Shown: one piece after another, positions 1 to 64,000 of the stretch
Numbering within the stretch: the first letter of the stretch is position 1
How the letters are laid out: each line of letters starts with the position of its first letter
DNA from: Steroidobacteraceae bacterium
GTDB lineage: Bacteria > Pseudomonadota > Gammaproteobacteria > Steroidobacterales > Steroidobacteraceae
Length of the DNA: 64,000 nucleotides
Assembly (NCBI GenBank): GCA_019634915.1
Contig: JAHCAN010000004.1
Coordinates: forward strand, 60,848 to 124,847
Reading direction: 5' to 3'
The notes under the pieces: model-generated
Databases searched by the model: none
Seen by the model: only the letters and a program-made list of their open reading frames with translations
What the model was told of the DNA's origin: nothing
Program-made: the position numbers and the translations under genes

Positions 1-31
1 CTGGAAATGGCTTGGCAAGCGAGCGGTCAAT

Positions 32-370
32 ATGGCGACCATTTCGTGGGACGACTTCGCGAAGATCGAACTGCGGGTAGGCCGCATCATCGAGGCGGAG
101 CCGTTCCCGGAGGCGCGCAAGCCGGCCTACAGGCTGCTCGTGGATTTCGGCCCGGAAATCGGCCACAGGAAATCGAGTGCGCAGATCACGCAGCTCTATG
201 CGCCGGACGCGTTGCGGGGCAGGCTGGTCGTGGCGGTGGTCAATTTCCCGCCGAAACAGATCGGGCCGTTCATGTCCGAATGCTTGGTCACGGGCTTTCA
301 CAATGAGCGCGGAGAGGTCGCCCTGTGCGTGCCCGACCAGGCGGTGCCCCTCGGGACGCGGCTGCTCTAG
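32..370 (+). CDS. csaA: CsaA/YgjH-like tRNA-binding domain protein
   Basis: A 112-aa stand-alone tRNA_bind OB-fold protein. The family signature is visible at residues 12-16 (IELRV), in the VVAVVNFPPKQIGPFMSE segment and in the closing VPLGTRLL. The length fits free-standing CsaA/YgjH proteins, not the same domain appended to MetRS or PheT. Family members bind tRNA-like ligands, and CsaA has been described as a chaperone for exported proteins in the cytoplasm. The sequence cannot decide between these roles. ATG at 32 gives the full OB-fold. Only 31 bases precede it, so an upstream operon partner cannot be assessed. It ends just before a Fur-box promoter that drives the next genes. Confidence 0.85.
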   Translation: MATISWDDFAKIELRVGRIIEAEPFPEARKPAYRLLVDFGPEIGHRKSSAQITQLYAPDALRGRLVVAVVNFPPKQIGPFMSECLVTGFHNERGEVALCVPDQAVPLGTRLL

Positions 371-398
371 AAGGGGCCTTTGAGTCCGGCAGCCACCC

Positions 399-426
399 TT
401 GACATGCGAATGAGAATTATTAGCAT
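399..426 (+). promoter_or_regulatory. Sigma-70-like promoter with embedded Fur box
   Basis: TTGACA at 399-404 is a perfect -35 element. TAGCAT at 421-426 is a 4/6 -10 element with a 16-bp spacer. The spacer and -10 hold TGCGAATGAGAATTATTAGCA (405-425), a close relative of the Fur consensus with the typical GAGAATTATTA core. Iron-loaded Fur bound here would block RNA polymerase. Predicted transcription starts near 433, at or beside the GTG of the next small gene. The match is by eye and no binding data are implied. Confidence 0.6.
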
Positions 427-432
427 GTACGG

Positions 433-660
433 GTGCTGGAGACCCCCGATCATTCGACGCTGACCCGCGTCATTCTCGAGGACGGCTGTTGCTGCGAGCT
501 CGCGCGGCTCGACGGCGTGCTCGAGCGGATCTGTGCCGCGCTCGAATCGGTGCCGGCGGACCAACGCCGCGAAGTTGGGCGCGCGCTGCTCGGCATGGCG
601 GTCGCTTATATTGGCAATCATGGCGCTGCAGCCCTTCCATCTCGCGATACCGGTGCATGA
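433..660 (+). CDS. Small unknown protein, possibly Fur-regulated
   Basis: I do not recognise this 75-aa protein. It begins with GTG at 433 and has a cysteine triplet (DGCCCEL) near residues 18-22, followed by a predicted helical segment ([36 protein letters not shown]). Its first two thirds show the strong G/C third-position preference of neighbouring genes, which supports coding. The last 40 bases overlap the VOC gene in another frame, where the bias fades. The start coincides with the expected transcription start of the Fur-box promoter, so the mRNA would be leaderless or nearly so. Alternatively the real target of that promoter is the VOC gene at 620. Confidence 0.4.
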
Positions 661-1042
661 CCTCGCAGCCGCGCGCGCGTTCTACGGCGCGCTGTTCGGC
701 TGCCCGGAAGGGCGCAGCGCCGACGAGTGGGTGGACTTCGACTTCTTCGGCCATCAGCTCGTCGCGCACCTCGACCCGGCCGCGCGCGGGCGCGCCGCAC
801 ACCACAATCCGGTCGACGGCCACGACGTGCCGGTGCCGCATTTCGGCGTCGTGCTCGAGTGGCGGGACTGGCAGGCGCTCGCCGACCGGCTGCGCGCCGC
901 CGGCACGGCGTTCGTCATCGAACCCGGCATCCGCTTTCGCGGCCTGACCGGCGAGCAGGCGACGATGTTCCTGCGTGATCCTTCGGGCAACGCGCTCGAA
1001 TTCAAGGCGTTTCGCGATCCGTCGCAGCTGTTCGCCCGTTGA
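620..1042 (+). CDS. VOC (glyoxalase/bleomycin-resistance) family protein
   Basis: A 140-aa single vicinal-oxygen-chelate unit. It starts [23 protein letters not shown] and ends with the family's [12 protein letters not shown] strand, where the terminal Glu and the early His are the usual metal-ligand positions. VOC proteins include lyases, dioxygenases and resistance proteins; the substrate here is unknown. ATG at 620 was chosen because the VOC fold begins immediately after it, while longer upstream in-frame starts add a sequence with no family resemblance. It overlaps the small upstream gene by 41 bases and its 3' end overlaps the convergent CoA hydrolase/transferase gene by 41 bases. It may share the Fur-box promoter. 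Confidence 0.8.
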
Positions 1043-3164
1043 GCCGCCGCAATGCGAGCGCGACGAGGCGCTGCGCGAGCCGCTCGCGCCAGCCGCGCGG
1101 TGCGGCGAGGCCCATGCGCTCCAGCGCGTGGCGCATTCCGGGATCGGCCGGGTGTCGCAGCGCCGAGGCGAGCACGCGCAGCCTGCCCGTGCGCGTCGCG
1201 CTCGCGGCCGACAGCGCCTGCAGCGCCTTCGACAGCAGGATCTCCTCGCGCGTCAGGTCGGTGCCGAACGGATAGTCGCTGAACAGGCCCGCCTCGCGCG
1301 GCGCGGCGAACGTCGCCTCGAGCCGCGCCGGCGTGTTGTGGCGATGCGCGTCGGCGATGCGGTAGTCGCGCGGCAGCTTGCCGGCGGTCTTCGCGGCGGC
1401 GAGCAGCGGCTGCTGGAAGCGCGAGTCGGCGATGTCGAGCAGGCGTGCGATCACCTCGGCGTCGGTCGCGCCGCGCAGGTCGGCGACACCGTATTCGGTG
1501 ACGACGATGTCACGCAGGTGCCGCGGGATCGTCGCCTGCGCGTAGTTCCAGACGATGTTCGACGTGAGCCGGCCCGCCGCCTCGCGGGTCGCGCGCGCGC
1601 AGATCACCGCGCGCGCGCCGGGCAGCGCATGCGCCATCGCGACGAAGTTGTACTGGCCGCCGACGCCGCTGACGACGCGGCCGTCCGCGAGCGTGTCGGA
1701 CACCGCCGCGCCGAGCAGCGTGACCATCATCGCCGTGTTGACGAAGCGCGCGTCGCGCCGCTGCAGGCGGCGCAGCTCGTGGTCGTCGCCGAGCAGCTGG
1801 TTGACGAAGCCGACGCCGCACATGTCGATGCGCCGCAACTCGCGCTCGGGCATCTCGCGCAGCTTGGCGTAGAAGCCGCGCGGCCCGAGGAAGAATGCCG
1901 AATGCGCGACGACGCCGCCCTTCAGCTCGCGACCGAGGCAGCCGGCGGCGAGCGCGCGACGGGCCGCCGCGTCGCCGAGGTCGGCGCTGATCCACTCGCC
2001 GTCGGGACTGCGGATGCGCCCGTCGCGGTAGCGCGTCTCGGCGCGGAACACGCCGAAGCGGCGCAGTGATTCGAAGCCCGCCGCGTCGAGCCGCGGGCCG
2101 ACGCCGGCGTCGGCGAGCGCCTCGAGGATGCCGGCGTCGAAGCGCTCGCCGATGCGCCCGCTCGCGAGCAGGCGCGTGAGCGGCAGCGAGTCGTAGACGT
2201 GCCGGCGCAGGATGCCGGCGCGCAGCAGGTCGAGCATCTGGTCGACCAGCATCTCGGTGCAGGCATAGAGCCCGGTGCCGAACGGCGCGCTCTCGGTCGC
2301 GACGCCGCCGAGCGCCTCGAGTGCGGCGCGCCAGGCCGCGTTCTGCTGGTGCCGCAGCAGCAGCGCGTAGACGAGCGCATCGCCGAGCTCGCCGATGCCG
2401 ATCTGCAACGTGCCGCCGTCGCGCACCAGCGCGCTGACGTGCATCGCGATCGCGTGGTCGACGGTGCGCAGCGGCAGATTCGGCGGGCCGAACAGTTCGT
2501 AGTCGTAGCCCGGGTGATCGATCAGGAAATCGAAGCGCTCGGGCGATACGCAGGCCGCGCCGAACATGAACGGCATGCGCGGATGCACGGCGCCGATCAG
2601 CACCAGCTCGCGGCCGGCTGCCCGTGCGGCGTCGATTTCGGGCAGCAGGTCGACGATCACGTCGGGATTGGAGCCGAACGACAGTTGCAGCTCGCCGCCG
2701 CTGCCGCGCTTCGCGACGTTCTGCGCGATCACGTTCGCGCCGCGCGCGAGGAAGTCCCGGCCGACGTGCGTGTAGTTCGCCGCGAGGTAGTCCTGCTGCG
2801 CGCGCTCGACGCCGAGCCAGGCCCCCGGCTCGAAGTAGAACTCGATCACCTCGACGTTCGGCGGCAGCGCGCCGCGCTTCGCGGCCTGCACGTACTCGAG
2901 CTCGGGGTAATCGGCGAAGACGCGCTCGACGATCGGCTCGAGCAGGCGGCGCTCGAGGTCGCTGCGCGCGCGCGGCCGCGTCAGCGACAGCGCGGTCAGG
3001 ATCGTCAGCTCGAGCGACGGGTCGCCGAGCGCGCGCCGGTAGAACTCGTTGGCGAGCAGGTTCGGCTTGCCGATGCCGAGCGGCAGGCCGAGCACGACGC
3101 GCCGCCCGACGCGCGCGAGCGTGGCGTCGACGCATTCATCGATCGTGCCGAAGGTCTGCGGCAC
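1002..3164 (-). CDS. Acetyl-CoA hydrolase/transferase family protein, long form
   Basis: A 720-aa member of the acetyl-CoA hydrolase/transferase (class I CoA-transferase) family. The C-terminal half has the characteristic [24 protein letters not shown] stretch and the late EYGVADLRG motif. The N-terminal half ([27 protein letters not shown]) is the domain found in the longer proteobacterial versions. The family moves CoA between acyl groups or hydrolyses acyl-CoA in the cytoplasm; substrate is not evident. The protein is longer than the roughly 500-aa Ach1/Cat1 types. It is the downstream neighbour of the b561-YceI gene on the same strand, whose stop codon directly abuts its ATG, so cotranscription is likely. 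Its 3' end overlaps the convergent VOC gene. Confidence 0.85.
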
Positions 3165-4268
3165 TCAGTGCGCGGGCGCGAGCCTGACCGACCAGAGGAT
3201 CGTCACCGCGTCCGCCACCATCGAGGTCGCGCGCCACTCGCCCTGGCCGACGCCGTAGTCGAGCCGCTTGATCGCGAGCTGGCCGGCGAGCCGCCCGTCC
3301 GCCAGCGTGAAGGGCAGCGCCACGTCGCGCGTCGCGTCGCGGATCGTGAGCTTGCCGTGCGCCACATAGCCGCCGTCCGCCGCGCGGGTGATCCGGCCGG
3401 CGCTGAACGTCGCGGCCGGGAAGCGCCGCACGTCGAACAGGTCCTTCGAGCGCAGCGTGCTGTCACGGTCCTTGTCCTGCGTATCGAGCGAGTCGACCTC
3501 GACGCGCACTTCGAGCGTGGCGGGTGCACCGTCGTCGCCGGTCGTGAGCACGGTCGTGAAGCGGCCGAAGGCGCCGTCGGTGGTCGCGCCGGCCTGCGAG
3601 AAGCGAAATTGCAGCGTGCCGGTCGCGCCGCTGCCCTCGAGGGTCTGCGCACCCGGCGTGGCGGCGGACGCGTCGCTGCCGGGGCCCGCGGCGAACAGCA
3701 TCAGCAGCAGCAGCGCCGGCACGCGCGCGAACGGCAGCATGCGCTTCAGCACCGTGTCGCGATTGAAGAAGTGGTGCTTCAGCGCGGCGAGCAGATGCAG
3801 GATCGCGATGATGCCGAGCGAGAAGGCGAGGATCTCGTGGGTCTCGTGCGCGATGTCGAAGGTCGCCTCGCTCGGCGCGACCAGGTCGGGCAGCTGCACG
3901 AGGCCGAACCACGAGACCGGGAAGTTCTTCGCCGACGACATGATCCAGCCGGCGAGCGGCACGGCGAACAGCAGCACGTACAGCAGCGCATGCGTCGCGC
4001 GCGCGGTGAATTTCTCCCAGCCCGCCATCGTCGCGGGCAGCACCGGCGTGCGGTTCGCCGCGCGCCACAGCAGGCGCAGCGTAGCGAGCGCGAGTATCGT
4101 GATGCCGATCGACTTGTGGCGCGCGAGCAGCGTGAGCTTCTCCATGCCGGGCGGCAGGTCGTGTGCGAGCCATGCGAGCACGAACTGGCAGATCACGAGC
4201 AGCACGACGAGCCAGTGGAACAGCTTGGCGAGCGAGCCCCAGCGTTCCAGGGAATTGCGGATCGGCAT
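3165..4268 (-). CDS. Cytochrome b561 - YceI fusion protein
   Basis: A 367-aa two-domain protein. Residues 1-195 form a bacterial di-haem cytochrome b561 with membrane spans and candidate haem-ligand histidines (H18, H51, H93, H144, H158). A hydrophobic stretch at about 181-195 leads into a periplasmic YceI lipocalin-like domain (about 208-367) ending in the typical VADAVTILWSVRLAP strand. Bacterial b561 proteins pass electrons between quinol and periplasmic partners, and YceI domains bind polyisoprenoid lipids such as quinones. Separate cybB and yceI genes are common neighbours, so a fusion is functionally sensible. ATG at 4268 lies only 12 bases from the start of a divergent YceI lipoprotein. 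Confidence 0.9.
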   Translation of the reverse strand: MPIRNSLERWGSLAKLFHWLVVLLVICQFVLAWLAHDLPPGMEKLTLLARHKSIGITILALATLRLLWRAANRTPVLPATMAGWEKFTARATHALLYVLLFAVPLAGWIMSSAKNFPVSWFGLVQLPDLVAPSEATFDIAHETHEILAFSLGIIAILHLLAALKHHFFNRDTVLKRMLPFARVPALLLLMLFAAGPGSDASAATPGAQTLEGSGATGTLQFRFSQAGATTDGAFGRFTTVLTTGDDGAPATLEVRVEVDSLDTQDKDRDSTLRSKDLFDVRRFPAATFSAGRITRAADGGYVAHGKLTIRDATRDVALPFTLADGRLAGQLAIKRLDYGVGQGEWRATSMVADAVTILWSVRLAPAH

Positions 4269-4280
4269 AAGCTCGGCTCC

Positions 4281-5066
4281 GTGGAAGGCAGTGGAGCCAA
4301 GTCTAGCAAGCCGGCGCTGGCGGCGGTGATCCTGGCCGCGCTCGCCGTCGCCGGCTGCCCGGCGACCCGCCGCGTGGCGCCGGTGCCGGCCGCACCGCAG
4401 CCGACGTCGGCCGTCGCAGCGGCGCCGGAAGCTGCACCGGCCGAGGCTGCGATGCCCGCGGCCGCGCTGGCGTCGCCCGCCGCGGGTGTGCAGCGCTATC
4501 GGATCGACGCGGCCGCCTCGTTGCTCGTGGTCGTCGCCCGGCGCGGCGGCGTGCTGGCCGCGATGGGGCACGACCACGTGATCGCGTCGCACGATCTTTC
4601 CGGGTACATCGACCTGCAGGAGCCGCTCCGGGCCAGCCGTTTCGCACTCGAGCTGCCGGTCGCCGCGCTCACGGTCGACGAGCCTGCGCTGCGCAGCGGC
4701 CGCGGCGCCGGCTTCGACGACGAGGTTCCGCAGGCGGCGCGCGCCGCGACGCGCGACAACCTGCTCGGCGAACGCGTGCTCGACGCCGCGCACTACCCCC
4801 GGATCACGGCGCGCGGCCTCGAGCTGAGCGGCGGGCCGGAGCATTTCGCCGCGCGTGTCGAGCTGACCGTGCGCGACACGCGGCACGTGGCCCTGGTGCC
4901 GGTGCGGTTCGCGACCGGGCCCGGCGATACGCTGCGCATCACCGCGCGCTTCCCGCTCTCCCAGGGCGCCCTCGGCCTGACGCCGTTCAGCGCGGCGCTC
5001 GGCGCGCTGCGGGTCGAGGACCTGCTCGACGTGGAACTCGACGTCAGCGCGCGCCGAGCTCCCTGA
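4281..5066 (+). CDS. YceI-family lipoprotein
   Basis: A 261-aa YceI-like protein with a lipoprotein signal. A hydrophobic segment (residues 11-25) ends in the lipobox LAVAGC, giving Cys26 as the lipidated residue. An Ala/Pro-rich linker of about 45 residues follows, then the YceI-type beta domain (YRIDAAASLLVVVARRGG onward to GALRVEDLLDVELDVSA). GTG at 4281 was chosen because it places a normal signal directly after the start; a long in-frame open stretch upstream is antisense to other genes. It is divergent from the b561-YceI fusion with 12 bases between starts, so two YceI proteins probably share one control region. The 3' end overlaps the convergent S46 peptidase gene by 23 bases. Confidence 0.75.
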   Translation: MEGSGAKSSKPALAAVILAALAVAGCPATRRVAPVPAAPQPTSAVAAAPEAAPAEAAMPAAALASPAAGVQRYRIDAAASLLVVVARRGGVLAAMGHDHVIASHDLSGYIDLQEPLRASRFALELPVAALTVDEPALRSGRGAGFDDEVPQAARAATRDNLLGERVLDAAHYPRITARGLELSGGPEHFAARVELTVRDTRHVALVPVRFATGPGDTLRITARFPLSQGALGLTPFSAALGALRVEDLLDVELDVSARRAP

Positions 5067-7089
5067 GCACCGCGTCGGCGCGGTACACCTTGCGCAGCGA
5101 TTCGCGGATGATCGCCGGATGCACCGCGATCGCGCGGTTCTTCGCGGCATCGAACCAGTAGTTGCCCGAGATCGAGTGGATGTTGCCATCGAACAGCAGG
5201 CCGACGATGCGGCCCTGTGCGTCGACCAGCGGGCTGCCCGAGTTGCCGCCGACGATGTCGCTGTTGGTCGCGATGCAGAACGGTGTCTGCATGTCGAGCG
5301 AGTCGCGCACCGCGAGCCAGCTGTCGGGGATCCGGAACGGCGGCGCGCCGGTCGCGCGCGCGAACGCGGTCCCGAGGCGCGTGAACGGCGCGAGTTCGAC
5401 GCCGCCTTCGTTCCATGCGGTGACCGTCCCGTAGTTCAGGCGCAGCGTGAACGTTGCGTCGGGGTACACGTTCGTGCCGTACACCTTGAAGCGCGCCGCC
5501 GCGATCTTCTCCGCCGCCGCGGCGACCGGCGCCTCGACTTCGTCCTCGTAGCGCTTGCGCACCGCGCGCGCCGGCGCGTCGATCGCGAGCGCGAGCCGGA
5601 CCATCGGATCGTCGGACGCCGCGATCGCCGCCGCGCCGCCGTCCCAGAGCCGCTTGCGCACGGCCGGATCGGCCAGCTGCGTGCCGGCCACCAGCTTCGT
5701 CGCGAGGCTGTCGGGCGAGTCGGCCGCGAGCAGCTCGCGCACGACCGGGTGATCGGGGCCGAGCCATTCACGCATCCGCTCGAGCGAGAACGACAGCGTC
5801 AGGTTCTCGAGTTCGGCGTAGACCGGCACCGGCGCGAGCATCTGGCGCTCGAGGCGCGGCAGCGCAGTGTCGGTGTACTCGCGCAGGCGCGCGGTGTTCT
5901 GCTTGTCGCGCTCCGCGGCGGCGCGCACCAGCGTGCGCGCGTAGCGGAAGTTCGCGCTGTTGAAGCCACCGGCGCCTTCGAGAAACAGGTAGGGCAGGTA
6001 TAGATTGCGCTCGACGTCGACCGCGCGCGCGATGTCGGCCCACGGATCGCCGAATGCGGGATCGCCGGCCAGCGCCGCGCGCAGCGCGCGCTCGGCCTCG
6101 CCCTTGCCGGCGAGCAGCGCATCCTCGTGCAGCGCATCGAGCTGCTTGCGCCGGACCTTGATGACGTTCTCGATCGAATTGAGCGGCTCCTCGACGATGC
6201 GCGCGGCCGATTCGCTGCCCTTGCCGAACTGGATGTAGCGGCCGCGCAGCTCCGAATAGCGCAGCAGCCAGTTCGGCAAGGCGACATCGCGCTGGAATTC
6301 GAGCTCGGCGCGCGTGTCGAGCCGCGCGGTCGAGCCGGGATGGCCCGTGACGAACACCGCCTCGCCCGCCGCCGGACCCTCGAAGCGGATCGGCAGGAAG
6401 TCGCGCGTCTTCACCGGTTTGCCGTTCTCGTAGGCCCGCAGCAGCGAGTAGTCGAGCGACCAGCGCGGGAACTGGAAGTTGTCGGGATCGCCGCCGAAGG
6501 CGGCGATGTCGGCTTCGGGTGCGAGCACCAGCCGCACGTCGTCATAGCGCTTGTACTTGTAGAGGAAGTACTGGCCACCCTGGTAGAGCGTGACGCTCTC
6601 GCACTTGAGTTTCGAGTCGCGCTCGCAGTCCTGTTCGAGCTGCGTCAGTGCGCGCTTGCGTGCCTCGTTCGCGGCCGTCTCGTCGAGCCCGGCGACCGCC
6701 TGTGCGACCTTGCCGGTCACGTCCTCCATCACCTGCAGTACGTCGGCGACCTGGGTCGCGCAGCGCGGCTCGGCGTCACGGCGGCGCGCGATGAAGCCGT
6801 CCTGCACGAGGCTCGTGTCTTTCGACGAGAGGCTCGCGAGGCAGGACTCGACGCAGTGGTGGTTCGTCAGGATCAGCCCGTCGGGTGAGACGAACGATGC
6901 CGTGCAGTTCGACAGCCGGATCGTGCTGCGGCGGACGTGGTCGAGCCACGCGCCGTCGATCGTCACGCCGTAGCGCGCCTTGACCTCGGCGGCGGGGAAG
7001 TTGTCGAAGGTCCACATGCCCTCGTCGGCGAGCGCGGGCAGTACGGCGGCCGTGGCGATGGCGAGCAGGGCGGGCAGGACTTTGCGCAT
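5044..7089 (-). CDS. S46-family dipeptidyl-peptidase (DPP7-like)
   Basis: A 681-aa secreted or periplasmic serine peptidase. A signal peptide (MRKVLPALLAIATAAVLPALA) is followed by DEGMWTFDNFP, the usual mature start of the family. The catalytic triad is visible: His in NHHC (77-78), Asp in the GGDPDNFQFPRW region, and Ser617 in GNSGSP. Eighteen residues after the serine is Gly635 (FDGN). DPP11 enzymes, which cut after Asp/Glu, have Arg here, while DPP7 enzymes with hydrophobic preference have Gly, so DPP7-type specificity is inferred. S46 enzymes release dipeptides from the N-termini of extracellular peptides. The ATG at 7089 is set by the signal peptide; an upstream in-frame ATG adds a non-signal extension. 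Confidence 0.92.
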   Translation of the reverse strand: MRKVLPALLAIATAAVLPALADEGMWTFDNFPAAEVKARYGVTIDGAWLDHVRRSTIRLSNCTASFVSPDGLILTNHHCVESCLASLSSKDTSLVQDGFIARRRDAEPRCATQVADVLQVMEDVTGKVAQAVAGLDETAANEARKRALTQLEQDCERDSKLKCESVTLYQGGQYFLYKYKRYDDVRLVLAPEADIAAFGGDPDNFQFPRWSLDYSLLRAYENGKPVKTRDFLPIRFEGPAAGEAVFVTGHPGSTARLDTRAELEFQRDVALPNWLLRYSELRGRYIQFGKGSESAARIVEEPLNSIENVIKVRRKQLDALHEDALLAGKGEAERALRAALAGDPAFGDPWADIARAVDVERNLYLPYLFLEGAGGFNSANFRYARTLVRAAAERDKQNTARLREYTDTALPRLERQMLAPVPVYAELENLTLSFSLERMREWLGPDHPVVRELLAADSPDSLATKLVAGTQLADPAVRKRLWDGGAAAIAASDDPMVRLALAIDAPARAVRKRYEDEVEAPVAAAAEKIAAARFKVYGTNVYPDATFTLRLNYGTVTAWNEGGVELAPFTRLGTAFARATGAPPFRIPDSWLAVRDSLDMQTPFCIATNSDIVGGNSGSPLVDAQGRIVGLLFDGNIHSISGNYWFDAAKNRAIAVHPAIIRESLRKVYRADAVLRELGAR

Positions 7090-7193
7090 GATGGCCTCGC
7101 GGCGGTGGGAAGCCGCGGATTCTAGCCGCAGTGCCCGCGTCCCGGGGGTTGCGGACACGCCGAAAGGTGGCCGCTGCGACGAGCCGACTGCGC

Positions 7194-7913
7194 TCAGGCG
7201 GCCCGCAGCAGGATCGCGAGCCCGTCGGGGCTCTCGAACAGCGCGTCGGTGGCCGGGTCGAGCCCGGCCGGCGGTGAATCGTCGAAGACGACACCGAGCG
7301 CCGCGAGGCGCGCGCGGCGCGCGGCGGGATCGCTGCCGGCGAACACGAGCAGCGGTCGCGGGAAGAAGCGCGGATCGTGCAGCGCGAGGTCCAGGTGATC
7401 GCTGGTCAGCGACAGCCTGCGGTACGCGGCCTCGCCGCCATCGTCCTCGAGTGCGACGAAGCCGAAGGCCTCCCAGGTGCGGCGCGCCGCCGCGAAATCA
7501 CGCGCCGGCAGGCTGTATTCGATGAAGTCGCCGCACAGCGAGGTCTCGTCGCGGCTGCGGTCCGCGGGCGAGTAGGTGCGTGCCTCGAGCAGCGTGACCA
7601 TGTGGCCGGTCGGGTCGCGGAAGCCGACTTCGTTGAAGACGTCCTCGCCGGTGCGGCGAAACTCCAAGCGCGCGCCGGCCGCTTCGATCCGCGCCAGCTG
7701 CTGCGCGAGCTGCTCGCACACGAAGGTGAGCGACGGCGACGCGAACGCGTACTGGTGCAGGCCGAAGGTGATGCGCCCGTCCGTGAGCACACCGTACGGA
7801 TGCGACCAGATGTCGTTGGTCACGCAGTGGCTGAAGCCGAGGCGCTCGAGGAATTCGACCGACGCGCGGATGTCGCCCGCGTGCACCGACAGTTCGAGGA
7901 AGCGGCCGAGCAT
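7194..7913 (-). CDS. Two-domain VOC family protein
   Basis: A 239-aa protein with two VOC units. The first is residues 1-120 (FLELSVHAGDIRASVEFLERLGF to DPTGHMVTLLEARTY), the second runs from about 135 to the end (FIEYSLPARDFAAARRTWEAFGF to ESPDGLAILLRAA). The first keeps the DPTGH..TLLEA metal-site strand; the second is more diverged and may be structural. It is too short and too dissimilar to be 4-hydroxyphenylpyruvate dioxygenase, despite the homogentisate genes upstream. The hemH stop codon lies 14 bases upstream of its ATG, so it is probably the last gene of the leftward operon that begins with the thiolase at 14592. Substrate unknown. Confidence 0.75.
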   Translation of the reverse strand: MLGRFLELSVHAGDIRASVEFLERLGFSHCVTNDIWSHPYGVLTDGRITFGLHQYAFASPSLTFVCEQLAQQLARIEAAGARLEFRRTGEDVFNEVGFRDPTGHMVTLLEARTYSPADRSRDETSLCGDFIEYSLPARDFAAARRTWEAFGFVALEDDGGEAAYRRLSLTSDHLDLALHDPRFFPRPLLVFAGSDPAARRARLAALGVVFDDSPPAGLDPATDALFESPDGLAILLRAA

Positions 7914-7927
7914 GCCGGCGCCGCGAG

Positions 7928-9004
7928 TCAGGTCGCGACGGCGCGCGGGAAGGCGGTGACGGTTGCGGCAACCGCGCCGGCCCAGCCGCGCGTGTGCTGC
8001 GTCACGATCTGGCCGAGGGCGTGCACGTGCGCGCTGCCGGCGTTGAGCGCCGGCACGTAGTCGAAGCGGGTGCCGCCCGCGCGCAGGAAGCGCGCGCGAC
8101 CCCCGACGTTGATTTCCTCGAGCGTCTCGAGGCAGTCGATCGCAAAGCCCGGGCACGCGACCGTGACCGTGCGCACGCCGCGCGCCGGCAGCGACTCGAG
8201 CACCTCATCCGTATAGGGCCGCAGCCAGCTGCCGCCGCCGAAGCGCGACTGGTACGCGACGCTCCATTCGCCCTCGCTCAGCTCGAGCGCGGCGGCGAGG
8301 CGCTGCGCCGTGGCATGGCAGCGGCGGTGGTAGGGATCGCCCCGGTCGCAGTAGGCGCTCGGCACGCCATGCCAGGACAGCACCAGGTGGCTCGCGCGAC
8401 CATGCGTGCTCCAGTGCGCGGCGATGCTCGCGCGCAGCGCCTCGATGTAGTCCGGATGGTCGTGGTAGTCGGCCACGAAGCGCACTTCGGGCAGCCAGCG
8501 CAGACCGCGCAGCGCGGCGCTGACCTGGTCGTACACGGCGCCGGTCGTCACGCCGCTGTACTGCGCGAACAGCGGCACGACCAGCAGCCGGCGCGCGCCC
8601 GCCTCGTCGACGAGGCGCACGATCGCGTCACGGACCGACGGCTTCGAGTAGAGCATGCCGAGCGCGACCGCGGCGGGCGCGGCGAAGCGCGGCGCGAGCT
8701 GCTGCTCGAGCGCCCCGCGCAGCTCGCCCGACAGCGACAGCAGCGGCGAGTGGCCGGCGGCGAACATCTCGCGGTAACGGCGCGCGCTGCGCAGCGGGCG
8801 CAGCGGCAGGATCAGGCCGTGGAGGATCGGCAGCCACAGCCAGCGCGGCAGCTCGACGACGCGCGGATCACCGAGCAGGCCGCGCAGGAAGCGGCGGATG
8901 TCGCGCGCGCGCGGCGAATCGGGCGAGCCCGAATTGACGAGCAGCACGCCGATCCGCTCGCTGCCGTCGTGCGGGAAATCCGGCCGGCCGTGGTATTGCG
9001 GCAT
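7928..9004 (-). CDS. hemH: Ferrochelatase
   Basis: A 358-aa ferrochelatase, which inserts Fe(II) into protoporphyrin IX as the last step of protohaem synthesis. The family landmarks appear in order: GVLLVNSGSPDSP near the N-terminus, the catalytic-histidine motif LVLSWHGVPSAYCDRGDPY, YQSRFGGGSWLRPYTDE, and CPGFAIDCLETLEEI. YQSRFG is usually followed by a charged residue (R/K), and the GGG here is a small deviation. ATG at 9004 is preceded by a GAGGT Shine-Dalgarno. The gene sits 14 bases after the aldehyde dehydrogenase in the same operon. No other haem genes are near, so its operon position does not reflect pathway grouping. Confidence 0.95.
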   Translation of the reverse strand: MPQYHGRPDFPHDGSERIGVLLVNSGSPDSPRARDIRRFLRGLLGDPRVVELPRWLWLPILHGLILPLRPLRSARRYREMFAAGHSPLLSLSGELRGALEQQLAPRFAAPAAVALGMLYSKPSVRDAIVRLVDEAGARRLLVVPLFAQYSGVTTGAVYDQVSAALRGLRWLPEVRFVADYHDHPDYIEALRASIAAHWSTHGRASHLVLSWHGVPSAYCDRGDPYHRRCHATAQRLAAALELSEGEWSVAYQSRFGGGSWLRPYTDEVLESLPARGVRTVTVACPGFAIDCLETLEEINVGGRARFLRAGGTRFDYVPALNAGSAHVHALGQIVTQHTRGWAGAVAATVTAFPRAVAT

Positions 9005-9018
9005 GGAGACCTCGTGCG

Positions 9019-10473
9019 TCAGGCGACGCCGCCGACGCACACGTATTTGAGTTCGGTGTAGTCGAGTATGCCGTACTTCGAACCCTCGCGGCCGAAGCCC
9101 GACTCCTTCATGCCGCCGAACGGCGCGACTTCGGTCGAGATGATGCCGGTATTGGCGCCGACGATGCCGTACTCGAGGCCCTCCTGCACGCGCCACGAGC
9201 GCGCGAGGTCGCGCGTGTAGAAATAGGCGGCGAGGCCGAACTCGGTGTCGTTCGCCATCGCGATCGCCTCGGCCTCGGTGCCGAAGCGGAACAGCGGCGC
9301 GACCGGCCCGAAGGTCTCCTCGCGCGCGACCATCATCTCCGGCGTGACGCCGGTCAGGATCGTCGGCTCGAAGAACGTGCCGCCGAGCGCGTGGCGTTTG
9401 CCGCCGAAGGCCAGCTTCGCGCCCTGCGCGAGCGCATCCGCGATGTGCTCCTCGACCTTCGCGACCGCCTTCGCATCGATCAGCGGCCCCTGTTCGGTCG
9501 GCCCCGCAAGGCCGTCGCCGATGCGCAGGCGCGCGACGGCCTCGACGAGCTTCGCGGTGAACGCCTCGTACACGCCGTCCTGCACCAGCAGGCGGTTCGC
9601 GCAGACGCAGGTCTGGCCCGTGTTGCGGTACTTGCTCGCGATCGCGCCGTCGACCGCCGCGTCGAGGTCGGCGTCGTCGAAGACGATGAACGGGGCGTTG
9701 CCGCCGAGCTCGAGCGAGAGCTTCTTCAGCGTGCCGGCACTCTGCGCCATCAGCTTCTTGCCGACCCCGGTGGAGCCGGTGAACGTGAGCTTCCTGACGA
9801 TCGGGTTCGAGGTCAGCTCGCCGCCGATTTCGGTGGCGCCGCCGGTGAGCATGCTGAACACGCCGGCCGGCACGCCGGCGCGCGTCGCGAGCTCGGCCAG
9901 CGCGAGCGCCGAGTAGGGCGTCTGCGTGGCGGGCTTGCACACGAAAGTGCAGCCGGCGGCGAGCGCGGGGCCCGCCTTGCGCGTGATCATCGCGGACGGG
10001 AAGTTCCACGGCGTGATCGCCGCGACGACGCCGACCGGCTGGCGCAGCACGAGGATGCGCTTGTCGGGCTGGTGGCCCGGGATCACGTCGCCGTAGATCC
10101 GTTTGGCCTCCTCGCCGAACCACTCGAGGAACGAGGCCGCGTAGGCGATCTCGCCCCTCGACTCGGCGAGCGGTTTGCCCTGCTCGGCGGTCATCAGCGT
10201 CGCGAGGTCGTCCTGGTTCGCGAGCATCAGCTCGCTCCAGCGCCGCAGGATATTGGCGCGGTCCTTCGCGGTGCGCGCGGCCCATGCAGGCTGTGCGCGC
10301 GCCGCGGCGTCGATCGCCCGGCGCGTCTCGGCCGCGCCCATGTGCGGCACCGTGCCGAGCTTCGCGCCCGAGGCCGGGTTCGTCACCTCGAGCGTGCGCC
10401 TGTCGTCCGCGTCCACCCAGGTCCCGTCGATGAAGCACTGCTGCCGCAGCAGCGTCGCGTCCTTCAGTTTCAT
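9019..10473 (-). CDS. gabD: NAD(P)-dependent succinate-semialdehyde dehydrogenase type ALDH
   Basis: A 484-aa aldehyde dehydrogenase that looks most like GabD. Visible motifs are the oxyanion and substrate loop TPWNFPSAMITRKAGPALAAGC, the cofactor loop FTGSTGVGKKL, the general-base ELGGNAPFIV, the catalytic cysteine in NTGQTCVCANR, and the C-terminal PFGGMKESGFGREGSKYGI, which is typical of GabD. These enzymes oxidise succinate semialdehyde to succinate. No GABA transaminase is nearby, so its substrate may instead be a related semialdehyde. It lies between the dienelactone hydrolase (14 bases upstream) and hemH (14 bases downstream), inside the leftward operon with the homogentisate genes. 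Confidence 0.85.
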   Translation of the reverse strand: MKLKDATLLRQQCFIDGTWVDADDRRTLEVTNPASGAKLGTVPHMGAAETRRAIDAAARAQPAWAARTAKDRANILRRWSELMLANQDDLATLMTAEQGKPLAESRGEIAYAASFLEWFGEEAKRIYGDVIPGHQPDKRILVLRQPVGVVAAITPWNFPSAMITRKAGPALAAGCTFVCKPATQTPYSALALAELATRAGVPAGVFSMLTGGATEIGGELTSNPIVRKLTFTGSTGVGKKLMAQSAGTLKKLSLELGGNAPFIVFDDADLDAAVDGAIASKYRNTGQTCVCANRLLVQDGVYEAFTAKLVEAVARLRIGDGLAGPTEQGPLIDAKAVAKVEEHIADALAQGAKLAFGGKRHALGGTFFEPTILTGVTPEMMVAREETFGPVAPLFRFGTEAEAIAMANDTEFGLAAYFYTRDLARSWRVQEGLEYGIVGANTGIISTEVAPFGGMKESGFGREGSKYGILDYTELKYVCVGGVA

Positions 10474-10487
10474 GTCGTCTCCAGGAG

Positions 10488-11153
10488 TCAGCCCACGTGC
10501 CCGGCGAAGAACGCGAGCGTGCGTTCGAGCGCGAGCGCGGCACTCGGCGCGTCGTAGGCGGCGCGCTCGGTGCAGTTGAAGCCATGATCGGCCGGATAGA
10601 TGTGGAACACGCCCGCCGGATGCGCGGCCCTGATCTTGTCGACGTCGGCGAGCGGGATGTGTGAGTCCTTCTCGCCGTAGTGGTAGATCACCGGGCACTT
10701 CGGCGTCTGCGCGAGCAGCTTGACGATGCCGCCGCCGTAGTACGACGCGGCAGCCGCGACCGGCAGCTCGCAGGCCGCGAGCCAGGCGACGGTACCGCCC
10801 CAGCAGTAGCCGACGATGCCGACACGGCCCGAGCCCCTGACCGCGTTGACCGCCGCGCCGACGTCGGCGAGGAACTGCGCCGGCTTCACCTGCAGCATGT
10901 AGCCGATGCCCTGCTGGACTTCCTCGGCCGTATAGCCGAGTTCGATGCCGCGGCGCACCCGGTCGAACAGCGCCGGCGCGATCGCCGTATAGCCCTGCGC
11001 CGCACAGCCGTCGGTGACCGCGCGGATGTGGTGGTTCACGCCGAAGATTTCCTGCACGACCACGACGGCGCCACGCGGCGCGCCCTTCGGCGCGGCGAGA
11101 TACGCCTGGAATTCGTGGCCGTCGCGGGCCATCAGCGTCGTGAATTCACCCAT
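10488..11153 (-). CDS. Dienelactone hydrolase family protein
   Basis: A 221-aa alpha/beta hydrolase of the dienelactone hydrolase family. The unusual Cys-His-Asp triad is intact: Cys117 in GYCWGG, Asp163 in GEKDSHIP and His190 in ADHGFNC. Glu35 in VVQEIFGVN is the residue that activates the cysteine in characterised enzymes. Such proteins hydrolyse dienelactone in chlorocatechol breakdown, but many homologues outside that pathway act on other lactones or esters. No chlorocatechol genes are here, so the role is open. The gene lies 45 bases after the fumarylacetoacetase gene and 14 bases before the aldehyde dehydrogenase, on the same strand. Confidence 0.88.
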   Translation of the reverse strand: MGEFTTLMARDGHEFQAYLAAPKGAPRGAVVVVQEIFGVNHHIRAVTDGCAAQGYTAIAPALFDRVRRGIELGYTAEEVQQGIGYMLQVKPAQFLADVGAAVNAVRGSGRVGIVGYCWGGTVAWLAACELPVAAAASYYGGGIVKLLAQTPKCPVIYHYGEKDSHIPLADVDKIRAAHPAGVFHIYPADHGFNCTERAAYDAPSAALALERTLAFFAGHVG

Positions 11154-11198
11154 GGACAGGCTTTCGCGGCAACCGGGGAGCCGCCAAGAATACCGCGC

Positions 11199-12179
11199 TT
11201 ACGCGGCAGGGACCACGCGCTGGTCGATCGCGCCGAAAATGGACTGGCCGGCCGCATCGAACATCTCGATGCGCACGCGATCGCCGTAGCGCAGGAACGG
11301 CGTCGACGCCTGGCCGTCGGCGAGCTGCTCCAGCATGCGTTTCTCGGCGAGACAGCTCGAGCCGCGGCTGCGATCGTAGTTCGACACCGTACCCGAGCCG
11401 ACGATCGTGCCGGCGCCGAGACGGCGCGTGCACGCGCAGTGCGCGACCAGCTGCGGAAAGCTGAAGGTCATGTCGACGCCCGCATCGGGCGCGCCGCAGC
11501 GCTCGCCGTTGATCTGGCTCACGAGCGGCCCGTGCAGCTTGCCGTCGCGCCACGCCGCGCCGAGCTCGTCGGGCGTGACCGCGACCGGCGAGAACGCGCT
11601 CGCCGGCTTCGACTGGTAGAAGCCGAAACCTTTCGCGAGCTCGCCCGGAATCAGGCCGCGCAGCGACCAGTCGTTGACGAGCATCAGCAGGCGGATGCGC
11701 TCGCCGGCGGCCTCCGGCGCGCAGCCGATCGGCACGTCGTCGACGATCACCGCGACCTCGGCCTCGAGATCGATGCCGTGATCCTCGCTCGCGAACGGCG
11801 CGTCGTCGGTCGGGCCGAGGAAATCGTCGGAGCCGCCCTGGTAGACCAGCGGGTCGGTCCAGTAGGACGCCGGCAGCTCCGCGCCGCGCGCCTTGCGCAC
11901 GAGTTCGACGTGGTTGACGTAGGCGCTGCCGTCGACCCAGTGATGCGCGCGCGGCAGTGGCGCGGCACAGGCGCGCGGATCGAACGGCTGCGCCGATGCC
12001 ACGGTGCCCGCCTCGAGCCGCGCGGCGAGCGCCGCGAGCGCGGGCGCCACGCGCGCCCAGTCGTCGAGCGCGTCCTGCATCGTCACCGCGATGCCGTCGG
12101 CGGCCACGCACCGCGTGAGATCGCCCCGCACGACGACCAGCCGGCCGTCGCGGCCGCTCTTCAGGCTCGCGAGCTTCAT
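11199..12179 (-). CDS. Fumarylacetoacetate hydrolase family protein
   Basis: A 326-aa member of the FAH superfamily. The core is residues 110-320, with the metal-binding acidic residues in the SEDHGIDLEAEVAVIVDDV region, NDWSLRGL, and the late GTIVGSGTVSN segment. Its ATG overlaps the stop codon of the homogentisate dioxygenase gene by 4 bases. Together they fit the tyrosine/phenylalanine route homogentisate, maleylacetoacetate, fumarylacetoacetate, then fumarate plus acetoacetate, with this enzyme doing the last hydrolysis. It is shorter than the eukaryotic-type fumarylacetoacetase (about 420 aa) and belongs to the compact bacterial form. Maleylacetoacetate isomerase and 4-hydroxyphenylpyruvate dioxygenase are not in the window. 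Confidence 0.88.
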   Translation of the reverse strand: MKLASLKSGRDGRLVVVRGDLTRCVAADGIAVTMQDALDDWARVAPALAALAARLEAGTVASAQPFDPRACAAPLPRAHHWVDGSAYVNHVELVRKARGAELPASYWTDPLVYQGGSDDFLGPTDDAPFASEDHGIDLEAEVAVIVDDVPIGCAPEAAGERIRLLMLVNDWSLRGLIPGELAKGFGFYQSKPASAFSPVAVTPDELGAAWRDGKLHGPLVSQINGERCGAPDAGVDMTFSFPQLVAHCACTRRLGAGTIVGSGTVSNYDRSRGSSCLAEKRMLEQLADGQASTPFLRYGDRVRIEMFDAAGQSIFGAIDQRVVPAA

Positions 12180-13303
12180 GGCGTCTTCCAGCTGTCGACG
12201 TAGCCCGACCACTCGACGCCGGTTGCGTCCGGCGCAATGTCGAGCGCATCGCGCGCATCGATCATCACCGCGACCTCGTCGGTGCCGGGCTTCGGCTGCG
12301 AGGTGACGTTCTTCAGCGCCTTCGGGTGCGGGCCGTGCGTGAAGCCGGCCGGGTGCAGCGTCAACATGCCCGGATGGATGTTGTCGCGGCTGAAGAACTC
12401 GCCGGCATGGTAGAAGATCACCTCGTCGTAGTCGTCGTTGTTGTGGAAGAACGGCACCTTGATCGCGCCCGGGTCGGTCTCGAACGGCCGCGGCACGAAA
12501 GTGCAGACGACGAAGCGCTCGCCGAGGAACGTGGTGTGCGCCGACGGCGGCAGGTGATAGCGGTGGCTCATGACCGGCCGGATGTCGCGCACGTTCAGGC
12601 GCACCGGCGCGAGATCGCCGTGCCAGCCGACCGCATCGAGCGGGTTGAACGGATAGCCGATCACCGAGCGCGCATCGCGGCGCTTGACCTCGACGCGCCA
12701 CGGCGTCGTGGAAGACTGCTGCGCCGTGAACGCGGCGTCGATGCGCGGCACATCGAGCATCGCCGGATCGAAGATCGCGTGCGGGCCGAGCATCCCCCGG
12801 TCGGGCAGCGTGTAGCTCGAGTTGGTCGCCTCGATCAGCAGCGCCGCGAGCGGCTCGCGGCATTCGAGCCGCCACATCGTGCCGCGCGGCAGCAGCAGGT
12901 AATCGCCCGCTTCGAACTCGAGGTGGCCGAAGTCACAGTGGAGCGCGCCGCGGCCGCGGTGCACGAACACGAGTTCGTCGCCGTCGGCATTGCGCGCGAG
13001 CGCGGGCATCGCGCCGTCGAGCCGCCACCAGCGCACGCTGACCGCCCGGTTGCCGAGGATCCGCGGCGCATCCCACGGCGAGGCGCAGCTCGCATCGAGG
13101 CGGGCGAGATCGAACGCGTGCGGACGCAGCGGCCCCTCGAAGCTCGTCCAGCCGGTCGGCGGATGGCGGTGATACAGGTGCGCCGCGGGGCCGAAGAAGC
13201 CTTCCTTGCTGATCTCGCGCTCGAAGGTGCCGGGCGGCAGGTCGGCGTGCGCCTGTCGCGACGCCTCGCCTTCGACGCGCGGGAAACCGATGTAGCGCTT
13301 CAT
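12176..13303 (-). CDS. hmgA: Homogentisate 1,2-dioxygenase
   Basis: A 375-aa cupin dioxygenase that opens the ring of homogentisate to maleylacetoacetate, using non-haem Fe(II) in the cytoplasm. Family features include HRHPPTGW near residue 46, the cupin segment GDELVFVHRGRGALHCDFGHLEFEAGDYLLLPRGTMWR, and the C-terminal iron-site region FFHNNDDYDEVIFYHAGEFFSRDNIHPGMLTLHPAGFTHGPHP with the expected His and Glu residues. The length is a little below the 430-440 aa of the human-type enzyme and matches shorter bacterial versions. It overlaps the thiolase gene upstream and the FAH gene downstream by 4 bases each, so translation is probably coupled. Confidence 0.92.
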   Translation of the reverse strand: MKRYIGFPRVEGEASRQAHADLPPGTFEREISKEGFFGPAAHLYHRHPPTGWTSFEGPLRPHAFDLARLDASCASPWDAPRILGNRAVSVRWWRLDGAMPALARNADGDELVFVHRGRGALHCDFGHLEFEAGDYLLLPRGTMWRLECREPLAALLIEATNSSYTLPDRGMLGPHAIFDPAMLDVPRIDAAFTAQQSSTTPWRVEVKRRDARSVIGYPFNPLDAVGWHGDLAPVRLNVRDIRPVMSHRYHLPPSAHTTFLGERFVVCTFVPRPFETDPGAIKVPFFHNNDDYDEVIFYHAGEFFSRDNIHPGMLTLHPAGFTHGPHPKALKNVTSQPKPGTDEVAVMIDARDALDIAPDATGVEWSGYVDSWKTP

Positions 13304-14592
13304 GGCCGCTCGAGGATCGCGGTGACTCCCATGCCGCCGGCCGTGCACACCGAGATCAGGCCGCGCCTGGCATGCGGGCTCTGCGCGAGCAGCTTGGCGA
13401 GCGAGGCCACGATGCGCGTGCCGGTGGCGGCGAACGGATGGCCGATCGCGACGCTGCCGCCCTTCACGTTGAGCTTCGCGCGATCGATGCTGCCGAGCGG
13501 CTGCTCGAGGCCGAGGCGCTCGCGGCAGTAGTCGGCGGATTCCCAGGCCGCGAGCGTGCAGAGCACCTGCGCCTCGAAGGCCTCGTGGATCTCGTAGAAG
13601 TCGAAGTCCTGCAGCGCGAGCCCGGCGTCCTTCAGCATCGCGGCGACCGCGTACACGGGCGCCATCAGCAGGCCCTCGTGGCCGCCCACGTAGTCGACCG
13701 CCCAGGTCTTGCCGTAGCCGAGCCACGCGAGCACCGGCAGGCCGCGCGCCTTCGCCCAGTCCTCGGAGGCGAGCAGCACCGCCGACGCACCGTCGGTGAG
13801 CGGCGTGCTGTTGCCGGCGGTGAGCGTGCCGCTCGCAGAGCGATCGAACGACGGCTTCAGCTTCGCGAGCTTCTCCAGCGAGGTGTCGCTGCGGACATTG
13901 TTGTCGGTGTCGAGGCCTTCGTAGCCGATCACGAGGTCGGCGTAGAAGCCCTCCTGCCAGGCCGCCGCGGCCTTCCGGTGGCTCGCGAGCGCGAGTTCGT
14001 CCTGCGCCTCGCGCGTGACCTGCCAGGTCTTCGCCATCTGCTCGCAGTGCTCGCCCATCGACAGGCCGGTGCGCGGCTCGACGACCGCCGGCATCACCGG
14101 CCGGAAGTCGCGCGGGCGCAGGCCGAGCAGCGGCGCGAGGCGCTGGCCCAGGCTGCGGCCGCGGTGGCTGCGCAGCAGCTTCTGCTGGTAGGAGCGCGGA
14201 TAGACGATCGGCACGTCGCTGATCGAATCGACCCCGCCGGCGAGCCCGGCGTCGATCTGCCCGAGCGCGATCTTGTTGCCGAGGAGGATCGCCGCCTCGA
14301 GGCTCGTGCCGCAGGCGCGCTGGATGTCGAGCCCGGGAGTCTGCGCATCGAGCCCGCTCGACAGCACGCACTCGCGCACGAGGTTGAAGTCGCGCGAGTG
14401 CTTGATCGTGGCGCCGGCGATCACGTCGCCGAGACGCTGACCCTCGAGCGCGTATTTGCCGACCAGCGAGCGCAGCACCGCGGTGAGCATGTCCTGGTTG
14501 CCGACGCCCGCGTAGGCGCCGTGGGCCCTCGCGAACGGAATGCGCTGGCCGCCGATGACCGCAACGCGCCTGACTGCTGGACCGGCAAGCAT
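13300..14592 (-). CDS. Acetyl-CoA C-acyltransferase (FadI-like thiolase)
   Basis: A 430-aa thiolase. The nucleophilic cysteine lies in DIQRACGTSLEAA, the catalytic His in YEIHEAFEAQ, and the second cysteine in SVCTAGGMGV after GHPFAATGTRI. The sequence resembles FadI more than PhaA. Thiolases cleave 3-ketoacyl-CoA or condense acetyl-CoA. As first gene of an operon with homogentisate dioxygenase and fumarylacetoacetase it could process the acetoacetate end product after CoA activation, which is an inference from context. Its stop codon overlaps the hmgA ATG by 4 bases. ATG at 14592 is the most upstream reasonable start; MLAGPAVRRVAVIGGQRIPF begins close to the usual thiolase N-terminus. Confidence 0.88.
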   Translation of the reverse strand: MLAGPAVRRVAVIGGQRIPFARAHGAYAGVGNQDMLTAVLRSLVGKYALEGQRLGDVIAGATIKHSRDFNLVRECVLSSGLDAQTPGLDIQRACGTSLEAAILLGNKIALGQIDAGLAGGVDSISDVPIVYPRSYQQKLLRSHRGRSLGQRLAPLLGLRPRDFRPVMPAVVEPRTGLSMGEHCEQMAKTWQVTREAQDELALASHRKAAAAWQEGFYADLVIGYEGLDTDNNVRSDTSLEKLAKLKPSFDRSASGTLTAGNSTPLTDGASAVLLASEDWAKARGLPVLAWLGYGKTWAVDYVGGHEGLLMAPVYAVAAMLKDAGLALQDFDFYEIHEAFEAQVLCTLAAWESADYCRERLGLEQPLGSIDRAKLNVKGGSVAIGHPFAATGTRIVASLAKLLAQSPHARRGLISVCTAGGMGVTAILERP

Positions 14593-14668
14593 GGGCGATA
14601 GGATGCCACGCCCGCGGCCCGGTCAGCCAATCCCGGGCCCGGCGCGGCCTGCGGGCCCCGTGCGGCGC

Positions 14669-15013
14669 TCAGGACTTCTCGCGATAGCCGTAGCCGAGCG
14701 TCTCGATGTCGACGACCGCGCCGTCCTCGAAGACGATCCGGCGCATCAGCTTCTGCGGCCCGAGGTTGTAGGTCCAGGTCTCGACCAGCACTTCGACATA
14801 ACCGCCGCCCAGGTTCACCGGGCGCCCGTAGTACCAGACGATCGGCGGGCGCAGCACGACGCGCTGCAGCGTCGAGGTGGGCTCGCCACACCATGCGATC
14901 ACCTGTTCGCGCGTCGTGCCGTCGACGACGAGCCGCTGGCCGCAGCGCATGCTGTCGGCCCATGCGGCCGGCGCGAGCAGCAGCAGGGCAGGCAGGATGG
15001 CGGAGCGCTTCAT
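14669..15013 (-). CDS. DUF2845 periplasmic protein
   Basis: A 114-aa secreted protein. The N-terminus MKRSAILPALLLLAPAAWA is a signal peptide with an AWA cleavage site. The mature part begins DSMRCGQRLVVDGTTREQVIAWCGEP, the DUF2845 hallmark with two conserved cysteines that could form a disulphide. A WTYNLGPQKLMRRIVFEDG beta segment follows. The family is known mainly from gammaproteobacteria and has no assigned function. The gene is on the same strand as the thiolase operon, 76 bases upstream of it, and is divergent from the SRPBCC gene at 15089. Confidence 0.82.
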   Translation of the reverse strand: MKRSAILPALLLLAPAAWADSMRCGQRLVVDGTTREQVIAWCGEPTSTLQRVVLRPPIVWYYGRPVNLGGGYVEVLVETWTYNLGPQKLMRRIVFEDGAVVDIETLGYGYREKS

Positions 15014-15088
15014 GGCATCGACGCTACGCCCCCGTGCCTGAACGGACAATGACCGGCCGCCGCCCGGGCGGCATACTGCCCGACACCG

Positions 15089-15649
15089 ATGGCCACGACC
15101 CCACTCTGGCTCGTTGCGGCGCTCGCGCTCGGCGTTCCGCTGACCGCGCCGGAGCGCGCGCAGGTGCTCGCCGGCGACGTGCTCGTCACGACCACCGGGG
15201 ACCAGCATGGCGCCCGGGCCGCGATCCGTATCGCCGCGCCGCCCGCGCGGGTCTTCTCGGTCATGACCTCCTGCGCGCAGGCCCTGCGCTATGTGCCGCG
15301 GCTCGAGTCCTGCCGCGTCATCGAGGCGGCCGCCGACGGCAGCCATGCGCGCGTCGAGCACGTCGTCAAGCCGCGCTGGTATCTGCCGCGGATCCGCTTC
15401 GTGTTCCGCGCCGACTATCGCCCGCCGCACGAGGTGCGGATCACGAACGTCAGCGGCGGACTGCGCGAGCACGAGGCGCGCTGGACGCTCGAGCCGCTGG
15501 ACGGCGGACGGGCCACGCTGGTCGATTACCAGGTGCGGATCGTGCCGCGCTATCCGGTGCCCGAATGGCTCGTGCTCGCGACCCTGAAACGCGACCTGCC
15601 CGCAATGATGCGGGGCCTTGCGGCGCGATGCGAGCAGCCTGCAAGATGA
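15089..15649 (+). CDS. Secreted SRPBCC/START-like protein
   Basis: A 186-aa protein with an N-terminal hydrophobic segment (LWLVAALALGVPLTA) that probably acts as a signal peptide. An SRPBCC (polyketide cyclase/START-like) helix-grip domain follows from about residue 40 to 175. It shows the typical PPARVFSVMTSCAQALRYVPRLESCRVIE opening and a late LVDYQVRIVPRYPVPEWL strand with a C-terminal helix. Such domains bind hydrophobic ligands; no ligand can be named. Its start is 75 bases from the divergent DUF2845 gene, so the two secreted proteins may share a promoter region. The gshA gene follows on the same strand after 129 bases. Confidence 0.7.
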   Translation: MATTPLWLVAALALGVPLTAPERAQVLAGDVLVTTTGDQHGARAAIRIAAPPARVFSVMTSCAQALRYVPRLESCRVIEAAADGSHARVEHVVKPRWYLPRIRFVFRADYRPPHEVRITNVSGGLREHEARWTLEPLDGGRATLVDYQVRIVPRYPVPEWLVLATLKRDLPAMMRGLAARCEQPAR

Positions 15650-15778
15650 CGCCAGCCATGCCACCGCGCTTCGCCAGCTTCCGCGAGCCCCGCCCGTTCC
15701 GCCACCCCCGGTACAGCCTGCGCGGCGATTTCACGATACTGCGCGACGTGCTCCCGCGCCGCCTCCACTGGTAGCGCC

Positions 15779-17362
15779 GTGCCGGCCCCCGCCATCGATC
15801 GCGCGTTCGGGCGTCGCATCGCGGCGCTCGTCAATCGTGGCGGCGGCGCGCTGCTGCCGGGCGGGCTGCGCGGCGTCGAGAAGGAATCGCTGCGCGTCGA
15901 CACCGTCGGACACATCGCGACGACGCCGCATCCGCGCGCGCTCGGCTCGGCGCTGACCAACGCGCAGTTCACGACCGACTATTCGGAGGCGCTGCTCGAG
16001 CTCGTCACGCCGACCTTCACGACGAACTGGGAACTGCTGCAGTACCTGTGCGACATGCACCAGTTCGTGTTCCGCCACCTGGGCGAGGAGCTGCTGTGGG
16101 CGACCTCGATGCCGTGCCGCATCAAGAGCGACGCGTCGATCCCGATCGCGCAATACGGCCGCTCGCACATCGGGCGCATGAAGACCGTGTATCGCGAAGG
16201 GCTCGGCCTGCGCTACGGGCGCGTGATGCAGGCGATCTCGGGCGTGCATTTCAACTACTCGTTTCCCGAGCGGTTCTGGGAGGCGTACGCGACGCTCCCC
16301 GAAGCCCACCGGAGCGGCGACGTGATGCGTTCGGCCGCCTACTTCGACCTGCTGCGCAACTTCCGCCGCCACGGCTGGCTCGTGCTGTACCTGTTCGGTG
16401 CCTCGCCGGCGGTGTGCCAGTCGTTCCTGCGCGTGCGCGGCGAGACGCTGCCGCCGCTGACGCAGGGCACGGCCTTCGAGCCGTACGCGACGAGCCTGCG
16501 CATGAGCGATCTCGGCTACCGCAACCGCAAGCAGGCGGGCGTCACGGTGTCGGTGAACAGCCTCGACGACTACGTGCGCGACCTGACGCGCGCGATCAGC
16601 ACGCCCTATCCGCCGTACGAGGCGCTCGGCGTGCGCGACGGCGACGAATGGCGGCAGCTGAACGCGAACCTGCTGCAGATCGAGAACGAGTACTACAGCA
16701 ACATCCGCCCGAAGCGGGTCGCGCGTTCGGGCGAGCGCCCGACCAAGGCGCTGCTGCGCGGCGGTGTCGAATACGTCGAGGTACGCGCGCTCGACGTCAG
16801 CGCCTTCGACCCGGTCGGCGTGAACCAGGTGAAGCTGCGCTTTCTCGAGGCCTTCCTCGCGCTGTGCCTGCTGCGCGAGAGCCCGCCGATCGGCGGCGAC
16901 GAACAGGAGGCGCTCGACCGCAACCACGTGATCGTCGCGCGCCGCGGCCGCGAGCCGGGCCTCACGCTGCAGCGCGACGGGCGCAGCGTGCCGATGGCCG
17001 CCTGGGCGGGCGAGCTGCTCGACGACATGGCGGGACTCTGCGAGATCCTCGACGCCGGCTCGGCCGCGCGGCCCTATACCGCGGCACTCGAGGCGCAGCG
17101 CGCCAAGCTGCGCGACGTCGAGCGCACGCCGTCGGCCCGCCTGCTGCAGGAGATCCGCAGCACCGGCGCCTCCTTCTTCGAGCTCGCGTACGGCATGTCC
17201 GCGGCGCACAAATCCTATTTCCTCGAGCTGCATGCGCCCAATCCGGGGCGCCTCGAGGAGTTCCGGCAGGGCGCCGAAGCCTCACTCGACCGCCAGCAGG
17301 CCATCGAGGCGGCCGATACCGGAAGCTTCGCGGAGTATCTGGAACGCTATTTTGCGAACTAG
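15779..17362 (+). CDS. gshA: Glutamate-cysteine ligase, E. coli type
   Basis: A 527-aa enzyme that joins glutamate and cysteine with ATP, the first and rate-limiting step of glutathione synthesis. It belongs to the gammaproteobacterial class. The early GLRGVEKESLRVD contains the Glu residues of the active site, and TDYSEALLELVTP, QAISGVHFNYSFPE, NPYP-like STPYPPYEALG and VEYVEVRALDVSAFDPVGV follow in the expected order. Length matches E. coli GshA (518 aa). GTG at 15779 is the likely start, since MPAPAIDRAFGRRIAALV aligns with the usual N-terminus. No gshB is present in the window. The convergent AT-rich stretch after its stop holds an inverted repeat and the promoter region of a small gene. 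Confidence 0.95.
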   Translation: MPAPAIDRAFGRRIAALVNRGGGALLPGGLRGVEKESLRVDTVGHIATTPHPRALGSALTNAQFTTDYSEALLELVTPTFTTNWELLQYLCDMHQFVFRHLGEELLWATSMPCRIKSDASIPIAQYGRSHIGRMKTVYREGLGLRYGRVMQAISGVHFNYSFPERFWEAYATLPEAHRSGDVMRSAAYFDLLRNFRRHGWLVLYLFGASPAVCQSFLRVRGETLPPLTQGTAFEPYATSLRMSDLGYRNRKQAGVTVSVNSLDDYVRDLTRAISTPYPPYEALGVRDGDEWRQLNANLLQIENEYYSNIRPKRVARSGERPTKALLRGGVEYVEVRALDVSAFDPVGVNQVKLRFLEAFLALCLLRESPPIGGDEQEALDRNHVIVARRGREPGLTLQRDGRSVPMAAWAGELLDDMAGLCEILDAGSAARPYTAALEAQRAKLRDVERTPSARLLQEIRSTGASFFELAYGMSAAHKSYFLELHAPNPGRLEEFRQGAEASLDRQQAIEAADTGSFAEYLERYFAN

Positions 17363-17389
17363 CTCACAATTTCGAGGCAAACCTCTGAT

Positions 17390-17418
17390 TTGACATATAA
17401 CTGTGACGATTTTGTCAC
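17390..17418 (+). promoter_or_regulatory. Possible promoter with GTGAC-N6-GTCAC inverted repeat
   Basis: The 140-base gap between gshA and the small gene at 17503 is the only AT-leaning stretch nearby. TTGACA at 17390-17395 is a perfect -35 hexamer. The spacing region contains the inverted repeat GTGACgattttGTCAC at 17403-17418, placed where a regulator would occlude polymerase. No good -10 hexamer occurs at 17 bp; TAGAAT at 17439-17444 could serve another promoter. The element might equally be a terminator stem for gshA, though it lacks a T-run. Tentative. Confidence 0.3.
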
Positions 17419-17502
17419 CCTATCCCGGCGGTGGAGCGGTAGAATCGTCGCCGAAAACAGACGGACACAACTCTCAAGCCGTCAGGGACGAGACCTCCGC
17501 AG

Positions 17503-17703
17503 ATGAAAACGACGAAGCCCTCGCAGGCGCCTGGATTTGTTTCTTCCGAATCGCTCGTTGCGGCGAACGAGCCGACGATGCCCGAGCTGCGCAAGGAACA
17601 GCGCGCCGAGGCCGCCACCACCGCCAAGCGCGGCTGGGACCCGTACGACGTCTGGCGCACCCGGGTGAAGACCTCGCGCCACAGCGACACGCCCGCCCTG
17701 TGA
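17503..17703 (+). CDS. Small hydrophilic protein of unknown function
   Basis: A 66-aa highly charged protein with no membrane segment or signal. Its C-terminal part, KRGWDPYDVWRTRVK, has the look of a conserved short motif, and the N-terminal half is Ser/Thr/Glu-rich and probably disordered. ATG at 17503 follows AGATG with a weak purine-rich stretch (CCTCCGCAG precedes, no strong Shine-Dalgarno). Codon third positions are G/C-rich as in neighbouring genes, which supports coding. It stands alone between gshA and a convergent isoaspartyl peptidase gene. I do not recognise a family with a known role. Confidence 0.5.
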   Translation: MKTTKPSQAPGFVSSESLVAANEPTMPELRKEQRAEAATTAKRGWDPYDVWRTRVKTSRHSDTPAL

Positions 17704-17767
17704 CGCCTGCCACGGCGACGCCGTGGCGGGATCGGCCGGCCGCGGCGCGCGAACGCTCGCCTCACCG

Positions 17768-18676
17768 TCAGTAGATCGCGATCTCCCGCCGGCCGTCGGC
17801 CGAGCGCGCGCCGCGGAACATCCCCTCGCTGTTGAACGGCATCACGACGTTGCCGCGCGCATCGACTGCGATGATGCCGCCCTCGCCACCCATCTGCCGC
17901 AGCCGGCCCATGACCACCGCATCCGCCGCTTCGGCGAGCGTGGCGCCCGCATAGGCGACGCGCGCGCAGATGTCGTGCGCAACGACCGTGCGGATGAAAA
18001 ATTCACCGTGGCCGGTGGCCGAGACCGCGCAGCCCGCGTTGTCGGCGTAGGTGCCGGCGCCGATGATCGGCGAGTCGCCGACGCGGCCGTAGCGCTTCGC
18101 GGTCATGCCGCCGGTGGACGTGGCGGCCGCGAGATTGCCGTCCTGGTCGAGCGCGACCGCGCCGACCGTGCCGAGCGCGGACAGTTCGTTCACCGGCCCG
18201 CCGCCGCCCGGCAGCGCGCGCTGCAGCTGCAGCCTGCGCGTCTCGGTGTGGAAGTACTCGTTCGGCACCGGCGCCATGCCGCGCTCGAGCGCGAATTCCT
18301 CCGCGCCGCCGCCGATCAGCATCACGTGCGACGAGTGTTCCATCACGGCGCGCGCGAGTTCGATCGGGTTCCTGACATGACGCAGGCCCGCGACCGCACC
18401 GGCGGCGAGCGTGCGCCCGTCCATGATCGAGGCGTCGAGCTCGGCGATGCCGCCGGCGGTCAGCACGGCGCCGCGGCCGGCGTTGAACAACGGATCGTCC
18501 TCGAGTATCCGCACCGCGGTGGTGACCGCGTCGAGGCTCGTGCCGCGGCCGTCGAGCACGGCGTAGCCGGCGTCGAGCGCCGCCGCGAGTCCGGCGCGGT
18601 AGGCCTGGTCGCGCTCCGGGGTCATCGCGGCGCGTGGCAGCGTGCCGGCGCCGCCGTGGATGGCTATGGCGTACAT
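17768..18676 (-). CDS. iaaA: Isoaspartyl peptidase/L-asparaginase (Ntn hydrolase)
   Basis: A 302-aa plant-type asparaginase/isoaspartyl dipeptidase. The precursor self-cleaves before Thr170 (LGTVGAVALD), which becomes the N-terminal nucleophile of the beta subunit. Upstream, HGGAGT (7-12) and DPLFNAGRGAVL (61-72) are family motifs, and GNLAAATSTGGMTAKRYGRVGDSPIIGAGTYAD contains the substrate-binding residues. These enzymes remove isoaspartyl residues from peptides and hydrolyse asparagine. The linker before the cleavage site is short. ATG at 18676 gives the conserved MYAIAIHGGAG start. It is preceded on the same strand by the RimK-like gene 73 bases away. Confidence 0.92.
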   Translation of the reverse strand: MYAIAIHGGAGTLPRAAMTPERDQAYRAGLAAALDAGYAVLDGRGTSLDAVTTAVRILEDDPLFNAGRGAVLTAGGIAELDASIMDGRTLAAGAVAGLRHVRNPIELARAVMEHSSHVMLIGGGAEEFALERGMAPVPNEYFHTETRRLQLQRALPGGGGPVNELSALGTVGAVALDQDGNLAAATSTGGMTAKRYGRVGDSPIIGAGTYADNAGCAVSATGHGEFFIRTVVAHDICARVAYAGATLAEAADAVVMGRLRQMGGEGGIIAVDARGNVVMPFNSEGMFRGARSADGRREIAIY

Positions 18677-18749
18677 CGATGGTCCTTGCTGCTGCGTGCG
18701 CGGCGATGGCGTGGCGGGTCGCGGGCAACCGCGGAATCGGACGATTGCT

Positions 18750-19709
18750 TCACTTGCCGAACAGCGTGCCGGCGAGACGATGCCATAACCCCGGGCGCTT
18801 GCCCACCGCGCGTGACGCGCGCTGCCGCGCCTCTTTGAAGATCAGATCCGGCACGTCGACGCCGCAGGCCTGCTCGAGGCCCTGGAAACCGGGGGCCGAA
18901 TTGGCCTCGCATACGAGGTAGCGCTCACCGTCGATCAGCACGTCGACGCCCGCGACGTCGAGACCGAGCGTCCGGGCGACCCGCTCGGCGAGTCGGCGCA
19001 GCGGTAGCGGCATCTCATGGCACACGCCGATGCCGCCCAGCGAAATGTTCGACTTGAAGCTGCCATCGGTCGAGCGCCGCTCCATTGCGGCCACGGCCCG
19101 GCCGCCGATCACCAGTACGCGGATGTCGCGGCCGTGGCTCGCCGCGATGTATTGCTGGAACAGGAAATCCGTGCCCGGCTTCGCGCCGTCGAGCAGGTTT
19201 GCGAGGTCGTTGAACTGTTCGCGGCTCGTGCAGAGGAGTACGCCCTGTCCCCGCGTACTCCTCAGGATCTTCACGACGACCGGAAAGCCGAGCTCGCGCT
19301 CGACGAGCGCCACGTCCACCGGGAATTTGCCCAGAATCGTCTTCGGGATCGGGATGTCCGCGTGCGACAGCATCTGCAATGTGTGCAGCTTGTCGGCGAC
19401 CGCCTCGATGGCGGCCGGGCCGTTGACCATCGCGACGCCCTGGCGCTCGAAGTGACGCAGGATCGCGAGCGTGAAGTAGCTCGTCTCGCTGCCCGTGCGC
19501 GCGATGATCAGCTCGGGCCGCGGCAGCTTGCGTCCCTGGTAGGTCGCCGACCAGCCGGCAGCCGGATCGACGACGAGGTCGAATTCCTCGGGCTGCAGTA
19601 CCGTGAGCTCGATGCCGAGGCGTGCCGCGCAGTCGATGAATCGGTAGACCTCGGGAGCCTCCGGGATCTCCAGCGACAGCGCGCGTTGAAACAGCAGCCA
19701 GCATCGCAT
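18750..19709 (-). CDS. RimK-family ATP-grasp ligase
   Basis: A 319-aa ATP-grasp protein of the RimK/alpha-L-glutamate ligase type. After an N-terminal pre-ATP-grasp region (1-95), the ATP-binding part runs GFPVVVKILRSTRGQGVLLCTSREQF, then FLFQQYIAASHGRDIRVLVIGGRAVAAMERR, and ends with the metal-binding LVCEANSAPGFQGLEQACG, in which the Glu and Asn chelate magnesium. Such ligases attach amino acids to a carboxylate on a protein, peptide or cofactor; the target here is unknown. ATG at 19709 was chosen since MRCWLLFQRALSLEIPEAPEV begins at the domain edge. It is divergent from pyc (163 bases between starts), with a 7-bp inverted repeat GCCTCCG/CGGAGGC at 19720-19750 in the gap. Confidence 0.82.
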   Translation of the reverse strand: MRCWLLFQRALSLEIPEAPEVYRFIDCAARLGIELTVLQPEEFDLVVDPAAGWSATYQGRKLPRPELIIARTGSETSYFTLAILRHFERQGVAMVNGPAAIEAVADKLHTLQMLSHADIPIPKTILGKFPVDVALVERELGFPVVVKILRSTRGQGVLLCTSREQFNDLANLLDGAKPGTDFLFQQYIAASHGRDIRVLVIGGRAVAAMERRSTDGSFKSNISLGGIGVCHEMPLPLRRLAERVARTLGLDVAGVDVLIDGERYLVCEANSAPGFQGLEQACGVDVPDLIFKEARQRASRAVGKRPGLWHRLAGTLFGK

Positions 19710-19872
19710 GGGTCGGGACGCCTCCGTGCCGGAACATATCATCCGGAGGCTGCACCGCGAGGCCGCGAGACGCGACATCGGGCCCCCGCTGCGGCTATCA
19801 TCGGTCAGGCCCGAAGCCTAGCAGTCCGCCAGCGCGGCGGGCGCCGTTCCCCCAGCAATCCGGACAGGTTTC

Positions 19873-22800
19873 GTGGCACAACCCCACACACGCATTCGCA
19901 GCCTGCTGGTCGCGAATCGAGGCGAGATCGCGATCCGCGTGATGCGGGCCGCGACCGAGCTCGGCATCCGCACGATCGCGATCTATTCGCAGGAAGACCG
20001 CTTCTCTCTCCATCGCACCAAGGCCGACGAGGCCTATCTGGTCGGCCGCGGCAAGGGCCCGGTCGACGCCTACCTCGACATCGAGGACGTGCTGCGCGTC
20101 GCCCGCGAGGCGCACGCCGACGCGATCCATCCGGGCTATGGCTTCCTGTCCGAGAACCCGGATTTCGCCGAGGCCTGTGCGCGCGACGGCATCCTGTTCG
20201 TCGGCCCGACGCCGCAGGTCATGCGCACGCTCGGCAACAAGGTCTCGGCGCGCAATGCCGCGGTCGCGGCCGGCGTGCCGGTGATGCCGGCGACGCCGGC
20301 GCTGCCGGCCGATTTCGGGACCGTGAAGGCGCTCGCGCGCGAGGTCGGTTACCCGCTGATGCTCAAGGCGAGCTGGGGCGGCGGCGGCCGCGGCATGCGC
20401 GTGATCGAGGACGATGCGCAGCTCGCGGAACTGCTGCCGGTCGCGCGGCGCGAGGCGCAGGCGGCGTTCGGCAACGACGAGGTGTATCTCGAGAAGCTGG
20501 TGCGTCGCGCGCGCCACCTCGAGGTGCAGATCCTCGGCGATGCGCACGGCAACCTGGTGCACCTCTACGAACGCGACTGCACGGTGCAGCGGCGCAACCA
20601 GAAGGTCGTCGAGCGCGCGCCGGCGGTGTTCCTGAGCGACGCGCAGCGCGCCGAGCTGTGCGAGGCCGGGCTCGCGATCGGCCGGGCGGTCGGCTACCTG
20701 AACGCCGGCACCGTCGAGTTCCTGCAGGACGCGGACAGCGGGCGGTTCTATTTCATCGAGGTCAATCCGCGCATCCAGGTCGAGCACACGGTGACCGAGT
20801 GCGCGACCGGCATCGACCTCGTGAAGGCGCAGATCCGCATCGCGGCCGGCGCGCGCATCGGCACGCCCGACAGCGGCGTGCCACCGCAGCAGGAGATCCG
20901 CGTGCAGGCGCACGCGCTGCAGTGCCGGATCACGACCGAGGACCCGGAGAACAACTTCATCCCGGACTACGGCCGCATCACGGCCTACCGCAGCCCGGCG
21001 GGCTTCGGCATCCGCCTCGACGCGGGCACCGCGTACACCGGCGCGATCATCACGCGCTCCTACGACTCGCTGCTCGTCAAGGTGACCGCGTGGTCGCCGA
21101 CCGCGGCCGAGGCCTCGGCGCGCATGCACCGCGCGCTGTGGGAGTTCCGCATCCGCGGCGTCGTCACGAACCTGCGCTTCCTCGACCAGGTGATCACCCA
21201 TCCGGCGTTCGCGAGCGGTGAATACACCACCCGCTTCATCGACACGACGCCGGAGCTGTTCCAGTTCCCGCGCAAGCGCGACCGCGCGACGCGCATGCTG
21301 ACCTACCTCGCCGAGACCATCGTCAACGGCAATCCGGAAGCGAAGACGCGCGTGCGCCCGCCGCGCATGGGCCTCGCGCGCCTGCCGAAGGTGTCGCTGA
21401 AGGCGCCGCCGCCGGCGGGCACGAAGCAGAAGCTCGACGAGCTGGGGCCGGAGAAATTCGCGCAGTGGATGCTCGGCGAGCGGCGCGTGCTGCTGACCGA
21501 CACGACGATGCGCGATGCGCACCAGTCGCTGCTCGCGACCCGCATGCGCACAATCGACATGGCGGCGATCGCGCCGTACTACGCGCGGATGCTGCCGGAG
21601 CTGTTCTCGGTCGAGTGCTGGGGCGGAGCCACGTTCGACGTCGCGATGCGCTTCCTGAAGGAGGACCCGTGGGAGCGGCTCGCGCAGTTCCGCGAGGGCA
21701 TGCCGAACCTGCTGCTGCAGATGCTGCTGCGCGCGTCGAATGCGGTCGGCTACACGAACTATCCGGACAACGTCGTGCGCTGGTTCGTCAGGCAGGCGGC
21801 GGACTGCGGCGTCGACGTGTTCCGCGTGTTCGATTCGCTCAACTGGGTCGAGAACATGCGCGTCGCGATGGATGCGGTGCTCGCGAGCGGGCGGCTGTGC
21901 GAGGCGGCGATCTGCTACACCGGCAACCTGTCCGATCCGGGCGAGCGCAAGTACACGCTCGACTACTACCTGCGGCTCGCGCGCGAGCTCAAGGCCGCAG
22001 GCGCGCACGTGATCGGCCTGAAGGACATGGCGGGCCTGTGCCGGCCGGCGGCCGCGCGCACGCTGGTCGCGGCGCTGAAGGCCGAGACCGGCCTGCCGGT
22101 GCATTTCCACACGCACGACACCAGCGGCATCTCGGCCGCGAGCGTGCTCGCGGCGGTCGAGGCGGGCTGCGACGCCGTCGACGGCGCGATCGATGCGATG
22201 AGCGGCCTCACGTCGCAGCCGAATCTCGGCTCGATCGCCGAGGCGCTGCGGCACGGCGAGCACGATCCCGGCATCGACATGGCGAACCTGCGCCGCCTGT
22301 CGTCGTACTGGGAGCAGGTGCGTCACGGCTACGCCGCGTTCGAGAGCGACATCCGCTCGGGGGCTTCCGAGGTCTACGTGCACGGCATGCCGGGCGGGCA
22401 GTACACGAACCTGCGCGAGCAGGCGCGCGCGCTCGGCATCGACGAGGCGCGCTGGCCCGAGGTCGCGCAGGCCTATGCCGACGTGAACGACATGCTGGGC
22501 GACATCATCAAGGTGACGCCGACCTCGAAGGTGGTCGGCGACATGGCGATCATGATGGTCACGAGCGGCCTGACGCGCGCGCAGGTCGAGGATCCGGACA
22601 CGCAGATCGCCTTCCCCGAGTCTCTGGTGCAGCTGATGCGCGGCGATCTCGGCCAGCCCTACGGCGGCTTCCCGCAGGCGCTGCAGAAGAAGGTGCTGAA
22701 GGACATCGAGCCGCTGACCGTGCGGCTCGGCGCGACGCTGCCGCCGACCGATCTCGAGGCGACCCGCGCGCAGGTCGCGGCGAAGATCGGCCGCGAAGTC

Positions 22801-23331
22801 ACCGACTACCAGCTCGCCTCCTACCTGATGTATCCGCGCGTGTTCCTCGACTACGCGCGCGATCGCGCCGCCTATGGCGACGTCGGGCGGCTGCCGACGC
22901 CGGCGTTCTTCTATGGGCTGGAACCGGGCGAGGAGATCAGCATCGATCTCGAGCGCGGCAAGACGCTGATCGTCACCTACGTCGCGGTCAGCGAGACCCA
23001 CGATGATGGCACGCGCACGGTGTTCTTCGAGCTGAACGGCCAGCCGCGCGCGGTGCGCGTTGCCGACCGCAGCCAGGTCGCGCGCCGCCCACCGCAGCGC
23101 AAGGCCGAGGCCGGCAATGCGCGGCACGTTGGTGCGCCGATGCCCGGCAGCGTCGCGACCGTTGCGGTCGTGGCGGGGCAGGCGATCGCGCGCGGCGACG
23201 TGGTCGTCACGCTCGAGGCGATGAAGATGGAGACCGCCGTGCGCGCCGAGATGGACGGCAAGGTCAGCGAGGTGCTGGCGCGGCCCGGGATGCAGGTCGA
23301 CGCCAAGGATCTGCTCGCCGTGATCGGCTGA
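19873..23331 (+). CDS. pyc: Pyruvate carboxylase
   Basis: A 1152-aa single-chain pyruvate carboxylase that makes oxaloacetate from pyruvate, bicarbonate and ATP. The order is biotin carboxylase (about 8-460: LLVANRGEIAIRVMRAA, GGGGRGMRV ATP loop, FIEVNPRIQVEHTVTE), carboxyltransferase (about 530-800: LTDTTMRDAHQSLLATRMRT, FRVFDSLNWV, HFHTHDTSG, where the metal-site His residues lie), a linker, and a biotin carboxyl carrier domain with the biotinylated Lys1118 in EAMKMET. Length is that of the alpha4 enzymes. GTG at 19873 was chosen as MAQPHTRIRSLLVANRGE. The last 68 bases overlap the convergent metalloprotease gene. It is anaplerotic, and the window has no PEP carboxylase. Confidence 0.95.
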   Translation: MAQPHTRIRSLLVANRGEIAIRVMRAATELGIRTIAIYSQEDRFSLHRTKADEAYLVGRGKGPVDAYLDIEDVLRVAREAHADAIHPGYGFLSENPDFAEACARDGILFVGPTPQVMRTLGNKVSARNAAVAAGVPVMPATPALPADFGTVKALAREVGYPLMLKASWGGGGRGMRVIEDDAQLAELLPVARREAQAAFGNDEVYLEKLVRRARHLEVQILGDAHGNLVHLYERDCTVQRRNQKVVERAPAVFLSDAQRAELCEAGLAIGRAVGYLNAGTVEFLQDADSGRFYFIEVNPRIQVEHTVTECATGIDLVKAQIRIAAGARIGTPDSGVPPQQEIRVQAHALQCRITTEDPENNFIPDYGRITAYRSPAGFGIRLDAGTAYTGAIITRSYDSLLVKVTAWSPTAAEASARMHRALWEFRIRGVVTNLRFLDQVITHPAFASGEYTTRFIDTTPELFQFPRKRDRATRMLTYLAETIVNGNPEAKTRVRPPRMGLARLPKVSLKAPPPAGTKQKLDELGPEKFAQWMLGERRVLLTDTTMRDAHQSLLATRMRTIDMAAIAPYYARMLPELFSVECWGGATFDVAMRFLKEDPWERLAQFREGMPNLLLQMLLRASNAVGYTNYPDNVVRWFVRQAADCGVDVFRVFDSLNWVENMRVAMDAVLASGRLCEAAICYTGNLSDPGERKYTLDYYLRLARELKAAGAHVIGLKDMAGLCRPAAARTLVAALKAETGLPVHFHTHDTSGISAASVLAAVEAGCDAVDGAIDAMSGLTSQPNLGSIAEALRHGEHDPGIDMANLRRLSSYWEQVRHGYAAFESDIRSGASEVYVHGMPGGQYTNLREQARALGIDEARWPEVAQAYADVNDMLGDIIKVTPTSKVVGDMAIMMVTSGLTRAQVEDPDTQIAFPESLVQLMRGDLGQPYGGFPQALQKKVLKDIEPLTVRLGATLPPTDLEATRAQVAAKIGREVTDYQLASYLMYPRVFLDYARDRAAYGDVGRLPTPAFFYGLEPGEEISIDLERGKTLIVTYVAVSETHDDGTRTVFFELNGQPRAVRVADRSQVARRPPQRKAEAGNARHVGAPMPGSVATVAVVAGQAIARGDVVVTLEAMKMETAVRAEMDGKVSEVLARPGMQVDAKDLLAVIG

Positions 23332-25348
23332 GCCGCGCGGCAAGCGCGAGGGCGAGCGCGGCGAGCCATCCGGGCAGGATCGCGCCCCCACCGCCGCCGC
23401 CGCCACCACCGTTGGCACCGCTGCTCGGCGGCGGAGGCTCGGGTGTCGTGCCGCCGTCGCTGACGGTCAATGTGGCGCTGGCGGAGTTGTCGGCGTCGTT
23501 CGGGTCGATCGCCGAGGACAGCACCAGCGCCGAGAACGTGCGGCTGCCCGTCGTCGTCGCCTGCGCGGTGAAGGCGAGGCTGCGCGTCTCGCCCATCGCG
23601 AGCGCGGCGGGCTCGCAGGAGACGCGGTTCGCGCCGGCGCTGCACGCGAGCGTCGTGTCGATGGCGCCGACCGTGAATCCGGCCGGCACGTCGATCGACA
23701 GGCGCGCATCGGCCGCGTCGCCCGGGCCGGCATTCGAGATCGTCACGGTGAGCCGCGTATCGTCGCCGGGCGCAAGGCTGGCCGGCGTGGCGGCGATGCT
23801 CGCGGCCAGGTCCGCAACGGGGTCGGTCACGATCTGCACCGAGGCCGCGTTGTTGCCCGGCGAGCCGTCGTTGGCGGCGTACACGTAGCCGCTCAGCGTT
23901 TCGGTGCCGAACACGCGCCCGGTGAGCGCGAGCGTGACGGTACGCGTGACGCCGGGCGCGAGCGAGCCGAGCGAGCAGTTCGGCTGGCCGCCGGCCGTAT
24001 CCGTGCAGCTGCCGCCGGCGGCATTGATCGACTCGAGGGTCGAGCCGGCCGGGATCTGGAAGCTGACCGAGGCGAGGTCGGCGGTGCGCGTGCCGACCGA
24101 GCGCACCGTGAACGTCAGCGAGTAGGTGACGTCGAGGCCGTGACGCGCGGTGGCGACCGGCGCCACCAGGTCGAGATCGGCCTGGTCGACGTCGGTGAGG
24201 CACATCGCGTTCGCGACGCGCGGCGCGATCTGCTCGAGGCTGCACTGCGAGAACTGCGTGTTCGCGGCCGACAGGCTCGGCGCCATCAGGTAGGCGGTCG
24301 AACTCGTGTTCGCGCAGGCCTGGCCGGCCTCGCCGTCGTGCGGCGCGCCGAAATTGTGGCCGATCTCGTGCGCGGCGATCAGCGAGATCACGGCCGGGCT
24401 CAGCTTGCCGGCGCGCGCCTCGGTCAGGCTCGCCGAGTTCAGCGAGCAGATCGCGTCGAGATAGGCGATGCCGACCGTGGTGTCGTCGAGCTCGCGGCCG
24501 GTCATCAGGTGCGTGAGGCCGAGGCGCTGCGACGCGATCGTCGAGCGCCGGAAACTGGCGAGCTGCTTGAGCAGCTCGGCAGCCGCCGACACCGTGAACG
24601 GGTCCTGGTTCGTGTCGAAGACGCGCGCGGAGCCGACGCGGATGCGCAGCCCGACCTGCGCGGCGAAGATGCCGTCGACGACATTCATGCGCGCGACCAT
24701 GAAGTCGACGGTCGCCGCGCCGTAGACCTGGTAGAGCTCGTAGTCGGCGACCATCGCGACGTCGAGCTGCCGGTCGACGGTGCCCGCGGCGAGCGTCGCG
24801 AACTCGGTACCGATCGACTTGTAGAGCGCGAGGCCGGTCGTGCCGCCGTCGCTGCCGTTGCCGCCATCGACGCCGCAGCTGATCGCGTCGGCATCGAGCA
24901 GCGCGTCCTCGAGCCGGTACACGGCCGTCCCCGACGTGGGCGGCGACAGCGCGGCGTCGGCGAGCGCCGCGACGCTGCGCGCGGGTTCGATCGCGTAGAT
25001 CTCGCGGCCGTCGTCGATGAGCCCGGCGAGTCCGTCGCGCGTGCGGGTGATGCGCACCCACGAGCCCGGCAGGCCCGCGATGCGGCCCTCGTAAGCCTGC
25101 AGGTCGGGGCGATCGGCGGGAATCGCCGCGGCGATGCGCAGGTTCCGCGTGAGCAGCAGCTCGAAGCGCTTGCCGAAAGCCTCGAACGCGAGCCGTTCCT
25201 GCTGGCCCGGCTCGCCGCGTATCGACTGCATCGCGCGCGCCGGTTCGAGGTAGACGATGCGCGCCGGTGCGCGCGCTTCGGCCCATGGCGTCGCCACGGC
25301 GAACGCCAGCGCGATGGCCCCGGCCGCCGCTGACCCCCTGGATTTCAT
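23264..25348 (-). CDS. Secreted zinc metalloprotease with DUF11-like repeats and GlyGly-CTERM-like tail
   Basis: A 694-aa exported protease. A signal peptide (1-25) precedes a propeptide-like region (26-160). A reprolysin/ADAM-like domain follows, with the zinc motif HEIGHNFGAPHD at 327-338 and a candidate Met-turn at Met355 (YLMAPS). From about 385 to 640 are two beta-sandwich repeats of the DUF11/conserved-repeat type (DLVAPVATARHGLDVTYSLTFTVRSVG and DLAASIAATPASLAPGDDTRLTVTISN). The C-terminus is a run of nine glycines, a hydrophobic helix (ILPGWLAALALALAA) and an Arg-rich end, which is the layout of GlyGly-CTERM anchors cut by rhombosortase. An extra 20 residues follow the Arg cluster. 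The 3' end overlaps pyc antisense. Confidence 0.85.
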   Translation of the reverse strand: MKSRGSAAAGAIALAFAVATPWAEARAPARIVYLEPARAMQSIRGEPGQQERLAFEAFGKRFELLLTRNLRIAAAIPADRPDLQAYEGRIAGLPGSWVRITRTRDGLAGLIDDGREIYAIEPARSVAALADAALSPPTSGTAVYRLEDALLDADAISCGVDGGNGSDGGTTGLALYKSIGTEFATLAAGTVDRQLDVAMVADYELYQVYGAATVDFMVARMNVVDGIFAAQVGLRIRVGSARVFDTNQDPFTVSAAAELLKQLASFRRSTIASQRLGLTHLMTGRELDDTTVGIAYLDAICSLNSASLTEARAGKLSPAVISLIAAHEIGHNFGAPHDGEAGQACANTSSTAYLMAPSLSAANTQFSQCSLEQIAPRVANAMCLTDVDQADLDLVAPVATARHGLDVTYSLTFTVRSVGTRTADLASVSFQIPAGSTLESINAAGGSCTDTAGGQPNCSLGSLAPGVTRTVTLALTGRVFGTETLSGYVYAANDGSPGNNAASVQIVTDPVADLAASIAATPASLAPGDDTRLTVTISNAGPGDAADARLSIDVPAGFTVGAIDTTLACSAGANRVSCEPAALAMGETRSLAFTAQATTTGSRTFSALVLSSAIDPNDADNSASATLTVSDGGTTPEPPPPSSGANGGGGGGGGGAILPGWLAALALALAARLSRSRRADPWRRPASRAAPAPR

Positions 25349-25424
25349 GGCCCGATTATGGCCCGCCTGCGCATCCTTGTGCGCGGAACCTGCACGCGAC
25401 CGCCTTAAGTCGAATCGCGGGCGC

Positions 25425-26645
25425 TCAGGCCACGCAGTCCTTCAGCGGGACGCCGCTGTCGGCGAGGCGCGCCGGATCCGGGTACGCCCGTGCGGCGATC
25501 AGCTTGCGCGCCGCCATCTGGTCCTTCGGACTGTTGATCGTGTCGATCGCGATCAGCTCGCCGGCGCGCAGGTAGCAGGCCGCGAAGCTGCGCGTGGCCG
25601 GATCCCCGCGCAGCACCACCTGGTCGTGGCCCTGCGAAAGCCCGACGATGATCAGCTTGAGGTCGTACTGGTCGGACCAGAACCACGGCGTCTTGTCGTG
25701 CACGGTGTCGATGCCGAGCATGTTGAGCGCGGCGCTGGTCGCCTGCTCGAAGGCGTTGTCGACCGATTCGAGGCGCACGCGGCATCCATAGCGCGCGCTC
25801 GGGTGGTTGGTGCAGTCGCCGGCGGCGTGGATCGACGGATCGGAGGTGCGGCAGTATTCATCGACGATGATGCCATTGTCGCAGGCGAGCCCGGCGGCGC
25901 GGGCGAGCTCGTCGGCCGGCTGCACGCCGACGCCGACGATCGCGAAGTCGGTGGCGTGCTCGCTGCCGTCGGTGCAACGCACCGCGCGGAGCCGCCCGTC
26001 GCCGGCGAAGGATTCGAGGCCGGTGCGCAGCGCGATGCGCACGCCGTGGCGCGCGTGCTCGGCCTCGTAGAAACGCGATACCGGCTCGCAGACGACCCGG
26101 TTCATCACGCGGTCCGCGAGCTCGATCACGGTGACCTCGACGCCGAGCCCGCGCAGCGTGGCCGCGACCTCGAGGCCGATGTAGCCGCCGCCGACGATGA
26201 CCGCGCGCCGGCCGGGCTGCGCCTCGGCGCGGATCGCGTCGACGTCGGCGATCGTGCGCAATGTGTACACGCCCGCGAGCTGCGCGCCGGGCACGGCCAC
26301 GCGGCGGGCGCGGCTGCCGGTCGCGAGCAGCAGCGCGTCATAGGGCAGGGTGGCGCCGTCGTCGAGCCGGACCTCGCGCCGCTGCCGGTCGATCGCGAGC
26401 GCGCGGCGGCCGAGCCGCAGCTCGACCGCGTGCTCGTCGTAGAAGTGCGCGTGCCGGATCAGCAGGCGGTCGTGGGTGAGGCTGCCCGCGAGCAGCTTCT
26501 TCGACAGCGGCGGGCGCTGGTAGGGATGCACCGGTTCGTCGCCGACGACCGTGAGCGCCGCCTCGCAGCCACGCTTGCGCAGCGTTTCGACCGCCTGCGC
26601 GGCGGCCTGTCCGGCCCCGACGATCACGATGTTCTTCGGTGTCAC
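25425..26645 (-). CDS. FAD-dependent ferredoxin/rubredoxin reductase-like oxidoreductase
   Basis: A 406-aa flavoprotein of the putidaredoxin/rubredoxin reductase class. It has the N-terminal FAD motif IVIVGAGQAAAQA, the ATGSRAR segment, the NAD(P)H-binding VIVGGGYIGLEVAATLRGLG, the second FAD motif IHAAGDCTNH, and a C-terminal Reductase_C domain (TPWFWSDQYDLKLIIVG). These enzymes pass electrons from NAD(P)H to a small iron-sulphur protein that serves a P450 or oxygenase. No such partner lies beside it, though a thioredoxin-like 2Fe-2S protein is 0.5 kb away on the other strand. GTG at 26645 gives the exact start MTPKNIVIVG; longer in-frame starts add a non-homologous leader. It is divergent from the PII gene. 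Confidence 0.88.
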   Translation of the reverse strand: MTPKNIVIVGAGQAAAQAVETLRKRGCEAALTVVGDEPVHPYQRPPLSKKLLAGSLTHDRLLIRHAHFYDEHAVELRLGRRALAIDRQRREVRLDDGATLPYDALLLATGSRARRVAVPGAQLAGVYTLRTIADVDAIRAEAQPGRRAVIVGGGYIGLEVAATLRGLGVEVTVIELADRVMNRVVCEPVSRFYEAEHARHGVRIALRTGLESFAGDGRLRAVRCTDGSEHATDFAIVGVGVQPADELARAAGLACDNGIIVDEYCRTSDPSIHAAGDCTNHPSARYGCRVRLESVDNAFEQATSAALNMLGIDTVHDKTPWFWSDQYDLKLIIVGLSQGHDQVVLRGDPATRSFAACYLRAGELIAIDTINSPKDQMAARKLIAARAYPDPARLADSGVPLKDCVA

Positions 26646-26790
26646 GTGGCGAGCATACTGGGCGCGCGCGGCGAGCCCAAGCGCACCAGCTGCGGGCGCG
26701 GAGCGCCGGACTTGCGCTAGAATGGTGCAGGCACGCGATCGCCGTGCACGGAAGTCTGCGGAAATGCCTGATTTCGTGCTGCGCGCACGC

Positions 26791-27182
<392 letters not shown>

Positions 27183-27185
27183 CGC

Positions 27186-27560
27186 ATGTCCGGCGGTGCG
27201 TCGAAGCGGGCGGAGCTCGAGCGCGCCGTCGCAAGCCTCGAGATCGACTCGGCGCGCCGGCACATCTTCCTGTGCGTCGGCGGCAAATGCGCCGACGAGG
27301 ACGAACAGCAGGCCAGCTGGAAATTCCTGAAGCGGCGGCTGAAGGAGCTGGGGCTCGTCGACCGGCCGCACGGCGTGCTGCGCACCAAGGCCGACTGCCT
27401 GCGCGTCTGCATCGGCGGGCCGATCGCGGTGGTCTACCCCGACGGCGTCTGGTATCGCCACTGCACCGTGGAGAATCTCGAGCGGATCATCCAGCAGCAC
27501 CTGATCGGCGGGCGCGTCGTCGAAGAGCTGCGCATCGCGCGGACCGGCGCGTCCGCGTAA
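27186..27560 (+). CDS. Thioredoxin-like [2Fe-2S] ferredoxin domain protein
   Basis: A 124-aa cytoplasmic protein with the thioredoxin-like 2Fe-2S ferredoxin fold. The four cluster cysteines are Cys30 and Cys35 (FLCVGGKC) and Cys71 and Cys75 (DCLRVC), the pattern of the Aquifex ferredoxin and NuoE-like proteins. [31 protein letters not shown] segment follows, as in the (2Fe-2S)-ferredoxin domain family. Partners are unknown. The flavoprotein reductase across the divergent promoter is a conceivable electron donor, but that is only proximity. It is sandwiched between the PII gene (3 bases) and the quinone reductase (9 bases), so all are likely one transcript. Confidence 0.85.
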
Positions 27561-27569
27561 ACTGCCGCC

Positions 27570-28544
27570 ATGACCCAGGCCATCCTGATCCGGGAGACCG
27601 GCGGACCGGAAGTGCTGCGCGTCGGGGAGATCGTCGTGCCGCCGCCGGCGGCCGGCGAGGTGCAGGTGCGCCACACTGCGATCGGTCTCAATTTCATCGA
27701 CGTCTACGACCGCACGGGCCTCTACCCGATGCCGCTGCCCGCCGTGCCGGGCCGCGAGGCGGCGGGCGTGATCGTGGGCATCGGCAGGAAGGTGAAAGGT
27801 TTTCGCGTCGGCGATCGCATCGCCTATGCGCTCTCGGTGCCGGGCGCCTACTCCGAGCTGCGCAACGTGCCCGCTGCGCGCATCGTCAAGCTGCCGAAGG
27901 CGATCAGGGACGAGATCGCCGCGGCGATCATGTTGAAGGGCCTCACCGCGCAGTATCTGCTGCGCCGGACCCATCGCGTGCAGAAGGGCGAGTGGATCCT
28001 CGTGCACGCGGCCGCCGGCGGCGTCGGCCTGCTGCTGTGCCAGTGGGGACGGGTGCTCGGCGCGAAGGTGATCGGCGTGGTCGGCAGCGAGGCGAAGGCG
28101 AAGCTCGCGAAGCAGCATGGCTGCCACCACGTGCTGCTCGCGGGGCGCGACGAGATCGTTGCCCAGGTCCATGCGCTCACCAAGGGCGCGGGCGTGCACG
28201 TCGTCTATGACTCGGTCGGCAAGGACACTTTCTTCGAATCGCTCGACTGCCTGCGCCCGCGCGGCATGATGGTCAGCTACGGCAACGCGTCGGGTCCGCC
28301 GCCGGCCTTCTCGCCGCTCGAGCTCGCCAGGCGCGGCTCGCTCTACCTGACGCGGCCGACCCTCTTCAACTACATCACCTCGCCGGCCGAGCTCACCGCC
28401 GCCGCGCGCGAGCTGTTCGCGCTGGTGGCCAGGAAGAAGCTCAAGGTCCGCGTCGGCCAGCGTTACGCGCTCGCCGACGCCGCCCAGGCCCATCGCGATC
28501 TCGAGGCGCGCCGCACGACCGGGTCCACGGTGCTCGTGCCGTGA
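27570..28544 (+). CDS. qorA: NADPH:quinone oxidoreductase, zinc-independent MDR family
   Basis: A 324-aa medium-chain reductase of the QOR type. The N-terminal GroES-like domain contains LNFIDVYDRTGLYPMPLPAVPGREAAGVI, which is typical of QOR and lacks the zinc cysteines of alcohol dehydrogenases. The Rossmann domain shows HAAAGGVGLLLCQWGRVLGAKVIGVVGS, the NADPH-binding AAAGGVG loop with a downstream basic environment. E. coli QorA reduces quinones with NADPH in the cytoplasm. The stop codon overlaps the next gene's GTG by 4 bases, so translation of the MFS carrier is likely coupled. The pairing of PII, ferredoxin, QOR and MFS does not spell out a known pathway. Confidence 0.9.
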   Translation: MTQAILIRETGGPEVLRVGEIVVPPPAAGEVQVRHTAIGLNFIDVYDRTGLYPMPLPAVPGREAAGVIVGIGRKVKGFRVGDRIAYALSVPGAYSELRNVPAARIVKLPKAIRDEIAAAIMLKGLTAQYLLRRTHRVQKGEWILVHAAAGGVGLLLCQWGRVLGAKVIGVVGSEAKAKLAKQHGCHHVLLAGRDEIVAQVHALTKGAGVHVVYDSVGKDTFFESLDCLRPRGMMVSYGNASGPPPAFSPLELARRGSLYLTRPTLFNYITSPAELTAAARELFALVARKKLKVRVGQRYALADAAQAHRDLEARRTTGSTVLVP

Positions 28545-29776
28545 GCCGCGGCGCCGCGGCGTGGGCGGTGCTCGCGCTGACCGGCCTCGCGCTCTTCGGC
28601 AACTACTACGTCTACGACTCGATCGGGCCGCTCGCCGAGCAGCTCTCGCGCGAGCTCGGCTACAGCGACACGCAGATCGGCACGCTGAATGCGATCTACA
28701 GCGTGCCGAACGTGTTCCTGGTGTTCGTCGGCGGCATCCTCGTCGACCGCTACGGCCCGGGCCTGGTCACGTTCTGGACCGCGCTCGTGTGCCTCGCCGG
28801 CGCGCTGCTGACGGCGCTCGGCACGCCGTTCGAGCTGATGGCCGCGGGCCGGCTGCTGTTCGGCATCGGCGCCGAGACGATGATCGTCGCGACGCTCGCG
28901 GCGCTCGGCATCTGGTTCGCCGGGCGCCAGCTCGCGCTCGCGATGGCGCTGTCGGTCAGTCTCGCCCGCGCCGGGTCCTATGCCGTCGACGTCTCGCCGC
29001 TGTGGGCAGCGGACGCCTACGCGGCCGGCTGGCAGGCGCCGCTGTGGCTCGCCGCGGCCGTCATGCTCGGCGCCGCGGTGGCGGCCTGCGCCTACTGGCG
29101 CCTCGAGGCGCGCGCGGCGGCCAGCGGCACGCAGGTGCTCGGCCTGTCGCGCGAGCGCATCGAGCTGCGCGGCCTCACGCGCTTCAGCCGCGGCTATTGG
29201 TACGTGCTCGCACTGTGCGTGCTGTTCTATTCGGTGATCTTCCCGTTCCGCAGCACTTTCGCGATCAAGTATTTCCAGCACACCGGCGGCCTCTCGCTCG
29301 AGGCGGCGAGCCTGCTGAACAGCCACGTGTTCCTTGCCGCGATGTTCGCGACGCCGCTGTTCGGCTGGCTGAACGACCGCATCGGCCGGCACGGGCTGCT
29401 GCTGACGATCGGCGCGGCGTCGCTCGTTGCGTCGTTCTACGTGCTCGGCGCGACGCACTGGCCGCCTGGTGTCAGCACCGTGCTGATCGGCGTCGCGTTC
29501 TCGCTCGTGCCCGCGGTGCTGTGGCCGGCCGTCACGCTGCTGGTCGCGCCGCAGCGGCTCGGCACCGCCTACGGCTTCATGACGATGCTGCAGAACATCG
29601 GCATGGCGGGTGCGAACCTCGCGGCGGGTGCATTGAACGATGCGAGCGGCGCGGGTGCCGGGCATCCGGCCGGCTACCTGCCGATGATCGCCTTCTTCGG
29701 GGTGCTGTCGCTGCTCGCGGTGGCCTGCGCGCTGCTGTTCTGGCGCGAGCGGGTCAGGCGCCCTCACCGAACGTGA
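28541..29776 (+). CDS. MFS transporter
   Basis: A 411-aa inner-membrane carrier with twelve predicted hydrophobic segments. The MFS signature between helices 2 and 3 is readable as GGILVDRYGPG, and its counterpart in the second half is GWLNDRIGRHG. Substrate is unknown. The organisation resembles nitrate/oxalate/formate-type or tricarboxylate-type carriers only in a general way. GTG at 28541 overlaps the quinone reductase stop by 4 bases and gives MSRGAAAWAVLALTGLALFGNYYVYDSIGPL, which places the first helix normally. The 3' end overlaps the convergent alcohol dehydrogenase gene by 23 bases. Confidence 0.82.
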   Translation: MSRGAAAWAVLALTGLALFGNYYVYDSIGPLAEQLSRELGYSDTQIGTLNAIYSVPNVFLVFVGGILVDRYGPGLVTFWTALVCLAGALLTALGTPFELMAAGRLLFGIGAETMIVATLAALGIWFAGRQLALAMALSVSLARAGSYAVDVSPLWAADAYAAGWQAPLWLAAAVMLGAAVAACAYWRLEARAAASGTQVLGLSRERIELRGLTRFSRGYWYVLALCVLFYSVIFPFRSTFAIKYFQHTGGLSLEAASLLNSHVFLAAMFATPLFGWLNDRIGRHGLLLTIGAASLVASFYVLGATHWPPGVSTVLIGVAFSLVPAVLWPAVTLLVAPQRLGTAYGFMTMLQNIGMAGANLAAGALNDASGAGAGHPAGYLPMIAFFGVLSLLAVACALLFWRERVRRPHRT

Positions 29777-30890
29777 CGACCTGGCGCACGGCGTCGCCGC
29801 TCGCGAGTCGGTCGAAGCCCGCGTTGATCTCATCGAGCGCAAGGCGGTGCGAGATCAGGCGGTTCACCGGCAGCCGGCCTGCCCGGTACCACTCGATGTA
29901 GCGCGGGATGTCGCGCGCCGGATCCGCTCCGCCGAGATAGCTGCCCTTGATCGTGCGCTCCTCGGCGACGATGCCGACGTGCGGCACCGAGAACTGCGCC
30001 TGTGGCGGCGACAGGCCCGCGGTCACGGTCGTGCCGCCACGCCGCGTGATCCGGTAGGCAAGCTCCATCGCCTTGACCGAGCCGGCGAATTCGAACGCGT
30101 GGTCGACGCCGCCGCGGCTCAGCTCGCGCACCTGCCCGACGACATCCGGGTCGGAGGCCGGGAGCGCATGTGTCGCACCGAGCTCGCGCGCGAGTGCGAG
30201 CTTCGCCGGCGAAAGATCGATCGCGATCAGCAGGCCCGCGCCTTGCGCACGCGCGCCGAGCAGCGCGGCGAGCCCGACGCCGCCGAGCCCAACGATCGCG
30301 GCGCGGCTGCCGGCGCGCAGCTGCGCGGTGTTGACGACCGCGCCGACGCCGGTCAGCACCGCGCAGCCGAACACGGCCGCCTCGTCGAACGGCAGCGCGC
30401 GATCGACGCGCACCAGCGAGCGGCGTGACACGACTGCATGCCCGGCGAACGCCGACACGCCGAGATGATGCTGCAGATCGGCGCCGCCGCGATGCAGCCG
30501 GCGCGCGCCACCGGGCAGCGTGCCGGCCGTGTTGCTCGCGGCGCCCGGCTCGCACAGCGCCGGGCGCCCCTGCGTGCAGGGTTCGCAGGCGCCGCAGCAC
30601 GGCACGAAGGTGGTGACCACGTGATCGCCGACCGCGAGGTCGGTAACACCCGCGCCCAGCGCCTCGACGATGCCCGCGGCCTCGTGGCCGAGCGCCATCG
30701 GCAGCGGTCGCGGCCGGTTGCCGTCGATCACCGACAGATCGGAATGACACAGGCCGGCGGCGCGGATTGCGACCCGCACCTCGCCGGGGCCCGGCGGGTC
30801 GAGGTCCACCTCGGTGACCACCAGCGGGCGCGACTGCGCATATGGGCGAGGCAGCTGCATCGTCTCGAGCACGGCGGCGCGGGTTTTCAT
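29754..30890 (-). CDS. Zinc-dependent alcohol dehydrogenase, class III-like
   Basis: A 378-aa zinc MDR dehydrogenase. The catalytic zinc site is seen in GLCHSDLSVIDG and GHEAAGIVEALG, and the structural zinc site in CGACEPCTQGRPALC. The NAD-binding turn is VGLGGVGLAALLGARAQGA. The overall shape is of the class III family, which includes formaldehyde and long-chain alcohol dehydrogenases. The region SNTAGTLPGGARRLHRGG is variant compared with glutathione-dependent formaldehyde dehydrogenase, so a general alcohol dehydrogenase is preferred. ATG at 30890 is 15 bases from the divergent thioesterase start, so the promoters overlap. Confidence 0.88.
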   Translation of the reverse strand: MKTRAAVLETMQLPRPYAQSRPLVVTEVDLDPPGPGEVRVAIRAAGLCHSDLSVIDGNRPRPLPMALGHEAAGIVEALGAGVTDLAVGDHVVTTFVPCCGACEPCTQGRPALCEPGAASNTAGTLPGGARRLHRGGADLQHHLGVSAFAGHAVVSRRSLVRVDRALPFDEAAVFGCAVLTGVGAVVNTAQLRAGSRAAIVGLGGVGLAALLGARAQGAGLLIAIDLSPAKLALARELGATHALPASDPDVVGQVRELSRGGVDHAFEFAGSVKAMELAYRITRRGGTTVTAGLSPPQAQFSVPHVGIVAEERTIKGSYLGGADPARDIPRYIEWYRAGRLPVNRLISHRLALDEINAGFDRLASGDAVRQVVTFGEGA

Positions 30891-30905
30891 CGCTACAATT
30901 GTCGC

Positions 30906-31379
30906 ATGAGTGATGGTCGCACGAATGACGCCTCCCCCCGAAGCGCGGACGCGCCGCCTGCGCGCGCCGATTTCGCGGTGTTCCGCACGCTGGCGACGCG
31001 CTGGATGGACAACGACCACTACGGTCACGTCAACAACGTCGCCTACTACTCGTATTTCGACACCGCGGTGAACGGCTGGCTGATCGAAGCGGGCGGCGTG
31101 GACATCCGCACGCTGCCCGCGATCGGCCTCGTCGTCGAGACCAGCTGCCGGTACTTCAGGCCGCTGTCGTTTCCCGACGTGCTCGAGATCGGCCTCGGCG
31201 TCGAGCGGCTCGGCACGAGCAGCATCGTTTATCGGCTCGGCGTGTTTCGGCAGCACGAGCCGGAGGCGGTGGCGGCCGGGCGCTTCGTGCACGTGTACGT
31301 CGATGCGCAGACCAGGCGGCCTACGATGATGCCGGCGGTCGTGCGTGATCTGGTGGCAGGGCTCGGCACTGGGGGCTGA
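30906..31379 (+). CDS. 4-hydroxybenzoyl-CoA thioesterase family (hotdog) protein
   Basis: A 157-aa hotdog-fold acyl-CoA thioesterase. After a 22-residue polar N-terminus, the signature WMDNDHYGHVNNVAYYSYFDTA contains the catalytic Asp and the following GHVNN helix start. The central helix and sheet (YFRPLSFPDVLEIGLGVERLGTSSIVYRLGVF) follow the FcbC/YbgC pattern. It hydrolyses a short or aromatic acyl-CoA; the substrate is unknown. ATG at 30906 is the first Met before the conserved domain. It is divergent from the alcohol dehydrogenase gene and ends just before the nested inverted-repeat element that separates it from the convergent D-amino acid dehydrogenase gene. Confidence 0.85.
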   Translation: MSDGRTNDASPRSADAPPARADFAVFRTLATRWMDNDHYGHVNNVAYYSYFDTAVNGWLIEAGGVDIRTLPAIGLVVETSCRYFRPLSFPDVLEIGLGVERLGTSSIVYRLGVFRQHEPEAVAAGRFVHVYVDAQTRRPTMMPAVVRDLVAGLGTGG

Positions 31380-31396
31380 GCACGATGCGCTGAGGG

Positions 31397-31594
31397 TGGC
31401 GCGGCCGCAGGCAGCAGGCTCCGCCGGCGAGCGTGGAGAGCGCCGAGGTGCGGCGAGCAGCGCGAGGCGCACCGCCAGGGGTTCTGCTGCCGCAGTTCAA
31501 ATTCACGCCTCGCGCCGCCGCGCCGAGGGTACGGCGCCGCAGGCGCCGCGCTCGACCCGCTCGCCGGCGGAGCCTGCTGCCTGCGGCCGCGCCA
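31397..31594. repeat. 198-bp element with perfect 37-bp terminal inverted repeats
   Basis: The arms 31397-31433 and 31558-31594 are exact reverse complements over 37 bases. The left arm begins TGGCGCGGCCGCAGGCAG and the right arm ends with its complement. The 124-base interior holds a second, nested 10-bp inverted repeat (GCGCGAGGCG at 31460-31469 and CGCCTCGCGC at 31506-31515) around an AT-richer core (GTTCAAATTCA). The direct repeat GCGCTG lies just outside both arms (31387-31392 and 31596-31601). The element fills the gap between two convergent genes. It could be a MITE-like or BIME-like repeat or a bidirectional terminator; no transposase is encoded and no second copy was noticed in the window. 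Confidence 0.75.
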
Positions 31595-31614
31595 GGCGCT
31601 GCACTTCGCTCTGT

Positions 31615-32886
31615 CTAGAGGTAGCGATCCGGCGAGAACAGGTCGATTGGCACCGAAGGGCCGCGGCCGGCGATCAGGTCGCTGATCACGCGCCCGGTCG
31701 CGGGCGCCAGGGTCACACCCATCATCGCGTGGCCGGTGGCGATGAGCACGTTGTCGGCGCGGCGCGTGCGGCCGATGTAGGGCAGGCCGTCGGGCGAGCA
31801 GGGGCGCAGGCCCGCCCACGGCGTGATGCCGGCGAAATCCGCGGGGCCGAACTGCGGGTAGTAGCGGGGGATCGCGTCGAGCATCGCCGCGACGCGGCGC
31901 TGGTCGATCGAGCGCTCGAGGCCGCTCAGCTCGAGCGTGCCCGCGAAGCGCAAGGTGCCGTCCATCGGCGTGACCGCGATGCGCGCCTCGGCGAGCAGCG
32001 CGCAGGCGTGGGGCAGCGCGCGCGGCGCCGCGAGCGTGAAGCTGTAGCCCTTGCCGGCCATCAGCGGCAGCGGCAGGTCGATGCCGCGCGCGAGCGCTGC
32101 GGACCACATGCCGCCGGCGATCACGAACTCGTCGCCGCCGACGTCGCCCGCCGGCGTTTCGGCCGCGACGACGCGCGCGCCCGCGCGCCGCAGCCCGCTC
32201 ACCTCGGTGTGCCAGAGCAGTTGCGCGCCGCCGGCCTCGAGCCCGGCGGTGAGCGCCGCGACGACCCGCTGTGGCACCGTGTGCGCATCGAGCGGATAGC
32301 GCACGGCACCGCGGATCGCCATCGTGAGGCCCGGCTCGAGGGCCGCCGCGGCTCCAGCGTCGAGCACTTCGACCGGCAGGCCAAGGCGCCGGGCCATCTG
32401 CGCGGTGTCGCGCTCCTCGTGCAGCGCGTGCTTCGTGCGGCACAGGATCAGCAGGCCGTGCTCGGCGAGCGGTACGCCCTGCGGCCACAGCAGTGCCAGG
32501 GCCTCGTAGCCGCGGCGGCCGAGCAGCGCGAGATCGCGCAGCGCCGGCGCCGCGAGTGCGACCCGCGAGGCGCGCGCTGCGCGCAGGAACTGCCAGCACC
32601 AGCGCAGGTAATCGGGCTCGACGCGCGGCGCGATGCGCAGCGGACTGCGCGGATTCGCGAGCGCGAGCAGGCCGGCACGCACGGCGCCCGGCGAGGCGAG
32701 CGGCACGAAATGGCTCGGCACGATCATGCCGGCGTTGCCGAGCGAGCAGCGATCGCCGTCGGGGCCGCCGCGGTCGATCAACGTGACCGCGTGTCCGTCC
32801 TGCACGGCGTACCACGCGCTCGCGAGGCCCGCGATGCCGCCGCCGATCACGACGACGCGCCGCGGCGCCGGCAGCCGGCCCTTCAC
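31615..32886 (-). CDS. D-amino acid / D-hydroxyproline dehydrogenase (DadA-like)
   Basis: A 423-aa FAD-dependent DAO-family dehydrogenase. The Rossmann motif is VVVIGGGIAGLASAWYAVQDGHAVTLIDRG, and the C-terminal GLRPCSPDGLPYIGRTRRADNVLIATGHAMMGVTLAPATGRVISDLI is the second FAD-binding block typical of DadA. Because it lies 25 bases after a 4-hydroxyproline epimerase and shares an operon with a DHDPS-like deaminase, the best guess is oxidation of cis-4-hydroxy-D-proline to pyrroline-4-hydroxy-2-carboxylate at the inner membrane. General D-amino acid dehydrogenase is the alternative. The start ATG at 32886 is directly followed by the Rossmann strand. The repeat element lies immediately downstream. 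Confidence 0.85.
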   Translation of the reverse strand: MKGRLPAPRRVVVIGGGIAGLASAWYAVQDGHAVTLIDRGGPDGDRCSLGNAGMIVPSHFVPLASPGAVRAGLLALANPRSPLRIAPRVEPDYLRWCWQFLRAARASRVALAAPALRDLALLGRRGYEALALLWPQGVPLAEHGLLILCRTKHALHEERDTAQMARRLGLPVEVLDAGAAAALEPGLTMAIRGAVRYPLDAHTVPQRVVAALTAGLEAGGAQLLWHTEVSGLRRAGARVVAAETPAGDVGGDEFVIAGGMWSAALARGIDLPLPLMAGKGYSFTLAAPRALPHACALLAEARIAVTPMDGTLRFAGTLELSGLERSIDQRRVAAMLDAIPRYYPQFGPADFAGITPWAGLRPCSPDGLPYIGRTRRADNVLIATGHAMMGVTLAPATGRVISDLIAGRGPSVPIDLFSPDRYL

Positions 32887-32911
32887 GGCGCCCTCGCGGC
32901 GCGTGCGGCAT

Positions 32912-33832
32912 TCATGGCGTGGAAGCGATGCCGTGCGCGAGCGGGTCGGCGGGGTCGATGAGTAGTGTCGCCTCCGCGGTCACCCAGGCCTGGCCCGTGA
33001 TCGTCGGGATCACGCGCCCGCCGTCGCGCTCGTAGCGGGCTTCGAACACGCTGTCGGTGATGCTCCGCTGGCGCCACACCTCGCCCGGCGCGAGGCGACC
33101 GTCGGCGGCGAGGCAGGCGACCTTCGCGCTCGTGCCGGTGCCGCAGGGCGAGCGGTCGTAGGCGCCGCCGGGGCACAGCACGAAGTTGCGCGTCTCGTCC
33201 GACAGCTCGATGTGGTCGATCACCGCACCGTCCGCGCCGGTGATGCCGGCCTGTTCGAGCGCGCGCCTGACGCGGTTGCAGAAATCGCCCAGCGCGCCGG
33301 CGCGGGCGAGCGCGAGCGTCTGGCCGTGGTCCTCGCAGAGGAAGAACCAGTTGCCGCCCCAGGCGATGTCGCCGTGGACGCGGCCGTGGCCGTCGACGTC
33401 GACCGCGACTCGCGCGGCATGCCGCCAGGCCGGCACGTTGCGCACCGAGACGGTGTTCGCGTCGTGCAGGGTCGTCGTGACGGTGCCGACCGGCGTCTCG
33501 AGCCGGTGTTCGCCGGGCGCGAGCCGGCCGAGCCACGCGAGCGTGACGATCGTGCCGATCGTGCCGTGGCCGCACATGCCGAGATAGCCGACGTTGTTGA
33601 AGAAGATGACGCCGGCCGCGGCCTGCGGGTCGACCGGTGCCGTCAGCAGCGCACCGACGAGTACCTCGGAGCCGCGCGGCTCGTTGACGACGGCCGACCG
33701 GAAGTGATCATGCTGCCTGCGCAGTGTCGCGACGCGCTGTGCGAGCGGGCCGTCGAGCGCCGGGCCGCCCTCGATCACGACGCGTGTGGGTTCACCGCCG
33801 GTGTGCGAGTCGACGACGCGGATGCGTTCCAC
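32912..33832 (-). CDS. 4-hydroxyproline 2-epimerase (proline racemase family)
   Basis: A 306-aa proline-racemase-fold enzyme. Both catalytic cysteines are present: Cys87 ([12 protein letters not shown]) and Cys230 ([11 protein letters not shown]). Retention of both indicates an epimerase or racemase, not the trans-3-hydroxyproline dehydratase in which one Cys becomes Thr. It converts trans-4-hydroxy-L-proline to cis-4-hydroxy-D-proline. GTG at 33832 yields [19 protein letters not shown], the normal N-terminus. The only in-frame alternative upstream is a CTG inside the preceding stop codon. The gene lies 11 bases after the DHDPS-like gene and 25 before the DadA-like gene, consistent with a hydroxyproline operon. 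Confidence 0.9.
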
Positions 33833-33843
33833 CGGGGCGGCGC

Positions 33844-34773
33844 TCAGCGCGCGCGGCGGCGCCGTTTTGGCAGCGGCGGCAGCTTCGGCCGCTGCGCGAG
33901 CCCGGCCTCGATGATGCCGAGCACGCGCCGCCGCTCCCCGCCGACCAGCGTGCGGCGCGGCGCGCGCACCCATTCGGCGCCGAGGCCGGCGGCCTGGATC
34001 GCGAGCTTGATGTACTGCACGAACTTCACGTGCGTATCGAGATGCGCGAGCGGCGTGAACCAGCGGTACAGCCGGCGCGCCGCGTCGAACTCGCCGGCGA
34101 CGGCGAGGTCCCACAGGCGCTGGTTCTCGCGCGGGAACGCGAGCCCGATGCCGGCGATCCAGCCGTCGGCGCCGAGTACCGCGCTCTCGAGCGCGAGGTC
34201 GTCGACGCCGGCGAACAGCACGTAGCGGTCGCCGACCGTGTTGCGCAGGTCGGTGATGCGGCGCACGTCGCCCGAGGACTCCTTGATCGCGACCAGGTTC
34301 GGCACGGCCGCGAGCTCGGCGAACATCGCCGGCGTCAGGTCCACCTGGTACGCGAGCGGGTTGTTGTAGCAGATGATCGGCAGCTGGGTCGCGCGCGCGA
34401 CGTCGCGGTAGTGCAGCAGCGTCTCGCGCGGATCGGCGCGGTAGATCATCGCCGGCAGCAGCATCAGGCCGTCGGCGCCGAGGCGCTCCATGTCGCGCGC
34501 GTAAGTCTTCGCCGCGGCGGTGCTGGTCTCGACGACCGTCGCGATCACCGGCACGCGGCCGTGCGCGGCCTCGATCGCGGCGGCGACGACGCGGCGTTTC
34601 TCGTCGGGCTCGAGCGTGGCGTTCTCGCCGAGCGAGCCGAGCATCACGAGGCCCGACGCGCCGCTGTCGATCATCGCCTCGATGTGGCGCGCGGTCGCAT
34701 CGAGGTCGAGCGACTCGTCGCGCCTGAACTGTGTGGTCATCGCCGGGAAGACGTCGCGCCAGGGTATCGTCAT
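33844..34773 (-). CDS. DHDPS/NAL-family aldolase-lyase, probably hydroxyproline deaminase
   Basis: A 309-aa class I lyase of the dihydrodipicolinate synthase family. The Schiff-base lysine is in [10 protein letters not shown] and the catalytic tyrosine in [11 protein letters not shown]. The N-terminal [17 protein letters not shown] corresponds to the GTTGE-like substrate loop with S for T. In the hydroxyproline pathway a DHDPS-like enzyme deaminates pyrroline-4-hydroxy-2-carboxylate to 2-oxoglutarate semialdehyde, and the following epimerase and dehydrogenase support that role here. The semialdehyde dehydrogenase of the pathway is not adjacent. A Lys/Arg-rich C-terminal tail ([14 protein letters not shown]) is unusual. 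ATG at 34773 gives [16 protein letters not shown]. The ilvH stop is 16 bases upstream. Confidence 0.85.
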
Positions 34774-34789
34774 CGCTTGCAGCCTCCGG

Positions 34790-35290
34790 TCAGCGGACGA
34801 GTTCGAGCCGGCGGGTCGCGCGGCCGACACCGAGCGCGCCGCTGCGCACGACTTCCAGCGTTTCGCTGTGTCGCGCGAGCTCGTCGATGAAGCGGTTCAC
34901 CTCGGCCTCGTTCGCGGTCAGCTCGACGACGAAGGCATCGGGCGCCGGGTCGAGCACGCGTCCGCCTGCGCGGACGACGAAACCGCGCACGGCGTCGGTC
35001 TGCCCGGGCTGCAGCCGCAGCTTCAGCAGCACGAGTTCGCGCTCGATGTGTTCACCGTCGGTCAGATCCTCGACGCCGACCACGTCGATCAGCTTGAGCA
35101 GCTGGTTCGCGATCTGCTGCAGCACCGCCTCCGAGCCGCGCGTGACCAGCGTGATGCGCGAGACGGTCGGGTCGTCGGTCGCGGCGACCGACAGCGACTC
35201 GATGTTGTAGCCACGGGTCGAGAACAGGCCGGCGACGCGCGTGAGCGCACCCGCCTCGTTCTGCAGGAGGATAGCGATGATGTGACGCAT
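34790..35290 (-). CDS. ilvH: Acetolactate synthase regulatory (small) subunit
   Basis: A 166-aa IlvH. The N-terminal ACT domain (MRHIIAILLQNEAGALTRVAGLFSTRGYNIESLSV) binds valine and confers feedback inhibition, and the C-terminal ALS_ss domain (about 80-160) activates the catalytic subunit. It is intact and of normal length. Instead of following the large subunit on the same strand, it is divergent from ilvB with 130 bases between starts. It is followed at 16 bases by the hydroxyproline genes, so it may be cotranscribed with them. No leader peptide or attenuator was recognised in the intergenic gap. Confidence 0.95.
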   Translation of the reverse strand: MRHIIAILLQNEAGALTRVAGLFSTRGYNIESLSVAATDDPTVSRITLVTRGSEAVLQQIANQLLKLIDVVGVEDLTDGEHIERELVLLKLRLQPGQTDAVRGFVVRAGGRVLDPAPDAFVVELTANEAEVNRFIDELARHSETLEVVRSGALGVGRATRRLELVR

Positions 35291-35420
35291 GGATTTCCGG
35301 CGAAAATGGGCACCCGGGAGAATACTGCAACTGCGCGCCCGCCGGGGGCGGTTTTGCGCGCCGCCGGCAAGCTGTTAGTCTCTGCGGTTACCTTTTGTTC
35401 ACCGCACGACGTGAGCCCCG

Positions 35421-37277
35421 ATGAGCGACACGGTCATAATGCCCCGCCCGCAGGCACAGCATCCGCTGGCCGGCCAGACCATGACCGGCGCGCAGATGAT
35501 CGTGCAGGTGATCGCCGACGAGGGCACCTCGGCCGTCTTCGGCTACAGCGGCGGGGCGATCCTGCCGACCTACGACGCGGTATTCCTCTACAACGAGGCG
35601 CAGCGGCGCGCCGGCGGGCAGGAGATCCCGCTGATCGTGCCGGCAAACGAGCAGGGCGCCGGCTTCATGGCGGCCGGCTATGCGCGCTCGAGCGGCCGCG
35701 TCGGCGTCGCGCTGGTCACGTCGGGGCCGGGAGCGACCAACACCGTCACGCCGATCCGCGACAGCATGGCCGACTCGGTGCCGATCGTCGTGATCTGCGG
35801 GCAGGTGCCCACCGGCGCGATCGGCTCCGACGCGTTCCAGGAGGCGCCCGTCGCGTCGATCATGGGTGCGGTCGCCAAGCACGTGTTCCTGGTCACCGAT
35901 CCGGCGAAGCTCGAGGCGACCGTGCGCACCGCCTTCGAGATCGCGCGCACCGGGCGCCCCGGCCCCGTCGTGATCGACGTGCCGAAGGACGTGCAGAACT
36001 GGCAGGGCGAGTTCCGCGGCCAGGGCACATTGCCGATCCCCGGCTACCGCCGGCGCATGGACCAGTCCGCCGGTTGCCACCTCGCCGACGACGACGCGGC
36101 GCGCTTCTTCGGGCTGCTCGGTGAGTCGCAGCGGCCACTGATCTATGCGGGCGGCGGTGTCGTCAGCGGCTCGGCCTCCGGCGTGCTGCGCGCGTTCGCC
36201 GAGGCGTTCGACATACCGGCCGTCACGACGCTGATGGGCATCGGCGCGCTCGATACCACGCACCCGCTGTGCATGCGCATGCTCGGCATGCACGGCGCCG
36301 CGTTCGCGAACTATGCGGTCGAGGACTGCGACCTGCTGATCGCGGTCGGTGCGCGCTTCGACGACCGCGTCGCCGGCGATCCGCAGCGCTTCGCGGGCAA
36401 TGCGCGGGCGATCGCGCAGCTCGACATCGACCGTGCCGAGATCAACAAGGTCAAGCACGTGCAGTGGAGCCACGTCGGGCCGCTGCGCGACGCGCTCGGC
36501 GCGCTCACCGCCTGGGGTCGAGGGCAGGGCGTCGCGCCGGCGCACGCGGCGTGGCGCGCCCACCTCGATGCGCTGCGCCGCGCGCACGCGATGAACTACG
36601 ACCACGACAGCACGCTGATCCAGCCCTACTACGTGATCGAGGAGATCACGCGGCTGACGCGCGGCGAGGCGATCATCAGCACCGGCGTCGGCCAGCACCA
36701 GATGTGGGCGGCGCAGTACTGCGATTTCCGCGAGCCGCGCCAGTGGCTCACGTCGGGCAGCATGGGCACGATGGGCTTCGGCCTGCCGGCCGCGATCGGC
36801 GCGCAGGTCGCCAACCCCGGCCGGCTCGTGATCGACATCGATGGCGACGCGAGCGTGCGCATGAACATCGGCGAGCTCGAGACCGCCACCACCTACGGCC
36901 TGCCGGTCAAGGTCGTCGTGCTGAACAACTTCGGCGACGGCATGGTCAAGCAGTGGCAGAAGCTGTTCTTCAAGGGTCGCCTGTCGGCGAGCGACAAGTC
37001 GCTGCACAAGAAGGACTTCGTCAGGGCCGCGCAGGCCGACGGCTTCGAATACGCGGTGCGTCTCGATCGCAAGGCCGACGTGCCGCGCATCGTGCGCGAG
37101 TTCCTCGCGTTTCCCGGCCCGGCGTTCCTCGAGGTCATCATCGACCCCGATGCGGGCGTCTACCCGATGGTCGGCCCGGGGCAATCGTACGACAAGATGA
37201 TCACCGGTGATTTCATCGCCGCGCGCGGCGCGGCGCCCGCCGAAGCGGCGGCGCCGGATTCGTCCGAAATGTTCTGA
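35421..37277 (+). CDS. ilvB: Acetolactate synthase catalytic (large) subunit
   Basis: A 618-aa ThDP enzyme that joins two pyruvates, or pyruvate and 2-oxobutyrate, at the start of branched-chain amino acid synthesis. FGYSGGAILPTYD near the N-terminus, the central FAD-binding domain and the ThDP motif GDASVRMNIGELETATTYGLPVKVVVLNN are all in place. The catalytic Glu appears in PANEQGAGFMAAGYAR, where most enzymes read RHEQGA; the His before the Glu is replaced by Asn. A C-terminal Ala/Pro/Glu-rich tail of about 20 residues extends beyond the usual end. ATG at 35421 is followed by 20 extra residues before the family's N-terminus (MTGAQMIVQVIADEG). Confidence 0.93.
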   Translation: MSDTVIMPRPQAQHPLAGQTMTGAQMIVQVIADEGTSAVFGYSGGAILPTYDAVFLYNEAQRRAGGQEIPLIVPANEQGAGFMAAGYARSSGRVGVALVTSGPGATNTVTPIRDSMADSVPIVVICGQVPTGAIGSDAFQEAPVASIMGAVAKHVFLVTDPAKLEATVRTAFEIARTGRPGPVVIDVPKDVQNWQGEFRGQGTLPIPGYRRRMDQSAGCHLADDDAARFFGLLGESQRPLIYAGGGVVSGSASGVLRAFAEAFDIPAVTTLMGIGALDTTHPLCMRMLGMHGAAFANYAVEDCDLLIAVGARFDDRVAGDPQRFAGNARAIAQLDIDRAEINKVKHVQWSHVGPLRDALGALTAWGRGQGVAPAHAAWRAHLDALRRAHAMNYDHDSTLIQPYYVIEEITRLTRGEAIISTGVGQHQMWAAQYCDFREPRQWLTSGSMGTMGFGLPAAIGAQVANPGRLVIDIDGDASVRMNIGELETATTYGLPVKVVVLNNFGDGMVKQWQKLFFKGRLSASDKSLHKKDFVRAAQADGFEYAVRLDRKADVPRIVREFLAFPGPAFLEVIIDPDAGVYPMVGPGQSYDKMITGDFIAARGAAPAEAAAPDSSEMF

Positions 37278-37287
37278 GGGCGCGCGC

Positions 37288-37707
37288 CTGAAATACCTGC
37301 ACACGATGGTGCGCGTCACGGATCTCGACGCCTCACTGCGCTTCTATCGGGATGCGCTCGGGCTCGTCGAGCTCTCGCGCCGCGACCATCTGCAGGGCCG
37401 CTACACGCTCGTGTTCCTCGCCGCGCCGGGCGACGAGGCGGCGCAGGTCGAGCTGACCCACAACTGGGATCCCGAGGTGTATCGCGGCGGGCGCAACTTC
37501 GGCCATCTCGCCTACGCGGTCGACGACATCTACGCCGCCTGCGCGCGCCTCGCCGCGCATGGCGTGACGATCAACCGGCCGCCGCGCGACGGCCGCATGG
37601 CCTTCGTGCGCTCGCCCGACGGCATTTCGATCGAGCTGCTGCAGAAGGGCGGCGCGCTCGCGCCCGCCGAGCCGTGGAGCACGATGCCGAACACCGGGGA
37701 GTGGTGA
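37288..37707 (+). CDS. gloA: Glyoxalase I (lactoylglutathione lyase), CTG start
   Basis: A 139-aa glyoxalase I that isomerises the hemithioacetal of methylglyoxal and glutathione. The metal ligands of E. coli GlxI are all found at matching positions: His5 (LKYLHTMVRV), Glu55 (QVELTHNW), His73 (FGHLAYAV) and Glu116 (SIELLQK). The reading frame has no ATG, GTG or TTG where homologues begin. The conserved start corresponds to CTG at 37288, which is preceded by GAGGG (37276-37280) at good spacing. The next ATG (37306) would remove His5, so the CTG start is preferred. It lies 10 bases after ilvB and 10 before the glucan synthase gene. Confidence 0.8.
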   Translation: MKYLHTMVRVTDLDASLRFYRDALGLVELSRRDHLQGRYTLVFLAAPGDEAAQVELTHNWDPEVYRGGRNFGHLAYAVDDIYAACARLAAHGVTINRPPRDGRMAFVRSPDGISIELLQKGGALAPAEPWSTMPNTGEW

Positions 37708-37717
37708 GCCGCCAGGC

Positions 37718-40316
37718 ATGCCGCTGCGCACCCGTTTCGCCGGACTGCTGATCGCCGTCGCGTTCGCAGCGCTCACTTTCGCGCTGTGGGCGGTGGTCAA
37801 TCGCCCGACACCCGAGCCGCCGTGGCCGGCGCGGATCCAGGGCTTCGCGTTCTCGCCGTTCGCGCAGGGCCAGGACCCCGGTCTGCAACAACTGCCTACC
37901 GAAGCCGAGATCGACCGTGACCTCGCGCTGCTCGCCGGCAAGACGAATGCGGTGCGCACCTACAGCACGCTCGGCTCGCTCGGCGCGGTGCCGCGGCTCG
38001 CCGATGCGCACGACATCAACGTTGCGCTCGGCGCCTGGGTCGATGCGAACGCCGACACGAGCGAGCGCGAGCTCGAGGGCGCGATCTCGCTCGCGCGCAC
38101 GCATCGCAACGTCGTGCGCGTGCTGATCGGCAACGAGGTCGTGCTGCGCGGCGATCTGCCCGCGGAGGAGTTCCACGCCTACCTCGATCGGGCGCGCGCG
38201 GCGATCCGCCAGCCCGTCGGCACCGCGGAGCCCTGGCACGTGTGGCTCGCGAATCCGGAGCTCGCCGAGCACGTCGATTTCATCGCGGTGCACCTGCTGC
38301 CCTACTGGGAGGGCATTCCGGTCGAAACGGCCGTCGATTACTCGATCGAGCGCTATCGCGAGGTGCAGCGCGCCTTCCCCGACAAGCCGACGATCATCGG
38401 CGAGGTCGGCTGGCCGAGCCACGGCCGCACGCGCGAGGGCGCGGTCGCCTCGATGGCGAACGAGGCGCTGTTCCTGCGCCGCTTCCTCGAGCGGGCAGAG
38501 GCCGCGGGCGACATCTACTACCTGATGGAGGCCTTCGACCAGCCGTGGAAGGCAACCTTCGAAGGCGCCGTCGGCGCGTACTGGGGCGTCTACGACGTCG
38601 AGCGCCAGCCGAAGTTCGAGTTCACCGCGCCGATCGTGCGCGTGCCGCAGTGGCATGTGCTCGCGACGGTGTCGGTGCTGGTCGCGCTGTTCATCCTCGC
38701 GCTGCTGTACCTCAACAGCGAGACGTTGCGCAAGCGCGGCCGCAGCTTCCTCGCGGTGATCGTGTTCCCGACCGCGACGATCGCGGTCTGGGTGTTCTAC
38801 CAGTTCACGCAGCAGTACCTGACGACGACCAGCGTGATCGTTGGCCTGCTGCTGTGCGCGAGCATGATCGGCGTGATCGCAGTGCTGCTTGCCGAGGCGC
38901 ACGAATGGGCCGAGGCGCAGTGGGTCGTGGGGCGGCGCCGGCTCGTCGCGCAGCTGGCGCTCGAGGGGAGCGATGCGCGGCCGAAGGTCTCGATCCACGT
39001 GCCGGCCTACAACGAGCCGCCCGGCATGCTGATCGAGACGCTGAACGCGCTCGCACGGCTCGACTACGCCGACTTCGAGGTCCTCGTGATCGACAACAAC
39101 ACGCGCGACGAGGCCGTGTGGCGCCCGGTCGAGGCGCACTGCGCCGCCCTCGGGCCGCGCTTCCGCTTCTTCCACGTCGCGCCGCTCGCGGGCTTCAAGG
39201 CCGGCGCGCTGAACTTCGCGCTGGCGCAGACCGCCGACGATGCCGAGGTCGTCGCGGTGATCGACAGCGACTACGTGGTCGACCCGGGCTGGCTGCGCGA
39301 CCTCGCGCCGTGCTTCGCGCATCGCTACGTGGGCATCGTGCAGGCGCCGCAGGACTATCGCGATGGCGCCGACAACGCCTTCAAGGCGATGTGCCACGCC
39401 GAGTACCGCGGCTTCTTCCACATCGGCATGGTTACCCGCAATGAGCGTAACGCGATCATCCAGCACGGCACGATGACGATGGTGCGCCGGCGCGTGCTCG
39501 AGGCGGCCGGCGGCTGGGCCGAGTGGTGCATCACCGAGGACGCCGAGCTCGGCCTGCGCGTGTTCGAGGCCGGTTACGAGGCCGTGTACACGCCGCGCTC
39601 CTATGGTCGCGGCCTGATTCCGGATACTTTCGTCGACTACAGGAAGCAGCGCTTCCGCTGGGCCTACGGCGCGATGCAGATCCTGAAGGCGCATGCCGAG
39701 CTGCTGTTCTCCGGCGGCAGCGTGCTGACGAGCGGGCAGCGCTACCACTTCATCGCCGGCTGGCTGCCCTGGGTCGCCGACGGCTTCAACGTGCTGTTCA
39801 ATCTCGCGGCGATCGGCTGGTCGGTCGCGATGGTGGTGGCACCCGCGCGCATCGATCCGCCGCTCGCGATGTTCGCGGTGCTGCCGCTGTCGCTGTTCAC
39901 GTTCAAGCTCGCGAAGCTGCTGCACCTGTACCAGGTGCGCGTCGGCGCCAGCTGGCGGCAGACGTTCGCCGCGGCGGTCGCCGGCCTTGCGCTGTCGCAC
40001 ACGATCGGGATCGCGGTGGTCAAGGGGCTCGCGACGCGCAGCGAACCGTTCTTCAGGACGCCGAAGCAGGCAGCGAGGCACCGGGTGCGCGCGGCGCTCA
40101 ATGCCGCGCGCGAGGAACTGCTGCTGATGCTCGCGCTGTGGCTCGCGGCCTGGGGCGTCGCGCACACGCCGCAGATGGCGAGCCCCGACCGGCTCGCCTG
40201 GATCGTCGTGCTCGTGATCCAGTCAGTGCCCTATGCGGCGGCGCTGGTGACTTCGCTGGTCAGCGCGTTCCCGTTGCCGGCGCGGCTGGTCGGCGGTGAC
40301 CGGCCGTGGGCCGAGG

Positions 40317-40336
<20 letters not shown>
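37718..40336 (+). CDS. ndvB: GH17-GT2 fusion beta-glucan synthase (NdvB-like)
   Basis: An 872-aa membrane protein. After one N-terminal transmembrane segment, residues 38-305 form a GH17 domain with acid/base Glu140 (GNEVV) and nucleophile Glu229 (GEVGWPS). Membrane spans (about 312-332, 345-395) lead to a GT2 processive glycosyltransferase domain (about 420-660) with DSD (516-518), TED (606-608) and QRFRW (644-648), then C-terminal spans. This architecture is that of Pseudomonas NdvB-type proteins that make beta-1,3-glucans, with the GH17 part acting as a periplasmic transglycosylase. Product here may be a cyclic or branched periplasmic glucan. The 3' end overlaps the convergent iolA-type gene by 20 bases. 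Confidence 0.85.
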
Positions 40337-41852
<1,516 letters not shown>

Positions 41853-41862
41853 GGCGGAAACC

Positions 41863-43152
41863 TCAGCGGATGTCATCCGTGGCGGACGGCAGGCTCACCG
41901 CGGAGCGCCGTGCCACGCTGTAGTGGAAAGTCTCGACGGGTTTGCCGCTGCCGTCATCGGGCGTGGTCACGACGCGCACCGTGGCGCGCTCGCCGTCGAG
42001 CGTGAGATGCGCGAATCCCCATACCATGCCTTGCGAATGGAGGGAGCGCAATTCGGGGTTGCCGGCCTGCTGCTTTGCTGCGAACAGGCGGTTCGACGGG
42101 CGCTGCTTGGCGCCGGCGCCCGACACCACCTGCAGCAGCGGCGCGACCTGCGCACCGGGCAGGGCCCGGGTGCAATCGTCGAGATGCAGTTCGAGCGTAT
42201 GCTCGTGGCCAGCGAGATACATGTCGGCATGGCGGCACAGCGTCGGCAGGATCAGGCCGCGCAGCGCGCGCGCCTGCGCGAACTTGCTGCCGGCGGTCGA
42301 CCACAGCGGGTGGTGGCCGATCACGATCTTCCAGCGCGCGGTGGAGCTGGCGAGCGCCTCTTCGAGCCACGCGAGCATGCCGCGCTCGGCGTCGGTCTGC
42401 GTCATCGCGGCCGGCGAGGCCTCGTCGATCTCGGGCAGCAGGATCTCGCTGCCGTCCCAATCGACTTCGGTTTCCGGCACCGTAACGCCGGCGAGCAGCA
42501 GCTCGGTGTCGATCGCGAAGATCTCGACGAGGCCCTGCATGCCGGGCGGCACGGCGCGGTAGAAGTAGCCGTTCATGTAGAACGGCGGCGTGCGCTCGAG
42601 ATGGCGAAGCTGCGCCTCGGCGCCCGCGCGCGAGGTCTTCCAGTCGTGGTTGCCGAGCACGGCGTAGAGGCGAAAACCGGGCGCGAGCTCGCCGAAGCGG
42701 CCGTACGGCTCCTCGAACACCGCGCGAAAGCGCCCTGCGTCGTCGATGCCGTCGGCACCCGCGGTGGCGCCTTCCGGATAGATGTTGTCGCCGAGCATCG
42801 TCGCGAAGCGGCAGTCGTGCGTGCCGCAGTATGCGCGCATCGCGGCCGCGACCGGTGCGAGGCCGCTCGCCGCAACGACGCCGCCGTCCGGCAGCACGTG
42901 GGCGGGCGGTGGCGTGAATTCGTCGGGCACGCGCCGGTCCTCGAGCCAATCCGCGCGCTCCATCTCGATGAAAGCCGCGGGATCGGCAGCGATGTCATCG
43001 GGATCGAGGTAATCGTAGTGATAGCCGGTATCGCCGACGGCGAGGAAGCCGACGACCGGAAAGTCCGGCGCCACGGCCTGCGGCTGCGGCGCCGCGCAGG
43101 CGGCCAGCAGGCCCGCCGTGACGGCCAGCGTGGCGACGCGGCTCGCGCGCAT
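41863..43152 (-). CDS. Calcineurin-like metallophosphatase lipoprotein
   Basis: A 429-aa exported phosphoesterase. The signal [19 protein letters not shown] ends in a lipobox with Cys19. Dinuclear-metal motifs follow in order: [37 protein letters not shown] and GHEHTLEL, all with the required Asp, Asn and His residues, as in purple acid phosphatases and related enzymes. It is therefore a probable periplasmic phosphomonoesterase. The gene lies between a PfkB kinase and the IolA-type dehydrogenase, in an operon divergent from a phytase. I infer that it dephosphorylates lower inositol phosphates, because beta-propeller phytases usually stop short of free inositol. Substrate is not shown by sequence. 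Confidence 0.85.
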
Positions 43153-43157
43153 GCCGC

Positions 43158-44060
43158 TCACCCCGCCGCGGAGTAGCGGCGCGCGATCATCGCATGCACG
43201 TCCGCGACCGGACGGCGGATCGGACCTTCCGCCTCCATCTTGAGGCTCGTGACCGCGGCGGCCCAGATCGTCGATTCGGCCGGCGATTTCGCGAGCCGGC
43301 GCGACAGGTAGGAGCCGATGCAGGTGTCGCCGCGGCCGCTGCGCCCGCGCAGCGGCTCCGGATGGAAGGTCGCCTCGTACTCCTTGCCGTCCGCGAGCAC
43401 GAGTACGCCGTCGCGATGGGTCAGGACGATCTCCCGCGGCCCCTGCGCGGCAAGCATGGCCGCGGCCCGGTGGATGTCGGCCGTGCCGGTCAGGAATTCG
43501 GCCTCGACGGCGTCGGTCTTCAGCACGTCGACGAGTACGAGCACCGCGGCCTGCTCGGGCCACGGCGTGTAATGCAGCCGGCCGTCGTCGCCGACCACGC
43601 GCACGAAGCCCTGTACGTCGGCACCGATCAGGCTGCCGGTTGCGCGCAGTGCGCGCATCACCTCGATCGGCACTTCACCGCGCACCGAGGCGCTGACGAG
43701 CCAGGCACGTGCCTCGATGCCGGCGATGTCCGACGCGGTGAACGGGTCGGCCACCGCGGCGACCGTGAGGACGCGCTCGTCGACGTTGTCGGTGGGGTAT
43801 TCGAGCCGCATCAACGTCGACGCGCGCGATTCGTGGACCACGACCTGCACGCCCGCCTCGATCAGCAGCTGCGTGCTGCGCCGGTCCTCGGCGGCGAGCC
43901 GCGTCACCGCCGCGACGTCGATGCCTGCGAGGCGCGCGGCATGGGCGGCATAGCTGTAGCCACCGCCGTCGACGTAACGCGTGCCGGCCTTCGAGACGAT
44001 CGTGTCTTTCGTGTAGGCGCCGAGGGTCGCAAAATCACAGCGCAGGGTCGTGGTCGTCAA
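43158..44060 (-). CDS. PfkB-family carbohydrate kinase
   Basis: A 300-aa ribokinase-fold kinase. An N-terminal GGGYSYAAHAARLAG corresponds to the first PfkB signature, and GRSGRGDTCIGSYLSRRL carries the catalytic Asp and anion-hole glycines of the second; the common GAGD is GRGD here. The family phosphorylates sugars, nucleosides and, in some archaea and plants, myo-inositol. It is 19 bases after the organophosphate antiporter gene and 5 before the metallophosphatase gene. The second PfkB kinase of the region, IolC, is clearly the 5-dehydro-2-deoxygluconokinase, so this one must do something else. An inositol or inositol-derived substrate is a context-based guess. Confidence 0.8.
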   Translation of the reverse strand: MTTTTLRCDFATLGAYTKDTIVSKAGTRYVDGGGYSYAAHAARLAGIDVAAVTRLAAEDRRSTQLLIEAGVQVVVHESRASTLMRLEYPTDNVDERVLTVAAVADPFTASDIAGIEARAWLVSASVRGEVPIEVMRALRATGSLIGADVQGFVRVVGDDGRLHYTPWPEQAAVLVLVDVLKTDAVEAEFLTGTADIHRAAAMLAAQGPREIVLTHRDGVLVLADGKEYEATFHPEPLRGRSGRGDTCIGSYLSRRLAKSPAESTIWAAAVTSLKMEAEGPIRRPVADVHAMIARRYSAAG

Positions 44061-44079
44061 GGCAGTCTCCGGATGGTGG

Positions 44080-45432
44080 TCAGTCCCGCAGCCGCACGCG
44101 CCACAGCGTCGCGGCGAGCAGCATCGAGACGATGGATGAGCCGAGCCAGAACAAGGTCGCCGGCCCGAAGTCGTAATGGCGCACGCCGTCGGCCGCGATC
44201 GTCATGCCGCGCTCGATCAGGTGGCCGCTGATGTTCTCCTGCAACGCCGCGCCGACATAGCTGAAGATGCCGATCAGGCCCATCGCCGCGCCGGCGACGC
44301 GCTTCGGCGCGATGTCGACGGCGAACAGGCCGCCGAGCGAGGTGACGAGGCCGTTCAACCCGAGGCCGTAGAGCACGAAGGCGCAGACCAGGTTCGCGGT
44401 CGTGTGCGGCCCATAGAACAGCAGCGCGAGGCCGGCGATCTCGGCCAGCGCGAACAGCAGGTTGGCGGGCGGGCGGCGCGCGTCGAACCACTTGTCGGAG
44501 ATGTAGCCGAACGCGAGGCAGCCGAGGATGCCGGCGAAAGTGTTGACCATCAGGAACGTGCCGGCGTGCACCAGCGAGAAGCCGTGCACTTCCTGCAGGT
44601 ACAGCACGCCCCAGCTGTTGATCGCATAGCGCGACACGTAGATGCTCGCGCTCGCGAGCGCGAGCACCCACACCGCCGGGATCTTCAGGATCGACAGCTG
44701 GGTGCGGAACACGCCGGCGTCCGCCAGCGAGCGCGCCTCGGGGCGCTGCCAGTGGTCGTTGCGCCAGTCGGCAACGGTGGGCAGGCCGAGCGTCCGCGGC
44801 CGGTCCTGGATCAGCCAGTACATCGCGATCGCGATCAGCACGCACAGGGCGCCCGGACCCCAGAAGCCCCAGCGCCAGCCGAGCGTCGCGACGACGCCGC
44901 CGACCGCGACGAACGTGAGTCCCTCGCCGATCGAATGGGCGGTGCTCCAGATGCCGTAGAAGCGGCCGCGCTCGCGGTTGCTGAACCAGTTGGTCATCGC
45001 GACGACGCCGGCCGGCGCACCGAAGCTCTGGAACCAGCCGTTCAGGCCCCACAGCAGTGCCGACACCCAGACGAGCGTCGAAAAGCCCATGCCGAGGTTC
45101 AGCAAGGCTGACATCAGCACCGCGAACGCGAAGAACACCTTCATGTTCGCGTGATCGGCCAGGAAGCCGTTGACCAGCTTGCCGACCGCGTACGTATAGA
45201 AGAGTGCGGAACCGATCAGGCCGAGTTCGGTCGGTGAGAAGATGCCCGCATCGAGCAGCGGCTTCTTGACGACCGAGAGCGCGAGACGGCAGGTATAGAC
45301 GACGCCGTAGCCGAGCGTGATCGCCAGCATCACGCGGAAGCGGTGCCGGCGATACAGCTCGCCGATGCGCGCGGTGTCGGTCAGCGGTGGCTGATCGGCG
45401 CCGGTGGCGAAAATGCGTAGCAGGCCATTCAC
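44080..45432 (-). CDS. Organophosphate:phosphate antiporter (GlpT/UhpT-like MFS)
   Basis: A 450-aa inner-membrane carrier of the OPA family. The four residues central to GlpT are all conserved at equivalent places: Arg49 (VVYTCRLAL), Lys85 (YAVGKLVNGFLAD), His166 (STAHSIGE) and Arg268 (YVSRYAINSWGVLYL). The carrier therefore most likely exchanges a phosphate ester for inorganic phosphate. Next to a phytase and inositol genes, an inositol monophosphate or related ester is the natural candidate. GTG at 45432 was chosen because the CATAAT element (45469-45474) and the palindrome at 45484-45499 would then lie in the promoter. An in-frame GTG at 45480 would lengthen the protein by 16 residues. PfkB, metallophosphatase and iolA follow in the same operon. 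Confidence 0.85.
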   Translation of the reverse strand: MNGLLRIFATGADQPPLTDTARIGELYRRHRFRVMLAITLGYGVVYTCRLALSVVKKPLLDAGIFSPTELGLIGSALFYTYAVGKLVNGFLADHANMKVFFAFAVLMSALLNLGMGFSTLVWVSALLWGLNGWFQSFGAPAGVVAMTNWFSNRERGRFYGIWSTAHSIGEGLTFVAVGGVVATLGWRWGFWGPGALCVLIAIAMYWLIQDRPRTLGLPTVADWRNDHWQRPEARSLADAGVFRTQLSILKIPAVWVLALASASIYVSRYAINSWGVLYLQEVHGFSLVHAGTFLMVNTFAGILGCLAFGYISDKWFDARRPPANLLFALAEIAGLALLFYGPHTTANLVCAFVLYGLGLNGLVTSLGGLFAVDIAPKRVAGAAMGLIGIFSYVGAALQENISGHLIERGMTIAADGVRHYDFGPATLFWLGSSIVSMLLAATLWRVRLRD

Positions 45433-45446
45433 GGTCTGATCCGGGA

Positions 45447-45476
45447 TTGTGGATGAAACGGCATTTCTATTATGAT
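45447..45476 (+). promoter_or_regulatory. Predicted promoter of the phytase gene, overlapped by the divergent promoter
   Basis: For the rightward phytase, TTGTGG (45447-45452) and TATGAT (45471-45476) form a -35/-10 pair with an 18-bp spacer. The start of transcription would be near 45483, right at the operator 45484-45499. For the leftward antiporter, CATAAT (complement of 45469-45474) is a 5/6 -10 hexamer with a weak AGAACA -35 on the complement of 45493-45498, so the operator covers its -35 region. One bound repressor would thus shut both directions. Confidence 0.5.
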
Positions 45477-45483
45477 ACACAAT

Positions 45484-45499
45484 TAGAAAAATTGTTCTA
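45484..45499. promoter_or_regulatory. Inositol-regulon operator, phytase/antiporter site
   Basis: TAGAA-AAATTG-TTCTA is a perfect palindrome in its five-base arms with a 6-base spacer. It matches the pattern TRGAA-N6-TTCYA that recurs at the iol operon and TonB receptor promoters, and the GGAA-N6-TTCC rule reported for RpiR-type IolR. It lies between the divergent antiporter and phytase genes, 17 bases upstream of the phytase ATG. Confidence 0.65.
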
Positions 45500-45515
45500 C
45501 ATGAGGTGACCGACG

Positions 45516-47558
45516 ATGCGTACGCAGCTGCTTGCCGGACTGCTGGTCCTCGCGCTTGCCGGCTGCGGCAGCCGCGAGCCTGTCGCCAAAGATGCCGGCA
45601 CGGCGCGCATCACCGACGTCGCGCCGCTCGCGCAGACCGTCGCGAGCCCGGAGAACGACGGCAACGACGTCGCCTTCTGGCTGCATCCGCAGGATGCCGC
45701 GCGCAGCCTCGTGCTCGGCACCGGCGGCACTGCGGGCCTCGAGCTGTACTCGCTCGACGGCCAGCGGCTCTCGGCCTATCCGGACATCCAGCCCGATAAT
45801 CTCACGGTCAGCCACGATCTCGTGATCGCGAGCGACCGGCGCAGCGCCGGCCTCGTCGTGCTCGCGATCGACCCGGCGTCGCTCGCGGTGCAACGCCTGA
45901 CGCGCGATGCGCTGCCGGTGCACGGCGAAGTCAACGGCCTGTGCGCCTATCGCAGCCCGGATACGGGCCTGCAATACGTGTTCGCGGTCGTCGAGGGCAA
46001 CGTGCAGCAGTGGCAGCTGCGGCGCAGCGGCGCGGCGGTCCAGGGCGCGCTCGTGCGCACGGTCCCGGTCGGCGTGGGCAGCGGCTATTGCGCGGTCGAC
46101 GATGCCAGCCGCACGCTGTTCGTCGCCGAGGAGACCGTCGGCATCTGGCGCATCGCCGCAGAGCCCGAGACCGATGCCGAGCGCAAGGCGGTCGATCTGG
46201 TCGCGCCCACCGGCCACATCGAGGACGAGGTCAAGGGGCTTGCCGTCTACCGGGCCGGCGCCGACAAGGCCTATCTGCTCGCGGCCGACATCAAGCCCGG
46301 CCGCTTCAATGTCTACGATCTCGCCGACGACAGCTGGCTCGGCAGCTTCCGGATCATCGCGACCGACACGATCGATGCGGTGGGGGAGAGCGAAGGGCTC
46401 GCCGCGACGACGCTGCCGCTCGCCGGCTCGGCGGGCGGGCTCGTCGCGACCTTCGACGAGGAGAACCTGAGCGGCAGCGGCGACATCAAGATCGTCGCCT
46501 GGGACGCGATCGCGCAGGGGCTCGGCCTCGCGGCCAGCGCGGATGCCGATCCGCGCGTCCTGCCGGCGCCGGTCGCGCGCACGGTGATGCCGACCGTCGA
46601 GACCGTGCCGGTCGGCAACTATGGTGATGCGGCCGACGATCCGGCGATCTGGGTGCACCCGACCGATCCGTCGAAGAGCCTCGTGATCGCGACCAACAAG
46701 AAACTCGGCATCGACGTCTATGACCTCGCCGGCAAGCGCCTGCAGTCGCTGCCGGTCGGGCGCGTGAACAACGTCGACCTGCGCGAGGGCTTCCTGCTCG
46801 ACGGCAAGCCGGTCACGCTGGTCGCGGCATCGAACCGCACGACGCTCGGCATCTCGGTGTTCCGCGTCGATACGGCGGCGCGCCGGCTCGTCGAAGTCGG
46901 CGACGGCACGCTGCCTACCGCGCTCGCCGATCCCTATGGCCTGTGCATGTACCGCAGCGCGAAGAGCGGCGAAACTTACGTGTTCATCAACGACAACAAC
47001 GACACCGGCACGATGCGCCAGTGGCGCTTCGTCGACGCCGGCGGCAAGGTCGGTGCCGAAGTGATCCGCAGCTTCGACGTCGGCTCGCTCGCCGAGGGCT
47101 GCGTCGCCGACGACGAAACCGGCGCGCTGTACGTCGCCGAGGAAGACGTTGCGCTGTGGCGCTATTCCGCGGAGCCCGATGGTGGCGCCGAGCGCCGGCA
47201 GGTCGGCAAGGTTGGCCCCGGCGAGCTGACCGACGACGCCGAGGGCGTCTCGATCTGGGCCGGTCCGAACGGCACCGGCTACATCGTGCTGTCGAACCAG
47301 GGTGCCGACAACTACGCGGTGTTCCGGCGCGAGGGCGACAATGCCTTCGTCGGCTTCTTCTCGATCGTCGCGAACGAGGCGCTCGGCATCGACGGCGCGT
47401 CGGAAACCGACGGCCTCGACGTGACCAGCGCGCCGCTCGGGCCGAAGTACCCGAAGGGCCTGCTGGTCGTGCAGGATGGCCGCAACATCGGGCCAAACGA
47501 GCCGCAGAACTTCAAATACGTGTCGTGGGCCGACGTGCTGCAAGCGCTCGGCGAGTAG
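45516..47558 (+). CDS. phy: Tandem-domain beta-propeller phytase lipoprotein
   Basis: A 680-aa phytase that removes phosphates from myo-inositol hexakisphosphate, probably anchored in the outer membrane. The signal ends in LALAGC (lipidated Cys17). Two propeller units follow, about 28-345 and 355-680. The C-terminal unit has the family hallmarks DAADDPAIW (371-379) and NNVDLRE (418-424) and a complete propeller. In the N-terminal unit the first motif is altered to NDGNDVAFW (47-55) and the second to DNLTVS, so its calcium and phosphate sites look degraded; known dual-domain enzymes show the same asymmetry. ATG at 45516 has a TGAGGTGA Shine-Dalgarno. It diverges from the antiporter operon across the shared operator. 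Confidence 0.92.
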   Translation: MRTQLLAGLLVLALAGCGSREPVAKDAGTARITDVAPLAQTVASPENDGNDVAFWLHPQDAARSLVLGTGGTAGLELYSLDGQRLSAYPDIQPDNLTVSHDLVIASDRRSAGLVVLAIDPASLAVQRLTRDALPVHGEVNGLCAYRSPDTGLQYVFAVVEGNVQQWQLRRSGAAVQGALVRTVPVGVGSGYCAVDDASRTLFVAEETVGIWRIAAEPETDAERKAVDLVAPTGHIEDEVKGLAVYRAGADKAYLLAADIKPGRFNVYDLADDSWLGSFRIIATDTIDAVGESEGLAATTLPLAGSAGGLVATFDEENLSGSGDIKIVAWDAIAQGLGLAASADADPRVLPAPVARTVMPTVETVPVGNYGDAADDPAIWVHPTDPSKSLVIATNKKLGIDVYDLAGKRLQSLPVGRVNNVDLREGFLLDGKPVTLVAASNRTTLGISVFRVDTAARRLVEVGDGTLPTALADPYGLCMYRSAKSGETYVFINDNNDTGTMRQWRFVDAGGKVGAEVIRSFDVGSLAEGCVADDETGALYVAEEDVALWRYSAEPDGGAERRQVGKVGPGELTDDAEGVSIWAGPNGTGYIVLSNQGADNYAVFRREGDNAFVGFFSIVANEALGIDGASETDGLDVTSAPLGPKYPKGLLVVQDGRNIGPNEPQNFKYVSWADVLQALGE

Positions 47559-47601
47559 TCAGCGCCGCCGCCGCGCCAATACGCTTGCGTTGCGCAATGC
47601 T

Positions 47602-47625
47602 CCTTACTATTCTCTATAAGTAAGG
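47602..47625. promoter_or_regulatory. Operator palindrome of the AbrB/PIN toxin-antitoxin pair
   Basis: CCTTACT (47602-47608) and AGTAAGG (47619-47625) are perfect inverted arms around a 10-base AT-rich spacer. The spacer contains -10-like sequences (TATTCT 47608-47613, TATAAG 47615-47620), with TTGCGT (47585-47590) as a possible -35 at 17 bp from the first. The antitoxin start is 15 bases further. An antitoxin dimer binding here would autoregulate the pair, as is usual for such modules. Confidence 0.5.
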
Positions 47626-47640
47626 ACAAAGGAGTTGGCC

Positions 47641-47859
47641 ATGAGCACCGATGCAACCCTGACCAGCAAGGGTCAGACCACGATCCCGAAGGCAATTCGC
47701 GATGGTCTGCGCATGAAGACCGGCGACAGGATGACCTTTACGCTGATGCCGGACGGCGTCGTGATCATGCGGGTAAAGAACAAGCACATCTCCGAACTCG
47801 CCGGACTGCTGCACAAGAAGGGCAGGAAACCCGTACCCGTTGCAATGTTGTCACGATAG
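47641..47859 (+). CDS. AbrB/MazE/SpoVT-type antitoxin
   Basis: A 72-aa DNA-binding antitoxin with the swapped-hairpin AbrB domain: TLTSKGQTTIPKAIRDGLRMKTGDRMTFTLMPDGVVIMR at residues 6-44. The C-terminal 28 residues, which would bind and neutralise the toxin, are basic (KKGRKPVPVAMLSR). ATG at 47641 has an excellent AAAGGAG Shine-Dalgarno. An in-frame TTG two codons earlier overlaps that site and was rejected. Its stop codon overlaps the PIN-toxin GTG by one base. The codon use is less GC-biased than in the metabolic genes, which suits a mobile module. Confidence 0.85.
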   Translation: MSTDATLTSKGQTTIPKAIRDGLRMKTGDRMTFTLMPDGVVIMRVKNKHISELAGLLHKKGRKPVPVAMLSR

Positions 47860-48254
47860 TGCTCGGGCTGGACACCAACGTCCTGGTTCGGTATCTGGTT
47901 CGAGACGATCAGCTGCAGTTCGAGAAAGCGCGACGGCTGATCAAGCGCGAATCCGACAAGAGGGAACCTGTTCTCGTCAGCCTGTTGGTACTGCTGGAAA
48001 CGGAGTGGGTGCTGCGAAGCCGGTACGAACTGCCGAAGGCGGAGATCCTCTCGGCATTTTCCATGCTGCTGGACGTTGCGGATCTGGCGTTGGAGGACGA
48101 GCCTGCAGTCGAACACGCCCTGTACTCCTGGAGGAAGTCGGTAGCCGATTTTGCCGATTGCCTGGTCGAAGCCCGCAATCGAAGGCTCGGCTGCGAAGCC
48201 ACGGCGACTTTCGATGCCAAAGCGCTGAAACTTGCCGGATTCATTTCCGTTTAG
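47859..48254 (+). CDS. PIN-domain ribonuclease toxin (VapC-like)
   Basis: A 131-aa PIN-domain protein, the toxin of the pair with the AbrB-type antitoxin. The acidic metal-binding residues of the fold are in place: LDTNVLVRYL at the start, the Glu in LLETEWVL, and the Asp in SVADFADCLV and ATATFDAKAL near the end. PIN toxins cleave specific RNAs with Mg2+ in the cytoplasm. GTG at 47859 overlaps the antitoxin's TAG. It ends 21 bases before the convergent S9 peptidase gene. Its G/C third-position bias is weaker than that of neighbours, consistent with acquisition. Confidence 0.85.
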   Translation: MLGLDTNVLVRYLVRDDQLQFEKARRLIKRESDKREPVLVSLLVLLETEWVLRSRYELPKAEILSAFSMLLDVADLALEDEPAVEHALYSWRKSVADFADCLVEARNRRLGCEATATFDAKALKLAGFISV

Positions 48255-48275
48255 AGATCGTCGGCCTACTCCTCG

Positions 48276-50261
48276 CTAGTCGAGCAGGTAGCGCTGCCAG
48301 AACAGGATCGTTGCGGCGCTGAAGTAGTCGGCATTGGCTTTCTTGCGAAAGCCGTGGCCCTCGTCGTCGAACAGCAGGTACCACACCGGCTGGCCGTTGG
48401 CGCGCACGGCCGCGACGATCTGCTCGGCCTCGGTGTACGGCACGCGCGGATCGTTCCTGCCCTGCGCGACGAACAGCGGCGCCCTGATCTTCGAGGCGTT
48501 CCGCAGCGGCGAGATGCGGTCGAACACGGCTCTCATCTCCGGCATGCGCTCGTCGCCGTACTCGGCGCGGCGCAGGTCGCGGCGGTAACTCTCGGTGTGG
48601 GTCAGGAAGGTCGTGAAGTCGGAAATGCCGACGATGTCCACGCCGGCGCGGATGCGGTCGCTGTAGTGCATCAGTGACGCGAGCACCATGTAGCCGCCAT
48701 AGCTGCCGCCGGTCACGCCGACGCGCGTCGCATCGAGCTCGGCCTGCGCGGCGATCCAGTCGAGCAGCGCACCGATGTCCCTGACCGAATCTTCGCGTTT
48801 CTCCGCGTCGTCGAGCGACAGCCAGGTCCTGCCGTAGCCGGCCGAGCCGCGCACGTTCGGCACGAGCATCGCCACGCCCAGCTCGTCCGCGAGGAATTGC
48901 GCCGTCGCGTTGAAAGACGGCAGCGCCTGGCTCTCCGGCCCGCCGTGGATGTTGATGATGACCGGGTACTTGCCGCGCTGCGCCGCGCCAACGGGCTTGT
49001 AGTAAAACGCCGGGATCGTGCGCGGCTTGCCGTCCACCGTGTCGAAGGTCGGATAGCGCACCAGCGTCGGCGTGACGAATTTCGCCGCATCGAGGCCGCC
49101 GACCTCACTGCGCGTCCAGCGTTCGAGCCGGCCGGCGACGAGGTCGATTACGTACACGTCGTTCGGTGAGGCCGCTGTGCTGATCGCGAGCGCGAGACGC
49201 CCGCCATCCGGCGAGAAGTCGATCCCGCCGATCACGCCGATCGGCAGCTGCGGCAGTCCGACCGGTTCGTGCCCTGGCAGCGAGATCACGTGCAGCCTGC
49301 CGATGCCGTCCTCGTTGGTGACGTAGGCGAGGCGCCGGCCGTCGCCGGCGATGTCGAAACGTTCGACGTCCCACGGGATTGCCGCGCTGACGACCTCGAG
49401 CCGGCCGCTGGCCGGGTCGTGGTAACGCAGGCTGCGGAACTCGACGGGCCTGCCGTCGACGGGTTCGTCGGAGATGAAGTACACGGTCTTGCCGTCCGGG
49501 GCGTAGCGGAAGTCGTCGAACGCAGCCTTGCTGCCGCCGCCCGGGAACAGTTCGAGCTTGCCGGTCCGCAGATCAACCGCGCCCGGATACGACTCGCCGG
49601 CCGAGACGAACTTCAGTACCAGCAGCTCCCGCCCGTCGGGCGAGAAGTCGAGCGGCGTCCAGCTGCCGCCCGCGCTCACGACCGTGCGCACTTCGCTGCT
49701 GCGGGTATCGCGCAGCCACACGTCACGGTCGGTGCCGTTGCGCGCAGTGCTCGAATACGCCATCAGACCGCCGTCACGGCTCAGCACCACGCCGCCGTTC
49801 TGGCTGCGCAGGCCGTCGGTCAGCAGCACGGTGTCGCCGGTCGCGTAATCGAACCAGTACAACTGTCGGAACTCGTCGCCACCCCTGTCTTTCGCGAACA
49901 CGAAGCCGTCGCGCCAGGCCTGCGCTGGCGCGGGGGTCAGGCCGGAGACAGGCTCCCGGTAAAAGGTCAATTGCTCGCGCATGCCGAGCGGCTGGCAGAC
50001 GCGGTGCGCCTGCGCGGTCTCGGCGAAGCGGATGCCGATCAGCAGGCAACCGTCCCGGGTCCAGCCGGCGAGACTCGCGCCGCGGGTGTTCTGATAGCGG
50101 GCGAGTCGCTCGACCAGCTCCTCGGGAATCGCCGGCACGTTCTCGGTGGTCCGGTTGCCGACGATTTCGCGCATGACGGCCGTCGTGGCCTGCTGTGAGA
50201 AGGCCGGCACGGCGAGCAGGGCGGAGAACAGCAAGAAGGGGCGCAAGTGACGACGTGGCAT
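48276..50261 (-). CDS. S9-family prolyl oligopeptidase-like peptidase
   Basis: A 661-aa exported serine peptidase. A signal peptide (MPRRHLRPFLLFSALLAVPAFS) precedes an N-terminal beta-propeller region (about 60-400) and an alpha/beta-hydrolase domain (about 410-661). The catalytic residues are the Ser in GGSYGGYM, the Asp in QGRNDPRVP and the His in DEGHGF. It resembles acylaminoacyl-peptidase/DPP-type S9C enzymes, which release short pieces from peptides in the periplasm. It sits alone between two toxin-antitoxin pairs and is 18 bases after the CcdB gene on the same strand. No link to the inositol genes is evident. Confidence 0.9.
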   Translation of the reverse strand: MPRRHLRPFLLFSALLAVPAFSQQATTAVMREIVGNRTTENVPAIPEELVERLARYQNTRGASLAGWTRDGCLLIGIRFAETAQAHRVCQPLGMREQLTFYREPVSGLTPAPAQAWRDGFVFAKDRGGDEFRQLYWFDYATGDTVLLTDGLRSQNGGVVLSRDGGLMAYSSTARNGTDRDVWLRDTRSSEVRTVVSAGGSWTPLDFSPDGRELLVLKFVSAGESYPGAVDLRTGKLELFPGGGSKAAFDDFRYAPDGKTVYFISDEPVDGRPVEFRSLRYHDPASGRLEVVSAAIPWDVERFDIAGDGRRLAYVTNEDGIGRLHVISLPGHEPVGLPQLPIGVIGGIDFSPDGGRLALAISTAASPNDVYVIDLVAGRLERWTRSEVGGLDAAKFVTPTLVRYPTFDTVDGKPRTIPAFYYKPVGAAQRGKYPVIINIHGGPESQALPSFNATAQFLADELGVAMLVPNVRGSAGYGRTWLSLDDAEKREDSVRDIGALLDWIAAQAELDATRVGVTGGSYGGYMVLASLMHYSDRIRAGVDIVGISDFTTFLTHTESYRRDLRRAEYGDERMPEMRAVFDRISPLRNASKIRAPLFVAQGRNDPRVPYTEAEQIVAAVRANGQPVWYLLFDDEGHGFRKKANADYFSAATILFWQRYLLD

Positions 50262-50279
50262 TCGGGCAGGACCTCCGGG

Positions 50280-50600
50280 TCAGTCGTGAGCGCGTGTGAT
50301 CAGTTCATCCAGGGCGTCGATGATCCGGTCGCTTTCCTTCGCGAGCGTACCCACGCACTTTCCCAGCCTGTCTGCGGGAACGGAGACGATCTCCAGGGGA
50401 TGCAGGACGACGGGAAGACGCCCGATGGTAAACATCGGGTTGAAGCGCGGGTGGTGCACTTCGCCCAGATGCGACTTCTTCACCAGCGGCACCACGACAC
50501 GGCGCCGGTAGTCGTCGAAGACGGAGGACTGCACGATGACCACGAACGGGACGCTGTCGCGGCTCTGGCCGAGGTTCCGATGGACATCGAACTGCGCCAT
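50280..50600 (-). CDS. ccdB: CcdB-family toxin
   Basis: A 106-aa CcdB-like protein. The opening AQFDVHRNLGQSRDSVPFVVIVQSSVFDDYRRRVVVPLV follows the F-plasmid CcdB pattern (VYTY, Y/FLLVDVQS, RRMVIPL), and the sequence continues to the IGRLPVVLHPLEIVSVPADRLG strand pair. CcdB toxins poison DNA gyrase. The C-terminal three residues of CcdB that matter for killing (WGI in F) differ here (AHD), so activity on gyrase is uncertain. Its ATG is at 50600, just one base after the stop codon of the antitoxin gene at 50602. It is followed by the S9 peptidase gene on the same strand. Confidence 0.85.
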   Translation of the reverse strand: MAQFDVHRNLGQSRDSVPFVVIVQSSVFDDYRRRVVVPLVKKSHLGEVHHPRFNPMFTIGRLPVVLHPLEIVSVPADRLGKCVGTLAKESDRIIDALDELITRAHD

Positions 50601-50601
50601 G

Positions 50602-50853
50602 TCAAAGAGTCGAGAATTCGTCGGCGAAGGAGCCGTGCTTGTCGGCAAAGCGGTTCCAGGCGATGGCGGCTTCCATCGCGGCCCTGGCTTCGGCGGCGCG
50701 CTGCTCTGTCTCCCTGGCAAGAAAATCGGCGAGCAGGGACTCGACGACGCCGGAGAGATTTTCTGTCACCCCCCTGGCCCGCGCGACCAGATCCTCGTTC
50801 AGGGTCAGGTTTACCGGGCGTTTGCGTGCCTTGTGGTCGTAGGCGGCTCTCAT
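50602..50853 (-). CDS. ccdA: CcdA-family antitoxin
   Basis: An 83-aa antitoxin. The N-terminal ribbon-helix-helix DNA-binding part is KRPVNLTLNEDLVARARGVTENLSGVVESLL, as in CcdA. The C-terminal Ala/Glu-rich region (ARETEQRAAEARAAMEAAIAWNRFADKHGSFADEFSTL) ends in the acidic and Phe-containing tail that grips CcdB. ATG at 50853 was chosen for the match to CcdA length; two further upstream Met codons would place the start inside the palindromic operator. It is directly preceded by a promoter with tandem palindromes (50869-50907). Confidence 0.85.
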   Translation of the reverse strand: MRAAYDHKARKRPVNLTLNEDLVARARGVTENLSGVVESLLADFLARETEQRAAEARAAMEAAIAWNRFADKHGSFADEFSTL

Positions 50854-50868
50854 GCGGCATTCCCGATG

Positions 50869-50907
50869 TACTATGCGCATAGTATGCGCATAAATCTTCG
50901 GGCGCAA
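50869..50907 (-). promoter_or_regulatory. ccdAB promoter with tandem palindromic operator
   Basis: Reading leftward, TTGCGC (complement of 50902-50907) and TACTAT (complement of 50879-50884) make a -35/-10 pair with a 17-bp spacer. Two copies of the palindrome TATGCGCATA lie at 50872-50881 and 50883-50892, centres 11 bp apart, that is one DNA turn. The first is embedded in a 16-bp perfect palindrome TACTATGCGCATAGTA (50869-50884). Two antitoxin dimers could bind side by side on one face of the helix, covering the -10. Confidence 0.65.
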
Positions 50908-50914
50908 TTCATCG

Positions 50915-51787
50915 TCAATGCAAGCCCAGCGCCTCCTCCAGGGTCCGGGCCGTCAGCACACGTTCGCCGATGGCGTCGAGCTCTTCACTGGAAGCCTGTG
51001 AGAGTCGCTGCTGCCCCTCGTCAGTCAATGGTCCGAAGCGCAGGGTGAGCAGGCGGATGAGGAGAGCAGCGCGGCCACGGCGTTCGCCGGCGACTTCTCC
51101 CTGCGCCACGAAGCGTCTGGCGAACTCGCTCTGAAATTCATAACCGGCCGGTTTCATGGCTTGAAGCTCCCTGCGGGCCGCCTTGCTCAAGGAGGCCAGG
51201 ATGAGATCAACATACAAAATGGAACGATCTGCGTCGAGTCCGGCGCTGGCGATCTGCGCGGCAAGGGCTATCTGTACAGATGTGTGAATATCGGGGTCCT
51301 GACCGTGAGCCATGGCTGACAGCACTGCCAGCTCCGGATCTGCCCGGGCACGACCCGTATCCATGATCCGGGGGACTGCCGTGGGACCCACCACCAGCGG
51401 GACGAAGCGGCCATGGACCCCCATGTCTATGGACCTGGCCGCCCAACGAGCGACGCTATCGTTGCCAGCTACCACCATCAGGCATGCGGGACATTCCAGG
51501 CGGGCGCGCAGAGCAGCGACGTAGGCGGGCCAAGCGTAGCGTTTGCGCTCATCGGCAGAGATCTGTATTTCGACGATGATTCCGAGCACCGGTTTTCCAT
51601 TAATCAACAGGACGACCAGATCGGCGCGATACTCGGCCGGTTGCACATCGGTCAGGTCTGCCGACTCGATCCGCACTTCGGTATATGCCGGCAGTTGTCC
51701 CTGCAATGCATCGCGCAGCAGTTCAGGCGCCAGCTCTGGCCGATTGCGGAACAGCTGTACCAGCGCTTCGTGCAGGTACGAGGGCAT
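50915..51787 (-). CDS. Rpn-family PD-(D/E)XK nuclease/putative transposase-like protein
   Basis: A 290-aa protein. The N-terminal PD-(D/E)XK fold shows the acidic pattern EYRADLVVLLINGKPVLGIIVEIQIS, with Asp and a Glu-x-Gln pair as catalytic candidates. The C-terminus (LLTLRFGPLTDEGQQRLSQASSEELDAIGERVLTARTLEEAL) is a DUF4351-like helical module. Rpn proteins nick DNA and promote recA-independent recombination in E. coli, and some are phage-defence or mobility factors. It lies upstream of ccdAB on the same strand with the operator between them. Codon bias is weaker than in the inositol genes, which fits horizontal acquisition. GTG/ATG choice is clear: ATG at 51787 has a clean MPSYLHEALVQLF start. 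Confidence 0.75.
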   Translation of the reverse strand: MPSYLHEALVQLFRNRPELAPELLRDALQGQLPAYTEVRIESADLTDVQPAEYRADLVVLLINGKPVLGIIVEIQISADERKRYAWPAYVAALRARLECPACLMVVAGNDSVARWAARSIDMGVHGRFVPLVVGPTAVPRIMDTGRARADPELAVLSAMAHGQDPDIHTSVQIALAAQIASAGLDADRSILYVDLILASLSKAARRELQAMKPAGYEFQSEFARRFVAQGEVAGERRGRAALLIRLLTLRFGPLTDEGQQRLSQASSEELDAIGERVLTARTLEEALGLH

Positions 51788-51889
51788 GCACGCAGGGTAA
51801 GATGCCTTCGCCCGCCTCTGGCCGTGAATAACTCCTGCGTTTGCGCGGAAATCGCCCGCGGAACCTCGCGTACGCCGCTGCGTGGCCGT

Positions 51890-53287
51890 CTATCCGCGCT
51901 TCGCCATCTCCGCCGGATCGATCCGCTCGCGCCAGGTCGACACGCCATTGCGCAGGTCGGCCGGCGTCAGCACGAGTGGCTTCCAGGGCCTGAGCCCCCA
52001 TTCGTCGAACAGCGTGAACGTGAGCGTCGGCTCCGGTGCCGGCGTGAAGTGCAGCATGCCGAAGTTCGCGCCGCCGGCGTACACGCTGCGCATGCGGATC
52101 TCGGGCTGCTGTTCGATCCACGACGTCGACGGCGACTGCGCGAGCGGCGAGCTGACGAGGTCGTAGAGATCGTAGCCGCCGTGCTCCGACCACGGGATGC
52201 AGTTCAGCTCGCCGACATGGCTGTCGCCGGAGAGCAGCACCACGCCTTCGATGCGCGCGTCGCGCAGAAAATCGAACAGCGCGTCGCGCTCGGTGCGGAA
52301 CGCCGCCCAGGTATCGCCGGCGGGGCCGTCGGCCATCGACCAGCCGCTGCCGCAGGCGATGATCTTGAACGGTGCGCGGCTCGCCGCGAGCCGCTCCCTG
52401 AGCCAGGCGTTCTGCGCGGCGCCGAGGAACTGCTTGCGCGGGCCATCCGGATCGCCGTTCGGCGAGCGGTGGTAACGGCCGTCGAGCATGAAGAAATCGA
52501 CGCCGCTGAAATGTTTCTCGAAGAACACGCCGGGCGTGCCGGGCAGGCCGTAGGCCGGGTTCGCCCAGTAGTTCCGGAAGGTCGCGAGCGAGCCGGCCTT
52601 GAACGGCGAGCTGCCGTCGCTGTTGTTGTAGCCGAAGTCGTGGTCGTCCCAGATCGCGAGCTGCGGCACCGAGCGGATCAGCGGCGCGAGCGACGCGACC
52701 TTGCGCTGGCGGCGGTATTCGTCGGCGATCGCCTCGGGCGCCTCGGAGTCCGCGTAGACGTTGTCGCCGAGCCAGAGGAAGAGATCGGGCGACTCGCGCA
52801 CGACGCTGTCGAAGATGCGCTGCACCGGATCGCGCGCGAGGCGCGCGCAAGAGCCGAAGGCGACGCGAAAGTCGGCCGCACCCGCCGGCGCGGTGCGCAC
52901 GGCGACGGGAACGCTCTGGTAGCGATCGACGACACCGTCGACGACCGGGCGATACCAGTAGGTGGCGCCGGGCTCGAGGCCGTCGATGCGGACCGCGGCC
53001 GTGAAATCGCTCGCGGCATCGGTCGCGACCGCGGCACTCGTCAGCGGCGCCCGGAATTCGCGGTCCTTCGAATACTGGAACGCGATCGGGTACGGGCCAT
53101 TGGCGCGGCCCCAGATCGTCAGGTGCTGCGGCCCGGTGTCGCCGATCATCGGCCCCTGCTGCAGGCGCGGGTAGCCGAGCGTCGCGGCGAGCGCGCGCCA
53201 TGGCGCGAGCGCGAGGCCGGCGGCGCCCGCGGTCGCGCCGAGCAGCCGGCGTCGCAGCGGGTCGATCATCGACCGGTGCTTCGTCAC
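51890..53287 (-). CDS. phoD: PhoD-like alkaline phosphatase/phosphodiesterase, Tat-exported
   Basis: A 465-aa PhoD-family enzyme. A twin-arginine signal (PLRRRLLGATAGAAGLALA) directs folded export to the periplasm. An N-terminal beta domain (about 40-130) precedes the metal-binding core with FGSCARL, LWLGDNVYAD, AIWDDHDFGYNN and LLSGDSHVGEL, which carry the Asp, Asn and His ligands for Ca/Fe. PhoD acts on phosphate mono- and diesters. GTG at 53287 overlaps the iolE stop by 4 bases, the same overlap as between the iol genes, so I take it as the start; ATG at 53269 is an alternative six codons on. Being the last gene of the iol operon links it to inositol phosphates by context. Confidence 0.88.
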   Translation of the reverse strand: MTKHRSMIDPLRRRLLGATAGAAGLALAPWRALAATLGYPRLQQGPMIGDTGPQHLTIWGRANGPYPIAFQYSKDREFRAPLTSAAVATDAASDFTAAVRIDGLEPGATYWYRPVVDGVVDRYQSVPVAVRTAPAGAADFRVAFGSCARLARDPVQRIFDSVVRESPDLFLWLGDNVYADSEAPEAIADEYRRQRKVASLAPLIRSVPQLAIWDDHDFGYNNSDGSSPFKAGSLATFRNYWANPAYGLPGTPGVFFEKHFSGVDFFMLDGRYHRSPNGDPDGPRKQFLGAAQNAWLRERLAASRAPFKIIACGSGWSMADGPAGDTWAAFRTERDALFDFLRDARIEGVVLLSGDSHVGELNCIPWSEHGGYDLYDLVSSPLAQSPSTSWIEQQPEIRMRSVYAGGANFGMLHFTPAPEPTLTFTLFDEWGLRPWKPLVLTPADLRNGVSTWRERIDPAEMAKRG

Positions 53288-54167
53288 GAGAAGATCTCGC
53301 CGGCGATGCGCGCGAGGTATTCGTGCCCGAGGCGCGCACAGGTCGACGGGATCGCGACCGCCGGGTCCTGCTCGGCTTCGACGACGAGCCAGCCTTCGTA
53401 ACCGGCGCGCGCGATCGGGCCGAGCACCGCCGGGAAGTCGACGCCGCCGTCGCCCGGCACCGTGAACACGCCCTGCAATACGGCGTCGAGGAAGCTTGCG
53501 TCGCGATTGATCGCGCGCGCGAGCACGGCGGGCCGCACGTCCTTGCAGTGCACGTGGGTGATGCGCGCGGCGTAGCTGGTCGCGAAGCGGACCGGATCCT
53601 CGCCGGCATAGGTGAGGTGGCCGGTGTCGAGCAGCAGGCCGACCGCGGGTCCGGTGTGCGTCATCAGCGTGTCGACGTCGGCGCCCGACTGCACGACCGT
53701 GCCCATGTGGTGGTGGTAGGCCATGCGCATGCCGGCGGCCTGCATGCGTTCGGCGAGCCGCGTGAGCTGCTCGCCGAATGCGGCCCAGCGCTGCGGCGGC
53801 ATGTGTGGCCGGCGCGACAGGCGCGCGCCGAGGTTGCCGTGGACGCAGCCGGTCACTTCGCAGACGACCATCACGGTCGAACCGAGCGCCTTCAGCAGCT
53901 CGAGGTGGCCGGCCATCGCGGCGAACTCGGCGTCGACGTCGCGCTCGAGCAGCCGCAGGCTGTACCAGCCCGACACGAGCCGCAGGTCGTGCTGCGCGAG
54001 GATCGGCCCGAGTCGCGCGGCGTCGCGCGGAAACTTGCGGCCGAGCTCGACGCCGGCGTAGCCTGCCTCGCGCGCCTCGCGCAGGCAGGTCTCGAGCGGG
54101 ATGTCGGCGCCGAGGCCGGGAAGATCGTCGTTCGTCCAGGTGATCGGGTTGATGCCGAGGTCGATCG

Positions 54168-54171
<4 letters not shown>
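53284..54171 (-). CDS. iolE: Myo-inosose-2 dehydratase
   Basis: A 295-aa TIM-barrel enzyme of the xylose-isomerase-like family. It removes water from 2-keto-myo-inositol to give 3D-trihydroxycyclohexane-1,2-dione. The start GINPITWTNDDLPGLGADIPLETCLREAREAGYAGVELGRKFP is typical of IolE. Metal-ligand candidates include the Glu in VVEAEQDP, the Asp in LLLDTGHLTYAG and the His in RITHVHCKDV. Its ATG overlaps the iolD stop by 4 bases and its stop overlaps the phoD GTG by 4. Length is as expected (about 300 aa). Confidence 0.93.
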
Positions 54172-55987
<1,816 letters not shown>

Positions 55988-55991
<4 letters not shown>

Positions 55992-57898
55992 GGCCGCAGT
56001 CCGCGCCAGATGTCGATCAGGCGCTCGTAGCGCGTCGCGATCGCGGCGATGACACCGTGATCGTCGAGCTCGCCGCGCATCCATTCGCGCGCCGGCACGC
56101 CGAAGATGCTGCGCCCGACCGCGAAGCCGCGGCAGATCGGGAATGGGGCCGCCTGCTCGAACGCGACGCGCAGGCGGGATTCCGCCGCATCGAGGCCGAG
56201 CAGCAGCACGCCGTTGCAGTGCGGGTCGAATTCCATGATCACATCCCGGATGCGGGGCCACGCGGCGGGCGAGGGCGGCTCGAGCTTCCACCACGCCGGC
56301 TGCACGCCGAGGTTGTAGAAGCGCCGCAGCACGCGCGCCATGGTCGCATCGTCGACAGCATGCCCGCGGCCGCTCGCGACGACCTCGAGCAGCAGCTCCC
56401 GGTCGAGCGCCTGCGCATCGCGCGCGAGCTCGACGACACGCTCTTCCTGCGCGAGGCGCAGCTCGAGCGGGTCGTCGGGATGATAGAACACCAGGCACTT
56501 GATGACGTGGCTTGCGGGCCAGGTGAGCAGCGGCAGGCCGCTGTGGTTACGCGGCTCGAGTTCGAGCGGGCGCGAGCCGGGCACCTCGATCGCGCGGCCG
56601 ACCCAGTAGCCGGCATGCGTCATGCGCGACAGCACGTCCTCGCCGTAGCGGTCGTCGACGATCACGCCGAGGCGATCGCCATAAGCCACGCGCGCCGCGA
56701 CGCGCTCGACGGCGTCGGCGATCAGGTCCTTGAAGCGCCGGATCCGCTCCACCGGCAGCCCCTGGCTGCCGGCGAGCTGCTCGAGCTGGCGCCGGTGGTC
56801 GAACGCGAGCACGTACAGGTCGCGCCGCGGGCGGCGCGTCGTCGTCGCACTGTGCAGCTGCACGAGCCGCTGGTCGAGATCGGGTCGGCGCACCTCGGCG
56901 GCACGCGCGAGGAAGTCGTCGAGCTCGGTGCGGCTCGGCAACGCCGGCGCGCAGCCGTGGCGCGAGACGACGAGCGCGCCGCAGGCGTTGCCGTAGGCCG
57001 CCGCGCGCGGCCAGTCGGCGCCGGTGAGCCGGCCGTAGAGCAGGCCCGACAGGAAGGCGTCGCCGGCGCCGAGCGTGTTCAGCACTTCGACCGGAAAGCC
57101 CGGCACGTCGATCGGCTCGCCGCCCGGCGGATGGATCGTGCAGCCGGCCGCGCCGCGCTTGACGACGATCGTCGCGTCGCTCGCCTCGCGAATCGCCTCG
57201 CGCGCGCGCTCGGTGTCCTCGTCGCCGCCGGCGATGCGGATTTCCTCCTCGGTACCGACGATCAGGTCGCAGTGCTCGAGCAGCGGCGCGATGCGCGCCG
57301 TCACCGCGCCCGAGGCGACGAAGCGGTTGGCGCCGTCGCCGGCCGCGGTCAGGCCCCACAGCACCGGGCGGTAGTCGATGTCGAATACCACCGCGGTGCC
57401 ATGCGCGCGCGCGAGCGCGACCGCCTTCATCACGGCCGCCGCGGTCGACGGCGTCGACAGGTGCGTGCCGGTGATCGCGAGCATGCGGCTCGACGCGATG
57501 TACGCGGCGTCGAAGTCCTCGCTCGTGAGGCCCATGTCGGCGCACTGTTCGCGATAGAAAATGTGCGGGAAATCGTCGCGGCCGGCGATACCGAGCAGCA
57601 CGAGCCCGGTCAGGCGCCGAGGATCGGTCGCGAGATGGCTGACGTCGACGCCGGCGAGCGCGAGCGCCTCGCGCACGAAGCGCCCCATCTGCTCGTCGCC
57701 GACCCGCGAGAGCATCGACGGGCGCGCGCCGAGCCGGGCGAGCCCGAACGCGACGTTCGCCGACGAGCCGCCGGGATACTTCGCGAAGCTCTGCACGTCC
57801 TCGAAGCGCCCGCCGAGCTGCTGTCCGTAGAGGTCGACGGCGGCGCGCCCGAGGCAGATCACGTCGAGCGCGCGTGCGCCGCCCGCCGCCTCGCTCAT
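55988..57898 (-). CDS. iolC: 5-dehydro-2-deoxygluconokinase fused to DUF2090
   Basis: A 636-aa fusion. Residues 10-325 are a PfkB kinase (ICLGRAAVDLYGQQLGGRFEDVQSFAKYPGGSSANVAFGLARLG, with NTLGAGDAFLSGLLYGRL as the catalytic motif) that phosphorylates 2-deoxy-5-keto-D-gluconate. Residues 330-636 are a DUF2090 domain (YVLAFDHRRQLEQLAG, a TIM-barrel aldolase-like fold). This fusion replaces the separate iolJ aldolase in many proteobacteria, so DUF2090 probably splits the product into DHAP and malonate semialdehyde; that is an inference, and no iolJ is present. Both junctions overlap neighbouring genes by 4 bases. Confidence 0.92.
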
Positions 57899-58701
57899 GA
57901 TTCGTCCCCGGGCCACCAGAACTGCGCGCCGGGCGCCATCGTCCACGCGTGCTCCGGCGTGAACTCGGGCACCGTGTAGGGCAGGCCCGGCAGATGGCGG
58001 ATCACCCACGAGTAATACATCCCGTAGCCGGGCGCGGCACATTGCGCGTGATCGTTGCCGGCCGGAATGCAGATCGAGTCGTACTGGCGCACCTTCACGA
58101 CCTGCTCGCCGAGCTCGGCGTGGCCGTAGCCCTGCGGGGCCGTGAAGCGGTAGTGGTAGATCTCGGGCTGCGGATGATGGTGCGGCGGATAGCTCGACCA
58201 GCCGCCGGGGAACGTGACCACCTCGCCGAGCACGAGCTGTGCCTCGGGCGGCGAATTGCGCGTATCGAAGATCGTGCGCACGTAGCGCAGGCTGCGGTCG
58301 CGCACCTGGCCCTTGCCGCGATGCTCGTTCGGCACGTCGGCGGGGCGGAACACGCGCGGCGCGAAGGCCGCCGCGTTGACGCAGTCGTACACGGTGAGCT
58401 CGCACGCCTCGATCGCATGCAGCGTGACGCGCGTGCCCGCGGCGACGTGCAGGCAGCTCGCCGATTCGTCGAACAGCGAGCCGCGCGAGAGCACGGCCTC
58501 GACGTCGCCGGCCCCGACGCGCAGCGAGCCCGACATCAGCAGCCAGGCGGTCTCACGCTCGACGGGTTGTGACCAGCGCTCGCCCGCGGCGAGGCGCAGG
58601 ACGCCGAAACCGATGCCGGTGGCATTGGCCGGATCGGCGGCGCGGGTCACGGCCGTGTAGCCGTCCGGAAAGCCGGCGCGATGCGCGGTCAGGTGGTTCA
58701 C
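57895..58701 (-). CDS. iolB: 5-deoxy-glucuronate isomerase
   Basis: A 268-aa bicupin enzyme that isomerises 5-deoxy-D-glucuronate to 2-deoxy-5-keto-D-gluconate. The metal site is found in the second cupin: PPHHHPQPEIYHYRFTAPQGYGHAELG with multiple His and a Glu, followed by CIPAGNDHAQCAAPGYGMYYSWVIRHL. Length and order match IolB. ATG at 58701 overlaps the dehydrogenase stop by 4 bases and its own stop overlaps the iolC ATG by 4. It is the step that links IolD to IolC. Confidence 0.94.
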   Translation of the reverse strand: MNHLTAHRAGFPDGYTAVTRAADPANATGIGFGVLRLAAGERWSQPVERETAWLLMSGSLRVGAGDVEAVLSRGSLFDESASCLHVAAGTRVTLHAIEACELTVYDCVNAAAFAPRVFRPADVPNEHRGKGQVRDRSLRYVRTIFDTRNSPPEAQLVLGEVVTFPGGWSSYPPHHHPQPEIYHYRFTAPQGYGHAELGEQVVKVRQYDSICIPAGNDHAQCAAPGYGMYYSWVIRHLPGLPYTVPEFTPEHAWTMAPGAQFWWPGDES

Positions 58702-59822
58702 GACGGCACCTCGGTCCAGCTGCGCGAGGCGTGCGACTGCTCGATCGCCTCCATGACCCGCTGCACGCGCACGCCCTCATGGAAATCGGGCCAGCCCGGT
58801 GTGCCGTTCGCGATCGCGCGCAGCACGTTGCGCACCTCGATCACCTTCAGGTCGTTGTAGCCGAGGCCGTGGCCCGGCGCGGGGCAGAACGGGCGGTAGT
58901 CCGGATGCTCGGGGCCTGCGAGGATCGTGCGAAAGCCGCTGCGCGCTGCCGGCCCCGCGGCATCGTAGTGGCGCAGCTCGTTCATGCGCTCCTGCTGGAA
59001 TTCGAGCGCGCCGCGCGTGCCGAAGACCGAGAACGCGAGGCCGCACTTGTAACCGGTGCCGACCCGGCTGATCTCGAACGTGCCTGGCAGGCCGCGCTCG
59101 AATTCGACCAGCGCACGGGCGATGTCCTCGTTCTCGACCGCGCGCAGCTGGCCGCTCGCCGGGTCGCGCCGCTGCGCGTGCACGGTCTGCAGGCTGCCCT
59201 GCACGCGCGCGATGCCGCCGAGCAGGAAGTGGCCGAGATTGATCAGGTGCGAGCCGAGGTCGGCGAGCGCGCCGCTGCCGGCGAGCGCGCGGTCGCAGCG
59301 CCAGGTCCACGGCACCGCCGGATCGCTCATGTAGTCCTCGAGGTAGCTGCCGCGAAACGCGTACACCTCGCCGAGCTCGCCGGCGGCGATCATCTCGCGC
59401 GCGAGCTGCAGCAGCGGATTGCAGATGTAGTTGAAGCCCATCATGTGGCGCACGCCGGCCGCATCGGCGGCCGCGGCGATCTCGGCGGCTTCGCGCGCGG
59501 TGTTGGCGAGCGGCTTCTCGCAGTACACATGCTTGCCGGCGGCGATCGCGGCCAGTGCCATTTCGCGGTGCAGGTGGTTCGGCGTGCAGACGTCGACCAC
59601 GTCGACCGCACGGTCCGTGACGAGCGCGCGCCAGTCGCCGGTCGAGCGCGCGAAGCCGAGCGCACGCGCGCCGCGCGCCGCGCTGTCGACCGTCGTGTCG
59701 GCGAGCAGCTCGCAGACCGGGGCTTCCTGGTCGGCGAAGACCGCGCCGACGGCGTTCAGGGCAATGGCATGCGCGCGGCCGATGAAGCCGGTGCCGATCA
59801 ATCCGAATCTGGGGCGGGCCAT
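58698..59822 (-). CDS. Gfo/Idh/MocA dehydrogenase, scyllo-inositol type
   Basis: A 374-aa NAD(P)-dependent oxidoreductase. The Rossmann part has GLIGTGFIGRAHAIALN, and the family motif is HVYCEKPLANTA with the catalytic Lys. ADLGSHLINLGHFLLGG carries the second catalytic residues (Asp and His). It is not IolG, which is encoded by the next gene upstream. It could interconvert scyllo- and other inositol isomers or an inosose, as IolX/IolW do. It is the first gene behind the operator-bearing promoter (59855-59883), so the iolBCDE-phoD part can be expressed separately from the regulator. ATG at 59822. Confidence 0.83.
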   Translation of the reverse strand: MARPRFGLIGTGFIGRAHAIALNAVGAVFADQEAPVCELLADTTVDSAARGARALGFARSTGDWRALVTDRAVDVVDVCTPNHLHREMALAAIAAGKHVYCEKPLANTAREAAEIAAAADAAGVRHMMGFNYICNPLLQLAREMIAAGELGEVYAFRGSYLEDYMSDPAVPWTWRCDRALAGSGALADLGSHLINLGHFLLGGIARVQGSLQTVHAQRRDPASGQLRAVENEDIARALVEFERGLPGTFEISRVGTGYKCGLAFSVFGTRGALEFQQERMNELRHYDAAGPAARSGFRTILAGPEHPDYRPFCPAPGHGLGYNDLKVIEVRNVLRAIANGTPGWPDFHEGVRVQRVMEAIEQSHASRSWTEVPS

Positions 59823-59854
59823 GGGTGCCGGAAATTATCGCGAGTGGTCCCGCG

Positions 59855-59883
59855 ACGATAGCGAAATGGAATCAGAATTTCAA
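59855..59883 (-). promoter_or_regulatory. Internal promoter for the iolBCDE-phoD section
   Basis: Reading leftward, TTGAAA (complement of 59878-59883) and TATCGT (complement of 59855-59860) form a -35/-10 pair separated by exactly 17 bp. The operator 59867-59882 covers the -35 element and most of the spacer, so repressor binding would exclude polymerase. The predicted start leaves a leader of about 30 bases before the ATG at 59822. Confidence 0.55.
59867..59882. promoter_or_regulatory. Inositol-regulon operator, iol site 1
   Basis: TGGAA-TCAGAA-TTTCA fits the TRGAA-N6-TTCYA pattern with one changed base in the right arm (TTTCA for TTCCA). It overlaps the -35 of the internal iol promoter. The core ATGGAATCAGA is repeated in reverse complement at the TonB receptor site 61855-61870, a further sign of shared control. 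Confidence 0.6.
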
Positions 59884-59896
59884 GATTGGAAGGTTC

Positions 59897-59912
59897 TGAA
59901 AAATGTGTTCTA
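59897..59912. promoter_or_regulatory. Inositol-regulon operator, iol site 2
   Basis: TGAAA-AATGTG-TTCTA matches the right arm exactly and the left arm with two changes. Its centre is 30 bp (about three helical turns) from site 1, suited to cooperative binding on one face. The last bases overlap the iolG stop codon. Confidence 0.5.
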
Positions 59913-60905
59913 TCGTGACAGCAGCACCGGCGCGCGCGTCTCGAGCGAGCGCTGCGCGGCATCGGCGAGCGCGAGCGCCTGCCGGCCGTCGGCGCCGGTC
60001 GCGAGCTGCGCGGGCTTGCCCCGCAGCGCTTCGAGGAACTCGTCGAGTTCGTGGCGATACGCTGCCGCATAGCGCTCGAGGAAGAACGGCAGCGCGGGCT
60101 CGCGCGTGAAACCGCCGGCGTCCGCGGTTTCGACCGTGGTGGCCGGCACGTTGTCGGCGCGCGCGAGGCCGGCGGAGCCGAAGACCTCGATGCGCTGGTC
60201 GTAGCCATAGGCGCAGCGGCGGCTGTTGGTGATCTGGCACAGCCGTCCGCTTTGCGTCTCGAGCACCACGACGGCGGTGTCGATGTCGCCGGCGGTGCCG
60301 ATCGCCGGGTCGATCAGCGCGCTGCCGCGCGCGTACACCGAGACCGGCTCCTCGCCGAGCAGCCAGCGCGCCATGTCGAGGTCGTGGATCATCATGTCGC
60401 GGAAGAGGCCCCCGGAGCGCGCCACATAGGCGGGCGGCGGCGCCGCCGGGTCGCGGCTCGTGATGCTGACGACCTCGACCGTGCCGACGCGGCCGGCCGC
60501 GATCTCGCGGTGCAGGCGCCGGAAGGCGGGGTCGTAGCGGCGGTTGAAGCCGAGCGCGAGCAGGATGCCGGCCTCGCCGGCGACCGCGAGGCTCGCATCG
60601 GCGCGCGCGAGATCGAGATCCAGCGGCTTCTCGCAGAACACCGCCTTGCCGGCGCGCGCGCCGGCCTGGATCAGTTCGGCATGCGTGTCGGTCGAACTCG
60701 CGACCAGGATCGCCTGCACCTGCGGGTCGGCGAGCGCCGTGCGCGTGTCGCTGACCTGCGCGCCGGTCGCGGCCGCGAGCCGTTGCGCGGCGTCGGCCGA
60801 GACGTCGATCACGTGGCGCAGCGCCACGTCGGCGTGGGCGGCGAGATTGCGGGCGTGGATCTGGCCGATGCGACCGGCGCCGAACAGCGCGAAACCGTGT
60901 TTCAA
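59910..60905 (-). CDS. iolG: Myo-inositol 2-dehydrogenase
   Basis: A 331-aa Gfo/Idh/MocA enzyme that oxidises myo-inositol to 2-keto-myo-inositol with NAD. It has the Rossmann start KHGFALFGAGRIGQIHARNLA, the EKP motif (VFCEKPLDLD) and the catalytic Asp and His in RDMMIHDLDMARWLLG. TTG at 60905 was chosen because its codon overlaps the regulator's TGA by 4 bases and puts the protein start exactly where IolG homologues begin. The longer in-frame ATG at 60977 would extend the protein into the regulator gene with an unrelated sequence. Expression is thus probably coupled to that of the regulator. Confidence 0.92.
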   Translation of the reverse strand: MKHGFALFGAGRIGQIHARNLAAHADVALRHVIDVSADAAQRLAAATGAQVSDTRTALADPQVQAILVASSTDTHAELIQAGARAGKAVFCEKPLDLDLARADASLAVAGEAGILLALGFNRRYDPAFRRLHREIAAGRVGTVEVVSITSRDPAAPPPAYVARSGGLFRDMMIHDLDMARWLLGEEPVSVYARGSALIDPAIGTAGDIDTAVVVLETQSGRLCQITNSRRCAYGYDQRIEVFGSAGLARADNVPATTVETADAGGFTREPALPFFLERYAAAYRHELDEFLEALRGKPAQLATGADGRQALALADAAQRSLETRAPVLLSR

Positions 60906-61759
60906 CCTGCCTTGCCTTTCTGGATGCGGCGCTCCGACTGGAACGCATAACTGATGACCAGCGTCTGCGCGAGGCACAGCGAGGCGGTCAGCGAGCGGAA
61001 CTGGCGCACCTCGGCGTCCTTCGTCTCGAAGACCACGTCGGCATCGCGCGCGATCGGCGACAGGCGCGTGTCGCTGATCGCGAGCACGCGCGCGCCGCGG
61101 CCGCGCGCCTGCTCGACGATCTCGGCCGTCTCCTTCGCGTACGGACGGAAACTGATTGCGATCAGCAGGTCGGCCTGCCTGACCATGCCGCTCTGCTCGG
61201 CGAGCATGCCGGCGACGCCGTCGAGCAGATAGGTGCGCTTGTCGTCGACGTGGCGCAGCGCGTAGGCGAGGTAGGAGGCGACCGGGAACGAGCGGCGCAG
61301 GCCGATGATGTAGACCGCCGGCGCCTCGCGGATCAGCGCGACCGCCTTCTCGAGATCGGCCTTCCTGATCGATTCCTTCAAATGCTCGAGCGCGATGATG
61401 TTGCTGTCGGCGAACTCCTGCATCAGCTCGTGCGGCGAGAGCACGTCGACCGCGCCGGCGCGCTGGTTGAACTGGCGGATGCGGTCGGCATAGCTCGGGC
61501 TCGGCGCGAACTGCAGCAGCTCGTCGCGGAACAGCTTCTGCATGTCGCTCGCGCCCTCGTAGCCCATCGCCTTCGCGAAGCGCACGACGGTCGACGGCTG
61601 CACCTTGCAGCGCTCGGCGATCACCGCGAGCGTCTGCAGGCCCATGTCGTTCGGATGTTCGAGCACGAACTGCGCCACCTGCTGCAGTCGCGGGCTCAGG
61701 CTGTCGTATTGGCGCACGATCTCGCTGCGCAGTTTTTCGACGTCTTTGGCGGGGGCCAC
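60902..61759 (-). CDS. iolR: RpiR-family transcriptional regulator of inositol genes
   Basis: A 285-aa regulator. The N-terminal RpiR HTH (about 1-77) is LSPRLQQVAQFVLEHPNDMGLQTLAVIAERCKVQPSTVVRFAKAMGYEGASDMQKLFRDEL. The SIS sugar-phosphate-binding domain (about 125-265) is AVALIREAPAVYIIGLRRSFPVASYLAYALRHVDDKRTYLLDG onward. As in rhizobial IolR, the SIS domain would sense a phosphorylated pathway intermediate such as 2-deoxy-5-keto-gluconate-6-phosphate, and release DNA. This is inferred from family and position. It is followed by iolG with a 4-base overlap. The operator at 61795-61810, just upstream of its start (61759), suggests self-regulation. Confidence 0.88.
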   Translation of the reverse strand: MAPAKDVEKLRSEIVRQYDSLSPRLQQVAQFVLEHPNDMGLQTLAVIAERCKVQPSTVVRFAKAMGYEGASDMQKLFRDELLQFAPSPSYADRIRQFNQRAGAVDVLSPHELMQEFADSNIIALEHLKESIRKADLEKAVALIREAPAVYIIGLRRSFPVASYLAYALRHVDDKRTYLLDGVAGMLAEQSGMVRQADLLIAISFRPYAKETAEIVEQARGRGARVLAISDTRLSPIARDADVVFETKDAEVRQFRSLTASLCLAQTLVISYAFQSERRIQKGKAG

Positions 61760-61794
61760 GTGTCGGGTCGTCCAGCTCGTATGGCGGTCGAAAT

Positions 61795-61810
61795 TAGAAC
61801 ATATATTTCA
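61795..61810. promoter_or_regulatory. Inositol-regulon operator, regulator site
   Basis: TAGAA-CATATA-TTTCA matches the pattern with one changed base in the right arm. It lies 36 bases upstream of the regulator's ATG, over the -10 region of a leftward promoter (TTGACG at the complement of 61822-61827 as -35, TATATG or TATGTT as -10). Binding here would autoregulate the iolR-iolG transcript. Confidence 0.55.
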
Positions 61811-61814
61811 TGTA

Positions 61815-61844
61815 TTGCCACCGTCAAAATTATTGTTCTATAAT
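61815..61844 (+). promoter_or_regulatory. Strong promoter of the TonB receptor gene
   Basis: TTGCCA (61815-61820) and a perfect TATAAT (61839-61844) are separated by 18 bp. Transcription is predicted to begin near 61851, leaving a leader of about 45 bases before the ATG at 61896, with a CGAGGGGGGC stretch as a possible Shine-Dalgarno. Operators lie within the spacer and -10 (61825-61840) and just downstream of the start (61855-61870). Confidence 0.7.
61825..61840. promoter_or_regulatory. Inositol-regulon operator, receptor site 1
   Basis: CAAAA-TTATTG-TTCTA matches the right arm exactly and only part of the left arm. It covers the spacer and first two bases of the -10 of the TonB receptor promoter. 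Its centre is 30 bp from both the regulator site and receptor site 2, so the three sites are evenly spaced. Confidence 0.5.
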
Positions 61845-61854
61845 CAGGCCGTAA

Positions 61855-61870
61855 TGGAACTCTGATTCCA
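61855..61870. promoter_or_regulatory. Inositol-regulon operator, receptor site 2
   Basis: TGGAA-CTCTGA-TTCCA is a perfect palindrome and the exact GGAA-N6-TTCC form reported for RpiR-type IolR. It lies just after the predicted transcription start of the TonB receptor gene, where bound repressor would act as a roadblock. Confidence 0.65.
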
Positions 61871-61895
61871 TCGCCCGCGAGGGGGGCACCTGCAC

Positions 61896-64000
61896 ATGAA
61901 GCTGACCGACAAATCCCTGATTGCCGCGGCCGTCGCCGCGATCCTGGCCGCCTACGCTGGTCCGTCGTCAGCCGGCGAGCTGTCCGGGCGCGTCACCGAG
62001 GCATCGACCGGCCGGCCGCTGCCGAACGCGACCGTGCGCATTCCGGAACTGAACCGCGCGGTGCAATCCGACCGTGCCGGCGAGTACCGCTTCAGCGATC
62101 TGCCTGCCGGCAGCTACACGGTCACGGCCGAGTACGTCGGTTTCGGCGATTCCTCGGATACGGTCACCGTGGCCGACACCGGGGTCGCGACCCAGGCGTT
62201 CGCGCTGGCCGGCTCGAACATCCAGGAGGTCACGGTCACCGGCTATCGCCTCGCGCAGGCGACCGCGCTGCAGGACAAGAAGTCGGCCAAGTACATCAAG
62301 GAGTCGGTCACCGCCGACGATGCGGGCAAGCTGCCCGACCAGAACGCCGGCGACACGCTCGCGCGCGTGACCGGTGTCGCGGTGACCACCGACCAGGGCG
62401 AGGGGCGCTACGTGACGATCCGCGGCATCGATGCCGCGCTCAGCAACGTGACGATCGACGGCCAGACCATCGGCTCGCCCGAGGGTGACACGCGCCGCGT
62501 CGCGCTCGATACCGTGCCGGCGAACATCCTCGCCAAGCTCGAGGTCATCAAGTCGGTCACGCCGGATCTCGACGGCAACGCGATCGGCGGCACCGTCAAC
62601 ATCGTCACGCCGAGCGCGTTCGACGATCCCGACGGCGGCTCGTTCTCGGCCACGGCCGACTACGGCTACTCCGATCTCGGCGGCCACAATCCGTGGGGCG
62701 CGAGCGCCGCATGGAGCCGCGTGTTCGCCGACGACCGCTTCGGCGTCGTGCTGTCGGCGAGCTATTCGGACCGTGAATTCACCTCGTACAACGTGCAGGG
62801 CGGCGACCCGTGGCAGGAGGAGGGCGACCACCTCGTGCCGGACGAACTCAACATGCGCGATTACGCGATCCGCCGCGTGCGCAAGGGCCTGGTCGCGAAC
62901 TTCGAGTTCCGGCCGAACGACTGGACGAAGCTGCACTGGCGCAACATCGTCAACCGTTACGAGGACACCGAGCAGCAGCCCGAGATCACCTACGACTACC
63001 GCAACGGCGATCTCGAGAACCAGACGGCGACCTCGGGCCTGTTCACCGAGGGTGAAGGCAAGCGCGAGAATTCCGAGCGCCTCGAGATCCAGGAGATCCT
63101 CTCCTCGACGCTCGGCGGCGAGTTCGAGGTCGGCGCCTGGACACTGAGCCTCGCGGCGACCTACGGCGAGACCGAACAGAACACGCCGTACGACAACGGC
63201 TGGTCGTTCGAGCTCGACGACGAGATCCCGATGACCTATGACACGTCGGACTACTATTTCCGCGTCAATGCCGGCCCCGAGTTCTACGATCCCGACCACT
63301 TCGAGTTCGACGAGACCGCGCAGGGCGGCCAGGTCGTCAAGGAGAAGCTGCGGGTCGGTCAGCTCGACCTGAAGCGTGACTTCGACTGGGGCGCGAACAG
63401 CGGCTACTTCAAGACCGGCGCCAAGTACATCGGCCGCAAGAGCCACAGCAACCAGGACATGATCGTCTACGACGGCTTCGACGGCGACCTGCTGCTGTCG
63501 GAATTCGCGCACGCGGGCGATCCGAAGTTCTACAACGACGTACGCTCGTCTTTCTACACGTTCGGCCCGTACCCGGACTATCGCGCCGCGCAGGCCTTCT
63601 TCGAGGCGAACCGCTCGCTGTTCGAGGTCAACGACGCCGACACGGCAGCCGAGTCCTACGGCTCGGACTTCACCGTCAAGGAGGACATCACGGCCGGCTA
63701 CCTGATGGGCTCGCTCGACGTCGGCAACGTGACGCTGATCGGCGGCGTGCGCGTCGAGCGCACCCAGACCGACTTCTCGGCCTATGACGTCACCTTCGTC
63801 GACGGCGACGTCGAGGTGCCGCCGCCGCAGGTCAACGGCACCAAGAACTACACCAACTGGATGCCGGGCCTGCAGATGACCTGGGCGATCCGCGACGACC
63901 TGATCGCGCGCGCGGCCTGGACCAACACGATCGGCCGGCCCTCGTACGAGCAGAACGTGCCCTACCGGCTGTTCGAGATCGAGCTCGACGAGGAGGGCGA
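61896..64000 (+). CDS. TonB-dependent receptor, 5' part (runs off the window)
   Basis: The first 701 residues of an outer-membrane receptor; the 3' end lies beyond 64000. A signal peptide (MKLTDKSLIAAAVAAILAAYAGPSSA) is followed by a carboxypeptidase-regulatory-like domain (GELSGRVTEASTGRPLPNATVRI). A TonB-box-like EVTVTG lies near residue 110, then the plug (KLPDQNAGDTLARVTGVAVTTDQGEGRYVTIRGIDAALSNVTIDG) and the start of the barrel. It belongs to the Xanthomonas/Caulobacter-type carbohydrate receptors. The shared operators place it in the inositol regulon, so it probably takes up inositol phosphates, phytate or another inositol compound. ATG at 61896 was chosen from the signal peptide. Confidence 0.88.
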   Translation, partial: MKLTDKSLIAAAVAAILAAYAGPSSAGELSGRVTEASTGRPLPNATVRIPELNRAVQSDRAGEYRFSDLPAGSYTVTAEYVGFGDSSDTVTVADTGVATQAFALAGSNIQEVTVTGYRLAQATALQDKKSAKYIKESVTADDAGKLPDQNAGDTLARVTGVAVTTDQGEGRYVTIRGIDAALSNVTIDGQTIGSPEGDTRRVALDTVPANILAKLEVIKSVTPDLDGNAIGGTVNIVTPSAFDDPDGGSFSATADYGYSDLGGHNPWGASAAWSRVFADDRFGVVLSASYSDREFTSYNVQGGDPWQEEGDHLVPDELNMRDYAIRRVRKGLVANFEFRPNDWTKLHWRNIVNRYEDTEQQPEITYDYRNGDLENQTATSGLFTEGEGKRENSERLEIQEILSSTLGGEFEVGAWTLSLAATYGETEQNTPYDNGWSFELDDEIPMTYDTSDYYFRVNAGPEFYDPDHFEFDETAQGGQVVKEKLRVGQLDLKRDFDWGANSGYFKTGAKYIGRKSHSNQDMIVYDGFDGDLLLSEFAHAGDPKFYNDVRSSFYTFGPYPDYRAAQAFFEANRSLFEVNDADTAAESYGSDFTVKEDITAGYLMGSLDVGNVTLIGGVRVERTQTDFSAYDVTFVDGDVEVPPPQVNGTKNYTNWMPGLQMTWAIRDDLIARAAWTNTIGRPSYEQNVPYRLFEIELDEEG

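What the first reader, a model, noticed from the sequence alone, without database searches (positions are those of the whole stretch)
45484..61870. Six matching palindromes tie phytase, transporter, iol operon and TonB receptor into one regulon
The pattern TRGAA-N6-TTCYA (16 bp) occurs at 45484, 59867, 59897, 61795, 61825 and 61855. Two copies are perfect palindromes; the others carry one to three arm changes. Each lies in a promoter of a gene plausibly tied to inositol: phytase/antiporter, the internal iol promoter, the RpiR regulator and the TonB receptor. Established knowledge: RpiR-type IolR in rhizobia uses GGAA-N6-TTCC. Inference: the regulator at 60902-61759 represses all units and is released by an inositol intermediate. 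The joint control of a phytase, a phosphate-ester carrier and inositol catabolism would be a complete phytate-eating system.
Basis: partly seen in the sequence, partly recalled or inferred. Interest (0 to 1): 0.92.

Follow-up and report, generated by a model that had tools for sequence, protein, structure and literature searches.

The report
Phytate-eating regulon with phased repressor sites
In an uncultured gammaproteobacterium, one inositol regulator appears to control a whole set of genes for taking up and eating plant phytate, through DNA sites set exactly 30 bases apart, and the set includes a predicted pyrophosphate-linked inositol kinase.

Summary
The six sites are real and lie where stated. 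A seventh (45454) was missed. They form tandem arrays of exactly 30-bp period at three promoters: phytase/carrier (2 sites), iolG2 operon (2), iolR/TonB receptor (3). The single motif is not specific: 55 genome matches against 47 for a reversed control. The array is: in the window close pairs occur only at period 30 and its double, and 60 simulations gave none at 30.

Counting the window's own genome, the phytase pair and the TonB triple are kept in 6 of 6 genus genomes with these genes, the iolG2 pair in 5 of 6; arms are 97-100% identical, spacers and flanks drift. In the seventh no iolR, phytase or iolD was found.

Three genomes outside the genus have a 30-bp pair before phytase and/or TonB gene; six others with both an IolR homologue and a phytase show none beside the phytase.

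Added here: the co-located PfkB protein matches the pyrophosphate-dependent inositol kinase TM0415, with all five donor residues; the carrier is GlpT-like. Binding, repression, inducer and substrates are inferred, not shown.

The parts
   Evidence: lies in the spacer of a by-eye promoter TTGTGG (45447-45452)-N18-TATGAT (45471-45476); the promoter scan found none at its threshold; 30-bp pair kept in 6 of 6 genus genomes with a phytase, own included
45484..45499 (.). operator 2 of the phytase/carrier pair, perfect arms
59867..59882 (.). operator over the -35 and spacer of the predicted iolG2-iolBCDE-phoD promoter (minus strand)
   Evidence: TTGAAA from 59883, TATCGT to 59855; pair kept in 5 of 6 genus genomes
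59897..59912 (.). second operator of the iolG2 promoter, 30 bp upstream
61795..61810 (.). operator 1 of the iolR/TonB triple
   Evidence: overlaps the predicted minus-strand iolR -10
61825..61840 (.). operator 2 of the triple, in the spacer and first two bases of the -10 of the predicted TonB promoter TTGCCA (61815-61820)-N18-TATAAT (61839-61844)
61855..61870 (.). operator 3 of the triple, perfect arms, just downstream of the likely start of the TonB transcript
   Evidence: start inferred from the -10
60902..61759 (-). IolR-type RpiR regulator (HTH_6 + SIS)
   Evidence: Pfam above cut-off; relatives next to iol genes
59910..60899 (-). iolG, inositol 2-dehydrogenase (start approximate)
   Evidence: TIGR04380 above cut-off; coordinates
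58698..59822 (-). iolG2, GFO/IDH/MocA dehydrogenase; best NCBIfam model is levoglucosan dehydrogenase, below cut-off
57895..58701 (-). iolB, KduI/IolB family
   Evidence: PF04962 above cut-off; TIGR04378 matched but below cut-off (100 against 205 bits)
55988..57898 (-). iolC fused to the aldolase (5-dehydro-2-deoxygluconokinase / DKGP aldolase)
   Evidence: NF047869 and TIGR04382 above cut-off
54168..55991 (-). iolD
   Evidence: TIGR04377 above cut-off
53284..54171 (-). iolE, myo-inosose-2 dehydratase
   Evidence: TIGR04379 above cut-off; start
51890..53269 (-). PhoD-like phosphatase with a Tat-like N-terminus (by eye), last gene of the iol operon
   Evidence: PF09423 above cut-off; NCBIfam PhoD model far below cut-off
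45516..47558 (+). dual-domain beta-propeller phytase, lipoprotein-type N-terminus (by eye)
   Evidence: PF02333; second domain matches PDB 1poo, E 5e-77
44080..45432 (-). organophosphate:phosphate antiporter-like carrier (GlpT/UhpT type); longer start possible at 45480
   Evidence: PDB 1pw4 E 3e-48; NCBIfam OPA models matched below cut-off; conserved in relatives
43158..44060 (-). predicted pyrophosphate-dependent inositol kinase (TM0415 type)
   Evidence: PDB 5ysp (TM0415), E 3e-43; five of five PPi-signature residues
41863..43152 (-). calcineurin-like phosphoesterase, lipoprotein-type N-terminus (by eye)
   Evidence: PF00149; no NCBIfam match; coordinates
40317..41852 (-). mmsA/iolA, CoA-acylating methylmalonate-semialdehyde dehydrogenase
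   Evidence: TIGR01722 above cut-off
61896..64000 (+). TonB-dependent receptor, cut by the end of the contig
   Evidence: TIGR01782 above cut-off; contig ends at the window end

Best explanation
An IolR-type RpiR repressor (60902-61759) controls three promoter regions and so a phytate/inositol-phosphate regulon: TonB receptor, iolR-iolG, iolG2-iolBCDE-phoD, phytase, and the carrier-kinase-phosphoesterase-mmsA operon. Dimers bind 16-bp palindromes TRRAA-N6-TTYYA. Each region carries two or three of them spaced exactly 30 bp (about three helical turns), so neighbouring dimers sit on about one face of the DNA and can be joined, probably as the tetramer usual for the family. In each region one operator covers the -35/-10 spacer of a predicted promoter and would block RNA polymerase. 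An inositol-pathway metabolite (DKGP in the work cited by PMC8877191) would release the repressor. The products would take phytate through the outer membrane, strip phosphates outside the cytoplasm (phytase, phosphoesterase, PhoD-like), import inositol phosphate in exchange for phosphate, and burn inositol through the iol pathway. Shown here: sites, spacing, conservation, gene families, joint absence in one genus member. Inferred: binding, repression, inducer, substrate route.
For: Exact 30-bp period in all three regions and, apart from its double, no other period in the window. Own genome counted, the phytase pair and the TonB triple are kept in 6 of 6 genus genomes that have these genes, the iolG2 pair in 5 of 6; site arms 0.97-1.00 identical against 0.46-0.71 in spacers and 0.35-0.51 in ungapped flanks. 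In the sixth (G004) iolG2 follows iolG by 19 bp and no sites are there. iolR, phytase and iolD were all not found in the seventh, G003, 91% complete. 30-bp pairs also in front of iolR in L051, L055 and L057, and distances of 29-30 (8) and 59-60 (3) among 21 site pairs (16-100 bp apart) in the iol-bearing regions among L127-L170, against 2 pairs with the reversed motif. 30-bp pairs before phytase in G070 and G776 and before the TonB gene in G645, whose iol clusters also carry the carrier. Operators over predicted promoters at TonB, iolR and iolG2. Of 43 single-site matches elsewhere in the genome none has a 30-bp partner with 2 mismatches or fewer. Published related site GGAA-N6-TTCC with repression in Caulobacter (PMC2597717, passages); two IolR sites per promoter and oligomers in Salmonella (PMC5349611, passages).
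Against: No binding or expression data for this protein. Six of nine non-genus genomes with both an IolR homologue (E 1e-40 or better) and a phytase (E 1e-60 or better) show no 30-bp pair beside the phytase (G532, G536, G563, G689, G713, G747; about 0.4-1.2 kb upstream covered), so the link is not general. In G645 the pair is before the TonB gene and none was found beside its phytase. Most of the IolR-homologue regions show no array with this motif. The strict published motif fits only one of the seven sites exactly. The genome is a 78.6% complete MAG and 5 of its 55 single-site matches were not listed, and one more listed site was not checked. In G004 phytase and regulator lie on different short contigs, so their linkage there is not shown. 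The phytase promoter was read by eye; one search found none.
Confidence: 0.83

Rival explanations
1. IolR is the binder, but as activator or mixed regulator, with effector-dependent tetramers bridging the 30-bp sites (as proposed for the RpiR protein SpNanR), rather than as plain repressor.
For: SpNanR is an RpiR activator whose effector stabilises the tetramer without changing DNA affinity (PMC12713135, a preprint, passages). Two of the three arrays have a site upstream of the predicted -35.
Against: In each region one site covers the -35/-10 spacer of a predicted promoter, where bound protein normally blocks polymerase; IolR of Caulobacter and Salmonella represses.
Confidence: 0.1
2. The sites belong to another regulator, not to the RpiR protein beside them.
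For: No binding data; the palindrome is simple.
Against: The only other RpiR-like match in the held genome is weak (E 4.7e-6, 22% identity); arrays flank iolR itself in the genus and in L051, L055 and L057; the motif resembles the published IolR site.
Confidence: 0.05
3. The palindromes are chance matches in AT-rich promoters.
For: Single-site counts are near background.
Against: Spacing statistics and conservation of arms over spacers.
Confidence: 0.02

Closest known systems
IolR (RpiR family) inositol regulon of Caulobacter crescentus and rhizobia (PMC2597717, passages)
   Same: RpiR-type regulator of iol genes; related palindrome GGAA-N6-TTCC; two sites in the iolC promoter, starting 59 bp apart by the positions given (119-104 and 60-45 upstream)
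   Different: The published module has an ABC inositol transporter; 'TonB' and 'phytate' do not occur in the text and 'phytase' only in a reference title; no fixed 30-bp spacing ('tandem', 'spacing' absent)
Salmonella IolR (PMC5349611, passages)
   Same: at least two IolR sites in most iol promoters and oligomeric binding
   Different: the words motif and palindrome do not occur; no phytase in the passages read
TM0415, pyrophosphate-dependent inositol kinase of Thermotoga maritima (PMC5931981; abstract, passages, sections 6, 8, 10)
   Same: 102 of 270 aligned residues identical; K171, F221, R229, R232, M266 and RXGRGD kept; acceptor residues D11, Q141, R145 kept
   Different: N78 and S89 are leucine here, as at the matching places of the ATP-dependent Thermococcus inositol 3-kinase; L116 is serine; lies with an organophosphate-type carrier under IolR of the RpiR family, whereas the Thermotoga inositol regulator is a ROK protein
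GlpT/UhpT organophosphate:phosphate antiporters
   Same: 1pw4 match E 3e-48; residues aligned to GlpT R45, H165, R269 (numbers recalled; the last two read by eye) kept in all eight sequences aligned
   Different: below the cut-off of every NCBIfam OPA model; substrate unknown; located in iol clusters
Phytase next to a TonB receptor (Citromicrobium, PMC3400609, passage)
   Same: phytase adjacent to a TonB receptor, phytate proposed as its substrate
   Different: no iol genes or IolR control in the passage

Membership tests
IolR / RpiR-family inositol regulator | RpiR HTH plus SIS domain | tested here: met
   PF01418 and PF01380 above cut-off
IolR / RpiR-family inositol regulator | encoded with inositol catabolic genes | tested here: met
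   iolG, C, D, E by NCBIfam above cut-off, iolB by Pfam
IolR / RpiR-family inositol regulator | GGAA-N6-TTCC operator in regulated promoters | tested here: inconclusive
   strict form exact in 1 of 7 sites and with one mismatch in 1 more; the 40 sites of the genus arrays fit the relaxed TRRAA-N6-TTYYA except a C at position 1 in 6
IolR / RpiR-family inositol regulator | represses iol genes and is released by an inositol intermediate | not testable with these tools
   needs binding and expression assays
PPi-dependent ribokinase-family kinase (TM0415 type) | five signature residues K171, F221, R229, R232, M266 | tested here: met
   5 of 5; also in the four genus relatives aligned
PPi-dependent ribokinase-family kinase (TM0415 type) | RXGRGD motif | tested here: met
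   RSGRGD
PPi-dependent ribokinase-family kinase (TM0415 type) | uses PPi and not ATP | not testable with these tools
   enzyme assay needed; acceptor also open
Organophosphate:phosphate antiporter (OPA) family | conserved phosphate-binding arginine pair (GlpT R45, R269; recalled) | tested here: met
   alignments
Organophosphate:phosphate antiporter (OPA) family | score above an NCBIfam model of a named carrier | tested here: not met
   best models (UhpC, PgtP, GlpT) all below cut-off; so no named carrier is claimed and the substrate is open
Beta-propeller phytase | PF02333 and match to solved phytases | tested here: met
   Ca-binding residues not checked one by one

The most novel reading that the evidence does not exclude
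The regulon encodes an energy-conserving way to eat phytate: the carrier brings in inositol monophosphate in exchange for phosphate, and the TM0415-type kinase runs in reverse (inositol phosphate + Pi to inositol + PPi), so the phosphoester bond is kept as pyrophosphate and used by the membrane H+-pyrophosphatase, while inositol goes down the iol pathway. Carrier and kinase lie next to each other in one apparent operon behind an IolR-type array; a full-length H+-pyrophosphatase is present in this genome.
Probability: 0.2. Interest if true: 0.8.

Novelty: new variant of a known kind. Interest (0 to 1): 0.6.

Why it matters
Phytate is a large store of organic phosphorus in soil. Phytases are mostly discussed as phosphate-releasing enzymes; here phytase appears to be controlled by the inositol (carbon) regulator, together with an outer-membrane receptor, a phosphate-ester-type carrier and inositol catabolism. 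The fixed 30-bp phasing, seen also near iolR outside the genus, gives a searchable grammar for IolR regulons. The co-located TM0415-type kinase gives a concrete setting in which the unclear role of pyrophosphate-dependent inositol kinases could be tested.

Tried and rejected
Single-motif genome scan as a specificity test: rejected, because 55 matches against 47 for the reversed control and 91 against 95 in the genome without the cluster show that single sites say little. 43 of the 44 listed matches outside the window were fetched and checked (49 exist, 5 were not listed): none has a 30-bp partner with 2 mismatches or fewer; two have one with 3.

RpiR homologues in order-level relatives (L042-L045): no match to the other window proteins at 1e-15 and no arrays; set aside as other RpiR subfamilies and left out of alignment A1.

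Generality of phytase control: 25 phytase loci outside the genus examined, two have a 30-bp pair; two others have pairs at 25 and 43 bp; the reversed motif gave one pair, at 17. Plasmid phytases (20 records) and carrier relatives on plasmids (7 records, at most 43% identical) were listed but not followed.

The TM0415-type kinase is rare: at E 1e-20 or better only the window's own copy was found in 299 phylum genomes, and it was not found in the non-genus clusters L131, L138 and L139. The phosphoesterase is not a fixed part: in G001 and G002 mmsA follows the kinase directly.

Literature: (phytase or phytate with inositol and TonB terms) returned no paper. One search returned three and two; of these five I read passages of one (PMC3400609). 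One search (phytase + IolR) returned nine; I read passages of four (PMC9430895, PMC12838507, PMC10783015, PMC2597717) and none describes a phytase under IolR; PMC12838507 reports no conserved gene neighbourhood of phytase genes in pig-gut isolates. Searches were used as listings. The library is open-access only, so this is no proof of absence. No structure prediction was run.
Full report
Observation. A seventh, TGAAACGGCATTTCTA at 45454, lies exactly 30 bp from 45484. The seven sites form three tandem arrays of exactly 30-bp period: two sites between phytase and carrier, two before iolG2, three between iolR and the TonB receptor. Site pairs with summed mismatches of 3 or less occur in the window at period 30 (four) and 60 (one) and at no other period from 16 to 60; 60 Markov simulations gave none at period 30 and a mean of 0.017 over all periods together.

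Specificity. The single motif is near background: 55 matches against 47 for the reversed pattern in this 78.6%-complete MAG. Of the 50 listed, 6 are window sites; I fetched stretches around 43 of the other 44, and none has a 30-bp partner with 2 mismatches or fewer, two have one with 3. In G003, a genus genome in which the cluster was not found, counts are 91 against 95, and none of the 50 listed sites is 30 bp from another.

Phylogenetic footprint. The genus has seven held genomes; two matching records are titled Steroidobacteraceae, a gammaproteobacterial family. Six, the window's own included, have iolR (relatives 86-91% identical), phytase (71-74%) and iolD (81-86%); G003 (91% complete) gave no match to any of the three. 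The phytase pair and the iolR/TonB triple are kept in 6 of 6, the iolG2 pair in 5 of 6; in G004 iolG2 starts 19 bp after iolG and no sites are there. In G004 phytase and regulator are on separate short contigs. Mean pairwise identity in site arms is 0.97-1.00, in spacers 0.46-0.71, in flanks (ungapped) 0.35-0.51. In 40 sites, positions A4, A5, T12, T13 and A16 do not vary; the consensus is better written TRRAA-N6-TTYYA.

Promoter geometry. On the plus strand TTGCCA (61815)-N18-TATAAT (61839-61844) precedes the TonB gene; the middle site fills the spacer, the third lies just downstream of the likely start. A minus-strand promoter TTGAAA-N17-TATCGT precedes iolG2, with the 59867 site over -35 and spacer, and a weaker minus-strand promoter for iolR overlaps two sites of the triple. 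At the phytase I read TTGTGG-N18-TATGAT by eye, with 45454 in the spacer; the scan did not find it at its threshold. One operator in each region would thus occlude polymerase and its neighbour sits about three turns away. [quoted passage not shown]

Beyond the genus. 30-bp pairs lie before iolR in L051 (68% identical regulator), L055 and L057. Among 21 site pairs, 16-100 bp apart, in the iol-bearing regions among L127-L170, 8 are 29-30 and 3 are 59-60 bp apart, against 2 pairs for the reversed motif; most regions show no pair (the 33 shorter loci come from genomes mostly the same and are not independent). The two Caulobacter iolC sites start 59 bp apart by the positions given in PMC2597717. 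In G070 (same class) and in G776 and G645 (same phylum) the iol cluster also carries the carrier (61-71% identical). A 30-bp pair stands between phytase and a divergent TonB gene in G070 (ACGAACAAAAATTCCA-N14-TGGAATTTCTCTTGCA), a very similar one before phytase in G776 (where a partial TonB match lies divergently), and an inverted one before the TonB gene in G645, whose phytase is about 6 kb away with no pair beside it. Against generality: six further genomes with both an IolR homologue and a phytase show no pair beside the phytase, within about 0.4-1.2 kb of upstream sequence.

What the genes do. The phytase has two PF02333 domains, the second matching the Bacillus enzyme 1poo (E 5e-77). The carrier matches GlpT (E 3e-48) with the residues at GlpT R45, H165 and R269 (numbering recalled) kept in eight sequences. 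PhoD-like phosphatase, phosphoesterase and phytase have export-type N-termini (by eye). iolB, C, D, E, G and mmsA complete the inositol path; iolC is the fused kinase/aldolase.

The kinase. The PfkB protein at 43158-44060 best matches TM0415 of Thermotoga and a chain that looks like a variant of it. TM0415 phosphorylates inositol with pyrophosphate and not ATP; its Km for inositol is 12 mM and the authors say that the true acceptor may be another compound of the pathway (PMC5931981; abstract, passages and sections 6, 8 and 10 read). All five donor residues and the RXGRGD motif are kept, also in the four relatives aligned; a fifth, G004, shows the kinase in part at a contig end. Acceptor residues D11, Q141 and R145 are kept, N78 and S89 are leucine as in the ATP-dependent inositol 3-kinase. 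The gene was found only in this genome among 299 phylum genomes at E 1e-20 and not in the three non-genus clusters, so it is a genus trait and not part of every such cluster. H+-pyrophosphatase is present in 6 of 7 genus genomes, G003 included, full length in 4, so it is not tied to the cluster. The reverse, PPi-forming reaction is my hypothesis; with textbook energies (recalled) it is slightly uphill and needs PPi removal.

Verdict. It is a new variant of the known IolR regulon, extended to phytate and inositol phosphates, with a phased operator array.

Noticed in passing
L033 14862/14882, L035 15139/15159, L038 4626/4646, L039 14619/14639, L051 9902/9922: An extra pair of sites with 20-bp period lies near the iolR start in four genus relatives and in L051, but not in the window, where the stretch between the triple and iolR is about 100 bp shorter than in L033.
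   Followed up: partly
window 58698-59822: iolG2 scores far better with the levoglucosan dehydrogenase model (E 4e-98, below cut-off) than with the iolG model; its substrate is open.
   Followed up: no
window 60902-61759, residues 200-211: The second SIS loop of the regulator reads SFRPY where classical RpiR proteins have SxSGxT (recalled); an [ST][FY]xPY loop is present in at least 34 of the 46 IolR homologues compared.
   Followed up: partly
L127, L128, L129 (Sphingobium, Sphingomonas, Novosphingobium plasmids): iolR beside TonB receptor genes, and in the latter two also a GH92 glycosidase, an APC permease and a carbohydrate kinase; possibly other inositol-conjugate regulons.
   Followed up: no
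L037 and L040 (G001, G002): The PhoD-like gene lies directly beside the phytase gene there.
   Followed up: no
window 47859-48254: PIN-domain protein (VapC-like, recalled) between the phytase and the iol operon.
   Followed up: no
window 50915-51787: DUF4351 protein (Rpn/transposase-like, recalled) beside the iol operon.
   Followed up: no
window 37718-40336: Glycosyltransferase family 2 protein with a weak GH17 match, next to the end of mmsA on the other strand.
   Followed up: no
window 64000: The window end is the contig end, so the TonB receptor gene is cut.
   Followed up: yes
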